A stretch of 64,000 nt of DNA. It comes from Caenorhabditis remanei. Its lineage: Eukaryota > Nematoda > Chromadorea > Rhabditida > Rhabditidae. The stretch spans positions 2,356,001 to 2,420,000 of the forward strand of contig NC_071332.1 in NCBI RefSeq assembly GCF_010183535.1. Direction: 5' to 3'. Shown in pieces: positions 1-64,000 of the stretch. Within the stretch, counting starts at the first letter, position 1; each line of letters begins with the position of its first letter. The notes beneath the pieces are model-generated. The model was not told the DNA's origin, ran no database searches, and worked only from the letters and a program-made list of their open reading frames with translations. The position numbers and the translations under genes are program-made.

Positions 1-2
1 TC

Positions 3-1766
3 AGTACTGGCGCTAGTCGATCGGTTTCGGTGGAGACATCTGAGGAATCCACGGAAGACAATGTATTGGATATGTCATCGATTGATAAATATCTGCAATA
101 TATCAATGAGGAGGAGCATGAAGTCTCGGTGGATGATCTACCGGATTTCGCATCGAAAAAGTGAGCGAAATCGGGAAATTTTCATACTTGGCGCGTAGGT
201 CGCTAAAAACCGAATGTTATGGGCTGAAAAATATACCAAAATGTAGATCTCGGCGAGTTCTATGACTCTAATACAACACGGGCCGGATGACGAGCCGGTA
301 ATGTGCTTCGGGCCGGGGAAAAGTGCAAAATGGCAAAAAAGCCATTCTAGCCGATCCGCCACCGGCCCGTATTTGGTCACAGACATAGAATTCGCCGAGA
401 ACTCGCGGTTTTTCTCTTTTTTTTTTACTTAATTTCGATCAAAAAATGCACAATTTCGCTCTTTTTTATGCATTTTTCAACCGAATTTTCCGGAAATTTC
501 CAATTTTTTTCAGATTTTATAAACGAAAAGCTCGTATTTCCAAGAATTTCAATAGATTTTCGTATGAAAAAGAGCTGGAAACCTTTATTTTTAATTGGTT
601 TTTTGTAGTTTTCACTCAATTTTGTCTGTAAAATTCACATTTTCTCATTTCTATGCATTTTTCAGCCGATTTTTCCGGATTTTGAGCGAAAAATTTCCGA
701 TTTTGAGCGAAAAACTAGAACTTCCAAAAATTTCAGTGGATGTTTGTCTGGAAAAGTAGTTTTTTGCAGTTTTCACTCGATTTTAACCGAAAATGCACAA
801 TTTTGTCATTTCTATGCATATTTTAGCTGATTTTCTCGGAAATTTTCGATTTTTCGAGTTTTAAAACCCGAATTACTAAGAATGTGTCAAAAACGCGAAA
901 ATTGGCAAACAAGCACTACCGCCTTCCGGTTCGGATTTGGTCACATACATATTAGCACGGCATGCTTCTTACAACCGCGCTCCACCGAAATGTCCTTGAA
1001 AAATGTATCTTTTTCTCTAAGTCTCTCAATTTCGCACACTATTTTCTTCGGTTTCGGTAGAGCGCGGTTGTAAGAAGCGTGTCACGCTAATAGAACTCGC
1101 CGAGATCTACATTTTGGTATATTTTTCAGATCATAACATTGAGTTTTAAGCGAGCTATGACAATTTCAAAGAAGGATAACCCATATAATTGAAAATTTTC
1201 TTTTTTCCAGAAATGTGTACGGTACCAGTTTCAATGTCCGCACCGGGAACATCTCTCGCCCACCGCGATTCGAATTCGCTCGTCGTGACGATCGCTGGAT
1301 CAATTCTTGTAAAGTGTTGACTTATGAGAACGATAAACCACTCAATGAATTGCTGACTCTCGGGAAGAAAGTGCCCACCGTGAAGCGTGGAATGACTATC
1401 AATTCCACCTGCAAATTCACAGACGTCCATTGTCGCAGCGCCCAGGAAATGGCTGAAATGGAGACTCACGATATCCAACAAATCATTCGAGACGCGTTCA
1501 ACGCTCAACGTCTTGCTGTAATTCTGTTTGGAGTCGAAAAAGACGGAAAAGTGACTGGATGTGTGTTGAATGCGGGGAAACAGGACAATCTACGTCTCGC
1601 TTTGGATACGGCGGTGCAGACGGAGTTCGTGCCACCGATTGAGAACATTTTGGACGCGATCGATGTGCAATTCTTGCCGGTGGACGGTGTGGAGAACACG
1701 TTTTTGATTGTGATTCGAATTAAGCAGCTCCGCAATCAGAAATATCGATTGGAATCTTCAGTTTGA
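3..1766 (+). CDS. Schlafen AlbA_2-like domain protein, 3' part
   Basis: Two in-frame exons are visible: 3-160 (5' end outside or at the window edge) and 1211-1766, joined by a GTGAGC donor and a TTTTTTCCAG acceptor with matching phase; TGA at 1764. The visible 237 residues begin with an acidic, Ser-rich stretch, followed by a region resembling the Schlafen AlbA_2 fold (ILFGVEKDGKVTGC followed by VQFLPVDG). Nematode Schlafen-like proteins of this type include subunits of the enzyme that trims piRNA precursors; that link is family-level only. The usual acidic motif near 'EFK' reads STCKFTDV here, so a nuclease site cannot be claimed. The 1050-bp intron is filled with repeats. Family assignment is tentative; exon structure is firmer. 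Confidence 0.6.
195..1165. repeat. Interrupted foldback element with ATACCAAAATG arms
   Basis: The left arm (about 220-270: AAATATACCAAAATGTAGAT, then GGCGAGTTCTATG) is mirrored by the right arm at 1090-1140. Between them lie units of the dispersed 'CAATTTTGTCATTTTTATGC' repeat (440-860) and a TA-flanked MITE (951-1093). The same arms recur at 33850-34040 and 45670-45925. The whole lies in the intron of the Schlafen-like gene. Confidence 0.6.
951..1093. mobile_element. TA-flanked foldback MITE (family A)
   Basis: Inverted arms read TTAGCACGGC..CTTACAACCGCGCTCCACCG and back, around a centre containing CTCTTTTTCTCTAAGTCTCTC and AATTTCGCACAC. The outer ends abut TA, as in Tc1/mariner-type MITEs. 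This is the reference copy of the commonest family in the window; no transposase is encoded. Confidence 0.75.
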
Positions 1767-1911
1767 TTGCATCTTTTAGTTTTATTGTTCTGTTATTGTT
1801 GCATAAATTTTAATTTATTTTTTATTTTTTTTCGGAAAAATTGTATTTTTTCAATTTATTTTGTCAAAAAACCCTCCGATCCCCTTTCAAATGCTCCCCA
1901 TCACTCCAAAC

Positions 1912-2648
1912 CAGTGTGAATTTCCGGAAAATTTACCGATAAATTTACCGGTAAATTTACCGGTAAATTTACCGGAAAATTACCGGTAAATTTACCGGTA
2001 AAATTTTCCGGTAAATTTCCGGTAAATTACCGGTAAATTTTCCGGTAAATTTATCGGTAAATTTTCCGGTAAATTATCGGTAAATATTTACCGGTAATTT
2101 ACCGGTAAATTTTTACCAAAAAAATTTACCGAAACGCCCATTTACCGGTAAATTACCGGTAAATGAAATGAAATTAATATTTTTGGATTTATTTTTACGT
2201 GTGAAAAATTCCAAATATTTTTACACGTCATCTGACCTTTCACGCGCCCTGTTTAATTTATCGCCGGAATTTACCGGTAAATTTACCGGTTTTACCGAAT
2301 TTACCGGTAAATTTTCGGTAAATTTCAACTAGATTTACCGGTAAATTACCGGTAAATTCGGTAAATACCGGAAATTTACCGGTAAATTTTCGGTAAATTT
2401 TTACCGGTAAATTACCGGAAAGCATACTTGTCACGGGCCGGGCCGGGCCGGGCCCGCTAAAAAAATCTTCCGGGCCGGCCCGTCAAAATATTGAAAAAAA
2501 AGCTTGCTGCGGGCCCTGCGGGCCGGCCCGGGCCCTGAAATTTTCAGAGGGCCCGGCCCGGCCCGGCCCGGCCCGGCCCGGCCCGTGATTTGACAAGTAT
2601 GCCGGAAAGCGCATTTACCGGAAAGTAATTATCGGTAAGCACACACTG
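1912..2648. mobile_element. hAT-like non-autonomous element made of TTACCGGTAAA repeats
   Basis: Ends are CAGTGTG (1912) and CACACTG (2648), flanked by an exact 8-bp duplication CTCCAAAC at 1904-1911 and 2649-2656. An 8-bp duplication with CAGTG-type ends is the hAT superfamily signature. The interior is dozens of TTACCGGTAAATTT variants, each self-complementary, and carries an inserted GGCC-type element. No coding capacity. Confidence 0.8.
2423..2601. mobile_element. hAT-like GGGCCGGGCC element nested in the previous one
   Basis: Ends CATACTTGTCA and TGACAAGTATG, flanked by CCGGAAAG at 2415-2422 and 2602-2609 (exact 8 bp). The interior is alternating GGGCC/GGCCC runs that fold on themselves. 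It interrupts the TTACCGG array, so it is the younger insertion. Confidence 0.8.
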
Positions 2649-2656
2649 CTCCAAAC

Positions 2657-3470
2657 TATCCATTTTCAGCCGATTTTTCCAGAAAATTCCAATTTTTGAC
2701 ATATTTTACGGGCGGAAAAACTCGAATTTCCAAGAAATTTTGTCTGAAAAGGACGAAAAGTAGTTTTTTGGCAGTTTTTCCTGAAATTAAACCCATTTTT
2801 CAGTTGATTTTTCCGGACAACTTCTGGAAACTTTATGAGCGAAAAACTCTTTTTCGAATTTTCAAGAATTTCAGCAGATTTTTGTGTGGAAAAGGTGTTT
2901 TTTTCGCAGTTTTCATTCAATTTCCACCGAAAAATGCACAATTTTGTCATTTTTATGCATTTTTAGCCGTATTTTTCGTGGAAAACACTGGGAAATTTGA
3001 TTTTTTTTTCCAATTTTTAGATATTTCATAAGCGAAAAGCTCGAATTTCAAAAAATTTCAGCGGATTTTCGTCTGGAAAAGCTGTTTTTCCGTTTTTCGC
3101 AGTTTTCATTCAATTCTCACCGAAAAAAGGCACAATTTTGTCATTTTTATGCATTTTTTACCCATTTATTCCAGAAATTTCCGATTTTTTGAGTAAAAAA
3201 CCCGAATTTTGAAAAATTTGATTAGATATTGGTCTGGAAAAGCCGTTTTTTCGCAGTTTTCATTCAATTCTCACCGAAAAAAGGCACAATTTTGTCGTTT
3301 TTATGCATTTTCGAGAATTTTCGACCGAAAACCGGTTCAAAAAAGTTAATTTTTCACGTTTTTTTTCGCCGATTCATTTGAAAAATCACCAAAATTTCCA
3401 CTTTTTGCTGTCAAAAAATCGATTTTTTCCAGTTTTTATTGTATTTTTTTCAATTTACTGTGTCTATTAA
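2657..3470. repeat. Degenerate tandem units of a ~150-200 bp AT-rich repeat
   Basis: About four diverged units containing CAGTTTTCATTCAATTTTC, then ATGCACAATTTTGTCATTT, then a CGATTTTTCC..AAATTTCC block, then TTTCAGCGGATTTTCGTCTG. The same unit occurs at 440-860, 5640-6500 and 8450-8640. It fills the gap between the Schlafen-like gene and the exonuclease gene; no coding signal is seen. Confidence 0.6.
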
Positions 3471-3478
3471 CCTCTCAG

Positions 3479-6400
3479 ATGCTCCCCCGAAAATGCACAA
3501 TTCGTTTCGGCACCTCCATCACTCCAAACTTCGCGAAACTCATCGACGCCGTGCCTCCAACCGATTCAGACTTCACTAACTCAACACTCCATCCCACCAC
3601 CACATCCTCCAGAATCTCCGAGGCTCCAGAGCTCTCAAAACTCAGAAGACCCTCACTATCCGCTATTTTATCAGCGATTAGTGATCAAAAAACACTTTAT
3701 TTATGGCAAAAAGCGAAAATCGATGAGATGGGATTGAGCGCTTTCAAGGCTTATATGACGGATAGAATGGCGTTGGGAACAAGAACTCACACAAAAGTTG
3801 AAGAAATGCTGAAAATTGGGCATAATGAGAAGGAATTGACTGAAATTGTGCGTTTTTTTCGCCAAAAAATCGAAAAAAATCCATTTTTTCACCAATAAAT
3901 GAGCTGAAATTGACTAAAATTGTACATTTTTTTGAAAAAAATTAATTTTTTCACCAAAAAATGAGCTGAAATTGGCGGAAATTGGCTGAAACTTTGCGTT
4001 TTTTTTTTTAATAATCGAGTTTTTCGATTTTAGGCCAAAAAATTAGCAGAAATGCCAAAAAGAGCTGAAATTGACTGAAATTGCACTTTTTTGAGTAAAA
4101 TATCTTCTTTTTTTTCGATTTTTCGCCAAAAAATTAGCAGATATCGGCAGAAATTGACTGAAATTGTACGTTTTTTTTCGCCAAAAAATCGAAAAAATCC
4201 ATTTTTTCACCAAAAAATGAGCTGAAATTGACGGAAATAGTACATTTTTTTGAAAAAATATTTTTTTGCCAATAAAAATGAGGATAATCAGCAGAAATTG
4301 GTGGAAATTGTGCATTTTTTTGAAAAAATATTTTTTTGCCAATAAAAATGAGCTGAAATTGACTTGAATTGTGCAATTTTTTGAAAAAAAAACCGTTTTT
4401 TCGCCAAAAAATTAGCAGAAATTGTCTGAAATTGTTCGTTTTTTTCGCCAAAAAATCGAAAAAAATCCTTTTTTTCGCCAAAAAAATTAGCAGAAATTGG
4501 CAGGAAATGTGCGTTTTTTTGGAATTTTTTGTTAAAAAAAGAGCATAATGAGCAGAAATTGACTGAAATTGTGCGTTTTTCAAAAGAAAACGAGCTTAAA
4601 TTGGCTGAAATTGAACATTTTTTGAAAAAAAAAACAAATTTTTTCGATTTTTTGCCAAAAAATTAGCAGAACATTGCTGAAATTGTGCATTTTTATGAAA
4701 AAATCCATTTTTTCCCAACAAAATGAGCTGAAATTTTCTGAAATTGTGCATCTTTTTGAAATAAAATCCATTTTTTGCCAATAAAAATGAGAATAATCAG
4801 CAGAAATTGGCGGAAATTGTGCGATTTTTTTTGAAAAAAATATTTTTTGCCAATAAAAATGAGCATAATGAGCAGAAATTGGCTGAAATTGACTGAAATT
4901 GCACGTTTTTTGAATAAAATATCTTTTTTTTTTCGATTTTTCGCCAAAAAAACAAGCAGAAATTGGCGGAAATTGGCTGAAATTGTGTGTTTTTTGAAAA
5001 AATAATCAATTTTTTCGATTTTTTCGCCAAAAGATGAGCTGAAATGCCGAAAAAAGAGCTGAAATTGACTGAAATTGCACGTTTTTTGAATAAAATATCT
5101 TTTTTTTTTGATTTTTCGCCAAAAAAAATGAGCTGAAATTGGCTGAAATTGTGCATTTTTTGAAAAAAAAAACCGTTTTTCGCCAAAAAATGAGCTGAAA
5201 TTGGAGCAAATTGTGCATTTTTTGAAAAAAAAATCAAAAAAAAAATAGAAAAATCCGAATTTCAGATCGATGCGGAGAAGAATTTGGCGATAAGAAACTA
5301 CATGAAAAGCGCGTTTCCCGTGATTCTGAAAATTCAGAATCCGGAAATTTCGATTTGCGAAAAACGAGTCCGACACCCTCTGCTAGCCTATCAAGGACGA
5401 TTCGATGCCGTCGTCAAGTGGAAGTACGGCGATTCCAGATTTTTCTGGAAAAATCTGGAAATTTTTTTTATTTAGAAATTAAAAAAAAAAATTTCAGCGA
5501 CAACTGGACAATTCTCGACTGGAAAACTGCACCGGCGCGATCTTCTTTCAGTCAGCAACGGGAGGAGAGGTAGACAAGGCCACGCCCACTTTTTGGAGCA
5601 ATTTTCTGGAAATTTCGATTGGAAAACGACGAAAAATTATAAAAATTGCGGAAAATCTGGAAAAATACTCATTTTTCTTTAGTTTTTCGCAGTTTTCACT
5701 GACCTTTGAACCGAAAATTGCAAATTTTTTTCAATTAAAACTCGAATTTCCAAAAAATTCAGTGGATTTTTATCTGAAACAGCTGAAAAATCTCATTTTT
5801 CACCGAATAAATGCACAATTTTGTCATTTCTACGCATTTTTAGCCGATTTCTCCGGAAATTTCCAATTTTTTGACTGAAAACTCGAATTTTCTTACATTT
5901 CAGCGAATTTTCGTCTGGAAAATCTGAAAAAACACTCATTTTAATCAGATTTTTTGCAGTTTTACTCAATTTTGACCAAAAAATGCGAAAAATTACTATT
6001 TTTTGCATTTTTCATCCGATTTTTCCGGAAATTTTCAATTTTTTGAAATAAAAACTATTTTTTTTGTGAAAATTTCAGCGAATTTTTGTCTGAAACAGCT
6101 GAAAACCCCCTATTAGAATTGGTTTTTCGCAGTTTTCACTCAATTTTCACCGAAAAAATGCACAATTTTGTCATTTTTACGCATTTTTCATCCGATTTTT
6201 CCGGAAATTTTCAATTTTTTGAAATAAAAACTTTTTTTTTTGTGAAAATTTCAGCGAATTTTTGTCTGGAAAATCTGAAAAAACACTCATTTTAATCAGA
6301 TTTTTTGCAGTTTTACTCAATTTTGACCAAAAAAATGCGAAAAATTACTATTTTTTGCATTTTTCAGTCGATTTTTTAGATTTTATGAGCAAAAAACTCG

Positions 6401-6937
6401 AATTTCCCTGAATTTTAGCGGATTATTTTGTCTGAAAAAGCTGGAAAAAACTCATTTTTTCAGTAGTTTTTTTTGCAATTTTTAACCCAATTTTGACAGG
6501 GAAAGTTCACAATTTTCCGATTTTTTGATTGAAATCATTGAAAAATCAGTTTTTTCTGGCGAATAACTCATTTTTCACGATTTTTTTCGATTTGTCACCC
6601 ATTTTTAGCTTTTTCAGCCTCTCCTACGCCAGCTACGTCCGCCAACTCGCCGCCTACGCATCCGCCTATAACTATGATGTTCGATTCGAGGATTTGCCTA
6701 TCGTTAGTCCAAATTTCATCCAATTTTCCTCCAAAAAAACATCATAAATTCCAGGCAAAACAGGGTCTTCTCGTCAGCCTAAAAGAAGACGGCGCGCCAG
6801 CAGAACTCTATCAGATTCCAGAAGAAGAGATGGAGAATACGTTGAGTGATGTGAAGGAGAAGTTGAGGGAATTCTGGAGCAAAGTGACGTCATCGAAAGG
6901 AACGAATATCGATTTTGCCTATAAACCGCCCATTTAA
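3479..6937 (+). CDS. mgme-1: MGME1-like mitochondrial DNA exonuclease (PD-(D/E)XK)
   Basis: Five phase-consistent exons: 3479-3847, 5266-5423, 5498-5569, 6618-6702, 6755-6937; 288 residues. MGME1 is a RecB-type single-strand exonuclease that processes flaps and linear ends of mitochondrial DNA. Family features seen: an ISDQKTLYLWQ..GTRTHTKVEEML helix pair with a conserved His, then GRFDAVVKW..WTILDWKTA, which supplies the two acidic residues and Lys of the D-(D/E)XK site, then a Tyr/Gln-rich LSYASYVRQLAAYA helix. The basic N-terminus (MLPRKCTIRF) suits a mitochondrial presequence. ATG directly follows a CTCTCAG acceptor, indicating trans-splicing or an upstream exon. It converges on the RMD gene with 128 bp between stop codons. 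The worm symbol is inferred from the human family name. Confidence 0.85.
3900..5245. repeat. Minisatellite filling intron 1 of the MGME1-like gene
   Basis: Some 20 head-to-tail copies of a roughly 60-75 bp unit with GAGCTGAAATTGACTGAAAT, then TTTTTTGAAAAAA, then CGCCAAAAAATTAGCAGAAA. The start resembles the exon 1/intron 1 junction itself (GAATTGACTGAAATTGTGCG), so the array probably grew from the 5' splice-site region. Many frames stay open through it, which is an artefact of the repeat. Confidence 0.8.
5620..6520. repeat. Tandem AT-rich ~170-bp units in intron 3 of the MGME1-like gene
   Basis: At least four units with ATGCACAATTTTGTCATTT, CGATTTTTCCGGAAATTT and TTTCAGCGAATTTTTGTCTG. Two neighbouring units (5960-6110 and 6140-6290) are nearly identical, showing recent tandem duplication. 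Confidence 0.65.
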
Positions 6938-7065
6938 TTTCACTGTTTTATGTTGTTGCTTATTACAAAATGCAAAAGAATTCAAGGGTGGAAAGTGGGA
7001 AAGAAGAGAAGAAAAGATTACATAAATACAACAGAAATAGGGGAAGAAAACCCGAAATGCACAAT

Positions 7066-10000
7066 TTAACATTTTCCAAACAAAGTCTTGGCTTCGGCGA
7101 GCAACTCCTTCTCATTATCGTTGGCAGCGGTGTGTCTGAGTGCCTGCTCGAAGTACGGCTTGGCAGCGGCCTTGTCTCCCTTCTCATAGTAAGCTTTTCC
7201 CAGGTACACAGTATTCTCGATCCAAAGAGAGTTGATGTCGAAAGCCGCTTTGAAGTCAGCGATGGCCTCGTCGACTGTGGCAGTTGGTGGCTCCGAGTAG
7301 AGGAACGAAGCGGCTTTGCGTTCCAACCAAGAGAGATTGGCGACAGAGAGCGCCCAACGACCACGGAGATGGAGGAGAGCGTCCTCTTTTGGCTGGATGG
7401 AGATGGCACGGTCGAGGTATTCCTGCAAAGAAATTTATAGAAAAATTACAACTTTTCACTCTGAAATCAATATTAGCCAAGCATTTGTATTACAACTGCG
7501 CTCCATCGCAAACGAGAGAGTATCGGTGAGAGAGACGCAGAGTTTTTTAGTTTTTTTTCTGGCGTCGACTCACATTTTCACAGTTTCTGGCCTATTTTCG
7601 CTATTTTCCATTATTTTTCAGTAAATTTTCATGAAAAATAGCGAAAATAGGCCAAAAACTGTGAAAAACTGAGTCGGCGCCAGAAAAAAAACTAAAAAAC
7701 TCTGCGTCTCTCGCCGATACTCCCTCGTTTGCGGTGGAGCGCGGTTGTAAGAACTGTGCTGAGCTTATACCTTGCAATGCTTTCCCTCCTCAATTTTCTC
7801 CTTGGTTCCGAGGAACTCTGCAGACTTCCCAGACATCAAAGCAGCCCATCTTGCCGCCAAAAAGTTGTTCGAATCGAGATTCCACGCCTCGACAGCGTAC
7901 TTCTTTCCCTCGAGGATGATATCCTTTCTCTTGTTCTTCTCGACACGATTTCCGATTTCGTTGCAGAATTTCGCAAGACGCCAGAGGATATCGATAGACT
8001 TCTCGCCGGCGTCGTAGCGCTGAAAATACGATTTTTCCAACTGAAATTTCAAAAAAAAATCGATAAATACCTTCTTCAACTCGTCGTATCCCTCTTGGAC
8101 ACGATCGGTGCCGAAAAGTTTGTCCAGCTCTTCGAATGACATGATTGATGATTGAGTCTGAAAATGTGTATTATAGAGAAGAGAATATAAAGTTCTTATC
8201 GCCCGAAAATTGTTTCTGCGCTGAAAATCGAAAATTCGTATCAAAAATGGCAAAGAAAGAAAGCGAGAACAGCGTTGTTGATTCATACGAGGCGAGAGAG
8301 TGGTGCCAGTGAGAGGGCGCAGAGATGGAGACGATGTTTTTGGCGTAGGCTACACGGAAAGTTCGCAAACAAACGAAACGGGGACCAGGGAGAGCAGAAA
8401 TTTCGATGAGTCATCAGAAAAAATTGAAAATTTCAAGAATTCATCGGTTAAAAGCCGGAAAATTTAAGCGCTTTTGGAGAAAAAATCACATTTTTCCGGA
8501 AATTTCCGATTTTTGAGTAAATGAACTCGAATTTCCAAGAATTTCAGTGGATTTTTACCTGAAAATGTTGGAAAAAACTCATTTTTCTGTAGTTTTTTCG
8601 CAGTTTTAGCCTAATTTTGACCGTAAAAACGCTTTCTGAAAAACACCGATAATTTTGGGTCAAAACTGATAGAAATTTGATATTTCTAGGTTGGAAACCA
8701 TATTTACTGTTTGTTCTACATGTTTTTCTAACAAAAATCCGGGAAATTCACTTTAAAAACACGGAAAATCGCGCCAGAAAATAACCAAAAATCATCAAAC
8801 ACGGTGATTTTTTCGGAACCAGCTAGTAGGTAGCGCTAAAAAAAGTTCGGCCGCAGTGTAAAATAAAATGGGCGGAGCCTTGATGCAAGCTTGGCACGCG
8901 GTTTTTGCAACTGCGGCACTCGTTTGGCTCTGCGTCTCTCTTCTCTCGCACGTGCAGGTAGAGCGCGTTCGAAAATGGAATAATTTTTTACACTGTATTG
9001 AATGTCAAGAAAAGTGAATGGCCGATTAAACTGTGAAACTGAAGACAGTATAGCATGAGACTTATTGTTAAAAATTCTCCATTCCTTTCTTTAGGGTAAT
9101 TTTAATTCGATTTGGGGGAAATTTAATTAAATTTTTAGAAAATTGAAGCCAAAGTTGAGGGTCTAGAAATTTCAACGGTGCAGTAGAGCGGGTTTGCTCG
9201 CGGCCGCCAATGTGATGGCATAGAAATCAAACCAAGTGGTTCCGAGAAAATCACCGTGATCAAAAATCTAGAGTCCGCAATTTGACGTGATGGTGTTTGC
9301 GGAGAATGCATTTGATTTGACGACAAACTACCGTAACCCGGGCGATTCAATTTCAGTTTTGGGCGGCGGAAAAGCGGGTTTTCATGATTTTTTAGATCAA
9401 ATCCGGTCAAAATTGGGTGAAAACTGCGAAAAAAACTGCTGAAAAATGAGTTTTTCCAGCTTTTCCTAACAAAAATCTGCTGAAATTCTTAGAAATTCGA
9501 GTTTTTCGCTCAAAAATCTCAAAAATTGGAAACAATCAAAAACTTTAGTTATTTTCACCAGTTTCGCTGCTGAAAATTATCAAAACTCTATGAAAAAACC
9601 GTTTTATACCAATTTCACCCTGTAAAGTACAGATAATACTACATTTTTCGGGAGGAATCAATGTATAAAGTGCGTTTTTTCCTTTATTTTCAAATCGGAA
9701 AAGCGAGAAAACTGACCTGACTGTCGACCGGTTTCGTGTCACCGTACGAGCGATCGTCCGTGTACCTGCAACAGTGTTTTTCGGGAATTTTCTTTTTTCG
9801 ATTAGGATCTGTTCCCATTGAAAACTTACCTTGCGTTGCATAGCGAAAACGCCAGAATAATAGCGAGCGGAACCAGAACCAGTGATCTCATTTTTAAAAG
9901 TGAGTGAAATACCAGAAACTAAAGAGAATTCACAGACGTTTTCTGAGGGGAAAGAGCGGCGAAAAGTGTAAAGTTGGGACGAGAAGAGCAGATGATCGGA

Positions 10001-11348
10001 GGAATGAGCTGTGATGAGCTCCAGATGACGCCATTTTATAGCCGAAGAAGATTTATTATCTTATCTCTCTCTTCTCTTTTCGTTTTTCAGATATCTTATC
10101 TTTGACTTTTTTATGTTTAATCTTTGGTCGCCTTCTCTGCTATCTTACCAATCTTCTTCGGCATCTCCATATTCAGAGTCTGAAGTGATTGATGTCCAAC
10201 TTCGAGTTCTTGACATTCGATTAGTGGAGGTGCTGGGGGCGGGGCGAGTGGAGCTGGCTTCTGGGAAATTTTAGTTGAAAACCATTTTTCTGGTCAATTT
10301 TTGAGTATTTTTGAGCTAAAAATCCAGATTTTTGACGAAAATTTTCGAAAAAAAAAGCAAAATTTTGAGCAATTCCTATTTTTTCCCGTTTTTCGGTTTA
10401 TTTTCTGTGTATGATCTCGAAAAATAGGTGTTTTTCTAATTTTGGAGCTTAAAATCCCGATTTTCGACAATTTTTTTTTGAAAAACGCAAATTGGGCCCG
10501 TAATTTCACAAAAAATCAGTGTTTTTGGTGATTTTAAGCTGAAAAATTCCATTTTTCTAGATTTTTAGTTAATTTTCTAATTTTCTGTGTATGATTTCGA
10601 AAAATAGGTGTTTTTCGTTTCGCTTGGCACAAAATTTGACAAAAATCGAGTTTTTCTAATTTAGGAGCTTAAAATCTCGCTTTTTGACGGAATTTTTGGA
10701 AAAAAAACGCGAATTTTCGAGCCCCGGAGCCCCGGGATTTCACAAAAAATTTGAATTTTTGTGTTTTTTGAGCTAAAAACCCGATTTTTTTTCGGTTTTT
10801 TCGCTTCGTTTTCTGCTAAAAATTTTGAAAAACGCCGATTTATTTTGGATTTTTTTCAGTTTTTTGCTCTGAAAAATTAAAATTTTCCGTTTCTAGCCTC
10901 CAGAATCTCGATTTTCAGCAAAAAAAAAACCGATTTTTCGACTCAAAACCCCATTTTTCGCCCAAAAATCCCAATTTTTCCTTCCAATTAACTACTAATT
11001 ATCTACCCAATTTAAACGAGACAGTCTTCAACGCTCCATTACTACTCGACGTCTTCAATCTGGGTCCTCTATGACTTCTGATCTCCTCATTCATGGCTTT
11101 CAGCAATCTTTCAACATCATCTATCTTCGCGCTGAAAATCGAAATTTTCAAAAAAAAAAAATTTTAAATTTTTTTCTGAAATTTCCAAATATTCACCCCA
11201 AGACGTCAACCATCATCTGAAGTCTCTCCACTTCGATAATATTCTTATTATCCTGTCTTCTCGCGTAATTCAAAAAAATGGTGAGCGCGGCGGCGCCGGT
11301 GGCAGTGATTCCCACATACTTCCAGATGGGTGATGTGGACGTGCTCAT
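7066..11348 (-). CDS. RMD/RMDN-family TPR protein, long form with membrane anchor and FFAT-like motif
   Basis: Seven exons read in phase: 11197-11348, 11007-11131, 10149-10260, 9717-9765, 8071-8157, 7771-8019, 7066-7422; 376 residues. RMD proteins (C. elegans RMD-1 and relatives, human RMDN1-3) associate with microtubules; human RMDN3/PTPIP51 tethers mitochondria to ER. Seen: an N-terminal hydrophobic segment ([19 protein letters not shown], about 11-29) followed by RR; a short coiled coil (about 36-70); a Ser/Thr-rich linker with FFAT-like EYGDAEE (122-128); then the TPR region ([39 protein letters not shown]). Two alternative starts are plausible (9891; internal Met at 8142, 225 residues, the size of C. 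elegans RMD-1 as I recall it). Which RMD paralogue it matches is not settled. Confidence 0.85.
7488..7762. mobile_element. Long-arm foldback of family A in an RMD intron
   Basis: Arms of about 130 bases (ACAACTGCGCTCCATCGCAA, GAGAGAGACGCAGAG, TTCACAGTTTCTGGCCTATT) are mirrored around a short centre near 7620. It fills most of the intron 7423-7770. Related copies at 22975-23268 and 30382-30642 are also intronic. Confidence 0.8.
8158..9716. other. Large RMD intron with possible internal promoter
   Basis: Holds one AT-rich dispersed unit (8450-8640), a segment with GTAGAGCGCGTTCG near 8950, and a sequence at 9280-9350 (CGTGATGGTGTTTGCGGAGA) that recurs at 39940-39990. No coding signal on either strand survives splice-phase checks. 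If the 225-residue short isoform exists, its promoter should lie just above 8158. Confidence 0.4.
9830..9891 (-). other. Alternative first exon of the RMD gene (hydrophobic N-terminus)
   Basis: ATG at 9891 opens [20 protein letters not shown] and ends in phase 2 at a GTAAGT donor. That phase matches the acceptor of exon 9717-9765, giving a 267-residue protein whose N-terminus is a signal peptide or anchor instead of the 11348-start anchor plus linker. It would lack the FFAT-like motif. Supported by phase and composition only; no transcript evidence. Confidence 0.6.
10154..10174 (-). other. FFAT-like motif EYGDAEE in the RMD linker
   Basis: The seven codons fit E-(F/Y)-x-D-A-x-E, the core that binds the MSP domain of ER VAP proteins, with acidic and hydroxylated residues (TSDS) just before it. 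Human RMDN3 carries a phospho-FFAT motif at the equivalent place in the linker. Position 3 is Gly rather than Phe, so affinity is uncertain. Confidence 0.55.
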
Positions 11349-11530
11349 CTAGAATTCAGATTCTGAATTTTTAGAAAAAAAACCAGAAAAAAGGGCAACA
11401 AAATATCAAAAGGTTAGATGGCAAACCACGTGTGAGGCGGGAGGAGAGAGAGAGTGAGATTACATGAGAGACGGCAGAGAAACGAGGGGAAAACAGCGTG
11501 ACCGGGTGGCGGAGGGAGAGGCGACAGAAA

Positions 11531-11536
11531 TTTATT
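11531..11536 (-). terminator. Poly(A) signal AATAAA of the MYG1 gene
   Basis: TTTATT on the plus strand reads AATAAA on the coding strand, about 60 bases after the MYG1 stop at 11595 and about 180 bases before the RMD start codon. This spacing suits an SL2-type operon junction. Confidence 0.55.
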
Positions 11537-11594
11537 GTAAAAAGATCAAAAACTCAAAAAAATTTAACAGAAAAAATCCAATAAAATTAGAAAA

Positions 11595-14500
11595 TTAGCT
11601 CTCCATTTTCTGTTTCTTCGCCTCCGGATTCTCGTCTCCAGCACCAATCTCCAAAGCCTTGCGTGCCATTGCCAGTGCGCCGTCGCGAGTCAAATTTCCT
11701 CCGATGAATCCGGAAATGTGGACGAAGACGCCACCCGGGATTCCGCTCTCCTTACTGAGATCATCGTCGCGGAGACCACGCCACGCGGCTGGAAGTGGTT
11801 GACGATTCTCGAATGACGATGTCTTGTCGGATGGAATCGCTTGGACGCGCCATGAGGCGTTCGTCGAGTCTGGAAATGGACGGTTTTCAGGGAATTGGAA
11901 GTAAAATTTTGTAAAATTTCAGAATCGATGAGTCTAGAGCTTTCAGAAAAGTATAATCATGCCTATATTCTGAAAATTTCAAGTCATGTGACCGAGAAAA
12001 TGCAAAAGTTCGGCCATGTGAGCTATTAGCACGGCACACTTCTTACAACCGCGCTCTACTGAAACCGAAGAAAATTGTGTGCTAAACTGAGAAACTCAGA
12101 GAAAAAGAGACATTTTTCAAAGGAATTTCGGTAGAGCGCAGTTGTAAGAACTGTACCGAGCTAATAGAAAACTCGTTTTTTGTTGAAAATGAGCGTTTTT
12201 GTAGTTTTTGATTCAAAAATCGGGGATTTTCTTGAAGTTTGAAATGAAAATAAGGTTTTTTTTCAATTTTAAGTCTGAAAATGTCTTTTTTTCTCAAAAC
12301 TTGTTGGAAACCAATAACGGTGACGGTTTTCAAGGAATTGGAAGTCATGTGGCCGAAAAAATGCAAAAGTTCGGCCATGTGAGCCAGAAAACCCGTTTTC
12401 CGTCAATTTTTGTTTGAAAATGAGCGCTTTTTCTGAATTTTGACTCGAAAAAACCTTTTTTTTTTCGATTTTAAGTCGAAAAATCGATTTTTTCTGGAAA
12501 TTAGGGGACCAACACCAGTTTTTAGTAAATTTTTGTCCTGAAAATGAGCATTTTCTGGTATTTTTGGTAAAAAACCAGTTTCTGTAGTAAAGCAGAAATT
12601 TTTGAGTTTTTGGTGAGAAAATTCAATTATTTTCAATTTTAGGCACGGAAAATGGTTTTTTTTTTTTTAATTTCTACAGAATTTTAGCCGATTTTGGTCA
12701 AATTTCATTCAAAAAATTGAGTTTTTTCTCATATTTTCGCATGGAAATCGGTTTTCTGGTAGGTTTTCGGTTTTAAAAAATTTGAAAAATCACATTTTCC
12801 TTTACTGGAAATGGATTTTTTGTCGGTTTTCGCAAAAAAAGCAGATTTTTATCAAAAAATTTGGTTTGAAAAGTTTTTTTTTGTTAATTTTCAATTTCAT
12901 AAAAGGAAATTCGATTTCTAACGCAACTTTCTGTGAAATTTAAAGAAAATTCACAGAAAATGTAAAAATTTCGGAAATTTCGAAACGTGCTCCATCGAAA
13001 TTCCAGTGGAGCGCATTTACCAAAAGTATTATCACGACACGCTTCTTACAACCGCGCTCTTCCGAAATCGAAAAAAATTGCGTGTGAAATTGAGAGACGC
13101 AGAGAAAAAGAGACATTTTTCAAGGGCATTTCGGTAGAGCGCAGTTGTAAGAACTGTGAAAACGTGCTCTACCGGACTTCTTGTCTACAGAGCGCATTTG
13201 CTTTCTCTCTACATCAATAATACAAAAATGAATGAACCTGAAAACAAGATATAAGTGACATTATCATCTCGAATATTCTTCTGGGCTTCAATATCGAAGA
13301 AGTGTTCTTTCCACGGACATCCTCCATTCTCAATGAGAATAATCCTCCCAGACGCGTCATTCTCAAACCGTTTCTCCACAGCCGTCTCGATAATTTCTCT
13401 AGCCGGCCACCAGACATTCGCCAGATATTTGACACTTCTCACAAATTCCTCTCCAATGAATTCCATCGCCTTCTCGAATCTCTCATCCGCATCGTTCTCC
13501 GGCTCATTCCAATGAGCATTGAATTGTCCGGTCCGGGCGGAGAGATTGCCTGGTGAGTGGTAACGAGGGACACCGTCGTATTGAGCGATTCCGTTGTCGA
13601 TTGCGTCGATTGATTCGACGAATTGCTCGTAGAGACGGTGGTAGAAGAGATCGACCATTGAAGGGGTGACGTTGCCGCCGAGGATCTGAAAATTCGCTTT
13701 TTTTTCAATTTTAAACTCGAAAATTGGTTTTTTAGCCAAATTTTGGTCTGGAAAATGCAAAAATTCGGCCATGAAAGCTGTTTTTCGTCGATTCCGGGGA
13801 GGAAAATCGGTTTTTTCAGTCAATTTTTATTCAAAAAAACGAGCATTTTCTCGTATTTTTGGTACAAAACGTTAAAAAATCTCTTTGGTGGCCGAGAAAA
13901 TGAAAAAAAATCGGCCATGAAAGCTAAAAAAACTCTTTTTTTGTCGATTTTTTATTTGAAAATGAGCGTTTTTTGCAGTTTCTGATCTAAAAAGCGGGGG
14001 TTTTGCTAAATTTTTTGTCTGAAAATCAGTTTTCAGTAAATTTTTATACAAAAAATGAGCATTTTCTCGTAGTTTTCATACAAAACCAGTTATTTTCGAC
14101 AGAAAACGTTAAAAATCTCTTCTTGCAGTAAGTTCAGCCGTAAAGAGCATTGGTGGCCGAGAAAATGCAAAAACTCTGCCATGAAAGCTAGAAAACCCGT
14201 TTTTTCGTCAATTTTTTGTTTTTTTTGTAGTTTCAGATTAAAAAACCGGGCATTTAGCTGAATTTTAAGTCTAAAAATTGATTTTTACCGCAAATTTGGC
14301 GAGCAAAATCGGTTTTTAATCAATTTTTACTCTGAAAATGAACATTTTCTGGTATTTTTTGGAATAAAACCAGTTTCTGTAGACACAAAACGTTCAAAAC
14401 TCGCTTTTTTTGCGGCGAGATCGCTGATTAAAGCAGAAATTTTGAGTTTCCGGTGAGAAAATTCAATTATTTTCAATTTTTAAACTCGAAAATTAGTTTT

Positions 14501-16198
14501 TTAGCCAATTTCGGTCAAATCTCAATCAGAAATTGAGTATTTTCTCATATTTTCTTATAAAAATCAGTTTTTTAGAATAAATACTCCTAAAAGCGAATCT
14601 TCACCCTGAAAATGCTCTAAATGGTCATAGCTGGCCGAACTTTCGTTTTTTGGGTTTCTAGGCCACGGGCAAAAGCTTTCGGTGGCCTAGAAACCCAAAA
14701 ATTCCTGTAAAAATACTCAAAATTCATTTTAAATATCGAATTTTCAGCTTGAAAATGTTTGAGTCAACAATGGCCGAACTTTTCATTTTTGTGTTTCTAG
14801 GCCAAGGGGAAGAAGTTTTGGTGGCCTGGAAACCCCAAAGTTCGGCCGACACTGACTTTTTTGAGCATTTTCGGGCTGAAAATTCGATTTTTAAGGGCGT
14901 TTTTGAGTATTATCAAATTTTCGCATTAGAGCGCATTTGCATTCGCCCCAAAAACCCACCTGATTAATGACATCCTTTCCGTAATGAGCATAAACGAGCC
15001 CAGCCGAACTCAATTTCGTATCGAAATTCAACTTTTCAAGTGTCCGCATCGTCTCGGTGAATCCGCGTTGATGATGATCGTATCGCTGTTTCGAATGATC
15101 AAAGACTCCGCCCACATCGACGACGATGTCGCATTTTTCCAGTTGAGACGCGTCACGGGTTCTGGAATTTTTAGACTGAAAATTGGGGGTTTTTGAGTGG
15201 AAAAATGGCAAAAATGAGGGATTTTCATCGAAAAAATGAAAATTTTCGCATTTTTTTTCATTGAAAATTGGTTTTTTGAGACTTTTAAATAGAAAATTAT
15301 CAGTTTTCCAATGATTTTTGTTGTAAAAATACACAAAAATGGGGTTTTGGATCAAAGAATCTGAAAAAACCGCTTTTCTCAAGATTCAAATGCAAAAACA
15401 TTGAAAATCGGCGGTTTTTTTTGTGGAAAAATGGGAAAACGAGAGATTTTCATCGAAAAAATGAAAAATTTCGTATATTTTTCCCTGAAAACTGGTTTTT
15501 TGAGACTTTTAAACAGAAAATTCTCAGTTTTCCAATGATTTTTGTTGTAAAAATTCTCAAAAATGCATACTTGCAAAATATCGGCCCGGCCCGGCTCGGC
15601 CCGTCGGCCGGGCCGGGCCGGTAGAGAAAGTTGCCGGCCCGGTCGGCCCGGAGTCAAAAAATGAGCAAAATTTTTTCACAAAATTTTTCGAAATTTTTAA
15701 AAATTTTCGTCAAAATAGTCTAAAATCCTATGTAAACTTGAGTTTTATCGATATGTAAAAACATAGTCGAAAATTCGACTTTTTTGCGAAAAAATCAAAA
15801 AATTTCAAATTTTTGTACTGTGACACGGGCCGACCGGGCCGGGCCGGGCCGGTGAAAATTCTCAAATCGGACCGGCCCGTTGCAAGTATGCAAAAATGGG
15901 TTTTCAGCTCAATAAATCTGAAAAAATACCAGTTTTTCGTTTCTCGCCATTTTTGAAGCTAGAAAATCCAAAAATCGCGAAAAAAAAATTTTTTTCAAAT
16001 GTTCTGACCAAAAAAGCCATTTTTCCACCCAAAATATGCTCAAAAATCACATTTTTCCCACTCAAAATCTCGGAATTTTCGCATTTTCTACCTCAAAATC
16101 GCGTGCTCTTTGAATTTCGGCAGTTGTTTCAACATGAAGCACGCGAATGCCTCATCACAATGGAATTTTCCAGAATGAGTGCCAATCAATGACGTCAT
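11595..16198 (-). CDS. MYG1/UPF0160 family exonuclease
   Basis: Four exons in phase: 16092-16198, 14960-15161, 13238-13685, 11595-11869; 343 residues, typical for the family. MYG1 proteins are DHH-like metal-dependent 3'-5' RNA exonucleases acting in mitochondria and nucleus. Seen: GTHSGKFHCDEAFA (6-19), the metal site DVGGVFDHSKQRYDHHQRGF (51-70), SAGLVYAHYGKDVI, and a C-terminal GGVFVHISGFIGGN followed by a Lys-rich tail. The ATG lies 27 bases after an AATTTTCAG acceptor at 16225, so the mRNA is probably trans-spliced. Unlike human MYG1 there is no obvious long presequence. It sits between rde-1 and the RMD gene, all on the minus strand. Confidence 0.88.
12024..12168. mobile_element. Family A MITE in MYG1 intron 3
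   Basis: TATTAGCACGGCACACTTCT and its mirror GTACCGAGCTAATA bound the copy. The centre contains the GAGAAAAAGAGACATTTTTC block. The rest of this intron (11870-13237) is diverged AT-rich sequence with units around TCGGCCATGTGAGC. Confidence 0.7.
13027..13165. mobile_element. Family A MITE close to the MYG1 exon 3 donor
   Basis: Arms CTTCTTACAACCGCGCTC and GGTAGAGCGCAGTTGTAAG. It is followed by an extra half-arm (GTGCTCTACCGGAC, ACAGAGCGCATTTGC) that stops 40 bases short of the donor at 13237. The same tail follows the copy at 19833-19965, so the two probably share an ancestor. Confidence 0.7.
14620..14860. repeat. Two copies of the GGCCGAACTT / TTTCTAGGCCAC foldback
   Basis: Short palindromes of the form GGCCGAACTTT..GGGTTTCTAGGCCACGG mirrored by GTGGCCTAGAAACCC. 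Same family at 25055-25510, 32130-32175, 33590-33650, 33740-33785, 45070-45115 and 58595-58670. Confidence 0.65.
15566..15890. mobile_element. hAT-like GGCC element in MYG1 intron 1
   Basis: Ends CATACTTGCAA and GCAAGTATG; exact 8-bp duplication CAAAAATG at 15558-15565 and 15891-15898. GGCCCGGCCC arms surround an AT-rich centre with GTCGAAAATTCGACTTTTTT. Confidence 0.8.
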
Positions 16199-16416
16199 TC
16201 TGAGGTTCAGAAGTCGTGAAATCACCTGAAAATTAGAAAAATGTGGGGAAACCAAAAAAAAATTGTTAAAATTTCAAAATATCAAAGAAAAAGCAACGAA
16301 AAAAATGAAGGGAAAACGAAAAACGGTGGAAAATGTGAAATGGAATCGATTTATAGTTTTATTACAAGAAAAACAAGAAAAAGAGGCGAAAAATCACAAA
16401 AAAATGGTGGGAAAAT

Positions 16417-17308
16417 CAGTGTGTGTTTTTCGAAATTTCTTATTCGAAAATATCTATTTTCGAAAAAAATTCGAATGATATTCGAATAATTTTTCGAATA
16501 TTCGTTCAAACAGTTGTTCGAAAATTTATTCGAACAATTATTCGAACGAATATTCGAACGAATATTCGAAAGACTATTCGAATATTCGTTCGAATATTCG
16601 TTCGAACATTTCTTTCGTTTGGTAAACTGGGCGCGGCATGTTCTTTCGGAGTGTCGTTTGCAGTTTGTTTTTCTTCATTGCGAAATAAATATTTATGATG
16701 AAGATATGTGTCAGCAGGGTTTGGGAAATTCCGGGCCGGGCCGACTGAAAAATTTTCCTCGGCCCGGCTCCTGTAGAAATTTGAATATTGTTGAAAACTT
16801 TTTGAAAATTTTTTTGATTTTTTGCAAAAAACGTCGAATTTTCTACTATTTTTTTGAAAACCGATAAAAACTGAAGCGTACAAGAATTTCGACTATTTTT
16901 TAATAAAAATTTTCAAAAAATTGTGAAAAAATTGTGCACATTTTTGAAGCCGGGCCCGGAATTTCCCAACCCTGTGTGTCAGAACTATTTCAAATGTTTT
17001 GAACAGTTCACATGAAAATTTATCCACAAAACTAGCAATTCTTGCGAAAATTTTCCGTCGGGAAACAATACGTTTTGAAAAACAGTAAAAATTTTCAAAT
17101 TTTATTAGAAACGATATTCGAAAATTGTTCGAATAAAATTGCCTTCGAATACTGTTCGAACAATTATTCGAATAGTTCGAATAATTATTCGAACATATTC
17201 GAAAAAGTATTCGAACAAAATATTCGAACAGTATTCGAAAAATGTTCGAATAATTATTCGAATAAATTTTCGAATAATTATTCGAACGTTGTCGAAAAAC
17301 ACACACTG
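16417..17308. mobile_element. hAT-like element built of ATTCGAA repeats
   Basis: Ends CAGTGTGTGTTTTTCGA and TCGAAAAACACACACTG, with an exact 8-bp duplication GGGAAAAT at 16409-16416 and 17309-17316. The interior is two arrays of TATTCGAA/ATTCGAAC (16440-16615, 17110-17295) separated by unique sequence that hosts another hAT-like insertion. It lies between the rde-1 and MYG1 genes. Confidence 0.82.
16715..16974. mobile_element. hAT-like CAGGGTT..GGGCC element nested in the ATTCGAA element
   Basis: Ends CAGGGTTTGGGAAATTCCGG and CCGGAATTTCCCAACCCTG with an exact 8-bp duplication TGTGTCAG (16707-16714, 16975-16982). The CAGGG start is typical of hAT. The centre resembles that of the CATACTTG elements, so these are two terminal types of one GGCC-rich group. 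Confidence 0.82.
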
Positions 17309-17546
17309 GGGAAAATGAGTGAAAAAGAGTGGAATGGGGGGAAATTTGTTCAACTATGCAAGTGCGCTCCAATGAACTACCCAATTTTTAAAATTCAATT
17401 TTTGCATTTTTTGGCAGAAAAAAAACCGTTTTTTCCGGGAAAAAAGCATAAAACGACCACAAAAAATACCGAAAAACATAAATCACAATGGAGCGCAAAT
17501 TCTAAACCAAAAATTTCAAATAAATACAAAAAAATACAGCAAAAAT

Positions 17547-20500
17547 TCAAGTAAATGACATTCCAGGGTAATCTCCATTAGTTTGCAAATATCTCTCGAT
17601 GACCTGACGACTCGGTGTTTTATTTTGAAGTCCCGGTATGATGTGTTCCTTGAAACTGCGATAGAGTTCTTTCGCTTTCTCACAGGAGAGATGAGCGTAG
17701 TGAACGGGCGCTGGTAGGGAGATGGGCTTACGGCAACGAGCGGACAGGAACGCCAATTCGTATGTCATTTTCTGGAAAATCAAGAGTTGGAAGTGTGAAA
17801 AAATGGGAAAAATATCTGAGAAAAACTTCATTTCGTTCATAGTTGTCAAGGCCCGCTCAGGCAACTCAATATCAATCTAATTAGACGCGGCATCAGTTAG
17901 ATTAGCTTGAATGTTGGCATGATTAGATTAATGCCGCGTCTAATTAGATTGATGAGCAATCTTGTAAGATTAATGCGCCGTCTCATTAGATTAGTGTGAA
18001 ATCTTGTGTAACTAGTCATAACATTTGAAAATTCTCTAGGTAAAAAAGAAATAGTAAATTTATTCAAATTAAAAACAAGATTTTTTACAATCGAAATGTA
18101 CAAAATATATAGAAAATAATACAGAAAATAAAAATTAGAAATTAGTAGAAAATCCATTGCAATGAAAGTGGAAAAAGTCCTAGTTGTTCTCTGTCCGGCT
18201 GCTGTCCATTGTCGTCCACTCAGCGAATTTTGCTGTAAAATGAACGAAATTACCAAAAACTGTTTGATTTCGGAACTCACAAAAGACTCTTTTTTTCGAA
18301 GCTTATGTAGAGAGCGCTGATGTTGAAGCAGTAGACGCTTATACCTGAGCAAAGAACTGTTATTCACGGCTCATTGAAAGCAAAACAATTTGCTTACCAA
18401 AGAATTTATTCATGATTTCATCGCAATGTTGACTTTTCTTTCAAACCAAATGGAAGTTGCGGAAGTGTGAAGACTGCAGTTGAAGACTTGAAGAGCCATA
18501 GAAACCGAAAAATACACTTTTTAATAATGGAAAATCGTGAAAAAGTCGATAAAACCGCAAACGACATTAGTTCGCAACGATTTCAGGCTTTCGAGACATA
18601 AATAGAAAATTAAAACTCAGAAAAAAACATTAAAATAAAAATTGAAAGTAATTTTGCGCGTTTTGTACTGACTTATTCTTGGATCCTTGGCGCGAACGAA
18701 GTTTGCGCAAGCAAAATCCACTAATCTAATTAGATTGTGATTAGATTGATGCGGTTGTAGGATTAGATTAATATTGAGTTGCCTGAGCGGCTGCAAAAAA
18801 TGACTCTTAATTTTCCAAATTTTTTCAATTTTTCATCGAAAAAGTGATCATTTTTGATTATTTTTCAGAATTTCTTCTAATTCTGAATGATAGTCGAAAA
18901 TTTGACTTTTTCGCGAAAAAATTTGAAAATTTTCAAAAATTTCCAAAAAAATTTTTTTTTGCGCCAATTTGCCGGGCCTTGACAACTATGATTTTGTTGC
19001 TTTCTCTTCGATATTATGAAATTTTATCCATTTTTACTCATTTTCCCACATTTTGCTCCCAACCGCTCCCAAACGCGAAAAATTGGATGTCTGGCGCGCC
19101 TTTGACGCGAGAAAATATTGAAATCGACCAATTTGCACTGGAATGGCTTCAAATTGCAGAAAACAAGTAGCTGGCGTGCCTTTGACGTGAAAATTTAGTT
19201 CAAAGTTGGCCAAAACTGACCAGAAATGCTCCAAAACGCGAAAAATTGGATGTCTGGCGTGCCTTTGACGCGAACAGTTTCAGGTGATGCCAAAATTCAA
19301 AGTGCACGCGTTTTTGAGGTAGAAAATGGAGAAAATTCGAGATTTTCAGTGGGAAAAATGGGGTTTTAACTTAAAAAAAAACGGCCAAAAATGCAGTTTT
19401 TATATAGAAAAAAGTAGAGAAAAACTCAGTTTTCAAAAAAAAATTCATGAAAAAGGAGATTTTGAAGATTTCGAAAATTATCGTGGTTTTCGGATCAAAA
19501 AATTTAAAATTTCGAAAAATCTCTGTGGAAAAATGTGATTTTTGGAATATTTTTTGGTGGAAAAGCTGAAAAATCAGAACATTTTCGATGAAAAAATTAG
19601 TTTTTAGAGCGAAAAACTTGAAAATGGAGCATTTCTGCATAAAATTTGAGAAATTCTGGGAAAAAATGAAAATCGGTATAAAAAACGGGGTTTCAACTCG
19701 CAAAACTACATTTTTTATAAATTTTTTCCAGAAAAGTTCAAGAAAATTCTCTTTTTCTCTGCGTCTCCCCATTCCCCAAACTATTTCTACAAATTTCGGT
19801 AGAGCGCGGTTGTAAAAACCGAGAGTTGCTCATATTAGCACGGCACAGCTCTTACAACCGCGCTTTACCGAAACCGAATAAAATTGTGAGAAAAATTGAG
19901 AGACTCAGAGAAAAAGAGACATTTTTCAAGGGCATTTCGGTAGAGCGCAGTTGTAAAAACGGTGAAAACGCGCTCTACCGGACTTCCTCTCTACAGAGCG
20001 CACTTGCTCTTTCTCTACATCAATGATAGAAAAATGATACCAAGCAGAGTTGCGCGGAAGTGATTTTTTCTAAAACGGAAGTCGGAAGTAAAATTTGTAA
20101 TCCGGAAGTCGGAAGCCGGAAGTAAAATTTTGAAGTGAAAAAACGGCCGGAAGTCGGAACTCGGAAGTCGGAAGTCGGAATTAGATTTTTTCGCAAAGAT
20201 TCAAAAACTCCTTGAAAAAGTTCATAAAATTCGCGAAAATCAGTGGAAAATTAGTTTTTGGCTGAAGAAAAACCTATTTTCTGTCTTTTTAGACCATTTG
20301 CCTTCTATTTCTGCGAGATGTACTTTTCCGAAATCCCACAATTATGGAATGACGGAAGTCGGAAGTAAAATTTTGAAAACGGAAGTCGGAAGTCGGAATT
20401 CCGCGCAACTATGATAGCAAGCTAATAGATTTCTAACGAAAATATGCATAAAAATGTCATTTTTTCGGCGAATTTTCACCATTTTTATAATTTTTCCTGA

Positions 20501-23500
20501 AAAAATCAGGATTTTTCCACTAATTTCTCATCTCCTTACATAAATATTATCCTTAGTCATTCCCATACTGTCATGCATTACAGTATAATGACCGGGTCTC
20601 GACGTTCCAAGATCTCCATGATGTGACGCCAGGAAGAAATCGAATTTATACTTGGAAACGATCGTCTTATCTACCGTAGTCCCCGACGACGGATTCACGT
20701 ATCCCGTATTCTCACTCTCCTTCATATCATCATCCCATCGTTTCGCCTCTTCCTCTGTCTCCGGCCGTTTCTCTTCTATTTTTCGATGAATTCGTGTCTT
20801 ATGTCTCTTCTGAATCACTATAAACGTATATTTGGGCTCCGGTTCATTCAGATGACGTTCACTGAGGAAGACGTTCACTTCTGATTTCAGAGATTTCAAT
20901 TCGTCGTGACTGACACGTAGCATTTCCGAGTCGCTGACACCGTCACGGTAGACGACGATGTGCGCGGGTATTCGATTGTTGTTGTTCTGGAAAATCGGGG
21001 ATTTCAGCGTTTTCAAATTCTGAAACTGGAAAATTTCAGAATTTTTTGAGAAAAATTACATTGGATTTTGATCTACGAATGATTCAAATCGCGAATTTCA
21101 GTTTTTTTTCAATAATTTTGCGAAAATTTCGATGTTTTCTCTAAATTTTTGAATCAAACAACATTTCGACTTGAATTTTCAATAAAAATCAGCAGTAAAA
21201 CTGTTTTTTTCGGCTGAGAAATCAAAATTTTCTCAGAAAATTTAGAATTTATCCGAGATTTTCCATCCGGAAGCTGAAATTTCGTCAAAAATCTGGAATT
21301 TTTCTTTAAAAAAATGAAAAAGGGCATAGTTGTCAACGACTGGATGTGGAGCCAAATTTTAACTTTTTTTCAAATTTTTCAAAAAAAAAAATTCAAAAAC
21401 TTTTTTTTTTCAAATTTTTGACTTTTTTTAAAAAGTACTTTTTCACTTTTCCTACATTTTTCTGAGAAAACTTTGAAAAAACGGCATTTTTTACAGAAAA
21501 GGGTTTTTTTCAGCTCAAAAACCAAAACCATTTTATTGGTTAAAAAAAAAGTTTTTAAAAATTCTTTTTTTCCCATTTTTTGGCACAGATCTTACACCTT
21601 CGCTCCACCGAAAACCCCTCTCTTTTTCTCTGAGTCTCTCAATTTCGCACACAATTTTTTTCGGTTTCGGTAGAGCGCGTTTGTAAGCAGAGTGCCGTGC
21701 TAATAGGAATAAAACTGCAAAAAAAAGAGTTTTGGGGTCAAAAATTCACATTTTCACTAGAAAATCGAGATTTTTGATTAAAAAAATGTTAATTTTCTCC
21801 AGAAACCGTTCTAGAAATGACTTTTTTGAATAGTTTTTTAAAAACTGTTTTTAACAGAAAAATGCATTTTTATGAGTAAAAACGAGTATTTTTCTGGAAA
21901 AATACGAAATTTTCCACAGGAAATGTTGATTTTCACCTTGAAAAGTAAATTTTTAATCCAGAAATTGACATTTTTCGTTCAAAAAATACTCGGATCAGAA
22001 ATCGAATTTTCACACTTTTATAAGCAAATTTTCCTTTTTTTCTAGCCAAAAGTGTTGATTTCCATCTTGAAAAGTCAGTATTCAATCCAAAAATGACAGT
22101 TTTTGTACAAAAAAAACTCATTTTTGGCAATTTTTTTTTCATTTTTTGGTGAAAAATCCTGTTTTTTTTCCTATTTTCCTCAGTATTCACCTCCGCAAAA
22201 ATCCTCAACAACTGTACAAATTTCCCCTCCAAAATATCAGTTCTCTCTCTTCCATGAGCCATCGGTCGTTCGCCAGGCCGACACTCCTCTTGAGTCACAA
22301 TCATATTCCGGTATACGGTACCGCCCGGATTAATACTCGCCACAATTCCAGCAATCGAGAAATCAATACCACTTCCAGCCGTCGGATGAGTCACATCGAT
22401 TCCCACATACATTCGAAGTGGCGCTTTCCGACGCTCCTCCTTCTCCTCCACCGTCATTTCTCCATTCTCCGACCAGTCCAATTCCTGATTCACACCGCCC
22501 AATTTCCCATTAATTTTCAGTGCGATCTGATAGAAGATTCGCTTCGATTTGACACCACTTTCCGGTCTCATTTGATGTAACGCTTTGAGTACAGTTTCCG
22601 CGGTGATATGTTGACTGGCGACACCTAGAGTGACGTCACAGAACTCTTTGATGTATCCGTAGGCGTTTAGACTTCTTTCTGAGATTACAATGAACAGAAG
22701 GATCTTCTGATCCTTGTCGAGGAGACGATCGAACATCGACTTCGCGTCGTTGGCCGCCGCGTGGAAGTTCGCGGCACCGTACTGGAGGGGAACCTCTTTG
22801 TAGAACTGGAAACGGGGTCAAATTTCAAAATTTTTCGAATTTTTTGAATTTTTTCACGAGAAAGTTTAATTTTCGAAAAAAAAATTGGAAAAAGGGGTCT
22901 TTTTTGAAATTTTTTCAATTTTTCCTCGAAAATGTGAATATTCTATTCAAAAAATTTGAATTTTGAACTTTTATTAGCTCGACACAGTTCTTACAACTGC
23001 GCCCCATTGCTAACGAGAGAGTATCGGCGAAAGAGAGAGACGCAGAGTAATATTTTGCGCCGACACAAATTTTCAAAGTTTTTGACTTATTTTCGCTGTT
23101 TTTCATAATGATTTATAGAAACAAATCATTGAAAAACGCGAAAATAGATCAAAAACTGTGAAAATCTGTGTCGGCGCAAAAAATTTCTCTGCGTCTCTCT
23201 CTCTCGCCGATACTTTCTCATTTGCGGTGGAGCGCAGTTGTATGATAAACGCTCGGCTAATATGAGTTTTTATTTTCATAATTTGTTCAGTGGGCGTGGC
23301 CTCCTATTCTTCCGACTAACTCCGTATCGCTTCGCTTCCGGATCGTAGAGTAACGAACGTGCGTCAGAATTATCGTGCGTTCCGATTCGAATCGATCGGA
23401 ACTCGCATCCATCGATAAGCGTCTTGTAGAATAGTCTGGAAGGAGCAAATTTCGTTGAAATTTGTCATTTTTAGTTAAAAAAGTGGAAATTAGAGCATTT

Positions 23501-26500
23501 TCAGCCGAAAAAGCTGATTTTTTGACTGGAAAAGTGTCGAAATTCTGAATTTTTCAAGACCGCAGAAACGCGCTCCGTCGCACAACGGTTGGTGCCAAAT
23601 TCAAATTTAACGTTAAACCGCGAAGCGCACGCAACGCTCCTAGGCAAAAATTCAAATCTTAAAAAAAGAAGGCATTTTTAGACTAAAAAGTCAAATTTCG
23701 CCACCAAAATCTAGGTTTGAGCCAAAAATGATACATTTCAAGCTTTACATTGGAAAATTTGGGTAAAAACAACGATTAATGAAAAAGTATCAAATTTTGC
23801 TGAAAATGGGAATTTATTTGACCAATTTTGGCAATTTCGAGGCAAAAATCGATATTTTTTCACCAAAATCTTTTTTTAAGATTTTAAAAATGTTAAAAAA
23901 TTTATTATTTTTTTAATTTTTAGCCAAAAACCGTATGTTTTTTAAAGATTATAATTTTTGCCGAGTCGCGTTGCGTACGCGTCGCGGTTTAACGTTAAAT
24001 TTGAATTTGGCACCAACCGTTGTGCGATGGAGCGCGTTTCTGCGGCCTTGAAAAATTCAGAATTTCGGCACTTTTCCAGTCAAAAATTATGCTTTTTTGG
24101 CTGAAAACTTACGAGGCATCCTCTTCGCTGACACACGGCTCCTTTTCGTCCTCCGCTCGGAGCACAAAAAGAGCACAACACAGCTCTTTCTCAGGCACCA
24201 CATTCAACTGTTTCTCTTGGAATCCTCGAATCACTGGGGTCATCGAGATCTTCTTATTCTCTTTGTTAACAAGATTCGGCTCTTTGAGCACTTTTCCCAT
24301 TAATGAGATCATTTTCAGCTCGGAGCACAACTCGAATCTCTCCACAAAATTGAGCTCTCCGTCCGAGAATCCGAGATCTTCGAGCATTTTTATGGTCTCC
24401 TCCTTATAAATATGAGGTTTTCGTGTCGTCTGTTTCAGAAATTTGTATTTCATAGCGTGATCGATCATATTCTTGTATCGACTCGGCTTCTCGTGGATTT
24501 CCAGATGTTCCAGAGGGACTGAGTACTCTCGATTTCCACTTTTGACAATGGCCAGTGGCAAAAGTGGAAAATGAATCTCTTTTCGATTATTCTTGTAGAT
24601 TCTGGAGAGGGGAACGTTGTCGATCGGAGCATTTTTTGCTCGTCCTCTTGGAATCGGAATGGTCTGTTCTTTGGCGTTGTATTCACTTAATCGGAGGAAT
24701 GTCAGATGTCTTTCGGTCATTCGATTTCTGCAAAAATTGGGTAAAAATTCGAGTATTTTCATGCAATTTTCGACTGGAAACGCTCAAATTTCAACCAAGA
24801 TCGAATGATTTTGAGTTAAAAAAACTTTTTTTTACAAAATTTTTAGAGAAAATTTGCAATTTTTATCTCAAAAATATTAAGTCACAGCTCGTTTTTCACA
24901 TTTTTATTTGGAATTTTCGATTTTTCAGATGTAAATGAATAGTTTTCGTGCAAAAAACGGCGATTTTCGGCATTAAGTCGTCGGCATTAAGTCGAGCGCT
25001 CAAAATTACAGAATTTCGAGTGAAAATGGTCGAAATCCCACAGTGGTCAGTGCTGCTGGCCGTGCTTATTGTTTTTAAGTTTCTAGGCCACGGAAAATTC
25101 TTCCATCCGTCTGTTTTTCGATTCTGCATAATGCTTTTTTCTTAATTTTCCTTGAAGTGTATCTTTTTATCAGTATTGATAGGTGGACACTGAAAACGAT
25201 CAAAAAAAGTTTCCACAAGAATTTTTTGAAAACGCAAGTGCGGCAGGGAATAGTGGGCGGAGCTTAAACTGCAAGCGGCGCGGATAAAATTCTACCTGAA
25301 TTTTTAACGAGCAACATTAAAATATGAAAATTTACAAATTTGCAGCAAAAAAAAACGTTGAAAAATCGATTAAACTTCGAATTGTACTTGAAATTCAATG
25401 TCGCTCGCATGCAGTTTAAGCTCCGCCCACTATTCCCTGCGGCGCTTGCGTTGGACTAACTTTCCGTGGCCTAGAAACACAAAAACAAAAACTTCGGCCA
25501 GCCCTGACAATTTCTGCTAAAAATTCGCCTCTTTTCAACCGTTTTTCACTCATTTTTCACTCAAAAACTAGCTAAAAACCGTACAATCTCTCATCCCACA
25601 CTTCACAACACTTCAATTTCAGATTCTCCACCCATTTCTCGATTTGTCTCGCTTGAAACGGAGAAACTCTCAGATTCTCGTTGCGTAATTGTTGTTTCCG
25701 GCGGTTTCTTCGCTCATCATTCTGTGTTTCTGGGTCGACGATTAGTAGAATATAGTCGAGAAGTGACATTTTCGGAGCGTTGTAGAATAGTTTGTCGATG
25801 ACTGAAATTTGGCGGTTTTTATATGAAAACTATGAGAAAATAGCGATTTTTAGACCTAAAAGTTGAGAATTTTCGCATTTTTTCGCCTAAAAATGCCTAA
25901 AAATCTAAAAATCTCACTGGCAAAATTGAGAACGGGCTCTCCATCGAAAAGCTCCTTTACTGCGATATAAATCCCGAACCATGCCTCGATTCTCGGCGCG
26001 ATTTCCAGCGAATAGTCGAATTTCGACGGGTCATGGAAGGATTCCGGGATTCGGAGGATCGAATTGCCTTCGTAGACAAAGTTTTTCGCGAATTCGCTGA
26101 AAATAAAGGGTTTTTATTCAAAAATAGTTAGGTTTTCAATAGAAAATATGAAAAGTTGGAAGTTTTTTGGACAGAAAACATTTAAAAAACATAAAACCCG
26201 ACTGAAAATGAAAAAAAAAATGTCGAAAAGGGGCGGGGCGAGCTTTTCTTGCACATAAAAAACTCAATCGTTTTCTGGAGTAAGAAAGTGATTATGAGGA
26301 GGATAAAAAGCAGCAAAAACTATTACGAGGAGTGGGGGATCGAACTTTGGTTGCTTTTTTGGCGGCCAGATGTGTTACCAGTTGCGCCACGGGTGGTAGG
26401 ATCGGGGAGGCAGCGAGCGCTTCGATCCTGCCCTAGTGGCGCAGGCGGTAACACATCTGGCCGCCAAAAAAAACCACCAAAGTTCAATCCCCCAACCCTC

Positions 26501-28594
26501 TCAAACTCAAAATATGAGTTTTTGAGACTTTTCCACACAAAAATCTAGATTTTCAAACGATTTTTGTAGTAAAAATAGTCAAAAATGAGTTTTTGGCTAG
26601 AAAAATCTGAAAAAAAAATCATTTTTTTCTGAAAATTCAAATGCAAAAACATTGAAATCGGTTGGAAACGGGTTTTTTCAATTTTCTTCATTTTCGACAA
26701 TTTTTTCCTAAAAACTCATTTTTCCACCCAAAATATGATCAAAAATCAATTTTTCCTACTCAAAATCTCGGAATTTCACATTTTCTACCTCAAAACTGCA
26801 TTTTTTCGCAATTTTTCGGAGCTAAAAAATCCGAAAATCGTTTAAAAAAACATTCTCAAATCCCACTTTTTTTTCCCGACCGTTTTTCAAAATTCCTTAG
26901 GCTCCGCCCCTTTCCCAAATAATTTTCATGATTTTTCAGTGTTTTCGATCGAAAAATTCACAAAAATTGAGTGATTTGCTTAAAAACTCACATGGCAACC
27001 TCATTTCCCATATACGGTGCACATCTCACTTTCTGCGTCATCACCGCCTGAAATTTCCATTTTTTCACTTTTTATCAGCCCCGCACAGTTCTGACAACTG
27101 CGCTCCACCGAAATGCCTGTCTCTTTTTCTCTGCGTCTCTCAATTTCACACACTATTTTCTTCAGTTTCGGTAGAGCGCGGTTGTAACAAGCGTGTCGTG
27201 CTAATAGGTAATTTTTCCACAAAAACCTTCAAAAACTTGTAACTTCTATTCGCCAAATCGTCTTTCGCCGGGTCTTCTCTACTAAAATGTAACCGGAATG
27301 GTCCCATGTATTGAATCCGTAGAATATAGGTGATATTCGGGTTTTCTGGGTCTGGCATGACGGAATTCATTCCAGTTTCATTTCTATGAATACTATAGAC
27401 GATATCCTTGTCGTCGAATACATAATCCTCGATATCGAACGGATTCTTAGACTGCTCGTATCGTAAATGCTGCCAGAATAGTTTCGGGCGGTCCAGACTA
27501 CAAAAAATACATATTTTTCAATTTCAAAAAAAGAACTCAAACTCGAAAATTCTTTCGAAAATTTGAATTACCGCCTAATCGCTTGGCTACCGTAACCCGC
27601 TGGTTTGGCGGGAATTCAAATCTTTGATCAGATTTTTTTTCGAAATTCTATTTTTTTTTGGCGAAAATCCATAATCTTGTGAGAAATAAGAGAATTTTGA
27701 ATTAGAAACAAAAAAATTATCGATAAATAATTCGTTTCTAATTCAAAATTCTCGAATTGCTCACAAGATTATGGATTTTCGCCAAAAAAAAATCGAATTT
27801 CGAAAAAATCTGATCGAAATTTTGAATTCCCGCCAAATCACAATCACAGCGGGTTACTGTAGCCGAGCGATTAGGCGGAAATTCAAATTTTCGAATGAAT
27901 TTCCGAGTTTGGGTTTTCTCGATTTTCACAATTAAACTCATCAAAAATCAGTTTTTCGACCAAAAATTCTCGAAAAACTAAAAATTGTGAAAAATCGCAA
28001 AAAATTGAATTCCCGCGAAACCTCAGCCACAACGGGCTACGGTAGCCGAGCGATTAGGCGGGAATTCAAATTTTTGGCACAATTTTTGGATTTTGGTCAT
28101 TTTTCGGGGGTTTTAGCAGAAAAAACCATTGAAAAGAGATTTTTCATTCAAAATTCGAAATCCTCACAAAATTATCAATTTTTCGCCAAAAATTTGAATT
28201 CCCGCTGACCCAGCGGGTTACGGTAGCCAAGCGATTTGGCGGGAATTCAAATTTTAAAGGATTTTTACTATAAAAACAAAGCTTACATTGGAATCTCTGT
28301 TGTTTTTATTGTTGTCTGGCCAGTTTTTTTATTTTTCACTCTTTTCTCCTTCTTCATCTCCACAATATACTCATAATACTCCCTGTCGTAGATTTTTTTG
28401 GTGAATTTGAACCAATTCACTAGCAACATCACTTTATCCACGTAATAATCTCCACTGCACTTTTCACCGGGCCGCGGGAACCATTTCATGTTCTAGAAAT
28501 CAATTTTTTTAATTAAAAAAAAAATTTTCTGACAAAAACAAAAACCCACCGGATCAAGGTGATGAGTGTAAAATTTCAGCTCCGAATTCGTCAT
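17547..28594 (-). CDS. rde-1: RDE-1-like Argonaute (primary exogenous RNAi)
   Basis: Eleven exons in phase: 28550-28594, 28287-28492, 27227-27497, 26992-27047, 25918-26096, 25585-25801, 24113-24727, 23321-23435, 22191-22805, 20540-20986, 17547-17771; 996 residues (C. elegans RDE-1 about 1020). RDE-1 binds primary siRNAs from long dsRNA and starts the amplified RNAi response. Domains in order: N (WFKF..YDREYYEYIVEMK), PAZ region (IEAWFGIYIAVKELFDGEPV onward), MID (VIRGFQEKQLNVVPEKELCC), PIWI. Slicer residues retained: D705 (GIDVTHP), D788 (YRDGVSD), H906 (TSRPGHY). The C-terminus YPGMSFT matches RDE-1 style. One donor (after exon 27227-27497, AAG|GTTTTT) is weak. The ATG lies 5 bases after a TTTTCAG acceptor, so trans-splicing is likely. 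Confidence 0.95.
17838..18990. mobile_element. Large hAT-like element in the last rde-1 intron
   Basis: Ends CATAGTTGTCAAGGCCC and GGGCCTTGACAACTATG with a 7/8 duplication (ATTTCGTT at 17830, ATTTTGTT at 18991). Inside, a second inverted pair GCTCAGGCAACTCAATAT..ATTGAGTTGCCTGAGC (17856-18791) bounds AT-rich sequence rich in TAATCTAATTAGATTG. The 500-base core (18000-18660) is unique within the window; its longest frame is a 156-residue minus-strand ORF without recognisable domains. Confidence 0.7.
19752..19965. mobile_element. Family A MITE plus an orphan half copy
   Basis: A complete copy at 19833-19965 (TTAGCACGGCACAGCTCTTA to GCAGTTGTAAAAAC) is preceded at 19752-19830 by only the right half of another (CTCTGCGTCTCCCC to GCGCGGTTGTAA). 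Confidence 0.65.
20045..20413. mobile_element. hAT-like element built of GGAAGTCGGAAGT repeats
   Basis: Ends CAGAGTTGCGCGGAAGT and TTCCGCGCAACTATG; flanks ATACCAAG and ATAGCAAG (7/8 of an 8-bp duplication). The interior is GGAAGTCGGAAGTMR runs around an AT-rich centre. Same family at 38205-38403. Confidence 0.72.
21591..21706. mobile_element. Family A MITE in the exon 9-10 intron of rde-1
   Basis: Left end GGCACAGATCTTACACCTTC is degraded; the right end GTGCCGTGCTAATA is intact. The remaining intron (20987-22190) is AT-rich without further recognised signals. Confidence 0.65.
22975..23268. mobile_element. Long-arm foldback of family A in rde-1
   Basis: Arms of about 130 bases run from TTAGCTCGACACAGTTCTTA to the mirror near 23265, with GAGAGAGACGCAGAG and TTTTGCGCCGACACA segments paired. 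It occupies most of the intron 22806-23320. Confidence 0.8.
23500..24107. repeat. Large inverted repeat filling an rde-1 intron
   Basis: Left arm from about 23510 (CTGGAAAAGTGTCGAAATTC, ACCGCAGAAACGCGCTCC, CACAACGGTTGGTGCCAAAT, AACGTTAAACCGCG) is mirrored by 23950-24085. Arms of at least 110 bases flank an AT-rich centre. The palindrome reaches within about 10 bases of the donor at 24112, so the intron is essentially one foldback. Confidence 0.78.
25055..25510. repeat. Nested foldback in an rde-1 intron
   Basis: Outer arms TTTCTAGGCCACGGAAA and TTTCCGTGGCCTAGAAAC flank an inner pair (25225-25280 GCAAGTGCGGCAGGGAATAG, TGGGCGGAGCTTAAACTGCA; mirrored 25410-25465). Confidence 0.7.
26268..26510. 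repeat. Inverted pair of tRNA-like sequences in an rde-1 intron
   Basis: Right arm reads GTGGCGCAGGCGGTAACACA, then TCTGGCCGCCAAAAAA, then AAAGTTCAATCCCC; the left arm is its mirror with GGGGGATCGAACTTT. TGGCGCAGGCGG fits the Pol III A box and GTTCGATTCC the B box with tRNA-like spacing. The left end TCGTTTTCTGGAGTAA recurs at 37101. Confidence 0.65.
27076..27207. mobile_element. Family A MITE beside an rde-1 splice donor
   Basis: GACAACTGCGCTCCACCGAA to GTGTCGTGCTAATA. It fills most of the 179-base intron 27048-27226. Confidence 0.72.
27560..28260. repeat. GAATTCCCGCC palindromes (family C) in rde-1 intron 2
   Basis: About 70-base units of the form AATTTGAATTCCCGCCTAAT, CGCTCGGCTACCGTAACCCG, then GGCGGGAATTCAAATTT, at about 27565, 27825, 28000 and 28195. 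The first two also form a larger inverted pair around 27720. Other copies: 31258-31745, 34617-35255, 51965-52035. Confidence 0.75.
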
Positions 28595-28599
28595 TATCG

Positions 28600-28928
28600 C
28601 TGAAAATTGAAGAAAATTGAAAATCAAAATGAAAAAAATTAAGGAAAATGAAGAAAAACACATTGCTCAGCTTATAATTTCGAATTTTTGAAACTTTAAT
28701 AAAGTGACATTATCTCAGATGACTACTCTTCACATTTCAAGTCTCAAATTCCGTTTTTTCAGCATTAAAAACCTATATATTGCCTGAAGAAGTTGTCTGA
28801 AAATCAGCGTTTTCCCTCTTGCTACTCCTTGTCGTCAAATTAAATGCATTGTACGCAATAAGTGCGTCGCGGTGTTTGCGTACCACCCGGAGAATTCCAC
28901 TTTTTCATCATTTTCTGCTCACTTTTCG
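28600..28928. promoter_or_regulatory. Shared upstream region of rde-1 and trpp-6
   Basis: The start codons of rde-1 (minus) and the TRAPPC6 gene (plus) are about 335 bp apart, so one short region must drive both. It is the only long stretch here with no recognised repeat, consistent with selection. I see no TATA box at a convincing position; a C/T-rich run lies at 28815-28835. Confidence 0.5.
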
Positions 28929-31142
28929 ATGGCTTTTCCCTTTGATATTTTCCATGCGGAAATCATTCGAACGGTGTTGGAAGGTGAAAAAGAACGATGT
29001 GCAGCTAAAGAGGAGTTTGGAACGGTAAAATAATTGATTTTTATTGGCTGAATACACCAGAAAAAGAATTTCAGATACTGGAAAACTTGAATGGACCGGC
29101 AGACATTGAAAAGTACGATGGATTGGTGCAGAAAGCGTTTCTTCATGTGAGAAAATTCAATTTTTAGAAAGAAAAAAAGAAAAAAATCGATAAATATCGG
29201 TTTTTCGTTTCTAGCGTGGAAAGAGCTGAAATTCCATCATTTTTCACCAAAAAATATTATATTTAGATTATAAGTCAGGATTTTCACTGAAATACTGAGA
29301 AAGTTAATTTTTCTGGTGAATTTTCAGAGAAAATGCCGAATTTTTTCCATCAAAATTGGGATTTTCGCCGTTGTTACTCCCGAAAACGCTTTTTTTTTCA
29401 TGAAAATCTCGTTTTTTCACGCTAGAATCGCATAAAACTGAGATTTTCGACAAAATTTTGATTTTTCCTCATAAAAAACTCAAAAAAACTCTAATTTTCT
29501 CCCAAAATCCACCTGAAAACCCAATTTTCTTCAAGGTCAACGCCGAAACCAAACTCGAATCGATCGGATTTCGAGTCGGACGACAATTAGTGGAGAAAGT
29601 GTCGAAAGAAGCGCCGAAACTTGTCACTGAGCTGGAGGTGAGTGGTTTTCACTCAAAAAATACTGAAAATTCGTATTTTTCCGAGGAAAATCAGTCTAAA
29701 ATGTTGAAAATTCGCATTTTTCAGAAGAAAATCAGTCAAAAAACTCTGAAAATTCGCATTTTTCCAAGGAAAATCAGTCTAAAACGCTGAAAATTTGTGT
29801 TTTTTCGACGAAATTCACTTAAAAACCCGAAAATTCGCATTTTTCAGGAGGAAAATCACCCTGAAAATGCTGAAAATTCATATTTTTCGACAAAAATCAG
29901 TCGAAAAACGTTGGAAATTCGTATTTTTTTGAGGAAAATCACTCAAAAAGCCGAAAATTCGATTTTTTCCGTGAAAAATCAGTCAAAAAACGCTGAAAAT
30001 TCGCATTTTTCCGTTAAAGATCTCTCTGAAAATACTGAACATTTGTATTTTTCCAAGGAAAATCACCCCAAAATGTTGAAAATTCGGATTTTTCCGACGA
30101 AAATCACTCTAAAATGCAGAAAATCCGCATTTTTCCGTGAAAAATCTCTCAAAAAACGCTGAAAATGCCTATTTTTCCGAGGGAAATTAGTCTAAAACTG
30201 CTAAAAAATTCGATTTTCAGCTGTTTTTCTGTCAAAATTCCCTTTTTTTCTCTTTCAGATCGTAAAATTCATTTGCAAAGATTTCTGGTCATCAGTTTTC
30301 GGCAAACAAGTCGACAATCTCCGTACAAATCATCAGGTATCACTTAATTTCACTTTTTCTTTCACTTTCACTCAAAAATATTAGCAGATCACTCCTTCTT
30401 ACAACTGCGCTCCACCGCAAACGAGAGAGTATCGACGAGAGAGAGAGACGCAGAGTTTTTGGACACAGATTTTCACAATTTTTGATCTATTTTCGCATTT
30501 TTTCATGACATTTTACACTAAATACTATGAAAAGATGCGAAAATAGGTCAAAAACTGTGAAAATCTGTGTCAAAAAACTCTGCGTCTCTCGCTTTTTTGC
30601 GGTGGAGCGCAGTTGTAAGAATGGTGGACTGCTAATACCATACTTGCAACGGGCCGGGCCGGGCCGATTTGAGAATTTTCACCGGCCCGGCCCGGCCCGG
30701 GTCACAGTACAAAAATTTGAGAATTTTTTTGATTTTTTCGCAAAAAAAGTCGACTATGTTTTTACATATCGATAAAACTCAAGTGTACATAGGATTTTTG
30801 ACTATTTTTAATGAAAATTTCAAAAAATTTCGAAAAATTTTGTGAAAAAATTGTGCTCATTTTTTGACTCCGTGCCGGGCCGGGCCGATATTTTGCAAGT
30901 ATGGCTAATACACAAATTTCACACATTTCCAGGGTGTCTACGTCGTGCAAGACGGTCGCTTCACGACGCTTCGAAGTTTTCCAGAAGGCGATCAATACGT
31001 GAAAGAGAGCGGCTATTTTCTCTCGTTTCCGTGTGGTTTACTGCGTGGAGCACTCGCCGGACTCAATATTCGAGCCATCGTGACGCCCACCATCGAGACG
31101 GTGCCATCTGTCAAATTTCATATCCAAATTCAACCGAAATAG
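28929..31142 (+). CDS. trpp-6: TRAPP complex subunit 6 (TRAPPC6/Trs33-like)
   Basis: Five exons in phase: 28929-29024, 29075-29146, 29536-29637, 30259-30336, 30933-31142; 185 residues. TRAPPC6 is a Bet3-fold subunit of the TRAPP tethering and Rab-GEF complex in ER-Golgi traffic. Seen: an N-terminal helix (EIIRTVLE), [36 protein letters not shown], and the C-terminal sheet [19 protein letters not shown], all family-typical. The acceptor of exon 3 is TTCTTCAAG rather than TTTCAG. It is head to head with rde-1, as I recall for the C. elegans neighbours, and converges with the transporter gene. Confidence 0.92.
29638..30258. repeat. Minisatellite in trpp-6 intron 3
   Basis: About ten copies of a 50-58 base unit with GAAAATTCGCATTTTTCCGA, then GGAAAATCAGTC, then AAAACGCTG. 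Diverged copies keep a near-constant period. Confidence 0.75.
30382..30642. mobile_element. Long-arm foldback of family A in trpp-6 intron 4
   Basis: CTTACAACTGCGCTCCACCG, GAGAGAGACGCAGAG and TTTTGATCTATTTTCGCATT are mirrored after a short loop near 30510. Its right edge GCTAATAC is the target site of the adjoining GGCC element. Confidence 0.8.
30639..30903. mobile_element. hAT-like GGCC element in trpp-6 intron 4
   Basis: Ends CATACTTGCAACGGGCCGGG and GCAAGTATG; exact duplication GCTAATAC at 30631-30638 and 30904-30911. Confidence 0.82.
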
Positions 31143-31883
31143 ACTTTTCCATTAAAAATTGCCAATTTTTGTATAGAATTTGTACATAATTTATGACTTC
31201 ACCGATAAAATGGGTCTATTAAAGCACAATAGAGTACTTTTAGTCAAAAAATAACCAAAAATTCAAATTCCCGCCTAATCACCCGGGTACCGTAACCCGT
31301 TGAGACTGTGGTCTGACCGGAATTCAAATTTTTGCACAAAAAGTCGATTTCTGTACTGAAAAAACACAATTTTTTGAGTGAAAACCCTCGAAAAAGCTCA
31401 AAATTCGAAAATTTCATATGAGAATTTGAATCTCCGCCTAATCACTCGGCTACAGTAACCCGTTGAGGCTTTGGCTTGGCGGGAATTCAAATTTTTTCTA
31501 AAATTTTATAGTTTTTCAAGAATTTTAAAGTTAAAACTGTATAGAATTTGTACATAATTTATATGAACGATGCCGCTGAAAATTGAGATTTTTTGATGCG
31601 AAAATTCAAAATTTTGAAGCCAAAATACACAAGAAGGTGGCTCGGCGGCGGGAATTGAAAAAATTTTCATTCAAATTTGAATTACCGCCTAATCGCTCGG
31701 CTACCGTACTCCGCTGTGACTGTGGTTTAGCGGGAATTCAAATTTTTTAGCGAGATTTCTTTTTTTTTCACATTTTTTATAGTTTTTCAAGAATTTTAAA
31801 GTTAAAACTGTATAGAATTTGTACATAATTTATATGAATTCACCGGTAAAATTGAATAGTCTAAAGCATAATCAGATAATCAG
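31143..31883. repeat. Convergent intergenic region with three family C palindromes
   Basis: Units at about 31258-31330, 31425-31495 and 31673-31745. TTTATAGTTTTTCAAGAATT followed by TTAAAGTTAAAACTGTATAG is repeated at 31510 and 31775, with GAATTTGTACATAATTTAT also present at 31170, so the spacer plus palindrome has been duplicated as a block. ATTAAA near 31217 may serve trpp-6 polyadenylation. Confidence 0.6.
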
Positions 31884-34800
31884 TTATTTCCGTAAAAGCT
31901 CATTGATTTCCGCCGACGTTTTTCCTTTAGTTTCGGGGAGATACATGTAGAAATAGGCGGCGGTTACGGTGAGAGGGACGATGAAAAGAAGAAAAGCTAG
32001 GCCACCGACGGAATCGACCAATGAGAGATAGATGACTGGGCAGATGAATGAGCCAATGAATCTGGAAATGGGATTTTGGGTTTAGAAGTGCAAAATTAGC
32101 ACTCAAAACCTCTAAATGAGCAAAAGTTCAAAATCTCTAGAGCTGGCCGAACTTTTTCCTGAGTTTCTAGGCCAGCGGCCACACATTTTTTTAAAGCTTC
32201 TGTCCCACTCAAGTTCTCACTCATCAAAAGGGGCACCACTATTCAAAAATTTGGCTCCGCGACATTTCGTTACCAGTCATTTCGGCACCAGACCATTTCG
32301 GCACCAGCCATTTCGGCACCAGTCATTTCGGCACCAGCCATTTCGGCACCAGTCATTTCGGCACCGTTGAAAAACGAGTAAAATTTTTCTCAAAAAGGAG
32401 GTGGTTTTTGGGTTTCAAAGGTCCGGGGTTCGACACCGGGCTGCTTGGAAAAGTGTTTTATTTTCATTTTAGGCTTTTTGGTACCAATCTGACAATGAGG
32501 GTTCGATTCCCACTGATGGCAAAACTTTTTTGTTTTTTGTTTTTGACATTTCGGTACTGATCTGACGTCCGGGGTTCGACTCTTAGTGCTGGTAGATCTT
32601 TTTTTTACTTGGATTTCTGAAAGTTTAAAAAAATATAAGCTAGTTAGAACCATTATTGCGATGAAGATAGGAACAACTGTTGATCAAATGACTTGTACAT
32701 GTTCATCATTTGAGTTGATGCACGCACAAGTCGTTTGACCAAGAGCTATTCCCATCTTCCTCGCAATTATACTTCTATCTAGCTTAGATGAAAAAAAATG
32801 TCAGAAATCAAAGTCAAAAAAGATCTACCAGCACCAAGAGTCGAACCCGGGACGTCAGATTAGTACCGAAATGTCAAAAACAAAAAACAAAAAAGTTTTG
32901 CCATCAGTGGGAATCGAACCCTCATTGTCAGATTGGTACCAAAAAGCCTAAAATGAAAATAAAACACTTTTCCAAGCAGCCCGGTGTCGAACCCCGGACC
33001 TTTGAAACCCAAAAACCACCTCCTTTTTGAGAAAAATTTTACTCGTTTTTCAACGGTGCCGAAATGACTGGTGCCGAAATGGCTGGTGCCGAAATGACTG
33101 GTGCCGAAATGGCTGGTGCCGAAATGGTTGGTGCCGAAATGGTCTGGTGCCGAAATGACTGGTAACGAAATGTCGCGGAGCCAAAAATTTAAGATTTTTG
33201 ATATGAATCGATTCAGAAAACCCTAGAAAAGAGCAATTCCTCTTGGAGATGGGTACGAAAATTAGTTTGGAGCGAGTTATGAGACCTGAAAGTGTCGAAA
33301 ATTGTCTCTTTTCAGCACATTTCTATTGAAATTCTCCCGTAAATGGTCATTTTTCGAAAAAAAATTTACGGGAGAATTTCTATAGAAATCTGTTGAAAAA
33401 GGCGATTTTTGACGGTTTGAAGTCTCATAACTCGCTCCAAACCTATTTTCGGACCCATCTCCAAGAAGAATTGCTCTTTTCTAGGATTTTCTGAATCGAT
33501 TCATATCAAAAATCTTAAATTTTGGAATAGTGGTGTCCCCTTTGAAGAGTGAGAACTTGAGTGGGACAGAAGCTTTAAAAAAATGTGTGTCCGCTGGCCT
33601 AGAAACTCAGGAAAAAGTTCGGCCAGCTCTAGAGATTTTGAACTTTTGCTCATTTAGAGGGGGAAGATTGAGTTTTCAGAGATTTTAAGTAGTAATAAAA
33701 TTGCAAAATTTGCAACAAAAAGGTGAGAAATAGAGTGAACGTTCCGTGGCCTAAAAACTCCGAGAAAAAAGTTCGGCCAGCATTGAAAATTCTGAATTTT
33801 CCTTATTTTCTAGGGATTAAAAAGTTGTGTTTTTTTCGCTTCAAAATCAATATTATGACTCGGAAAATATACCAAAATGTAGATCTCAACGAGTTCTATC
33901 TGTATGTGACAGTACGGAGCAGTTTAGGATTCATTCTAGCTCTGCTCGCGGAGCAATAATGAATCCTAAACTGCTCCGTACTGTCACATACAGATAGAGC
34001 TCGTCGAGATCTACATTTTGGTATATTTTTCGATTCATAATTTTGATTTTGAAGCGATTTCGAAGTGACTTACTGTACAGAAGTACTGTAACTCTGCATT
34101 TTACTAATTGTTCCCGGTGGCGCCAACTCTGCTCCAATGAACACAGCGGCCGGCCCGATTCCAATGCTGAACACAAATGTGAAAAGCACAAAGAGCCCTA
34201 AAAATGGCCATGCTAGTATAGCGTCCTTTGTGGAATCATATAAGAAGACCAGTGACATCATTAAGATATTGATGAGGGCTAGAATGAGAAGGGAGGAGAT
34301 GAGAAGGGGACGGCGACCGATCTGGAAATAAAAACTTTTGAAATTCTGGAAATAAATTCTGAAATTTTGGAATTACCTTATCTATAGCAATAGCTGCTAA
34401 CAGAGCAGAAATGATTGAGGCAAAACTGCAAAGACTGTTGGCGACAGCGGAGCCTTCTGGCGAAAATCCGACGTTTTGGAGAAGGAATGTGCCGAAGAAC
34501 GAGATGGCGACGATGCCGCTGAAAATTGAGATTTTTTAAGGCGAAAATTCGAAAGTTTCATGCCAAAATACACAGGAAGGTGGCTGGGCGGCGGGAATTG
34601 AAAAAATTCATTCGGAAATTTGAATTCCCGGCAAATCGCTCTGGAACCGTAACCCACTGGGTATTGGGGTTCGGCGGGAATTCAAATTTTTTCACGAATT
34701 TTTGAATTTTCGGTTAGAACACTGATTTTTGCTGTCTTGAATTGTAAAAATCGAAAAAAATACCAAAAATTCATTCAAAATTTTGAATTCCCGCCGAATA

Positions 34801-37101
34801 GCTCGGCTACCGTAACCCACTGTGATTGTGGTTTGGCGGGAATTCAAAAATTTAAGCGATTTTCACATTTTTTAGTTTTTCAAGAATTTTCGGTTGGAAA
34901 ACTGATTTTTGGCTTTTTAAATTGTGAAAGTCGATTGAAAAAACCCAAAATCCGAAAGTTAAGCAAAAAATTTGAATTCCCGCCGAACCAGTTGGCTACA
35001 GTAACCCGTTGTGGCCGTGGTTTGGCGGGAATTCAAAATTTTGAGATTTTTTTACAATATTTAAGGTTTTTCAACACTTTTTCGGTTGAAAACTGATTTT
35101 TGGCGTTTTAAATTGTGAAAAATTTTGACAAAAACCCTGAATTTCAAAAAAAAAACCCTAAATCCAAAAATTAAGCAAAAAATTTGAATTCCCACCAAAT
35201 CACTTGGCTACCGTAACCCACGAAGACGGTGGTTCGGCGGGAATTCAAATTTTTTGCGGTTTTTCACAATATTTAAAGCGTTTCATGCCTTTTTCGGTTG
35301 AAAACTGATTTTTGGTGTTTTAATCGTGAAAATTTGGAAAAAAAACCGATTTTTGAGGAAACACTTCAATTTATTTCAAATCTTATGCAATCGCGCCCCA
35401 CCGAACTTAAGTGATCCCGGTAGAGTGCTCACCTGAACGCCACCGAAAAATTGATAGCCACTGAGAGTGACAACGCCTGGGCACCGGCTTTATCCTTCAG
35501 AATTTCCCTTAAACTTTTCTGAGTGTTTCCCGAATCCTGAGCAATTCTCAAATCCTCCAAAACCCTCTTCACATGGCATGTCTCCCCATAATATGCTTTG
35601 AGTGATTCCTCCGCTTCGCCGCCTTTTCCAATCGATAATAGATAAGTGGGACTGTCATGAAATGTCAAAATATTCAGAAGAATATGAATAAGACACGGCG
35701 AAATTTCAATCCAGAAAATAAATTTCCAATGGGTTACTGTACCCAGAAGGAACGGGGTGCCAAGACAAGCGGCCAGGAGGAATGCAATGTTTCCGATGAG
35801 ACCACTGAGAGAGTTGGTGAGGCCACGGTACCTTGCTGGGAAGAAAAGATTGTAAAAAATTCTCATTGGAGCGCACTTAGACTCACCCGGACTGATCTCG
35901 GTCAGGAAGACACCTTGAGCAGATATCCCAATGGCGAACCCGATTCCTGACAGTATCCTTGATACCAATAGCAACTCTGCCATGTCAAAACTATAAGCCA
36001 ATCCAAATACTGGAGTGGACACTAGCAAAATAGTGGCAGCTGTCAAAAGAGTCTTTCTTGGACCGATTTTTTGGAGAAGGTAGACTGAGAGGTAGGCGCC
36101 TATCATGGCGCCAACAAATAGACAACCGGCGAGAGAGGACCAGAGAAGAGCCAGATGGGAGGAGGAAAGTTGGAGGTGGTAGCGGCTGAAAAAATCAAAA
36201 AAAATTGGGGTACTTTGACAGCTTGCCGTGAGCTCCCTAGTTGGTCAATCTTGAAAATGTTTGTTGGGCCGTGTAGATCGAACCTAGCTCTATATTTTTG
36301 CAGTTGGAAGTTTTTTGATAGCACTTCACCTTGCAGAGATACGCGCCTTTAAAGATTGGCGCCTGGCCAGGAGGCGGGGAGAGAGACGCAGAGAAGCGAG
36401 GGTGTCTGCTTGTCTGCGTCTCTTCCCCCGTCGCCAATCTTTGTAGGCGCGTATCTCGAAAGCGTGAAAAGATATCGAATAACTTTCAACTACAAAAATG
36501 TAGAGCTAGATTTGATCTACACAACAAATATAAATTTGAAGCTGGTAGATCTATAGTGAAAGAGTTATGGGGTGTCAAAGTTGAGTAACTTTTTTTTTTT
36601 CAAATTTTTGCTAAATTTCAATCTTTCGAAGCTTATATCTCGAAACCTTGCAAGGTTATCAAAAAACTTACAGCTATTAAATTGTAGAGCTAGGTTTGAC
36701 CTACACAACGAATATGAGAACGAAGCTATCCAATCAATATTAAGAGAGTTTCGGAGTGTCAAAGTTGAGTAACTTTTTTTTTCAAGTTTCCGTCCCCCTG
36801 CTCACCTTTTTTCCAAATTTCTATCAGATTACTCACAATTCAAGACAACTGACTAAAAATTTCATATATTTCCCATGACGTGATTCTTCTATTATTTTTC
36901 CCTACAAAACGCTATTCCATACACATACATTCGTAGATTCTCCACTATAAACTGTTGTAGTATATCAGCTAGCGGATTGACTGCCGAGATCAAATAACCG
37001 AAATGGAAGCCACCGGCAAATGTTGAGATTACTGAAGTCGTGAGAAGACGTGACGTGAGACGGGTGGTGGGTGTCTCGAAAAGTTCGGGCACCACTTTCA
37101 T
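31884..37101 (-). CDS. MFS sugar-porter-family transporter
   Basis: Six exons in phase: 36929-37101, 35887-36185, 35433-35835, 34377-34518, 34074-34321, 31884-32061; 480 residues with about 12 hydrophobic segments. Sugar-porter motifs: TEISPARYRGLTNSLSG after TM4, DKIGRRP (338-344) in the TM8-9 loop, GIGPAAVFIGAEL in TM10, and PETKG (464-468) after TM12. The first cytoplasmic loop reads LLQKIGPRK, a weak form of the family motif. Substrate cannot be read from sequence; the family moves hexoses, polyols and other small solutes across the plasma membrane or vesicles. The ATG is 6 bases after a CTCCAG acceptor that belongs to a tRNA-like repeat. Confidence 0.88.
32111..33658. repeat. 1.5-kb inverted repeat with near-identical arms and tRNA-arm-like motifs
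   Basis: Left arm from 32111 (TCTAAATGAGCAAAAGTTCA) is mirrored to 33658. Within the arms are a 15-base minisatellite (ATTTCGGCACCAGYC) and three B-box-like motifs (GGGGTTCGACACC, GGGTTCGATTCCC, GGGGTTCGACTC). Arms are almost identical over more than 500 bases, implying recent origin or gene conversion. It lies in the last intron of the transporter (32062-34073). Both arms encode the same open frame, a by-product of the palindrome. Confidence 0.85.
33191..33515. mobile_element. Foldback inserted into the right arm of the large inverted repeat
   Basis: Ends AAGATTTTTGATATGAATCG and its mirror at 33515; arms of about 150 bases. The left arm of the host repeat lacks it, and AAATTT flanks both sides, so this is a datable secondary insertion. 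Confidence 0.8.
33850..34040. repeat. Foldback with ATACCAAAATG arms
   Basis: AAATATACCAAAATGTAGAT and CTGTATGTGACAGTACGGAG are mirrored around CTGCTCGCGGAGCAATAATG. It is adjacent to the donor of exon 34074-34321. Confidence 0.75.
34617..35260. repeat. Four family C palindromes in a transporter intron
   Basis: Units at about 34617, 34785, 34970 and 35185 alternate with a spacer containing TTTTCGGTTGAAAACTGATT. The near-regular 170-200 base period shows tandem growth of palindrome plus spacer. Confidence 0.72.
36200..36780. repeat. Family E foldbacks (TCTCTGCGTCTC core) in transporter intron 1
   Basis: Arms read TGTGTAGATCRAACCTAGCT, CTACATTTTTGTAGTTGGAA, TTTTTTGATAGC, GAGATACGCGCCTTTRAAGA, with a GAGACGCAGAGAAG..CTGCGTCTCTTC centre. 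A second, half-size copy covers 36610-36760. Same family at 37810-38170, 38705-39105, 40310-40760, 41515-42100 and four places after 60060. Confidence 0.75.
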
Positions 37102-37368
37102 CGTTTTCTGGAGTAAAACGTTATAAAAAAGTGATCACGAGAATGAAGAAAAGCAGCAAAAACTATTTCGATGAAGGGGGGATTGAACTTTGGTAGTTTT
37201 TTTGGCGGCTAGGTGTGTTACCAGTTGCGCCACGGGAGGTAGGATCGGGCGCATGCGCGCCGCCACCGCGATCCTACCACCCGTGGCGCAGGCGGTAACA
37301 CATCTGGCCGCCAAAAAAACTACCAAAGTTCGATTCCCCATTCTTCGTAATAGTTTTTGCTGCTTTTT
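37101..37368. repeat. Inverted tRNA-like pair overlapping the transporter 5' end
   Basis: Same family as 26268-26510: GTGGCGCAGGCGGTAACACA, GCCGCCAAAAAAACTACC and AAAGTTCGATTCCCC on the right, mirrored on the left, with a GC-rich loop (GCGCATGCGCGCC). Its left edge TCGTTTTCTGGAGTAA contains, on the minus strand, the CTCCAG acceptor used just before the transporter ATG. Confidence 0.65.
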
Positions 37369-38204
37369 TCGTTTATTTAGTGGAATGGTTTATAAATTCA
37401 AAGAATTGGAAGCTATAACAAGGAACTTTAAGGAGTAAAGGGGTAAAGGGGGAAGGGGGGGTCCAAAACAATAGAAACGAATTCTATTTGAACAAAAAAG
37501 GCGTCTTGAACGTTGTGGTTAGAAGCCGAAGAATAGTGATGAAGACGTATCGTATCGGGTATAGGGGTGGCAGAGAACTTGTTTCGCTGGTTCCCCCATT
37601 TCCTCTGAAGATGATGCTGTTGATGCTGCTGCAAAAATTTTTTTCGATACTGATAATTGGAGAGAGAAATCGGAGAGAGATATTTATTTATCACTACTGG
37701 AACCAAAAAAACCAAAAAAATGCCTCAGTAATTTTTTTGTGTCTTCTGATTTGGAAAGTCTGGCAAGGACTACGGAAATGAGATGTTTGATGATTGGGTG
37801 TTCTGTCTGCGTTTGAAAAATAACTTAGAGGGTTATGTAGATCAAAACCAGGGCTACATTTTTGTAGTTGACAACTTCTTGATAGCTCCTCCCCCTTTTG
37901 AGATATGCGCCTTTGAAGATAGGTACCTCTGGCGGGGAGAGGGCACACAACTTTAAGCGTCGGTAACTTTGCAGATATCACCTTTATAGTTTCAAATGTA
38001 TCTTCATTATGTAGATCAAGTCTAGCTCTACATTTTTCAAGTTAAAAGTTTTTTGATAGCTTTTCTCCCCGCTGAGATATGCGTCTTTGAAGATAGGTAC
38101 CTGAGGCCAGGTGAGGTAGAGGGGAAGGGAAGAGAGCGCAGAGAAGCTAGAGTGTCTGACTATCTGCGTCTCTCAAACTTTTTACTTTGAAGTAAGGTGC
38201 GGAG

Positions 38205-38403
38205 CAGAGTTGCGCGGAAGTGATTTTTTCTAAAACAGAAGTCGGAAGTAAAATTTTGAAAACGGAAGTCGAAAGCCGGAAGTCGGAAGTGAAAAAATGC
38301 CCGGAAGTCGGAAGTCGGAATTCCGCGCAACTCTGGTGCAGAGTTGCATGGAAGTGAAAATTTCTTATCCGGAAGTCGGAAGTCGGAATTCCATGCAACT
38401 CTG
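38205..38403. mobile_element. Pair of hAT-like GGAAGTCGG elements
   Basis: Two units, 38205-38335 (CAGAGTTGCGCGG to CCGCGCAACTCTG) and 38339-38403 (CAGAGTTGCATGG to CCATGCAACTCTG), lie back to back. GTAAGGTG occurs at 38192-38199 and 38404-38411; five extra bases precede the left end, so the duplication call is weaker than elsewhere. Confidence 0.6.
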
Positions 38404-41267
38404 GTAAGGTGCCTCCGATATTAATGATTAATGATTGCTCAATGTTTGATTTACCAAAAGAGGATTTTTTTTGTAAATTTTACGAATTTGCGATTTCAGA
38501 TGTGTAATTCATAACACTAACACTCAGAAATACAAAAAAAAAGAGGAAGAAAAAATGTATTCTACTTGCGTCAGAGCTGTATAGTTTTATTCTTTTTTGT
38601 CTTCAAACAAAAATTGTACTTCTTGTGACGAAAGTGATTCTTTTTGTACTGAAAGATATACTGAGTTTCAGAGAAACTATCTGAGTTTTCAATGTTTTCA
38701 ATTTATAATGGTTGTGTAGATCAAAAACAGGGCTACATTTTTGTAGTTGGAAGTTTTTTGATAGCTCTTCACGTTTTCGAGATACGCGCCTTTAAAGATT
38801 AGTAGTGAGAGAGCAAGAGAGCGAAAAGACGCAGAGAAACGAGAGTGCCTGATTTCTCTGCGTCTCCTCTCTCGTCATGAATTTCTCAAGGTTTTTCAAT
38901 GGCGTTGAAAACCTAATGCTATGAGAGAGGAGACGCAGAGAAGTCAGACACTCTCGTTTCTCTGCGTCTTTTCGCTCTCTCGCTCTCTCCTCCCTCCAAC
39001 CTTTGAAGACGCATATCTCAAAAGCGTGAATAGCTATCAAAAAACTTCCAACTACAAAAATGTAGAGCTAGATTTGATCTACACAACCAATATAAAATTG
39101 GACATATCCCATTCATTTTTAAGACTGTTGCGCTCTTTTGAAAAAGATCTCTTGAAAAAGGTACACTCTACGGAACTTCCTGGATCAGAAAAGTTCAAAT
39201 GTACATATTTTCTGGGTTTTAAGGTCGCAGACTCTCTGGGAATATTTATTGAATCTGAAAATTGAAATTCTTTCAGAAAATTTTTAAAAAAGTTATTATG
39301 GTGGCGTTGCTCATGAAGAATGGAGACGAGGCGGAAGTTTTCTTTTTGGGGGCAAAATAAAAAATTTTTTATAATTTTTTATATACCACCAGAAAGCTTA
39401 AAAACCAAGGATTTTAAATCTATAATCAAATTTCATCTAGCATCAAAACGCGCCGAGTTACAGCGTTTTGAAGTTCAAAGCCTGCTATCTCGCCTTGAAA
39501 TTATCCTAGCGAAAATTTGAAAACAGATTCAGAATCCTCACGTCTTCAGCTTTCCAGACATATCTATTTCTTCTAAAAAATGTTTTATAATCAATCTGAA
39601 AATTCGTATAGTGCAGGCAGTCACAAATCTGAAAAAAAAAGAGAAATCCAATTTCTTTTTCTTTTTTCTTCTCTTGTTCCCCCCTCTTCTGATATTGCCT
39701 TCTGCTTTTTGCTCTCCCGGGGCAACCGGAGAAAGTGGGCGGAGCCTATTTCTCTCTCTGAGCTCCGTCCGTGGCTCTCGGGATCTCATTTTCCTTTGGC
39801 TCCTTGGTCTCCTTTTCACATTTTCGCTTTTTATTTCTTGACACTGCTTTTTGATTGGGAAATGGAGAAAAATGTGTGTAATTTTCTATGTTCTTGGAAT
39901 AGCGGCTTTCCATTAGCTTCCTACTGTAGGCTCTGCATTTTCACGTGATGGTGTTTGCACAGAATGCATTAGACTTCACGACACTTTGTATATATTACTG
40001 TAGGAGGCTAGCTTACGGTAGTCTGCATTTTTGCCTGAGTCAGTTACAGTATGACAAGAATGCTCAAACCGAAAAAAGAGCAGATGTTCTTAGTGAGCAG
40101 GCCGCCTAAATTTAGTCAATTTGAATTTCCTGACGTAACACTCTCTTGTTGACACTTTTTTTCTGATCTACAAAGAAAAAGATTTTTGATCTACCGGGAT
40201 CTATCCTGAAGCTTACCTTTGGTAGTTGTAGTCTTGTTATCGAGGACACCACCTTTTCGGCATTGTTATCAGAGACTCATTAGAAATGTTCATAATCAGA
40301 TACAAAAAACTTGTAGATCAAATCAAGCTCTTTATTTTTCTAGTTGACAACTTTTCGATAGCTATTCACGTTTTTGAGATATTCGCTTCTAAAGATTTAC
40401 AAAAAAAAACAAATTTTAAGAAAAAAAAACTCAACTTTGACAGCTTGTAACTCTTCCACAATTGATCTGATCGCTTAATTTTTATATCCACTGTGTAGAT
40501 CAAGACTAGCTCTACATTTTTGCAGTTGAAAGTTTTTTGATAGCTATTTACCCCACTGAGATATGCGTCTTTGAAGATGGGCACATATGGCGGCGAGAGG
40601 GAATAAGGGGGAGACGCAGAGAAGCGAGACGCGCGCGCTTCTCTGCGTCTCTCCGTCTCTTCCTTTTCAGGTGCCTTACTTTGAAGATGCGTATCTCAAG
40701 AGCGTGAATAGCTATCAAAAAACTTCCAACTACAAAAATGAAGCCCTGTTCTTGAGCTATCCAGAGGTTGTAAAATTTTTTTGAATTTCCTAGTTTTTGA
40801 CATTGAAACCTAGGGTCAAAGTTGGCCAATTTTTCTTGCTTTTTCAAATGCTACTCCTCTCCAACTATCCTCATTTTAACTGCAATTCCATCTTCAAATT
40901 CGTTCTTTTTTTTACATTTTTCTATAACTTTTTGACTCTCTCACTTCCTATATACCTAACTCACACAATCTTTCTAGAATCTAGAATCCAGAATCTCCCT
41001 CCCTTTCCCCCCAACAAATCATATTATCACCCCTGCCTCCACACTCCTACATCACTTTATTCACACGCTCCTTCTCGATTTGCGTCAAAAGATTCAAATT
41101 GTTTTTCGCGAAGGGAGTGAGAAATAAGAAAAGAAAACTTTGTACTTTTTATTGGATATTTTTCAGATTCTGAGCTTTTTTGATATTTGAGAGCACATGT
41201 GACGTTAAGACATTCTCACCTGCCTACTCACCCACACCGCTTAAAAATTAATTCCGGTTTTTTACAT

Positions 41268-41366
41268 CTTGCAATCGCGCTCCACCGAAACGCCCTTGAA
41301 AACTGTCTCTTTTCTCTGCGTCTCTTAATTTCACTTCATCGGTTTCGGTAGAGCGCGGTTGTTTTA
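41268..41366. mobile_element. Family A MITE just upstream of the Ser-rich gene
   Basis: CTTGCAATCGCGCTCCACCG to GGTAGAGCGCGGTTG. It ends only 38 bases before the ATG at 41404, placing it in the promoter or outron of that gene. Confidence 0.65.
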
Positions 41367-41403
41367 TTTTTCGTTATTTCCAGTAATCGTAATCTGTGGA
41401 AAC

Positions 41404-44400
41404 ATGAACGGAAACTTTGACCAGTATATCAACAACTGTGATAATTTGGATGAACAGATTAGCGTCACCGACTTCATCAAGACTTTGAAGAAGGTAGGTC
41501 AAGTGCGCTCTATGTGCTTGTAGATCAAAAATAAAACTTCATTTTTGTAGTTGACAGTTTTTTGATATCTCTTCACGCTTTTGAGATATGCGCCTTTAAA
41601 GTTGATCGATTTTCCAAAAAAAAAATTTAATTGGTCAAGTTTGGAAGCTTGGCGTTGCTAATTGGATAATTGAACCTTTACAAATTTATAATGATCTTGT
41701 AGATCAAATCTAGCTCAATAATTTTGTAGTTGACAACTTTTTGATATCTCTTCACGCTTTTGAGATATGCGCCTTTAAAGAGCGGCGAGAGATGCAGGGA
41801 GGCTAGAGCGTCTGCGTCTCACCATCTTCAAACAGTTCTATCTCAAAAGTGGGCGGAGCTATCAAAATGTTGTCATTTACAAAAATAAAGCTCTTGATTT
41901 GATCTACATAACCAATATAAATATGTAGTAGTGCTATTCTACACTGAGCTCTCGAAGAGCCGCCAATTTTCGAAAAAAAAACTTTTTTTGAAAAATTGAA
42001 AATCGATCATCTTCGAATCGCTGTATCTCAAAAGTGGGCGGAGCTATCAAAAAGTTGTCAACTACAAAAATAAAGCTCTTGATTTGATCTACACAACCGT
42101 CTTATTTGTAAAAGTGTTCGACACCCCCTTCCCCCGCTACACCCTTCCAAAAAGGAAGTGTCTTCCAGGTCGAGTCATCCGACACTCTCAACGGTCGCGA
42201 CAGTACCTCGTCGAGCTCGTCAACCGACAAACTCGCGAAACTTCCAGAAGACGGACGTAAAGTCGACAAGAAGGGAAGTGCGAATGACTTGTTGCAAAAC
42301 ATGCGAAAGCGATTCGTTCATCGCGCCACCGAACCGATTTTCCACGCGTTGCCAGAGGCGCAGGTAAGCAGGTGTGTGCTCTATTTCCCCACTCGTATTA
42401 GTCAGTTTTGTTGTTTTTTTTTGTGTGTGACTCATATCTAGATGTGTCTGGAAAGAAATGTAGCTAAACGGGGGTGTGATTCATTGTATCCGGAAAATTT
42501 CAGTCGAATTCGATGAGTAAAACTAAAAGCTGTGTATCTCGGCTCATATTGACGCTAGAAAAGTTCTGAAAACTGATTCTGAATCCTCACGACGTCAGCT
42601 TTTCAAGACATATGACATCTTTACTATTAACAAACACCAGATTCTGTATGTTTGTCCGTATGTCGCCGATCCTACCGCCCTTCCTACTGAACCGATTTTC
42701 TTCAAATTTAGACCAAAATATCAGAAATTTTCTCTTAATGATGCCCGTCTTTTTCTTTTTTCAAAATTCTCAAAATTACGCCTTCTGAGCCAAAAACACT
42801 GATAAAGCATAGGGGAATGAAAAACGAAAAAAGTGGCGTGAAACTGTCGGCCTAAGCGTCGTCATTTCTTTCCTTTCTTCGGCTTGCATTTTCCGTGGCG
42901 GCATGGTTCGGGTTAACGTGTTGCCGCGTCCGATCTTGCAAGTTAAGCGTCGTTGACTTCAGTTAGTTTTAAGTTCGATCCCGGGTGACGAGAAAAGTTT
43001 TTTGATTTTTTGTTGATAGGTTCGGAAAAATAAAAGTTTGCGAACATGTTGTCTGTTGCCAAAAAAGGAATCAGACGTGAAAACGAGTCTAAAATGACCA
43101 TACTTGGAACGGGCCGGGCCGGGCCGGTACGAGAATTTCCACGGCCGGGCCCGGCCCGAGGCTCGGTCCATCCCGAAGGCCCGGCTGAAAAATTTTGAAT
43201 TTTTTTTCCCAAAAATGTCGAATTTTTGACTATACTTCAGAATTCAATCAAAAGATAGTTATGCATCAAAAAATTATTTTTAATGTAATATTTCAAAAAA
43301 ATTCAAAAAATTTGGTAAAAAATAGGTACCTTTTTTGAAGCCGTAAATTTGCAAGTATGAAAAAGACCAAACAAGCTCTAGACCGGCTTCAGTGACTTCC
43401 CGGGCAGAAACGTTCCCTTCGCGATTCCCGTCGTTTTTTTCAAGATTCTCAAAGTGATGTCTTCGGGGCAGAAACACTGATAAAGCATAAGGGAATAGGG
43501 GAATCGACAGCGAAAAAAGAAAGAGAGACGGCCGACAAAGTGGTGAATCGAGTGGTGAATCACTGGCAGCTGAACGATCGCCAACGGGCCAACGACCGTC
43601 TGTTACCGGTCAGCCAAAACAGTCAGAAAAACCACGAAAAAATGGATTTCTGAAATCCATCTTCAAAATCATTCGAAAGTCGACACTCCAGTGAGCTCTT
43701 CTTGGAGTAGCTGCTACTGATGCATAACCAGATCCTCATTACATCAAAAGGATGGATAAAGTTTGTTCATTTAACAAGACACTATATTTCAAAGCTTTGT
43801 TCGACTTTCAAATGATGAACTCGGGTGCGTTCAGGAATCCTTTCTGGCAAGTTAGGCAACATTGACTGTAGTTTGTTGGTTAGAACCCATGTGGGTACGT
43901 GAAAGATTTTTTCTTCGCAACAGATTTCAAAAAAATAGAGGATTGAGGAATCGAAATCGTATCAGAAGAGCAGAGATTTTACAATTATGCTTTACCAGAA
44001 CGGACTGCTTACAGCTAACAAAGACTACCAACAAGTTTAAAAAAAATACGATGCAGAAGTTGTAGAGAATTCTGAAACCTCTATAGTCTCAACCGTTTGG
44101 GAAGCGACGTGGGCGCTGTAACAACGAGAAGGGTGGTGTAGAAAAGGAGGTTTAGTCGCCGTTAGGCGACGTTAACCGACTGGTAATCTACTTTTATCAT
44201 AGAGGGCGGTGCTAAAAGTCAAGCTTTGCTCCAATTCACTGAGTAGCTCCCCTAGCTTCTCACCGTCGTGTCGAGGCCGATACACAGCTAAATCAACAAA
44301 AAAACGCGTCGTTTCGAATTTGGCGGGACTCGAAAGAACCATTTTAACGATAGAGCGCACTTTCTCACTAGGTAGGAACTACTGTAGAAAGGATCTCTAG

Positions 44401-46213
44401 TTGCTACCTAGTGAGGAAGTGCGCTCTACCGATGAAATAGTTTTTTCGAGTCCCCCCAAATTTGAAACGCCGTATTATCGAAATAAACAAGTTCCGACAT
44501 TTTTTCCTCGTCGGTGTTTGCGGACTCAAGCCAAAATTATCAAATTTTGGCTTGAGTCCGCAAACACCGAGGGGGAAAAAATGTCGGAACTTTTTTGTTG
44601 CGACAATACCTTTTTGTTGAGCCGGGTATCGCCCTCGGCACAACAGTAATAAGCTAGAGCTACTCAGCGAATTGGACCGAATTGGACCGCCCTTTGTGAT
44701 AAAACTAGATTCTATCATATTCCGATAAAGCTAACGTCATGAGGGCTCAGAATCTGTTTTCAGAACTTTTCTAACGTCAATATGAGCCTAGACACCAAGC
44801 TTTTATTTGAAGATGCACGGGTCGCTACTCAGCGAATGAGCCGAGATAGAACTGACTAAAACCCCCGTATCTCGGCTCATATTAACGCTAGACAAATTCT
44901 GAAATCAAATTCAGAATCTCCACGTCTTCAGCTTTCCAGTCATATAGAATTTTTAAAGAGGAATTTCGAGAATCTGAAATATATGTCAAAATGTGTTGAA
45001 AAATATGGGGATTAGTATCTAAAGCCCCCTAAAACCGAATTTTCACACTGAAAACGCTCTAAATTGTAAGTGCTGGCCGAACTTTTTGTGTTTGGGTTTC
45101 TAGGCCACGGATAGTAGTTCTGAGAGCATTTTCGGTGTGAAAATTCGGTTTTAGGTGGGTTTTTGAGTATTTTCATAAGAATGTCTATATTTTTGCATTT
45201 TTCCATACATTTTCCAAAATTCCCTGAAAACCCGTTTTCCAATATGCTTCATGACTGAAAGCTGAAGACGTGGCGATTCTGAATCTGGCTTCAGAATTTG
45301 TCTAGCGTCGAAAGCGACGGAGATACCGGGGTTTTAGTCTGATCTCTCCAAACTAACATGAAAACCACCCTCTGGTCGGTGGATTCCAGAAAATCATATC
45401 ATGAGGCCCAGGGCTACCAATGCAGACGCGCTCTATTGACAATAATGGTACACTTTTTGCGTCACAGTGAACATTCTAACTTATATACCCGGTATAGTAT
45501 GCAAATAAGTTAGAATATTCACCGTGACGCAAAAAATGAACCATTATTCTTAATAGAGCGCGGTTGCATTGGTAGCCCTGGGCTCATCGTGAAACCACCA
45601 TCTGGTCAGTGGATTCCACCGTACTTGCAAACCGGGCCGAAACGGGCCGGCGCGTAACTTGCGTCAAACTCAAAATTATGAGCTGAAAAATATACCAAAA
45701 TGTAGATCTCGGCGAGTTCTATGTCCGTGACCTACTACGGGCCGGATGGCTATTCGTTAATGTGCCGCGGGGCGGGAAAAAGTTCCAAAAACGCGAAAAT
45801 GACCAAAAAAGCCATTCTAGCCCGGCCCGCGGCACATTAACGAATAGCCATCCGGCTCGTAGTAGGTCACGGAGATAGAACTCGCCGAGATCTACATTTT
45901 GGTATATTTTTCAGCTCGTAAAACTCAGTTTGAAGCGAGTTACGTGTCGGCTCGTTTCGGCCCGATTTGCAAGTATGGATTCCACAGACTCATCTGACAA
46001 TAATAAAATTGTTTTCAGGAACGACGAGTCGTCAGCGGACGGGACGGCTCCTCCAGCTCCACCAAGAACTTCAGCCTCAGCCGGGAGCCGAAAAGCGTCG
46101 AAGGAGGATGCGACGACCTCGTAAAAATGCCGAGTTTCGACAACTCGCTGGACCGAAAGACTGATTCCGAACCGACGTTATCCAAAACATTGAAAAAGTA
46201 TAATACTCCATGA
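41404..46213 (+). CDS. Unrecognised small basic Ser-rich protein
   Basis: Three exons in phase 0: 41404-41493, 42169-42363, 46019-46213; 159 residues. I do not recognise it. Seen: an acidic start (MNGNFDQYINNCDNLDEQIS), a short helix-like VTDFIKTLKK, a Ser run (STSSSSSTDKL), a basic segment LLQNMRKRFVHRATEPIF, another Ser tract, and KTDSEPTLSKTLKKYNTP at the end. The second LKK segment echoes the first. The ATG follows a TTTCCAG acceptor by about 20 bases; AATAAA at 46279 supports the 3' end. Intron 2 is 3.65 kb of repeats. The last exon is also open in a second frame. Confidence 0.65.
41515..42105. repeat. Family E copies in intron 1 of the Ser-rich gene
   Basis: Fragments with CTTGTAGATCAAA, GTAGTTGACAACTTTTTGAT and TTTTGAGATATGCGCCTTTA, first forward (41515-41600, 41695-41780), then mirrored (41825-41915, 42005-42095), i.e. 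two foldbacks or one duplicated foldback. Confidence 0.65.
42364..43098. other. First part of the 3.65-kb intron 2 of the Ser-rich gene
   Basis: Contains CGGCTCATATTGACGCTAGA with TTCTGAATCCTCACGACGTC (42540-42600), shared with 39505-39560, 44750-44960 and 45240-45320; a run CACTGATAAAGCATA (42790) repeated at 43470; and a 5S-like relic. No coding signal. Confidence 0.45.
42911..42995 (+). pseudogene. 5S rRNA-like relic, copy 1
   Basis: CGTCCGATCTTGCAAGTTAA, then GCGTCGTTGACTTCAGTTAG, aligns with the central part of nematode 5S rRNA (from memory CCGATCTGGCAAGTTAAGCA then ACGTTGAG..CAGTTAGTA). The 3' third diverges and is followed by AAAAGTTTTTT, a Pol III-type terminator. It is too short and diverged to be a working gene. 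Confidence 0.6.
43099..43359. mobile_element. hAT-like GGCC element in intron 2 of the Ser-rich gene
   Basis: Ends CATACTTGGAACGGGCC and GCAAGTATG; flanks AAAATGAC (43091-43098) and AAAAAGAC (43360-43367), 7/8 match. Confidence 0.75.
43614..43690 (+). other. Candidate alternative internal exon of the Ser-rich gene
   Basis: Within a 67-codon open frame (43491-43691), GGTCAG|CC at 43613 and CA|GTGAGC at 43691 bound 77 bases encoding a Lys/Arg-rich segment (KPRKNGFLKSIFKIIRKSTL). Inclusion after exon 2 would shift exon 3 into its second open frame (QNDESSADGTAPPAPPRTSA..., stop at 46122). The polypyrimidine tract is poor. Hypothesis only. Confidence 0.25.
43840..43910 (+). pseudogene. 5S rRNA-like relic, copy 2
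   Basis: TCTGGCAAGTTAGGCAACAT, then TGACTGTAGTTTGTTGGT, matches the same 5S segment, and the downstream part (TAGAACCCATGTGGGTACG, then AAAGATTTTTT) matches copy 1 downstream. Two copies sharing a non-5S tail suggest a 5S-derived repeat rather than two decayed genes. Confidence 0.55.
44345..44645. repeat. Two adjacent palindromes in intron 2 of the Ser-rich gene
   Basis: First (44350-44432): GAGCGCACTTTCTCACTAGG mirrored by CCTAGTGAGGAAGTGCGCTC. Second (44470-44612): AACAAGTTCCGACATTTTTT and GTGTTTGCGGACTCAAGCCA mirrored around AAAATTATCAAATTTT. Confidence 0.75.
45405..45602. repeat. Long palindrome with TAGAGCGCG arms
   Basis: GAGGCCCAGGGCTACCAATG, CGCGCTCTATTGACAATAAT and GCGTCACAGTGAACATTCTA are mirrored around TATATACCCGGTATAGTA. 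The design matches the palindrome at 55083-55333 (CTATTGNNAA next to CGCGCTC, CGGTGAAC), so the two are related. Confidence 0.72.
45620..45977. mobile_element. hAT-like GGCC element with a foldback nested inside
   Basis: Ends CGTACTTGCAAACCGGGCC and GATTTGCAAGTATG; exact duplication GATTCCAC at 45612-45619 and 45978-45985. Its centre is occupied by a foldback with ATACCAAAATG arms (45650-45940). The element ends about 40 bases before exon 3 of the Ser-rich gene. Confidence 0.8.
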
Positions 46214-46278
46214 AACCCTCTTTTTAATCTCTCATTTTCTCTAAATCTCTCTCTCTCTCTTCCTTCGCTGTTCTAAAT

Positions 46279-46284
46279 AATAAA
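46279..46284 (+). terminator. Poly(A) signal AATAAA of the Ser-rich gene
   Basis: AATAAATG lies 66 bases after the TGA at 46211-46213, preceded by a CT-rich stretch. Confidence 0.6.
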
Positions 46285-46679
46285 TGTATTTTGGTTTTGC
46301 ATCTGCATCTGCCATTCGGTTTTTTCTCTTCTCATTTCTCAATTTCTCTTGCAATCGGATTGTTGAGAGAAGAGAGAATTGGAAAGAAACCAGTTTGTGG
46401 CCGGTACACTTCCTTCTCATCGCACCGGACATTTCTGTACGCGGAGACGACGACGAGGAAAAAGAGAATTCTGCAAGAAGATTCTTCTTCTAGAAGATGT
46501 CATCTTTTCAGCAGAGGCGGATGGAATCAACGCCGGAAACGCCTCTGTTCTCTTTTTCGAGAATTTTCTGGCGGCGCTTTTTTTGGTTTTTGGCTTCTTT
46601 GGCTATTAGGCACTTTGATTTTGGAGACGAAAGTAGGCATTTTGAAATCAAAGTGTGGATTTACGGGGTGGATTTACGG

Positions 46680-46962
46680 GGTATCAGCACCGTACGCTTC
46701 TTCCAACCGCGCTCTACCGTAACCGAAGAAAATTGTGTGCCAAATTGAGAGACTCAGAGAAAAAGAGACATTTTTCAAGGACATTTCGGTGGAGCGCAGT
46801 TGTAAGAACTGTGCTGAACTAATGTTAGCTCGTCACAGTGCTTACAACTGCGCTCCACCGAACTCCCCTTTTAGAAATGTCTCTTTTTCTCTGAGTCTCT
46901 CAATTTCGCACACTATTTTCTTCGGTTTCGGTAGAGCGCGGTTGTAAGAAGCGCGCTTGACA
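46680..46962. mobile_element. Two abutting family A MITEs
   Basis: 46680-46825 and 46824-46962 meet at TAATGTTAGCTCG. Right after the second, TTGACATTGTTTAGAGTAGA begins a segment repeated after the copies at 49110 and 50522, so MITE plus flank was duplicated together. Confidence 0.7.
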
Positions 46963-49900
46963 TTGTTTAGAGTAGATTTTCATCAGGAAAATGTGATTTT
47001 TCTGAAAAAAAAACACAATTTTTGGCTGAAAAATTCAAAATGTGAAAGTTTTTTGCCGAAAAAACACAATTTTTTGCAGAGAAAGGCGGCTTTCGGCGAA
47101 ATTTTGTGTAAAATGATCAGAAAATTTAAATCGCTGCATTTTCTTTGAATATTGAAAGAATTTGAAGCAGTAGCGACTGAAAAAACAAAAAATTGAGCTG
47201 AAAATTTGATTTTTATCGAAAATTCGTGTTGGGCGATGTTTTTTGATTAAAAATTCACGAAAATTTGTCTAGAATTTGTTCAAAATCAATTTTTCAGCCA
47301 AAATTTAAAAAAAAAACATTTTCAGAGCAATTGTTGAGCTGAAATTAAAAATTACTGTGTTTTAATTAAAATTGACAACGAAATGGAGAGATTTTTGCAA
47401 ATTTTTGCAAAAATTCGAGCTGAAAATTCAATTTTCATGAAAAATCGCAAAAATCGGTTTTTGAAATCAAAATGCGATTTTTTCGGAACTTTTCATGCAA
47501 AGCTTTTGTAGTGAATTTAAAGCGCTATTTTTGAGCTAAAAATTAGAAAAATCGGTCATGTTTTCAGTGAGAAATTTGAATTTTAACGATTTCCACCGAT
47601 TTTTCATGAATTTTTCGCGATTTTTTCAATTTTTTCAGCGAGAAACAAGATTTTCTCCATTTCCAGCCACTTTTTTTCAATTTTTTCGAATTTTTTCCCA
47701 CAAAACTCACCGATTCCCCGCTGAAATTCACCAAAAAATTGCACCAACTCTGCACCCTCCACTCTCTCGCCCATGCAAATAGAGCGTAATTGCATCCTCC
47801 GTTCCGTGTACTCCTCTCGGACAACCTGTCTCAACCTTTTTTTCGATTTTATTTCTCTCAATTCTCTCGATTTCTCTGCAACAGAAGTTGGAAAAGAGTA
47901 GAAAAATGCAATAAACATTTGACATCGCACTCACCAACATTTTTCAATTTCCCCCGCCCGTCCTTTGGTGTCAATCTAGACAATCTGTGATAAATCGACA
48001 CCTGTCACGGACATTTCACATTTAAAACATGAAAATTGGCTAGTGTTTAAAAATATAAAAATATATATATAGTTTTTGACTTGTTTTTCATAATATTTTC
48101 GAAAAAATCACAAAAAAAAGTTTTCGAATTAATTTTTCGTCGCTATCGGAGCACAAGACCTTGCGCTCTTATCTTGATGTAATTTCGAAATAAATAGAGA
48201 AAAAAACTCCATTTTTTCATACACTGAAGATAGAAGAAATGTATAGTTGACTATGAATTTTTAATTTTTTCGGAAATTTTTTGTTTTTTTTTTGAAATTT
48301 TTTTTCAAAAAAGCACTTTTCCTAGTTATAAAGTGTGAGAACTTTGAATAATTCAGTCTATTTTTCACCAAAAAATACTCAGAATAAGGTTTTTCTCACA
48401 ATTTAGTCAATTATTTTCAAAAAAAAAATTCTGACCGAAAATTTTAAATTTTGGTTTTGAGACTCATTTCAGCTTTAATTTTCAGAAAATCCGATTTTCG
48501 GGGGTGGATAATTAAATTCTCTAGCAAATGAGCTACATTTTTAGCTTAAAAAATCGCGTATTTTGGCAAAAAATTCTTCTTTTTCGAAAAAAAAATCGAT
48601 TTTTCCAAAATCTTCTAATTTGGCTCTTTAAAACATGCTAATTTTAAAAACCATGCTCATTTTCAGTAGAAAACTCTGAAAATTTACGATTTTTAACTTC
48701 AAAACTCATGAAAATAGATTGTTTTCTGCTAAAAAATCGGGTTTCCATGTATTTTTGACTGAAAAATCGCAATTTTCTACGTTTTTTTTCGAAAATAAAC
48801 TTAATTTCTGAAATCAGCGTGTTCGAAAGTGTCTATAGTCGGATATTCATGAAATTCCATTTTAGTCAATTTCGCCAGCAAAAAAAAACAGTTTTAGTTG
48901 AAAAAAAACTAGCAAAACCTTATTTTCCCCTGATTTTCGCTGAAAATGAGTTCAATTTTTGGAATCAGCGTTTCAAACAGTACCGATAAACTTATTTTTC
49001 GAAGCTTTTCAGCTGGATTTTCACAAATTTCACCCAAAAATCAGTATTTTCATGGAAGAATTCTTAGAAAATCTAGTTTTTCATCGAAAAAACATCAAAT
49101 TCCCTCAATATAATCACGGCACAGGTCTTACAACCGCGCTCCACCGAAAGCGAAGAAAATAGTGTGCGAAATTGAGAGACTCAGAGAAAAAGAGGCATTT
49201 TTCAAGGGCATTTCAGTAGAGCGCAGTTGTAAGAAGCGCGCTTGACATTGTTTAAAGTAGATTTTTATCAAGAAAATGTGATTTTTCTGAAAAAAAGACA
49301 ATTTTTGGCTGAAAAATTCAAAATTTGAAAGTTTTTTTTGCCGAAAAAACACGATTTTTTGCAGAGAAAGGCGGTTTTCGGCGAAATTTTTGTGTGAAAT
49401 GATCAGAAAATCGAAATCGCTTTCTTACAACCGCACTCCACCGAAATCCTGTTGAAAAATGTCTCTTTTTCTCTGCGTCTCTCAATTTCGCACACAATTT
49501 TCTTCGGTTTCGGTAGAGCGCAGTTGTAAGAAGCGTGCCAGGCGATTTCCCGAGTTCCCCGTAAATCCACCCCGTAAATTTACACTTGCCCCCAAAATCA
49601 AAGTACCAAGTACAGTCAGTGTGTCCACATGTTTTTTATCCAAGTCACATGAAACAGCGATTTAATTTTTACACTCTTGCCATCACTACAAACTACAAAC
49701 TTCATTTGTGATTGTGACAGACACACTAAATTATCAGTTCTTCTCGTCGTTTTTGTGGTTTCTCCCTTCTTCACCTTTGTCAATTTTTGAGGTCTCTATT
49801 TGTTCTTTCGGCTCGTCGTTGCGCAGCTGTTTGATTGACAAAAACCGTTTTCTCTTCCTTACAGACAACTCCGATTTCGTCAACTCCCTCTCCTTCCATC

Positions 49901-50020
49901 GTCACTTTTTGTGGTGAAATGTGAAAAAAGAGACTCCGCCCACCTATCCCCCTCCGAGCAACTTCATTCCATTCCTTCCCCTCCAATCGATAATCTGTGA
50001 TTCTTTCGGGTCTCTTCAAA
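46963..50020. other. Intergenic region upstream of uda-1
   Basis: Mostly AT-rich sequence without supported genes. 47700-47990 is less AT-rich and has ATGTTG|GTGAGT on the minus strand at 47941, but no partner exon was found. Family A copies at 49110-49245 and 49418-49548. The last 350 bases contain CTTCCTTACAG (49855-49865) and CCTCCAATCGATAATCTGTG before the uda-1 ATG. Confidence 0.5.
49110..49548. mobile_element. Two family A MITEs upstream of uda-1
   Basis: 49110-49245 (ATCACGGCACAGGTCTTACA to GCAGTTGTAAGAAGCG) and 49418-49548 (CTTACAACCGCACTCCACCG to GTAAGAAGCGTGCC). The segment between them repeats 46963-47120. Confidence 0.7.
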
Positions 50021-53000
50021 ATGCTATTCCCATTTATTATATTCTATATCGTCGGCGGCAGTTTAACGGAGGCGAAAACTCAATACTGGTGTCATGGAGA
50101 CGGAGTTTTGAGCAATGTGAGTAGGTGGCTATTAATAGAAAAAAAAGTAAAAAAGATTACACTGAGTGAGCACTGCTTGACCTATGAAGATATGAGGAAA
50201 GGGATAGAAAACTCAGATTTTCGAAAAACGAGTGGTTTGATCTCAGTTTTGTGTGTGGAAATCGTGACAAAATTCAGAAAATTCGGTTGAAACTCATAAA
50301 AATACCTCTATAAAGCCTAAATTAGTGCGATTTCGGTAAAATTCTATGATAGAAAACATTAAAATTCACTGAAGTAGCATTATTAGCACGGCCCGTTTCT
50401 TACAACTGCGCCCTAACGAATCCGAAGAAAATTGTGTGCGAAATTGAGAGACTCAGAGAAAAAGAGACATTTTTCAAGGGCAATTCGATGGAGCGCAGTT
50501 GTAATCACTGTGCCGAGCTATTAGCTTAGCCCGGTTCTTACAACTGCGCTCCACCGAAATCCCCTTGAAAAATGTCTCTTTTTCTCTGAGTCTCTCAATT
50601 TCGCACACAATTTTCTTCGGTTTCGGTAGAGCGCGCTTGCTTGACATTGTTTGGAGAGGATTTTCAGTGGGAAAATGTGATTTTTTTGATAAAAAGACAG
50701 TTTTTGGCTGAAAATTCAAAATTTGAAAGTTTTTTTTGCCGAAAAAACGCGATTTTTATGGTTTTTTTCACCGAATTTCAAAATGTTTCGCAAAATTCTT
50801 GCTATTTTCCATACTTTTTGACCGTTTCGGTACAAAAATTCTAGTTTTTTTGTCAAAAACCAAATGAAATGATGTATATTCACCCAAATTTAAGCTGACA
50901 CTTGTTGAAATTGATGCTTATAGCGAAAATCGCTCTAAAAACTTCTGGTTTTTTCCAAAAATCTTCCTAGCATAGTTATGGCATCTGCGCTCCACCGAAA
51001 TGGCCTAGAGAAGTGTCTCTTTTTCTCTGAACCTCTCATTTCGCACACTATTTTCTTCAGTTTCAGTAGAGCGTGGTTGTAAAAAGAGTGTCTATCAGCC
51101 CTTACAACCGCGCTCTACTGAAACTGAAGAAAAGTGTGTGCAAAATTGAGAGACGCAGAGAGAAATACAGATTTTTCAAGTGGATTTCGATGGAGCGCAG
51201 TTGCCATAACTATGCGACGCTAATAGGTAGATTTTTGGAAAAACAAGAAGTTTTTAGTGCGATTTTCATGAAATAGGCTGAAATTCGAGTCTCCAGGAGC
51301 GAAAATTTAGAAAAAAACCCATAGAATTTTCCCATTTTCCAGCAACACACATGTCGTTTCTTCACGATAGTCATCGACGCGGGTTCGACGGGTACTCGGT
51401 TACATCTCTACAAGTTTATACACGATCCGGCGACGGCTTCACGCGGAATGCCGTTTAAAGTTGAGAAAGAGATTTTTCAGGAGGTAAAATCACTTAAAAT
51501 TCAAAAAATACATAGGAAATTGAACAATTTTAGTGTTAAAAGCGAAATTTTTTGATTAAAAATTGTTTTTTCGAATTATTTTAGATAATGGGAGGCTAGA
51601 AATCGAAAAATCGACTTTTTAAAAGGTTTAAGCTATTTTGGGTTACTGTAGCTTCAAATCTGTGCATACACCGAGTCCGCAGACACCGAACACCCAGTTT
51701 TACGACAATTTTTCAAAAAATTCGAGATATTTTGCTGAAAATTAACTCATAGATTAAACAGAACTGCAAAAGTCCAAAAATCGCTTTAAAGATTGAATTT
51801 TTGGACCAAAAATCGTTCGAAAACCGATTTTTCAAAATTTTAAAGAGATTTTTAGTGAAAAAATCGAATTTCTCATACATTTTGAGCGATTTCGGAGTGT
51901 TTATTCACTGAAAAATACGAGAAATCGAGAAAAAAACCCGAAAATTCGAAAAATTAATTCGAAAATTTGAATTCCCGCCTAATCGATCGGCTACCGTAAC
52001 TCGTTGAGACTGTGGCTTGGCGGGAATTCAAATTTTTAGCGTTTTTTTCCTTTTTTAATGCAATTTTTATAGTTTTTCACGATTTTTTAAAATGGAAAAG
52101 CTGATTTTTGGTGTTTTAAGTAGTGAAAATTTCGAAAAAATAAATTTTTATTGAAATTTTTAGCTTTTCAGCCAATTTTTTTCAAATCTCGTACTAACAC
52201 GGCACTCTTCTTACAACTGCGCCCCACCGGAAACGAGAGAGTATCGACAAGAGACGCAGAGTTTCTTTTCGCGCGAAACAGATTTTCACCATTTTTGATC
52301 TATTTTTGCATAATTTTCACTCGGAAATTGGCAAATTTTGAATTAAAACTTGTGTGGGTCCATTAAACATTTTCAGCCGATTTTGAGGCAATTTTTCGAA
52401 AAAATTCTTTAAAAAAAAATGAAAAATCAATAATTTCCCATATTTTCCCCCCTATTTCCAGGTGAAACCAGGACTCTCCTCGTTCGCCAAATCGCCGATC
52501 GACGCGGCCAACTCACTGGAGCCATTGCTCCAAAGAGCCCGTCAGGAAGTCCCCCATTTCATGTGGGAAAAGACGCCGATCACACTGAAAGCGACAGCGG
52601 GACTCCGCCTCCTTCCCGGTGATATGGCAGATGATATATTGGAAAAAGTGGAAGAGCGAATATTTAATAGCGGATTTTTTGCGGCGTTTCCCGATGCGGT
52701 GAACGTGATGCCGGGCAGTGATGAGGGTGTTTACAGCTGGTTCACACTTAATATTCTACTCGAAACTCTTTTCAATGGTAAGAGTTTTAGTTTAGAGCAC
52801 ACACACGGAGGTCTGGGGGTAAATGCGCTCCGCGAGATCAGCAAAAAAATTTGGCGCGAAATTCAAATATAAGTGCCAATAAAGCGGAAAACTGACATAA
52901 ATCGGCTGGTCAATTAGCTCAAAATCACGGGGTCTGGGGGTGAGTACTGAAAATTAACGCGCTCCGCTGAAATCAGCTAAAATTTTAGCGCGAAATTCAA

Positions 53001-56000
53001 AATAAATTTTTTATTTTAAAATTTTATTTTAAAAGTTTAAATTTTTTATTTTAAAATTTTATTTAATAGAATTGATCTTGAAAATATGCGAGACAGTCAA
53101 AAAACTGGCCAAAAATGCGTGAAAATGGACATAAATCGGCTCAAAAAGTGGTCGATTAAGCTGCGTATCGAACTGCCACGCTTAACTTCGAATTAAAAAA
53201 AATTAAAATTTGAATTTGCCGCCAATGTCTAGTGGAGCGCATACGATTTCACTACTCACCCCTAGACCCTGTGCAAAATGCCATAGTAAAACGTCGAATT
53301 GAAAAAGTTAAACTTGAATAGGAATTTTATTGGTTTTTATGAGAAAATCGGCAAATTTTGGTCTGAAAAGTCGCAAAAATAGGTATTTTAGCACGAAAAA
53401 GGAAATTTCAGACTTTCTTCTAGTCAAAAATGCTGGAAATCACCTTTTTTTGTCTGAAAATCTGAATTTTTGTAAATATTACCTCGGCACAGTTCTCACA
53501 ACTGCGCTCCACCGAAATTCCCTTGAAAAATGTCTCTTTTTCTCTGAGTCTCTCAATTTGGCACACAATTTTCTTCGGTTACGGTAGAGCGCGGTTGTAA
53601 GAAGTGTGCCGTGCTAAAACATTAAAAATCAATGGAAATTCTGGAATTTTCTGTTTTTTTAAGCAAAAAGATAGATTATCTGTAACCGGAACCAAAAATA
53701 GGGTTAAAAATTAATGAAAACTAAGCTGTTTTAACTAAAAATGTCAAAAAAACCGATTTTTTTTCCAAGTTTTTGCGTTAGAAAAATTGCTGGAAATCCG
53801 ACGTTTTCTCAAAGGTGAACAATTATGAAAAAACTGATTTTTTGAAGATTTTGGTGTTCGAAAATCTCTAAAAGCTGTTTTTCCCACAAAAATAGATGAA
53901 TTTTCGATTTTGTGGATGCGAAAATTTTCGAAAACCCTGTTTTTTCGGTAAAAAATGTCGAAAAAATCAGATTTTCAGACAAAAAGAAGCGGTTTTCAGC
54001 ATTTTTGAATATTGTAAATGTCTGGTATGATTTTTTTTCCCGGAAGGTACCGTAGCTCGAAAAAATGTTTTTTTTCCAAACTTTTGAATCATGTGCACAG
54101 TTTGAGCACTTTTTGGGGATTGGAAATTGCAAATAGCTATTATTTGCTCTTTGGGGAGCATCCTTGCACTAACAATGCGAACAAAAAAACTGAAATAGAG
54201 CACGTAGCAGTGTCAGTGAGCTCAATATGAGATTATTGAGGTCATATTAGCTCTGCACAGTTCTTGCAACTGCGCTCTACCGAAATGCCCCCTTGAAAAA
54301 TGTCTCTTTTTCTCTGCGTCTCTCAATTTCGCACACAATTTTCTGCGATTTCGGTAGAGCGCGGTTGTAAACAGCGTGCCGTGCTAATATGGGGATTGAA
54401 GATGGAAAGAAAAGGAATTTCCTCGGTTTTTGATGAGAAAATCGGCAATTTTTTGAAAAATAGATGTTTTAAGATATTTTTAGCACGAAAAAGGAATTGT
54501 CAGACATTTTTTTCAGTCAAAAATTCTGGAAATCAACTTTTTTAAACCGAAAAACTGGGTTTTCAATAATCTTCGCATACACTAAATTGATAATTCATAG
54601 TAATTTTTCAACGGTAAAAACGTGAAAAACCCGGATTTGTTGACATTTTCAGTCACATTTTTCATTTTTCCCAGAAATTCGACTCAAATGTTCTATTTTC
54701 TAGGAATTTCTAGTCTTATTATTAGCTCGACACAGTTCTGACAACTGCGCTCCATCGAAATGCCCTTGAAAATGTCTCTTTTTCTCTGAGTCTCTCAATT
54801 TCGGTTGAGCGCGGTTGTAACAAGTGTGTTAATAACTCCAAACACCTCCTCCTTATCTAAACCATTTCTTTACCACAAACTCCAAAAAAAACAGGCAAAA
54901 ATCACAGAAAAAGTGATAAGAATTAACGTCAATGACCACAAACAGCATTATCTAAAAATTCTAGACGAACCAACGATCGGTCATAACAAGCCATGAGAAT
55001 CGCTGTTTTTGACTGAACATTTAACTCCGTATCATTCGCCCACGTTATAAGCACGCGATTTGGCTGAGCGGCGACTCAACCTGCATGTAGAGTCCCGAGA
55101 CTAACCTATGCAGATGCGCTCTATTGCCAACGGGATTACACATTGTCGTAGCGGTGAACTTTAGAACTTTCTGTGCATACCGTGGTGAACATTAGAATTT
55201 ATTCGACGTTGAAAAATAAATTCTAATGTTCGCCACGATATGCACAGAAAGTTCTAAAGTTCACCGCTACGACAATGTGTAATCCCGTTGGCAATAGAGC
55301 GCATCTGCATAGGTTAGTCTCGGGACTCTACGTGAATCTGCCAAGTGGTCTGCAAACGCGCTTCACTAGACTTTGCGGGAAAATAATAAAAATGACACTG
55401 TGCAATCTGAAAATTCTCCCAGACGAACCAACGATTGGTCATAAGCCGGCCGCCCATCGTTCGGTCGCCGCATTCGATTTGGGCGGTGGATCGACCCAAC
55501 TGACTTATTGGCCGAACAACGAGGCGGTCTTCTCAGAACACATTGGATACGAGAGGGATATCGATTTCTTCGGGCATCACATCCGTCTTTTCACTCACAG
55601 TTTCCTTGGCAACGGTCTAATTGCCGCCCGTTTGAACATTCTTCAACTGGAAACTGATAATGATATTGAGACGACGCATCAGTTGATTACCAGTTGTATG
55701 CCAGAGGGATATCAGTTGACAGAGTGGGAATATGCACTCAAATTTTGGAATATTAAGTAAGGGAGATCACAAAGAGTGTACTCCTCGTGGACAATTAGGA
55801 TTCGAAAATTTTTGAGTAGCACTTCTGAAAATTGTCAAAAACTACTGCGTCTTGTCCACGCGAAGTACACTGTGAGACTGCTCGTGTACTCCTCGTGGAC
55901 AAGTAGGTGCAAAACATTGAGAAAAACGAGAAAAATCTACCGAAGATCATGAATTTTAGTCGATTTTTTTGGATTTTCTGCAGTTTTCCTGTAAATTTTT

Positions 56001-58356
56001 GATTAGAACTTCTGAAAATGGTTTTGGATCGATTTTTTCGTTTTTTTTTTAGAAAAAGATTCAAAAACCGCAGAAAAATCGTTCAAACAACAAAAAATGT
56101 CACAAACTTTTTGAAAATCTGACTTCAAGTTGTCCACGAGAAGTACACGGCGCTGTCGGCGTGTACTCCTCGTGGACAAGACGAAGTTTTAATTTTACTG
56201 GATTTTCTCCAGGTTTCCTGTAAATTTTTGAGTAGAACATCTGAAAATCGTCGAAAAATCCACTGAAATTTTCAAAATCTCAAATTCAACTTGTCCACGG
56301 CATAGTACAACTATGCCGTGTACTCCTCGTGGACAAGTTGAATTTGGGATTTTGAAAATTTCAGTGGATTTTTTACATTTTTTTTAGAAGTTCTCAAAAA
56401 TACACTGGAAAACTGCAGAAAATGTCATAAAAGTCCTTTTCATTTCAAAAATTTTGGTTCCTCTTGTTCACGTGGAGTACACGGGCAACAGCGTTGTGTA
56501 CTCCGCGTGGACAAGTTGACGTCGGATTTTTGAAAAGTTTGTGACTTTTTTTGTCGTTTTGACGATTTTTCTGCGATTTTTGAGTTTTTTTTCCTGAAAA
56601 AATTGATCCAAAACCACTTGAAATCAGTTCAGTTTTAAAATCTCTTATTCAACTTGTCCACCAGGAGTACACGCGGCCGCTTCTCAACAGAGCGCACTTT
56701 CATTATTTCCAATTTCCAGTGGTTCGTCGTCTCACTCGTTCTCCACATGCTACGACGTAACCAAAGCGTTCGTCGAATCGAGTGAAATAATGCATTTGCG
56801 AGAGCTGAAAGGCGCGCCAGTCTACCTGTTCTCCTATTTCTTCGATCGCGCTCTCAATAGTGGTCTCGTGAGCGGAAACGAGGGGGGACAAATTGAATTA
56901 CGGCAATTTAAACAGGCAGCCGAGGTGGCGTGCCGCCGTGGAAAGTCTGAAATTGAAGATGACGGAAGTCATTGGATGCCGTGGCAGTGTCTCGATTTGA
57001 CATATATTTATTCGTTGTTGAGAGACGGCTATCAGTTTGAGGATAGCCAGCCGATTGTGGTAAGGAAAAGGGGCCTATTTTTTGTGTTTTTGAAAAAAAA
57101 ATTGGAAAATTTTGGTCCCGAAATCACTGAGAAATCGTTGAAATTAGGTTTGGGACGTTTCAAAACCGGATATTTTTTCGGTTTCGAAATGTCCCGATTT
57201 TGAAACTTCTGGTACAAGATTTTGAGACGTTTTGCAACCTGGTCATTTCAAAACCGCCGGTTTCGAAACATCTCGGTTGCAAATCGAGCGCGTTTCAAAA
57301 CCGAGACACTTCAAACCCCCAAACGTTTTGAAACTATTACATTTCGATACCGGGAAACTTCAAAACCGGATATTTTTTGGTTTCGAAATGTCCCGGTTGC
57401 AAATCGTCTTGGTTTTGAAACTTCAGGAGGAAAGGTTTCGGGACGTTTTGAAACCGAGACATTTCGAAACCGAGACGTTTCGAAACCGCCTATTTTTTGG
57501 TCTCGAAATGTCCTGATTTTGAAATGTCAGGGATTCGAAACTTCTGGCAGAGCGGAAAGGTTTCGGGATGTTTCAAAACTGAGACCTTTCGAAATCAGGA
57601 TGTTTCAAAACGACATATTTTTCGGGTGAAAATTTTGAAAGTTTTGGTTCAGAAATTACTGAGAAATTGTTGAAATGGTGGTGGTTTTCATGAAAAAACT
57701 ATGAAAAAGTGGTCCGGGACGTTTTGAAACCATTACATTTCGATACCGGGAAACTTCAAAATCGGATATTTTTTGGTTTCGACAAGTCTCGGTTGCAAAT
57801 CGTCTTGGTTTTGAAACTTCTGGCGCAAGGGACGTTTTAAAACCGAGACATTTTGAAACCGCCTATTTTTCGGTTTCGAAACGTCTCGGTCCGGAACTTT
57901 TTGCTTCGGGACGTCTCAGAACCGAGACATTCCGAATTGTTGGTAATTTGTGGTGATTTTCGTGAAAAACAATGAAAAGGTGCTTTGAGACATTTTGCAA
58001 CCAGGGCATTTCGAAACCGAGACGCTTTGAAACTAGTCGTTTTGAAACCACTCGGTTCTAAACGTCTGGTTTCAAAACAACTTCCCTGACCCAAAACTTT
58101 TCAAAATTTCTCAAGTGCGCTCCACCGAACTCCCTCCAAATTCCAGCTCGCCAAAAAGATCAAAGGAATGGAAGTATCGTGGGGACAAGGTCTCGCGTTC
58201 GCCACCGCCAACGAGTTCCAACTAACCGAGGGAGCCATCAAAAGTGTGCTCAACTCCACCGCCGACCAGAATTCCACTGTCGTAGATCAAATTTTCGATC
58301 TGGTCTACTCGGGAACGAATCAAGTTCTTTCGTATTTTAATATTATTTCAGTTTAA
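50021..58356 (+). CDS. uda-1: UDA-1-like nucleoside diphosphatase (GDA1/CD39 family)
   Basis: Six exons in phase: 50021-50116, 51343-51483, 52462-52777, 55423-55756, 56720-57059, 58147-58356; 478 residues. The family hydrolyses UDP/GDP in the Golgi or ER lumen, allowing nucleotide-sugar antiport and glycosylation. All five apyrase conserved regions are visible: DAGSTGTR (44-51), ATAGLRLLP (123-131), SDEGVYSW (165-172), FDLGGGSTQ (202-210), and SWGQGLAFA near 420. The N-terminus (MLFPFIIFYIVGGSLTEAK) looks like a signal peptide and no C-terminal membrane segment follows, so a soluble lumenal or secreted enzyme is likely. Identification rests on family motifs and neighbourhood with rde-1. Introns carry an unusual load of palindromes and minisatellites. 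Confidence 0.92.
50378..50645. mobile_element. Two abutting family A MITEs in uda-1 intron 1
   Basis: 50378-50522 and 50522-50645 share the junction GAGCTATTAGCTTAGCCCGG. The second lacks its right end and runs into TTGACATTGTTTGGAG. Confidence 0.7.
50970..51230. mobile_element. Two family A MITEs inside a larger palindrome
   Basis: Copies at 50970-51098 and 51100-51230. The outer sequence AGCATAGTTATGGCATCTGC is mirrored by GCAGTTGCCATAACTATGC, so the pair as a whole is also an inverted repeat. It sits about 110 bases before exon 2. Confidence 0.7.
51965..52290. repeat. Family C palindrome and partial long-arm family A copy
   Basis: 51965-52035 holds TTTGAATTCCCGCCTAATCG with its mirror. 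52194-52290 holds only the left half of a long-arm foldback (CTTACAACTGCGCCCCACCG, ACGAGAGAGTATCG, GAGACGCAGAG). Confidence 0.65.
52778..53480. other. 5' part of uda-1 intron 3
   Basis: A degenerate direct repeat with GGTCTGGGGGT and GCGCTCCGC..GATCAGC at 52808-52870 and 52925-52985; the rest is AT-rich with TTTTATTTTAAAATT runs. No coding signal. Confidence 0.4.
53484..53622. mobile_element. Family A MITE in uda-1 intron 3
   Basis: CCTCGGCACAGTTCTCACAA to AAGAAGTGTGCCGTGCTAA. Confidence 0.72.
54248..54392. mobile_element. Family A MITE in uda-1 intron 3
   Basis: TATTAGCTCTGCACAGTTCT to CAGCGTGCCGTGCTAATA. Preceded by CTCAATATGAGATTATTGAG, a separate small palindrome (54220-54240). Confidence 0.72.
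54722..54832. mobile_element. Shortened family A MITE in uda-1 intron 3
   Basis: TTAGCTCGACACAGTTCTGA to GCGCGGTTGTAACAAGTGTG. The right arm lacks the CACACAATTTTCTTCGG block, so the two arms are unequal. Confidence 0.68.
54944..54996 (+). pseudogene. Truncated duplicate of the start of uda-1 exon 4
   Basis: TTCTAG followed by ACGAACCAACGATCGGTCAT repeats the true acceptor and first codons of exon 4 (TCCCAG, then ACGAACCAACGATTGGTCAT at 55423), 459 bases upstream. Spliced from exon 3 in phase it would read DEPTIGHNKP and stop. Upstream similarity (ATCTAAAAATTCT against ATCTGAAAATTCT) shows that the acceptor was copied too. Confidence 0.75.
55083..55333. repeat. Near-perfect 250-bp palindrome just before uda-1 exon 4
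   Basis: GTAGAGTCCCGAGACTAACC, ATGCGCTCTATTGCCAACGG and GTCGTAGCGGTGAACTTTAG are mirrored around an AT-rich loop that itself pairs (AATTTATT..AATAAATT). It separates the pseudo-exon from the true exon. Confidence 0.8.
55775..56685. repeat. Array of hairpins with GTCCACGAGGAGTACAC arms in uda-1 intron 4
   Basis: Five to six hairpins of the form CTTGTCCACG-GAGTACAC, 5-15 base loop, GTGTACTCCTCGTGGACAAG, centred near 55875, 56150, 56305 and 56485, with single arms at 55777 and 56655. Spacers of 110-220 bases share GATTTTCTGCAGTTTTCCTG. Loops differ while arms are conserved. Confidence 0.82.
57150..58085. repeat. GTTTCAAAACCGAGACATTTCGAAAC minisatellite in uda-1 intron 5
   Basis: Dozens of variants of TTTCGAAACCGAGAC and CGTTTTGAAAC in both orientations cover about 900 bases, with a longer block (CGTTTTGAAAC, CATTACATTTCGATACCGGG, AAACTTCAAAAYCGG) present twice (57325, 57720). 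The unit is internally self-complementary (TTTCGAAA). Confidence 0.78.
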
Positions 58357-58762
58357 CCGCTTTTTTTCTCTGAAATTGTGATTCCCCCCATTCCAATATT
58401 CTTTTCATGTCGGGTACCCGCTTAGTAACACACATCGATTCGAAATCCCCCCTCTCACTACGAGTTTTTCAATTTTTATCCATTTTTATGTCTTCTTTAT
58501 TATTGCCATGATTTCAAAATACATTCCTTTCTTTTTATTGTAATTTTACAACAAAAAAACTCGAAAATCCCCGAATTTTCAGCCTGAAAATGCTCATGGC
58601 CGAACTTTTTGGTTTTTGGGTTTCTAGGCCACTAGAAACCCAAAAACCAAAAAGTTCGGCCGCCATTGAGCATTTTCATTTCCAGGCTGAAAATTTTCGC
58701 TTTTTAATGGGTTTTTGAGTATTTTAAATTTCGAAAAATCGCACCCGCGCTCTACCGAAATC
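58357..58762. other. Convergent gap between uda-1 and the coiled-coil gene
   Basis: 406 bases between stop codons. 58595-58670 is a compact GGCCGAACTTTTTGG / CCAAAAAGTTCGGCC palindrome; 58745-58760 has CGCGCTCTACCG. No canonical AATAAA is apparent for either gene. Confidence 0.45.
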
Positions 58763-61700
58763 TCAAATCTCATTTATAACACAATAGGACTTTGGATGTT
58801 TCGGTGGAGCGACAAAACTGTACTCCTTTTCTGATGCATTTGCACAAATTCTTCGGAGTTCTGAGGTGGTTGGCACCTCCATTGAATCAATGGTCCTCTC
58901 CAGGTCTTTCAGCGTGGAATACGGTATTTCGTCGTCCTGAAATCGATAGTGGTGGCCTAGGATCCGACAACTCGGCCATCGAGGTATTTCGACGCGAAAA
59001 TGACCTCAGAACGCCATTTTCGCGTCGAAATATCACCATGGCCGAGTTGTCGGATTCTAGGCCACCACTACTTTTTACAAGCCTCAGATAACGTAGCCTA
59101 AAATCCGACAACTCTGCCATCAGCTGTAAATGAGTTCTACCGTAGTACTCGTTTCCAGCTGTAACATCATTTTCTCGTCGAAATATCACCATGGCCGAGT
59201 TGTCGGATTCTAGGCCACCACTACTTTTTACAAGCCTCGGGTAACAGTCGTGGCCTAGGATCCGACAAGTCGGTCATCGAGGTATTCCGACGCCAAAATG
59301 ACGTTCTGATGTCATTTTCGCGTCGAAATACCTCGATGGCCGAGTTGTCGGATTCTAGGCCACGTTACCTGAGGCTTATAAAAAGTAGTGGTGGCCTAGA
59401 ATCCGACAACTCGGCCATCTAGGTATTTCGACGCGAAAATGATGTTACAGCTGGAAACGTGTACTACGGTAGAACTCATTTACAGCTGATGGCAGAGTTG
59501 TCGGATCCTAGGCCACGACTTGTTACCTGAGGCTTATAAAAAGTAGTGGTGGCCTAGAATCCGACAACTCGGCCATCGAGGTATTCCGACGCGAAAATGA
59601 CCTCAGAACATCATTTTCGCGTCGGAATACCTCGATGGCCGAGTTGTCGGATCCTAGGCCACCTTACCTGATACTCATCCAGTGCTTCCATGAGATCACA
59701 CAACTTGTTCGCCACCTGACTAATCTTTCTCTGAATCACTCTCAGAAACAGTTTATCCACGTATCGATCGGTTAGTGTGAGAAGATTCTCGAATTCATAC
59801 GTCAACTTATCATACGCGATTTGCACGGTTTTTTGGAGGTGCAGGAGGGAGGTCTGGAAAATTTGAATTTGAAAAAATAACTTTTTGCAAACGCGATCTA
59901 TTGAGACTAAGCACAGGGGTTTTTGATCTACCTAAAAATTGAAATTTTCAATCAATACGACCACTCCCAAAAAAGTCTGAAATCAAATTTCATGAAAATA
60001 ATGAACAACTTTGGAGAAATGTCATGTAGCCACATATGGTCTGACATCAAATGTTTTGATATGGCTGTAAAGATCAAAGCTAGCGCAATATTTTTGTAGT
60101 TGGAAGTTTTTTGATAGCTCTTCACCCCGCTGAGATACGCGCCTTTGAAAATGGGCACATATGGCGGCGAGAGGGAGAGAGCGGGAGAGGCGCAGAGAAA
60201 CGAGCGCGTCTCGTTTCTCTGCGTCTCTTTGCCGCTTGTTTTAGGTAGTCAACTTTCAAGGCGCGTATCTCAGCTGGATGAAGAGCTATCAAGAAACTTC
60301 CAACTACAAAAATGTAGCCCTAGGTTTGATCTACACAACGATATTAAAATTTTTGTTGTCAGACCAAATTTGGCTAGTGGAGCGCACTTACCAAATTCTC
60401 TTCCTCGTCATTATACTTCCGATTATGATCGAAATCCAAAAAAGTCGTCTTCACCTTCACCACCGTCCCCCTCATCGTCTTCAACCAATCTCCCCATTCC
60501 TGTTCTTGCTCCTCCCACCGTATCCTCAACTTGATACAATTCAAGAACATCTGAATCCTTCTAGACGATTCCTTCCGGAACTGTCTCATGTCTTCCTCGG
60601 CTTCCCGATTCATTTGCTCTCGTTTTTCACGTACTTTACGCATTTCCTCGTTGAATCTCTCGTTTTGAGCGTCAAGTTTTCGACGGAAACTTGCGTCCGC
60701 CTCATTACAACGATTGGTAAAGTTCAAGGAGGAGGTGTTAGAGGAGAGACTGGGTGTTCTGGAATTTTTTTTTGATAAATTCTCTTTCTAGATTTCTTAC
60801 AACCCTTAGAACATGAAATATTAGTTCAAAAATCAAAATATTTTGAAAATATAGCCTAACTTTGAAGAGGTGTTTTGGGACCAAATTTGGTCTGACAACA
60901 AAAATTTTAATATCGTTGTGTAGATCAAACCTAGGGCTACATTTTTGCAATTGAAAGTTTTTTGATAGCTCTTCACCCCTCTGAGATACGCGCCTTAAAA
61001 GTTGACTACCTAAAACAAGCGGCAGAGAGACGCAGAGAAACGAGTCGCGCGCGCTTCTCTGCGTCTCCCCCAGCTCTCTCCCTCTCGCCGCCATATGTGC
61101 TCATCTTCAAAGACGCGTATCTCGGCGGGGTGAATAGCTATCAAAAAACTTTCAACTACAAAAATATAGCGCTAGTTTTGATCTACACAATGATATTAAA
61201 TTTTTTCAGACTTGTCACGGGCCGGGCCGGGCCGGGCCGGGCCGGGCCGAAATCAGAGAAAAATCTCGGCCCGGCCCGGCCCGGCCCGGCCCGGCCCGGC
61301 CCGGCCCGGCCCGGCCCGGGGGCCCGGCCCGCTCGGCCCGTTTTGAAACATTTTTTCAAAAAATTTCTTGTTTTTCAACTTTTTTTTGGAAATTTTTTGA
61401 AATTTTTTGAAAAAAGTATAGTTTTTGAATAAACATTTAAAATTGAATCAAAATGTGAATATGTATGATAATCAAAGCATTTTTACTCTTTTTTTTCGAA
61501 AAATTTCAAAAAAAAATTGGTAAAAATGGTTACCCATTTTTGAATCCGGGCCGACCGGGCCGGGCCGGGCCAAGAGAAATTTCGGCCCGGCCCGGCCCGG
61601 CCAAGAAAAATCTCGGCCCGGCCCGGCCCGGCCCGGCCCGGGGGCCCGGCCCGGGCCGGCCCGATTTTTGACAAGTCTGAATTTTTTGATGTCAGACCAC

Positions 61701-63690
61701 GTATGGCTTCAGGACAACCCTCCGAAGTTAGACATTATTTTCATGAAATTTTGCTTTTTCTTACCTATGAACTCCCGGACGCTCTTTCTCTTTTTCTGTT
61801 GCCGGCGGTTTGCTCCCAATACTCTCATTTCGAAAATCTGTCACATCATTGACTATCTTGTTTATTTCCTTCTCAAAATCCTCAAAACTATCATTATTTT
61901 GAATATTTTCCGACGGGACCGCAACCAATTCCGGAGCACCAGTTTCAGATGGTATTGGGATGACATCTGGCAGTATCACGTGCTCTTTCGGTTGAACAGT
62001 CTGAAATTATAGGCTATGCAAATGCGCTCTACCGCGAACCCACCACAACTTCAGTCTCCAATTTTTTCTTTTGATCTACCGGAGGAGTTACAGTTCCAAC
62101 ACAGCAAAACCAAAATGATCTCGGTGGTGTCCTAATTGAATTCTTGGCTTCATGAAACTGAATTTTTTTTTGATCTACATATGTATCATTTTAAAGTCTT
62201 ACAGTATCCCAAACCGTTCCGTTCTTTGCCTCGATTTTAATATCGATTATTTTCTGAACTCTTGCCAGATTAATCAAGTAGTCAAAATAGTGCTCGTGGT
62301 CATTGTAGAATTGGCGCCAATCCTAAACATTGAAGAGGTTGTAAACGCGCTTCACCGAATTCTCGACAGAGCGCGTTTACACTCATTCACTTACATTTGA
62401 GACATATGACGCTTTGAGTTTTAGCAGGAATCGACCGGTATACTGGAATTTTTTTCATTTAAATTAAAAATATTTTTCTCAAACAAATTTTTACCGATTC
62501 TGGCCTCAAATTGTCCGTTTCCTCCCCACATAACACCAAAAACCGGGTGAAAAATGACTGACATATGAATTCACAAATTTGCTCTTTATCCCGTTGGCTT
62601 CTTGGAATTTCCAACGATTTCAATGATTCAGAAATAGTGCTAAGTAAGTTTGTATTTGATTCGTACCAGTTTCGAATGTCTCCCTGCAAAAAATCAAAAA
62701 ATTTTTTCGGTGTCTTTGATCGTGTCTCTTGGATCCGTATCGCGTCCAACATGTTCATGTTTACAATGGTTGTGTAGATCAAAACTAGCTCTACATTTTT
62801 GTAGTTGAAAGTTTTTTGATAGCTCTTCACGCTGCTGAGATATGCGCCTTTGAAGTTGACTAACTGAAACGGGGCGGCAGAGAGACGCAGAGAAACGAGA
62901 CACGCGCTATTCTCTGCGTCTCCCCCACTCTCTCCCTCTCGCTACCAGAGGTACCGATCTTTCAAGGCGCGTATCTCAAAAGCATGAAGAGCTATCAAAA
63001 AGTTGTTAACTACAAAAATGTAGCCCTAGTTTTGATCTACAAAACAAATGTAAATTTGAAATCGTACCGCTACATTGTGGTTAGTTATAAACTGCTAAAA
63101 CTGACCCACATTTTTTACAGATATTTTGATCAGAATGGCGTTTTTCCGGTACTTTTAACCGTATTTTTTGTGAAAATATTGTGAAATCAAGATAACTATG
63201 AAAAATTAAGGTCCAACTTCAGAAAAACATAACTTTTTTGGGAGTGGTCGTATCTATTGAAAATTGCTATTTTTAGGTAGATCAAATCTTGATCTATATT
63301 TTTGCAATTGGAAGTTTTTTGATAGCTCTTCACCTCGCTAAGATATACGCTCTTAAAAATTGGCAGGAAGAGGAGAGACGCAGAGAAGACATCCGCTCTC
63401 GTTTCTCTGCGTCTCTCTGTTAAGGCGCCTTACTTCCACCGCTTATATCTCTGTAGGGTAAATAGCTAGTAAAATACTTCCAACTACAAAAATGTAGCCC
63501 AAGTTTTGATCTACACAAGAATTTTAAAATTTTTGCCGTCAGACCAAATACGGCTACAGGACACCCCTTCAAAGTTGGCCATTGTTTTCAAAAATTTTTG
63601 AAATTTCATGCTATAAAAAGTCAAACTCACTTTTCCAATCGCTTCAATAAATCCATTCTGAATTTCTCGAGTAATCAGTAGACATTTCAT
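58763..63690 (-). CDS. Unrecognised coiled-coil protein, 459 residues
   Basis: Eight exons in phase: 63631-63690, 62495-62683, 62395-62442, 62203-62322, 61765-62000, 60392-60758, 59668-59853, 58763-58936. I do not recognise the family. Seen: helical, Trp/Tyr-bearing N-terminal half (GDIRNWYESN..ICEFICQSFF, DWRQFYNDHEHYFDYL), an acidic disordered linker (PIPSETGAPELVAVPSEN), a strongly charged coiled coil at about 240-285 (RKLDAQNERFNEEMRKVREK continuing with REAEEDMRQF), then an amphipathic helical region (TYEFENLLTLTDRYVDKLFL) and an acidic tail. No signal peptide or membrane segment, so probably cytoplasmic or nuclear. A further weak exon near 62040-62140 cannot be excluded. It converges on uda-1. 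Confidence 0.75.
59000..59660. repeat. Multi-copy palindrome cassette in the last intron of the coiled-coil gene
   Basis: Seven or more alternating copies of TGGCCTAGRATCCGACAACT, CGGCCATCGAGGTATTTCGA, CGCGAAAATGACCTCAGAA and its mirror, separated by TACTTTTTACAAGCCTC / GAGGCTTATAAAAAGTAGT and a variable GTAGTACTCGTTTCCAGCTG block. Successive copies invert, producing hairpins within hairpins. Confidence 0.8.
60060..60355. repeat. Family E foldback in the coiled-coil gene
   Basis: GATCAAAGCTAGCGCAATAT, TTGATAGCTCTTCACCCCGC and GAGATACGCGCCTTTGAAAA, with GAGAAACGAGCGCGTCTCGT at the loop, mirrored to 60350. The sequence AAATGTTTTGATATGG..TGTAGATC marks its outer edge. Confidence 0.72.
60905..61198. 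repeat. Family E foldback in the coiled-coil gene
   Basis: Close to the 60060 copy, with loop GAGTCGCGCGCGCTTCTCTG. The GGCC hAT-like element inserted at its right edge (61207). Confidence 0.72.
61207..61679. mobile_element. hAT-like GGCC element, longest copy
   Basis: Ends CAGACTTGTCACGGGCC and TTGACAAGTCTG; exact duplication AATTTTTT at 61199-61206 and 61680-61687. The two GC arms hold more than 15 GGCCC units each way, and a further internal inverted block (GGGCCGGGCCAAGAGAAATT) shows internal duplication. Confidence 0.82.
62765..63060. repeat. Family E foldback in intron 1 of the coiled-coil gene
   Basis: TTGTGTAGATCAAAACTAGC to its mirror GTTTTGATCTACAAAACAAA, loop ACGAGACACGCGCTATTCTC. 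Confidence 0.72.
63270..63525. repeat. Family E foldback in intron 1 of the coiled-coil gene
   Basis: AGGTAGATCAAATCTTGATC to GTTTTGATCTACACAAG with GAGAGACGCAGAGAAGACAT and TTTCTCTGCGTCTCTC at the loop. More diverged than the neighbouring copy. Confidence 0.68.
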
Positions 63691-64000
63691 TGTGTAGCAA
63701 TAAATAAGTAAAAAATGACAAAACTAGTAGTAAACAGTATTGCTCATCGTCGTTTGTTGTCTGCAGTGTGAACAAGAAGACGGAGAGAAAAAAAGAAAAT
63801 GAGAAAATGGGAGACCATGTGAATGATATAGTTTATGGGAGTGGGTGGGTGTCACTTTTTGTTTGTCAGAAAATGGGAAATTTATCAAAAAATGTTGTTT
63901 ATTTATTTCCAAATGTCTCAACATGCCAACGAACTTGTACCGAATCGGTTCAACAATTGTATATTATCCAGACCAATTACATAATTGTTATGGAGTCCCT
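63691..64000. other. Upstream region of the coiled-coil gene
   Basis: Contains no recognised repeat or gene. GAAGAAGACGGAGAGAAAAA and GTGGGTGGGTGTCAC are the only notable runs. It probably includes the promoter of the gene ending at 58763. Confidence 0.4.

What the first reader, a model, noticed from the sequence alone, without database searches (positions are those of the whole stretch)
15558..61687. GGGCCGGGCC arrays throughout the window are one hAT-like family with 8-bp target duplications
Seven GGCC-rich copies have inverted ends CA(T/G)ACTTG (or CAGGGTT) and flanking 8-mers: CCGGAAAG, CAAAAATG, TGTGTCAG, GCTAATAC, GATTCCAC and AATTTTTT exact, AAAATGAC/AAAAAGAC 7 of 8. Chance cannot give this repeatedly. 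Such arrays are normally masked as simple repeats, so the family may be undescribed. Arms are extremely GC-rich in an otherwise AT-rich genome.
Basis: partly seen in the sequence, partly recalled or inferred. Interest (0 to 1): 0.78.

Follow-up and report, generated by a model that had tools for sequence, protein, structure and literature searches.

The report
GGGCC-armed hAT MITEs in Caenorhabditis remanei
The GC-rich GGGCC arrays in this worm genome are not simple repeats but the arms of small jumping elements (hAT MITEs), and larger copies with the same ends carry a matching transposase gene.

Summary
All 46 GGGCCGGGCC hits in the window lie inside eight elements with inverted ends; six have exact 8-bp flanking duplications, two have 7 of 8. 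The host is Caenorhabditis remanei: three database proteins lie on contigs with exactly the lengths of C1, C2 and C3. Of 34 array sites listed on C1, 28 were tested assuming only CA..TG tips: 25 have exact 8-bp duplications (other lengths 0 to 5 of 28; chimeric control 7 of 280), two of the 25 with foreign ends. The other six, found by their ends, all have them. Three larger elements (2.9 to 4.0 kb) have the same ends and arrays and encode related hAT transposases; the C1 protein's family has Hermes homology and fold. 'One family' is too simple: at least four end types share the arrays, of the order of 2,500 copies. I infer, but did not show, that GGGCC units are subterminal binding sites for the transposase's N-terminal zinc finger. 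The kind is known; whether the family is in Repbase or Dfam could not be checked.

The parts
2423..2601 (.). MITE, 179 bp, CATACTTGTCAC...TTGACAAGTATG, TSD CCGGAAAG at both sides, 66% GC
   Evidence: first unit at 13 and 18 from the two tips
15566..15890 (.). MITE, 325 bp, CATACTTGCAAA...GTTGCAAGTATG, TSD CAAAAATG
16715..16974 (.). MITE of the CAGGGTT type, 260 bp, CAGGGTTTGGGA...TTCCCAACCCTG, TSD TGTGTCAG
   Evidence: related genome-wide ends CAGGGTTGGGAAAT, 126 forward and 125 reverse, control 0
17838..18990 (.). Three ORFs of 60 aa or more overlap it (not searched against families); no PF05699 match was listed in the window
30639..30903 (.). MITE, 265 bp, CATACTTGCAAC...TTTGCAAGTATG, TSD GCTAATAC
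43099..43359 (.). MITE, 261 bp, CATACTTGGAAC...TTTGCAAGTATG, flanks AAAATGAC/AAAAAGAC (7 of 8)
45620..45977 (.). MITE, 358 bp, CGTACTTGCAAACCGGGCC...GGCCCGATTTGCAAGTATG, TSD GATTCCAC; first unit at 15 from both tips
61207..61679 (.). MITE, 473 bp, CAGACTTGTCAC...TTGACAAGTCTG, TSD AATTTTTT; of the window copies the one whose ends match transposase-bearing elements best
   Evidence: 82 bp at 96% (C4 element) and 106 bp at 94% (C5 element) to their 3' ends, 50 bp at 94 and 96% to their 5' ends; only 28, 25 and 13 of those bases lie outside GC runs

Best explanation
The arrays are subterminal arms of non-autonomous hAT transposons (MITEs) moved by a small set of Hermes-fold hAT transposases in the same genome. 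Shown: inverted ends, 8-bp target duplications, high copy number, and larger elements with the same ends and arrays that encode the transposase. Inferred: cut and paste by the hAT pathway. The transposase's N-terminal CCHH/C finger would bind the GGGCC units (5-bp period, laid out differently at the two ends) to find and tell apart the ends, while the catalytic core cuts at CA/TG; short copies keep ends and arrays and so are moved in trans. I give 0.93 to 'hAT elements moved by these transposases' and about 0.5 to 'GGGCC units are the finger's binding sites'.
Against: No binding or mobility data. Two of the 25 duplications belong to foreign ends (L083 CAGAGATG, L097 CAGTGTGT), the L085 pair (CATAGTTGTACGGA) may be an enclosing element too, and three loci gave no pair. 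Pfam BED was not matched at E up to 1, so the finger rests on a motif and on a model with block pLDDT 57 to 68 for residues 41-70. The solved Hermes BED domain reads AAG(T/C), and the paper says the earlier GTGGC assignment should be reevaluated (PMC10368747); AAGT also lies in the CAAGTATG/CAAGTCTG tips here. The 13/18 layout is not universal: among 85 CATACTTG ends listed, 42 have the first GGGCC at 15. Only 6 of 61 copies with a hit share 60 or more bases outside GC runs with a transposase-bearing element, none of them in the window. Tip comparison gave matches only for the 3' tips of C4/C5 and C4/C1; none for the 5' tips (the C4 5' tip was mis-cut) or L015. Flanks of three transposase remnants on C3 gave no complete element; one has a CATACTTG end with a single unit.
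Confidence: 0.9

Rival explanations
1. The arrays are microsatellites that grow by slippage; inverted ends and duplications nearby are coincidence.
For: The longest pure pentamer run varies from 1 to 10 units between collected copies, so slippage or unequal exchange may change array length.
Against: 25 of 28 array loci have an exact 8-bp duplication beside inverted ends against 7 of 280 in chimeric controls; 46 of 46 window hits lie inside elements.
Confidence: 0.02
2. hAT elements as described, but the GGGCC arrays are not transposase binding sites: they are tolerated or selected for another reason (hairpin formation, a host factor, avoidance of silencing), and the finger reads the AAGT-like tip as in Hermes.
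For: The Hermes BED site is AAG(T/C) and CAAGTATG/CAAGTCTG tips contain AAGT. Within 130 bases of the tip, 41 of 60 CATACTTG-type and 27 of 30 CAGACTTG-type ends begin with GGGCC and also hold facing GGCCC units that could form a hairpin (folding was not computed).
Against: CATAGTTG and CAGGGTTG tips lack AAGT yet keep the pentamers. Arrays follow the transposase clade: 8 of 9 relatives, 0 of 21 others.
Confidence: 0.4
3. Another superfamily with 8-bp duplications (P, Merlin) moves the elements.
For: An 8-bp duplication alone is not unique to hAT (recalled).
Confidence: 0.02

Closest known systems
Hermes (hAT superfamily, housefly)
   Same: Transposase fold and profile homology, 8-bp target sites, subterminal repeats arranged differently at the two ends (PMC10368747: section 8 and search passages seen; not the whole text).
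   Different: Hermes subterminal sites are dispersed AAG(T/C); here they are tandem GGGCC pentamers, often facing each other within one end, in an AT-rich genome.
hAT MITEs such as mar in Drosophila (PMC3517528; search listing and start of abstract only)
   Same: Short non-coding hAT derivatives with inverted ends.
   Different: No GGGCC arrays are mentioned in what I saw; the paper was not opened.
CERP2 and CELE2 MITEs of Caenorhabditis (PMC9757741; search passages seen)
   Same: Caenorhabditis MITEs with motif-bearing inverted repeats.
   Different: Their m1/m2 motifs are tied to HIM-17, a THAP protein; the words hAT and remanei occur 0 times in the text.

Membership tests
hAT superfamily | 8-bp target site duplication | tested here: met
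   25 of 28 loci exact, other lengths 0 to 5 of 28; 23 of 30 exact. The C4 element has a 9-bp repeat CATCGGGAC.
hAT superfamily | DDE transposase with RNase H fold of the Hermes type | tested here: met
   Profile hit to Hermes E 1.5e-9; fold matches; aspartates at P0001 positions 180 (13 of 13 members with a letter) and 247 (14 of 14); that these are catalytic is inferred, and the third acidic residue was not located.
hAT superfamily | C-terminal hAT dimerisation domain PF05699 | tested here: met
   3 of 3 proteins above cut-off: models of the C5 and C1 elements and the L015 ORF; the C4 element by genome search; 10 of 15 relatives at E up to 1.
hAT superfamily | N-terminal BED zinc finger (CCHH or CCHC) | tested here: inconclusive
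   C46, C49 and H64 in 13 of 13, H60 and C69 in 12 of 13 members that cover the site, but no Pfam BED match at E up to 1 and middling confidence in the model there.
hAT superfamily | Short inverted ends near the consensus (C/T)A(A/G)NG (recalled, not a strict rule) | tested here: inconclusive
   CAGGG fits; CAGAC and CATAG depart at one position, CATAC at two.
MITE | Short, non-coding, inverted ends, duplications, high copy number | tested here: met
   Median length 328 bp, range 154 to 1153, among collected copies under 1300 bp; thousands of ends. Absence of coding was not tested copy by copy.
MITE derived from these autonomous elements | Sequence shared with a transposase-bearing element beyond tips and arrays | tested here: inconclusive
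   6 of 61 copies with a hit share 60 or more bases outside GC runs (4 with the C1 element, 1 with C4, 1 with L015); the rest less.
Entry in Repbase or Dfam | Matching consensus in a repeat library | not testable with these tools
   No such library on hand.

The most novel reading that the evidence does not exclude
A Caenorhabditis hAT clade uses a tandem GC pentamer as a modular, countable transposase landing array. The array and its unequal offset from the two tips are kept while tip sequence and transposase diverge, so MITE families compete through array length and layout, and repeat maskers hide them as simple repeats.
Probability: 0.4. Interest if true: 0.55.

Novelty: new member of a known kind. 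Interest (0 to 1): 0.42.

Why it matters
Arrays likely to be masked as low-complexity sequence turn out to be arms of an element group of the order of 2,500 copies in a relative of a model nematode, with transposase genes located. It offers a natural series (varying unit number, spacing and tip sequence against diverged transposases) for asking what hAT transposases need at their ends beyond the inverted tips.

Tried and rejected
Microsatellite explanation: rejected by the duplication test. A first version of that test without composition filters was useless, chimeric control 45 of 84; the filters (CA..TG tips, no GC-array words as duplications) were added after seeing that. AlphaFold2 with 3 sequences gave pLDDT 36 and was not used; the 15-sequence model (75.5) was. 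phmmer of one gene model against the PDB found nothing; the profile found Hermes. Pattern CAGGGTT with a fixed 12-base spacer found nothing; the spacing was a wrong guess. The CAGGGTT-type transposase locus (L015 plus L074) showed only a 3' end; no right end was found in the stretch held. L025/L030 gave no paired ends. Flanks of three transposase loci on C3 (L103 to L107) gave no complete element. The splice search gave a poor model for the C4 element (386 aa, lacking the finger) and faulty 3' ends, so the C4 protein was not used as a query. The viral structure library was not searched. Literature: seven searches; no title or abstract start in their listings describes these arrays. The string GGGCCGGGCC is counted 0 times in the 15 papers shown of 4,182, GGGCC 0 times in the 10 shown of 127. 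PMC10015627 (passages) gives hobo-Activator only as a class in a table; PMC12132450 (passages) names MITE tools only. This is no proof of absence from print.

Full report
WHAT WAS CLAIMED AND WHETHER IT IS THERE. GGGCCGGGCC occurs 46 times in the window against 0.04 expected, and 46 of 46 lie within eight elements. Six of eight have exact 8-bp flanks, two have 7 of 8. Random 8-mer pairs from the window match exactly at 0.00012.

HOST. The window lies in a 130,466,896-base assembly of 186 contigs. Proteins GCK72_000487, GCK72_004691 and GCK72_008469 of Caenorhabditis remanei lie on contigs of 17,247,545, 19,935,723 and 17,877,849 bases, the lengths of C1, C2 and C3. I take this as strain PX506; the link of that strain to this assembly is recalled.

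GENOME-WIDE TEST. Strict ends CATACTTGNNACGGGCCGGGCC: 586, reversed control 0. Of the first 30 loci, chosen by that one intact end, 23 have an exact 8-bp duplication, 3 (L048, L051, L064) one mismatch, 2 (L057, L059) a poor pair and 2 (L053, L066) none. The test that assumes only CA..TG tips used the 34 array clusters that I made out on the plus strand of C1 up to 2.58 Mb in the first 100 places. Of these, 28 were fetched afresh; the other 6 were already held as L039, L042, L044, L045, L049 and L050, all with exact duplications by the end-based method. Of the 28, 25 have an exact 8-bp duplication next to inverted CA..TG ends (at most one mismatch in 8); lengths 5, 6 and 7 give 2, 5 and 2, lengths 9 to 12 none; chimeras of unrelated halves give 7 of 280. 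Ends among the 25: CAGACTTG 10, CATAGTTG 7, CATACTTG 3, CAGGGTTG 3, CAGAGATG 1, CAGTGTGT 1. The last two, and one of the CATAGTTG rows (L085, CATAGTTGTACGGA), may be other elements that merely enclose an array; L085 and L083 also hold inner CATAC-type copies. L075, L078 and L091 gave nothing.

COPY NUMBER. Forward matches, which the listings show once per end, are 1434 (CATACTTG), 653 (CAGACTTG), 334 (CATAGTTG) and 126 (CAGGGTTGGGAAAT), together 2547. Reverse counts of the variable-gap patterns are inflated by overlapping matches. As each intact copy gives one forward end, I estimate of the order of 2,500 copies; degraded ends are missed.

TARGETS. The 58 distinct exact duplications have AT-rich middles; T at position 1 occurs in 3 of 58 and A at position 8 in 2 of 58. 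No Hermes-like nTnnnnAn pattern stands out.

TRANSPOSASE PARTNERS. PF05699 has 33 matches in the genome. Three loci extend to complete elements with the same ends: C1:3608139-3612102 (3964 bp, TSD CTTTTTTC), C5:18773824-18777626 (3803 bp, TSD AAATAAAG) and C4:4798998-4801916 (2919 bp, flanked by CATCGGGAC on both sides). The C5 locus recurs at L027 (99.97% over 3189 bp) and in part at L028 (99.95% over 1966 bp). A fourth locus (L015) has a CAGGGTT end with arrays and only the 3' part of a related transposase. Of 30 dimer-domain loci held, 9 match P0001 by tblastn; 8 of these 9 hold a GGGCC cluster and 0 of the other 21 do (Fisher p 1.5e-6; not independent, since L026 to L028 and L025/L030 are duplicates; L016 is the relative without a cluster in the stretch held). 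P0001 (CRE_09701) matches the C1 element exon by exon at 65 to 98% and is 99% identical to GCK72_000487, which I take to be this gene; both are named as hAT dimerisation-domain proteins. Relatives found here that bear an organism name are all Caenorhabditis; two of the 14 rows are unnamed. Only 7992 candidates were scored in that search.

LAYOUT OF THE ARMS. Successive GGCC cores within 130 bases of a tip are most often 5 bp apart: 426 of the 750 spacings shown (my sum; its list was cut at 25 values). In CATACTTG and CAGACTTG copies the end-most unit mostly reads GGGCC inward and is followed by units of the other orientation. The first unit lies 13 bases from one tip and 18 from the other in 40 of 65 collected copies, a set partly selected for spacing 13. 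In listings not so selected: CAGACTTG ends 13 in 27 and 18 in 34 of 63; CATACTTG ends 15 in 42, 18 in 15, 13 in 14 and 14 in 8 of 85. So 13/18 is one common layout, not a law. In the three transposase-bearing elements 18 is at the gene's 5' side and 13 at its 3' side. The C4 and C5 elements, 77% identical over a 91-residue catalytic stretch, share 46 bp without mismatch from base 4 of the 3' tip; the C1 element, 53 to 54% identical in that stretch, still shares 27 of 29 bp with the C4 element at the 3' tip. No such match was reported for the 5' tips (the C4 one was mis-cut) or for L015.

MECHANISM. Shown: ends, duplications, copy number, transposase partners and fold. Inferred: cut-and-paste by the hAT route and movement of short copies in trans. 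Proposed: GGGCC units serve as subterminal binding sites of the finger. The analogy is Hermes, whose BED domains bind subterminal AAG(T/C) repeats placed asymmetrically at the two ends; that paper reports BED contacts at the left end and none at the right (PMC10368747, passages and section 8). The DNA motif differs, and AAGT is present in the CAAGTATG and CAAGTCTG tips here, so the rival that the arrays do something else keeps 0.4.

NOVELTY. hAT MITEs with subterminal repeats are a known kind. The GC pentamer array in an AT-rich nematode is unusual, and I saw no description in the listings of seven literature searches, but repeat libraries were not available. I file it as a new member of a known kind.

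Noticed in passing
window 20045-20413 and 38205-38335: Two copies of another hAT-like MITE without GGGCC: left end CAGAGTTGCGCGGAAGTGAT, flanks 7 of 8; a similar element with CAGAGTTGAGCGGAATTCCGC ends and exact flanks lies to the right of the C4 transposase element.
   Followed up: partly
L092 586-1229: A 644-bp CAGACTTG copy in which array hits recur at 237-base steps, as if an internal unit were repeated in tandem.
   Followed up: no
L026, L027, L028 (C5:18776653, 18830342, 18853212): Dimer-domain loci within 80 kb that are 99.9% identical over 3189 bp (L026/L027) and 1966 bp (L026/L028), probably segmental copies.
   Followed up: partly
C4:4798998-4801916: The transposase-bearing element is flanked by a 9-base repeat, not 8.
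   Followed up: no
window 183-364: A lone CATACTTG followed by scattered GGGCC/GGCCC at 280, 310 and 364 may be a decayed copy.
   Followed up: no
window 1919-2418: Tandem AATTTACCGGTA-type repeats right beside the 2423 copy, whose duplication CCGGAAAG resembles them.
   Followed up: no
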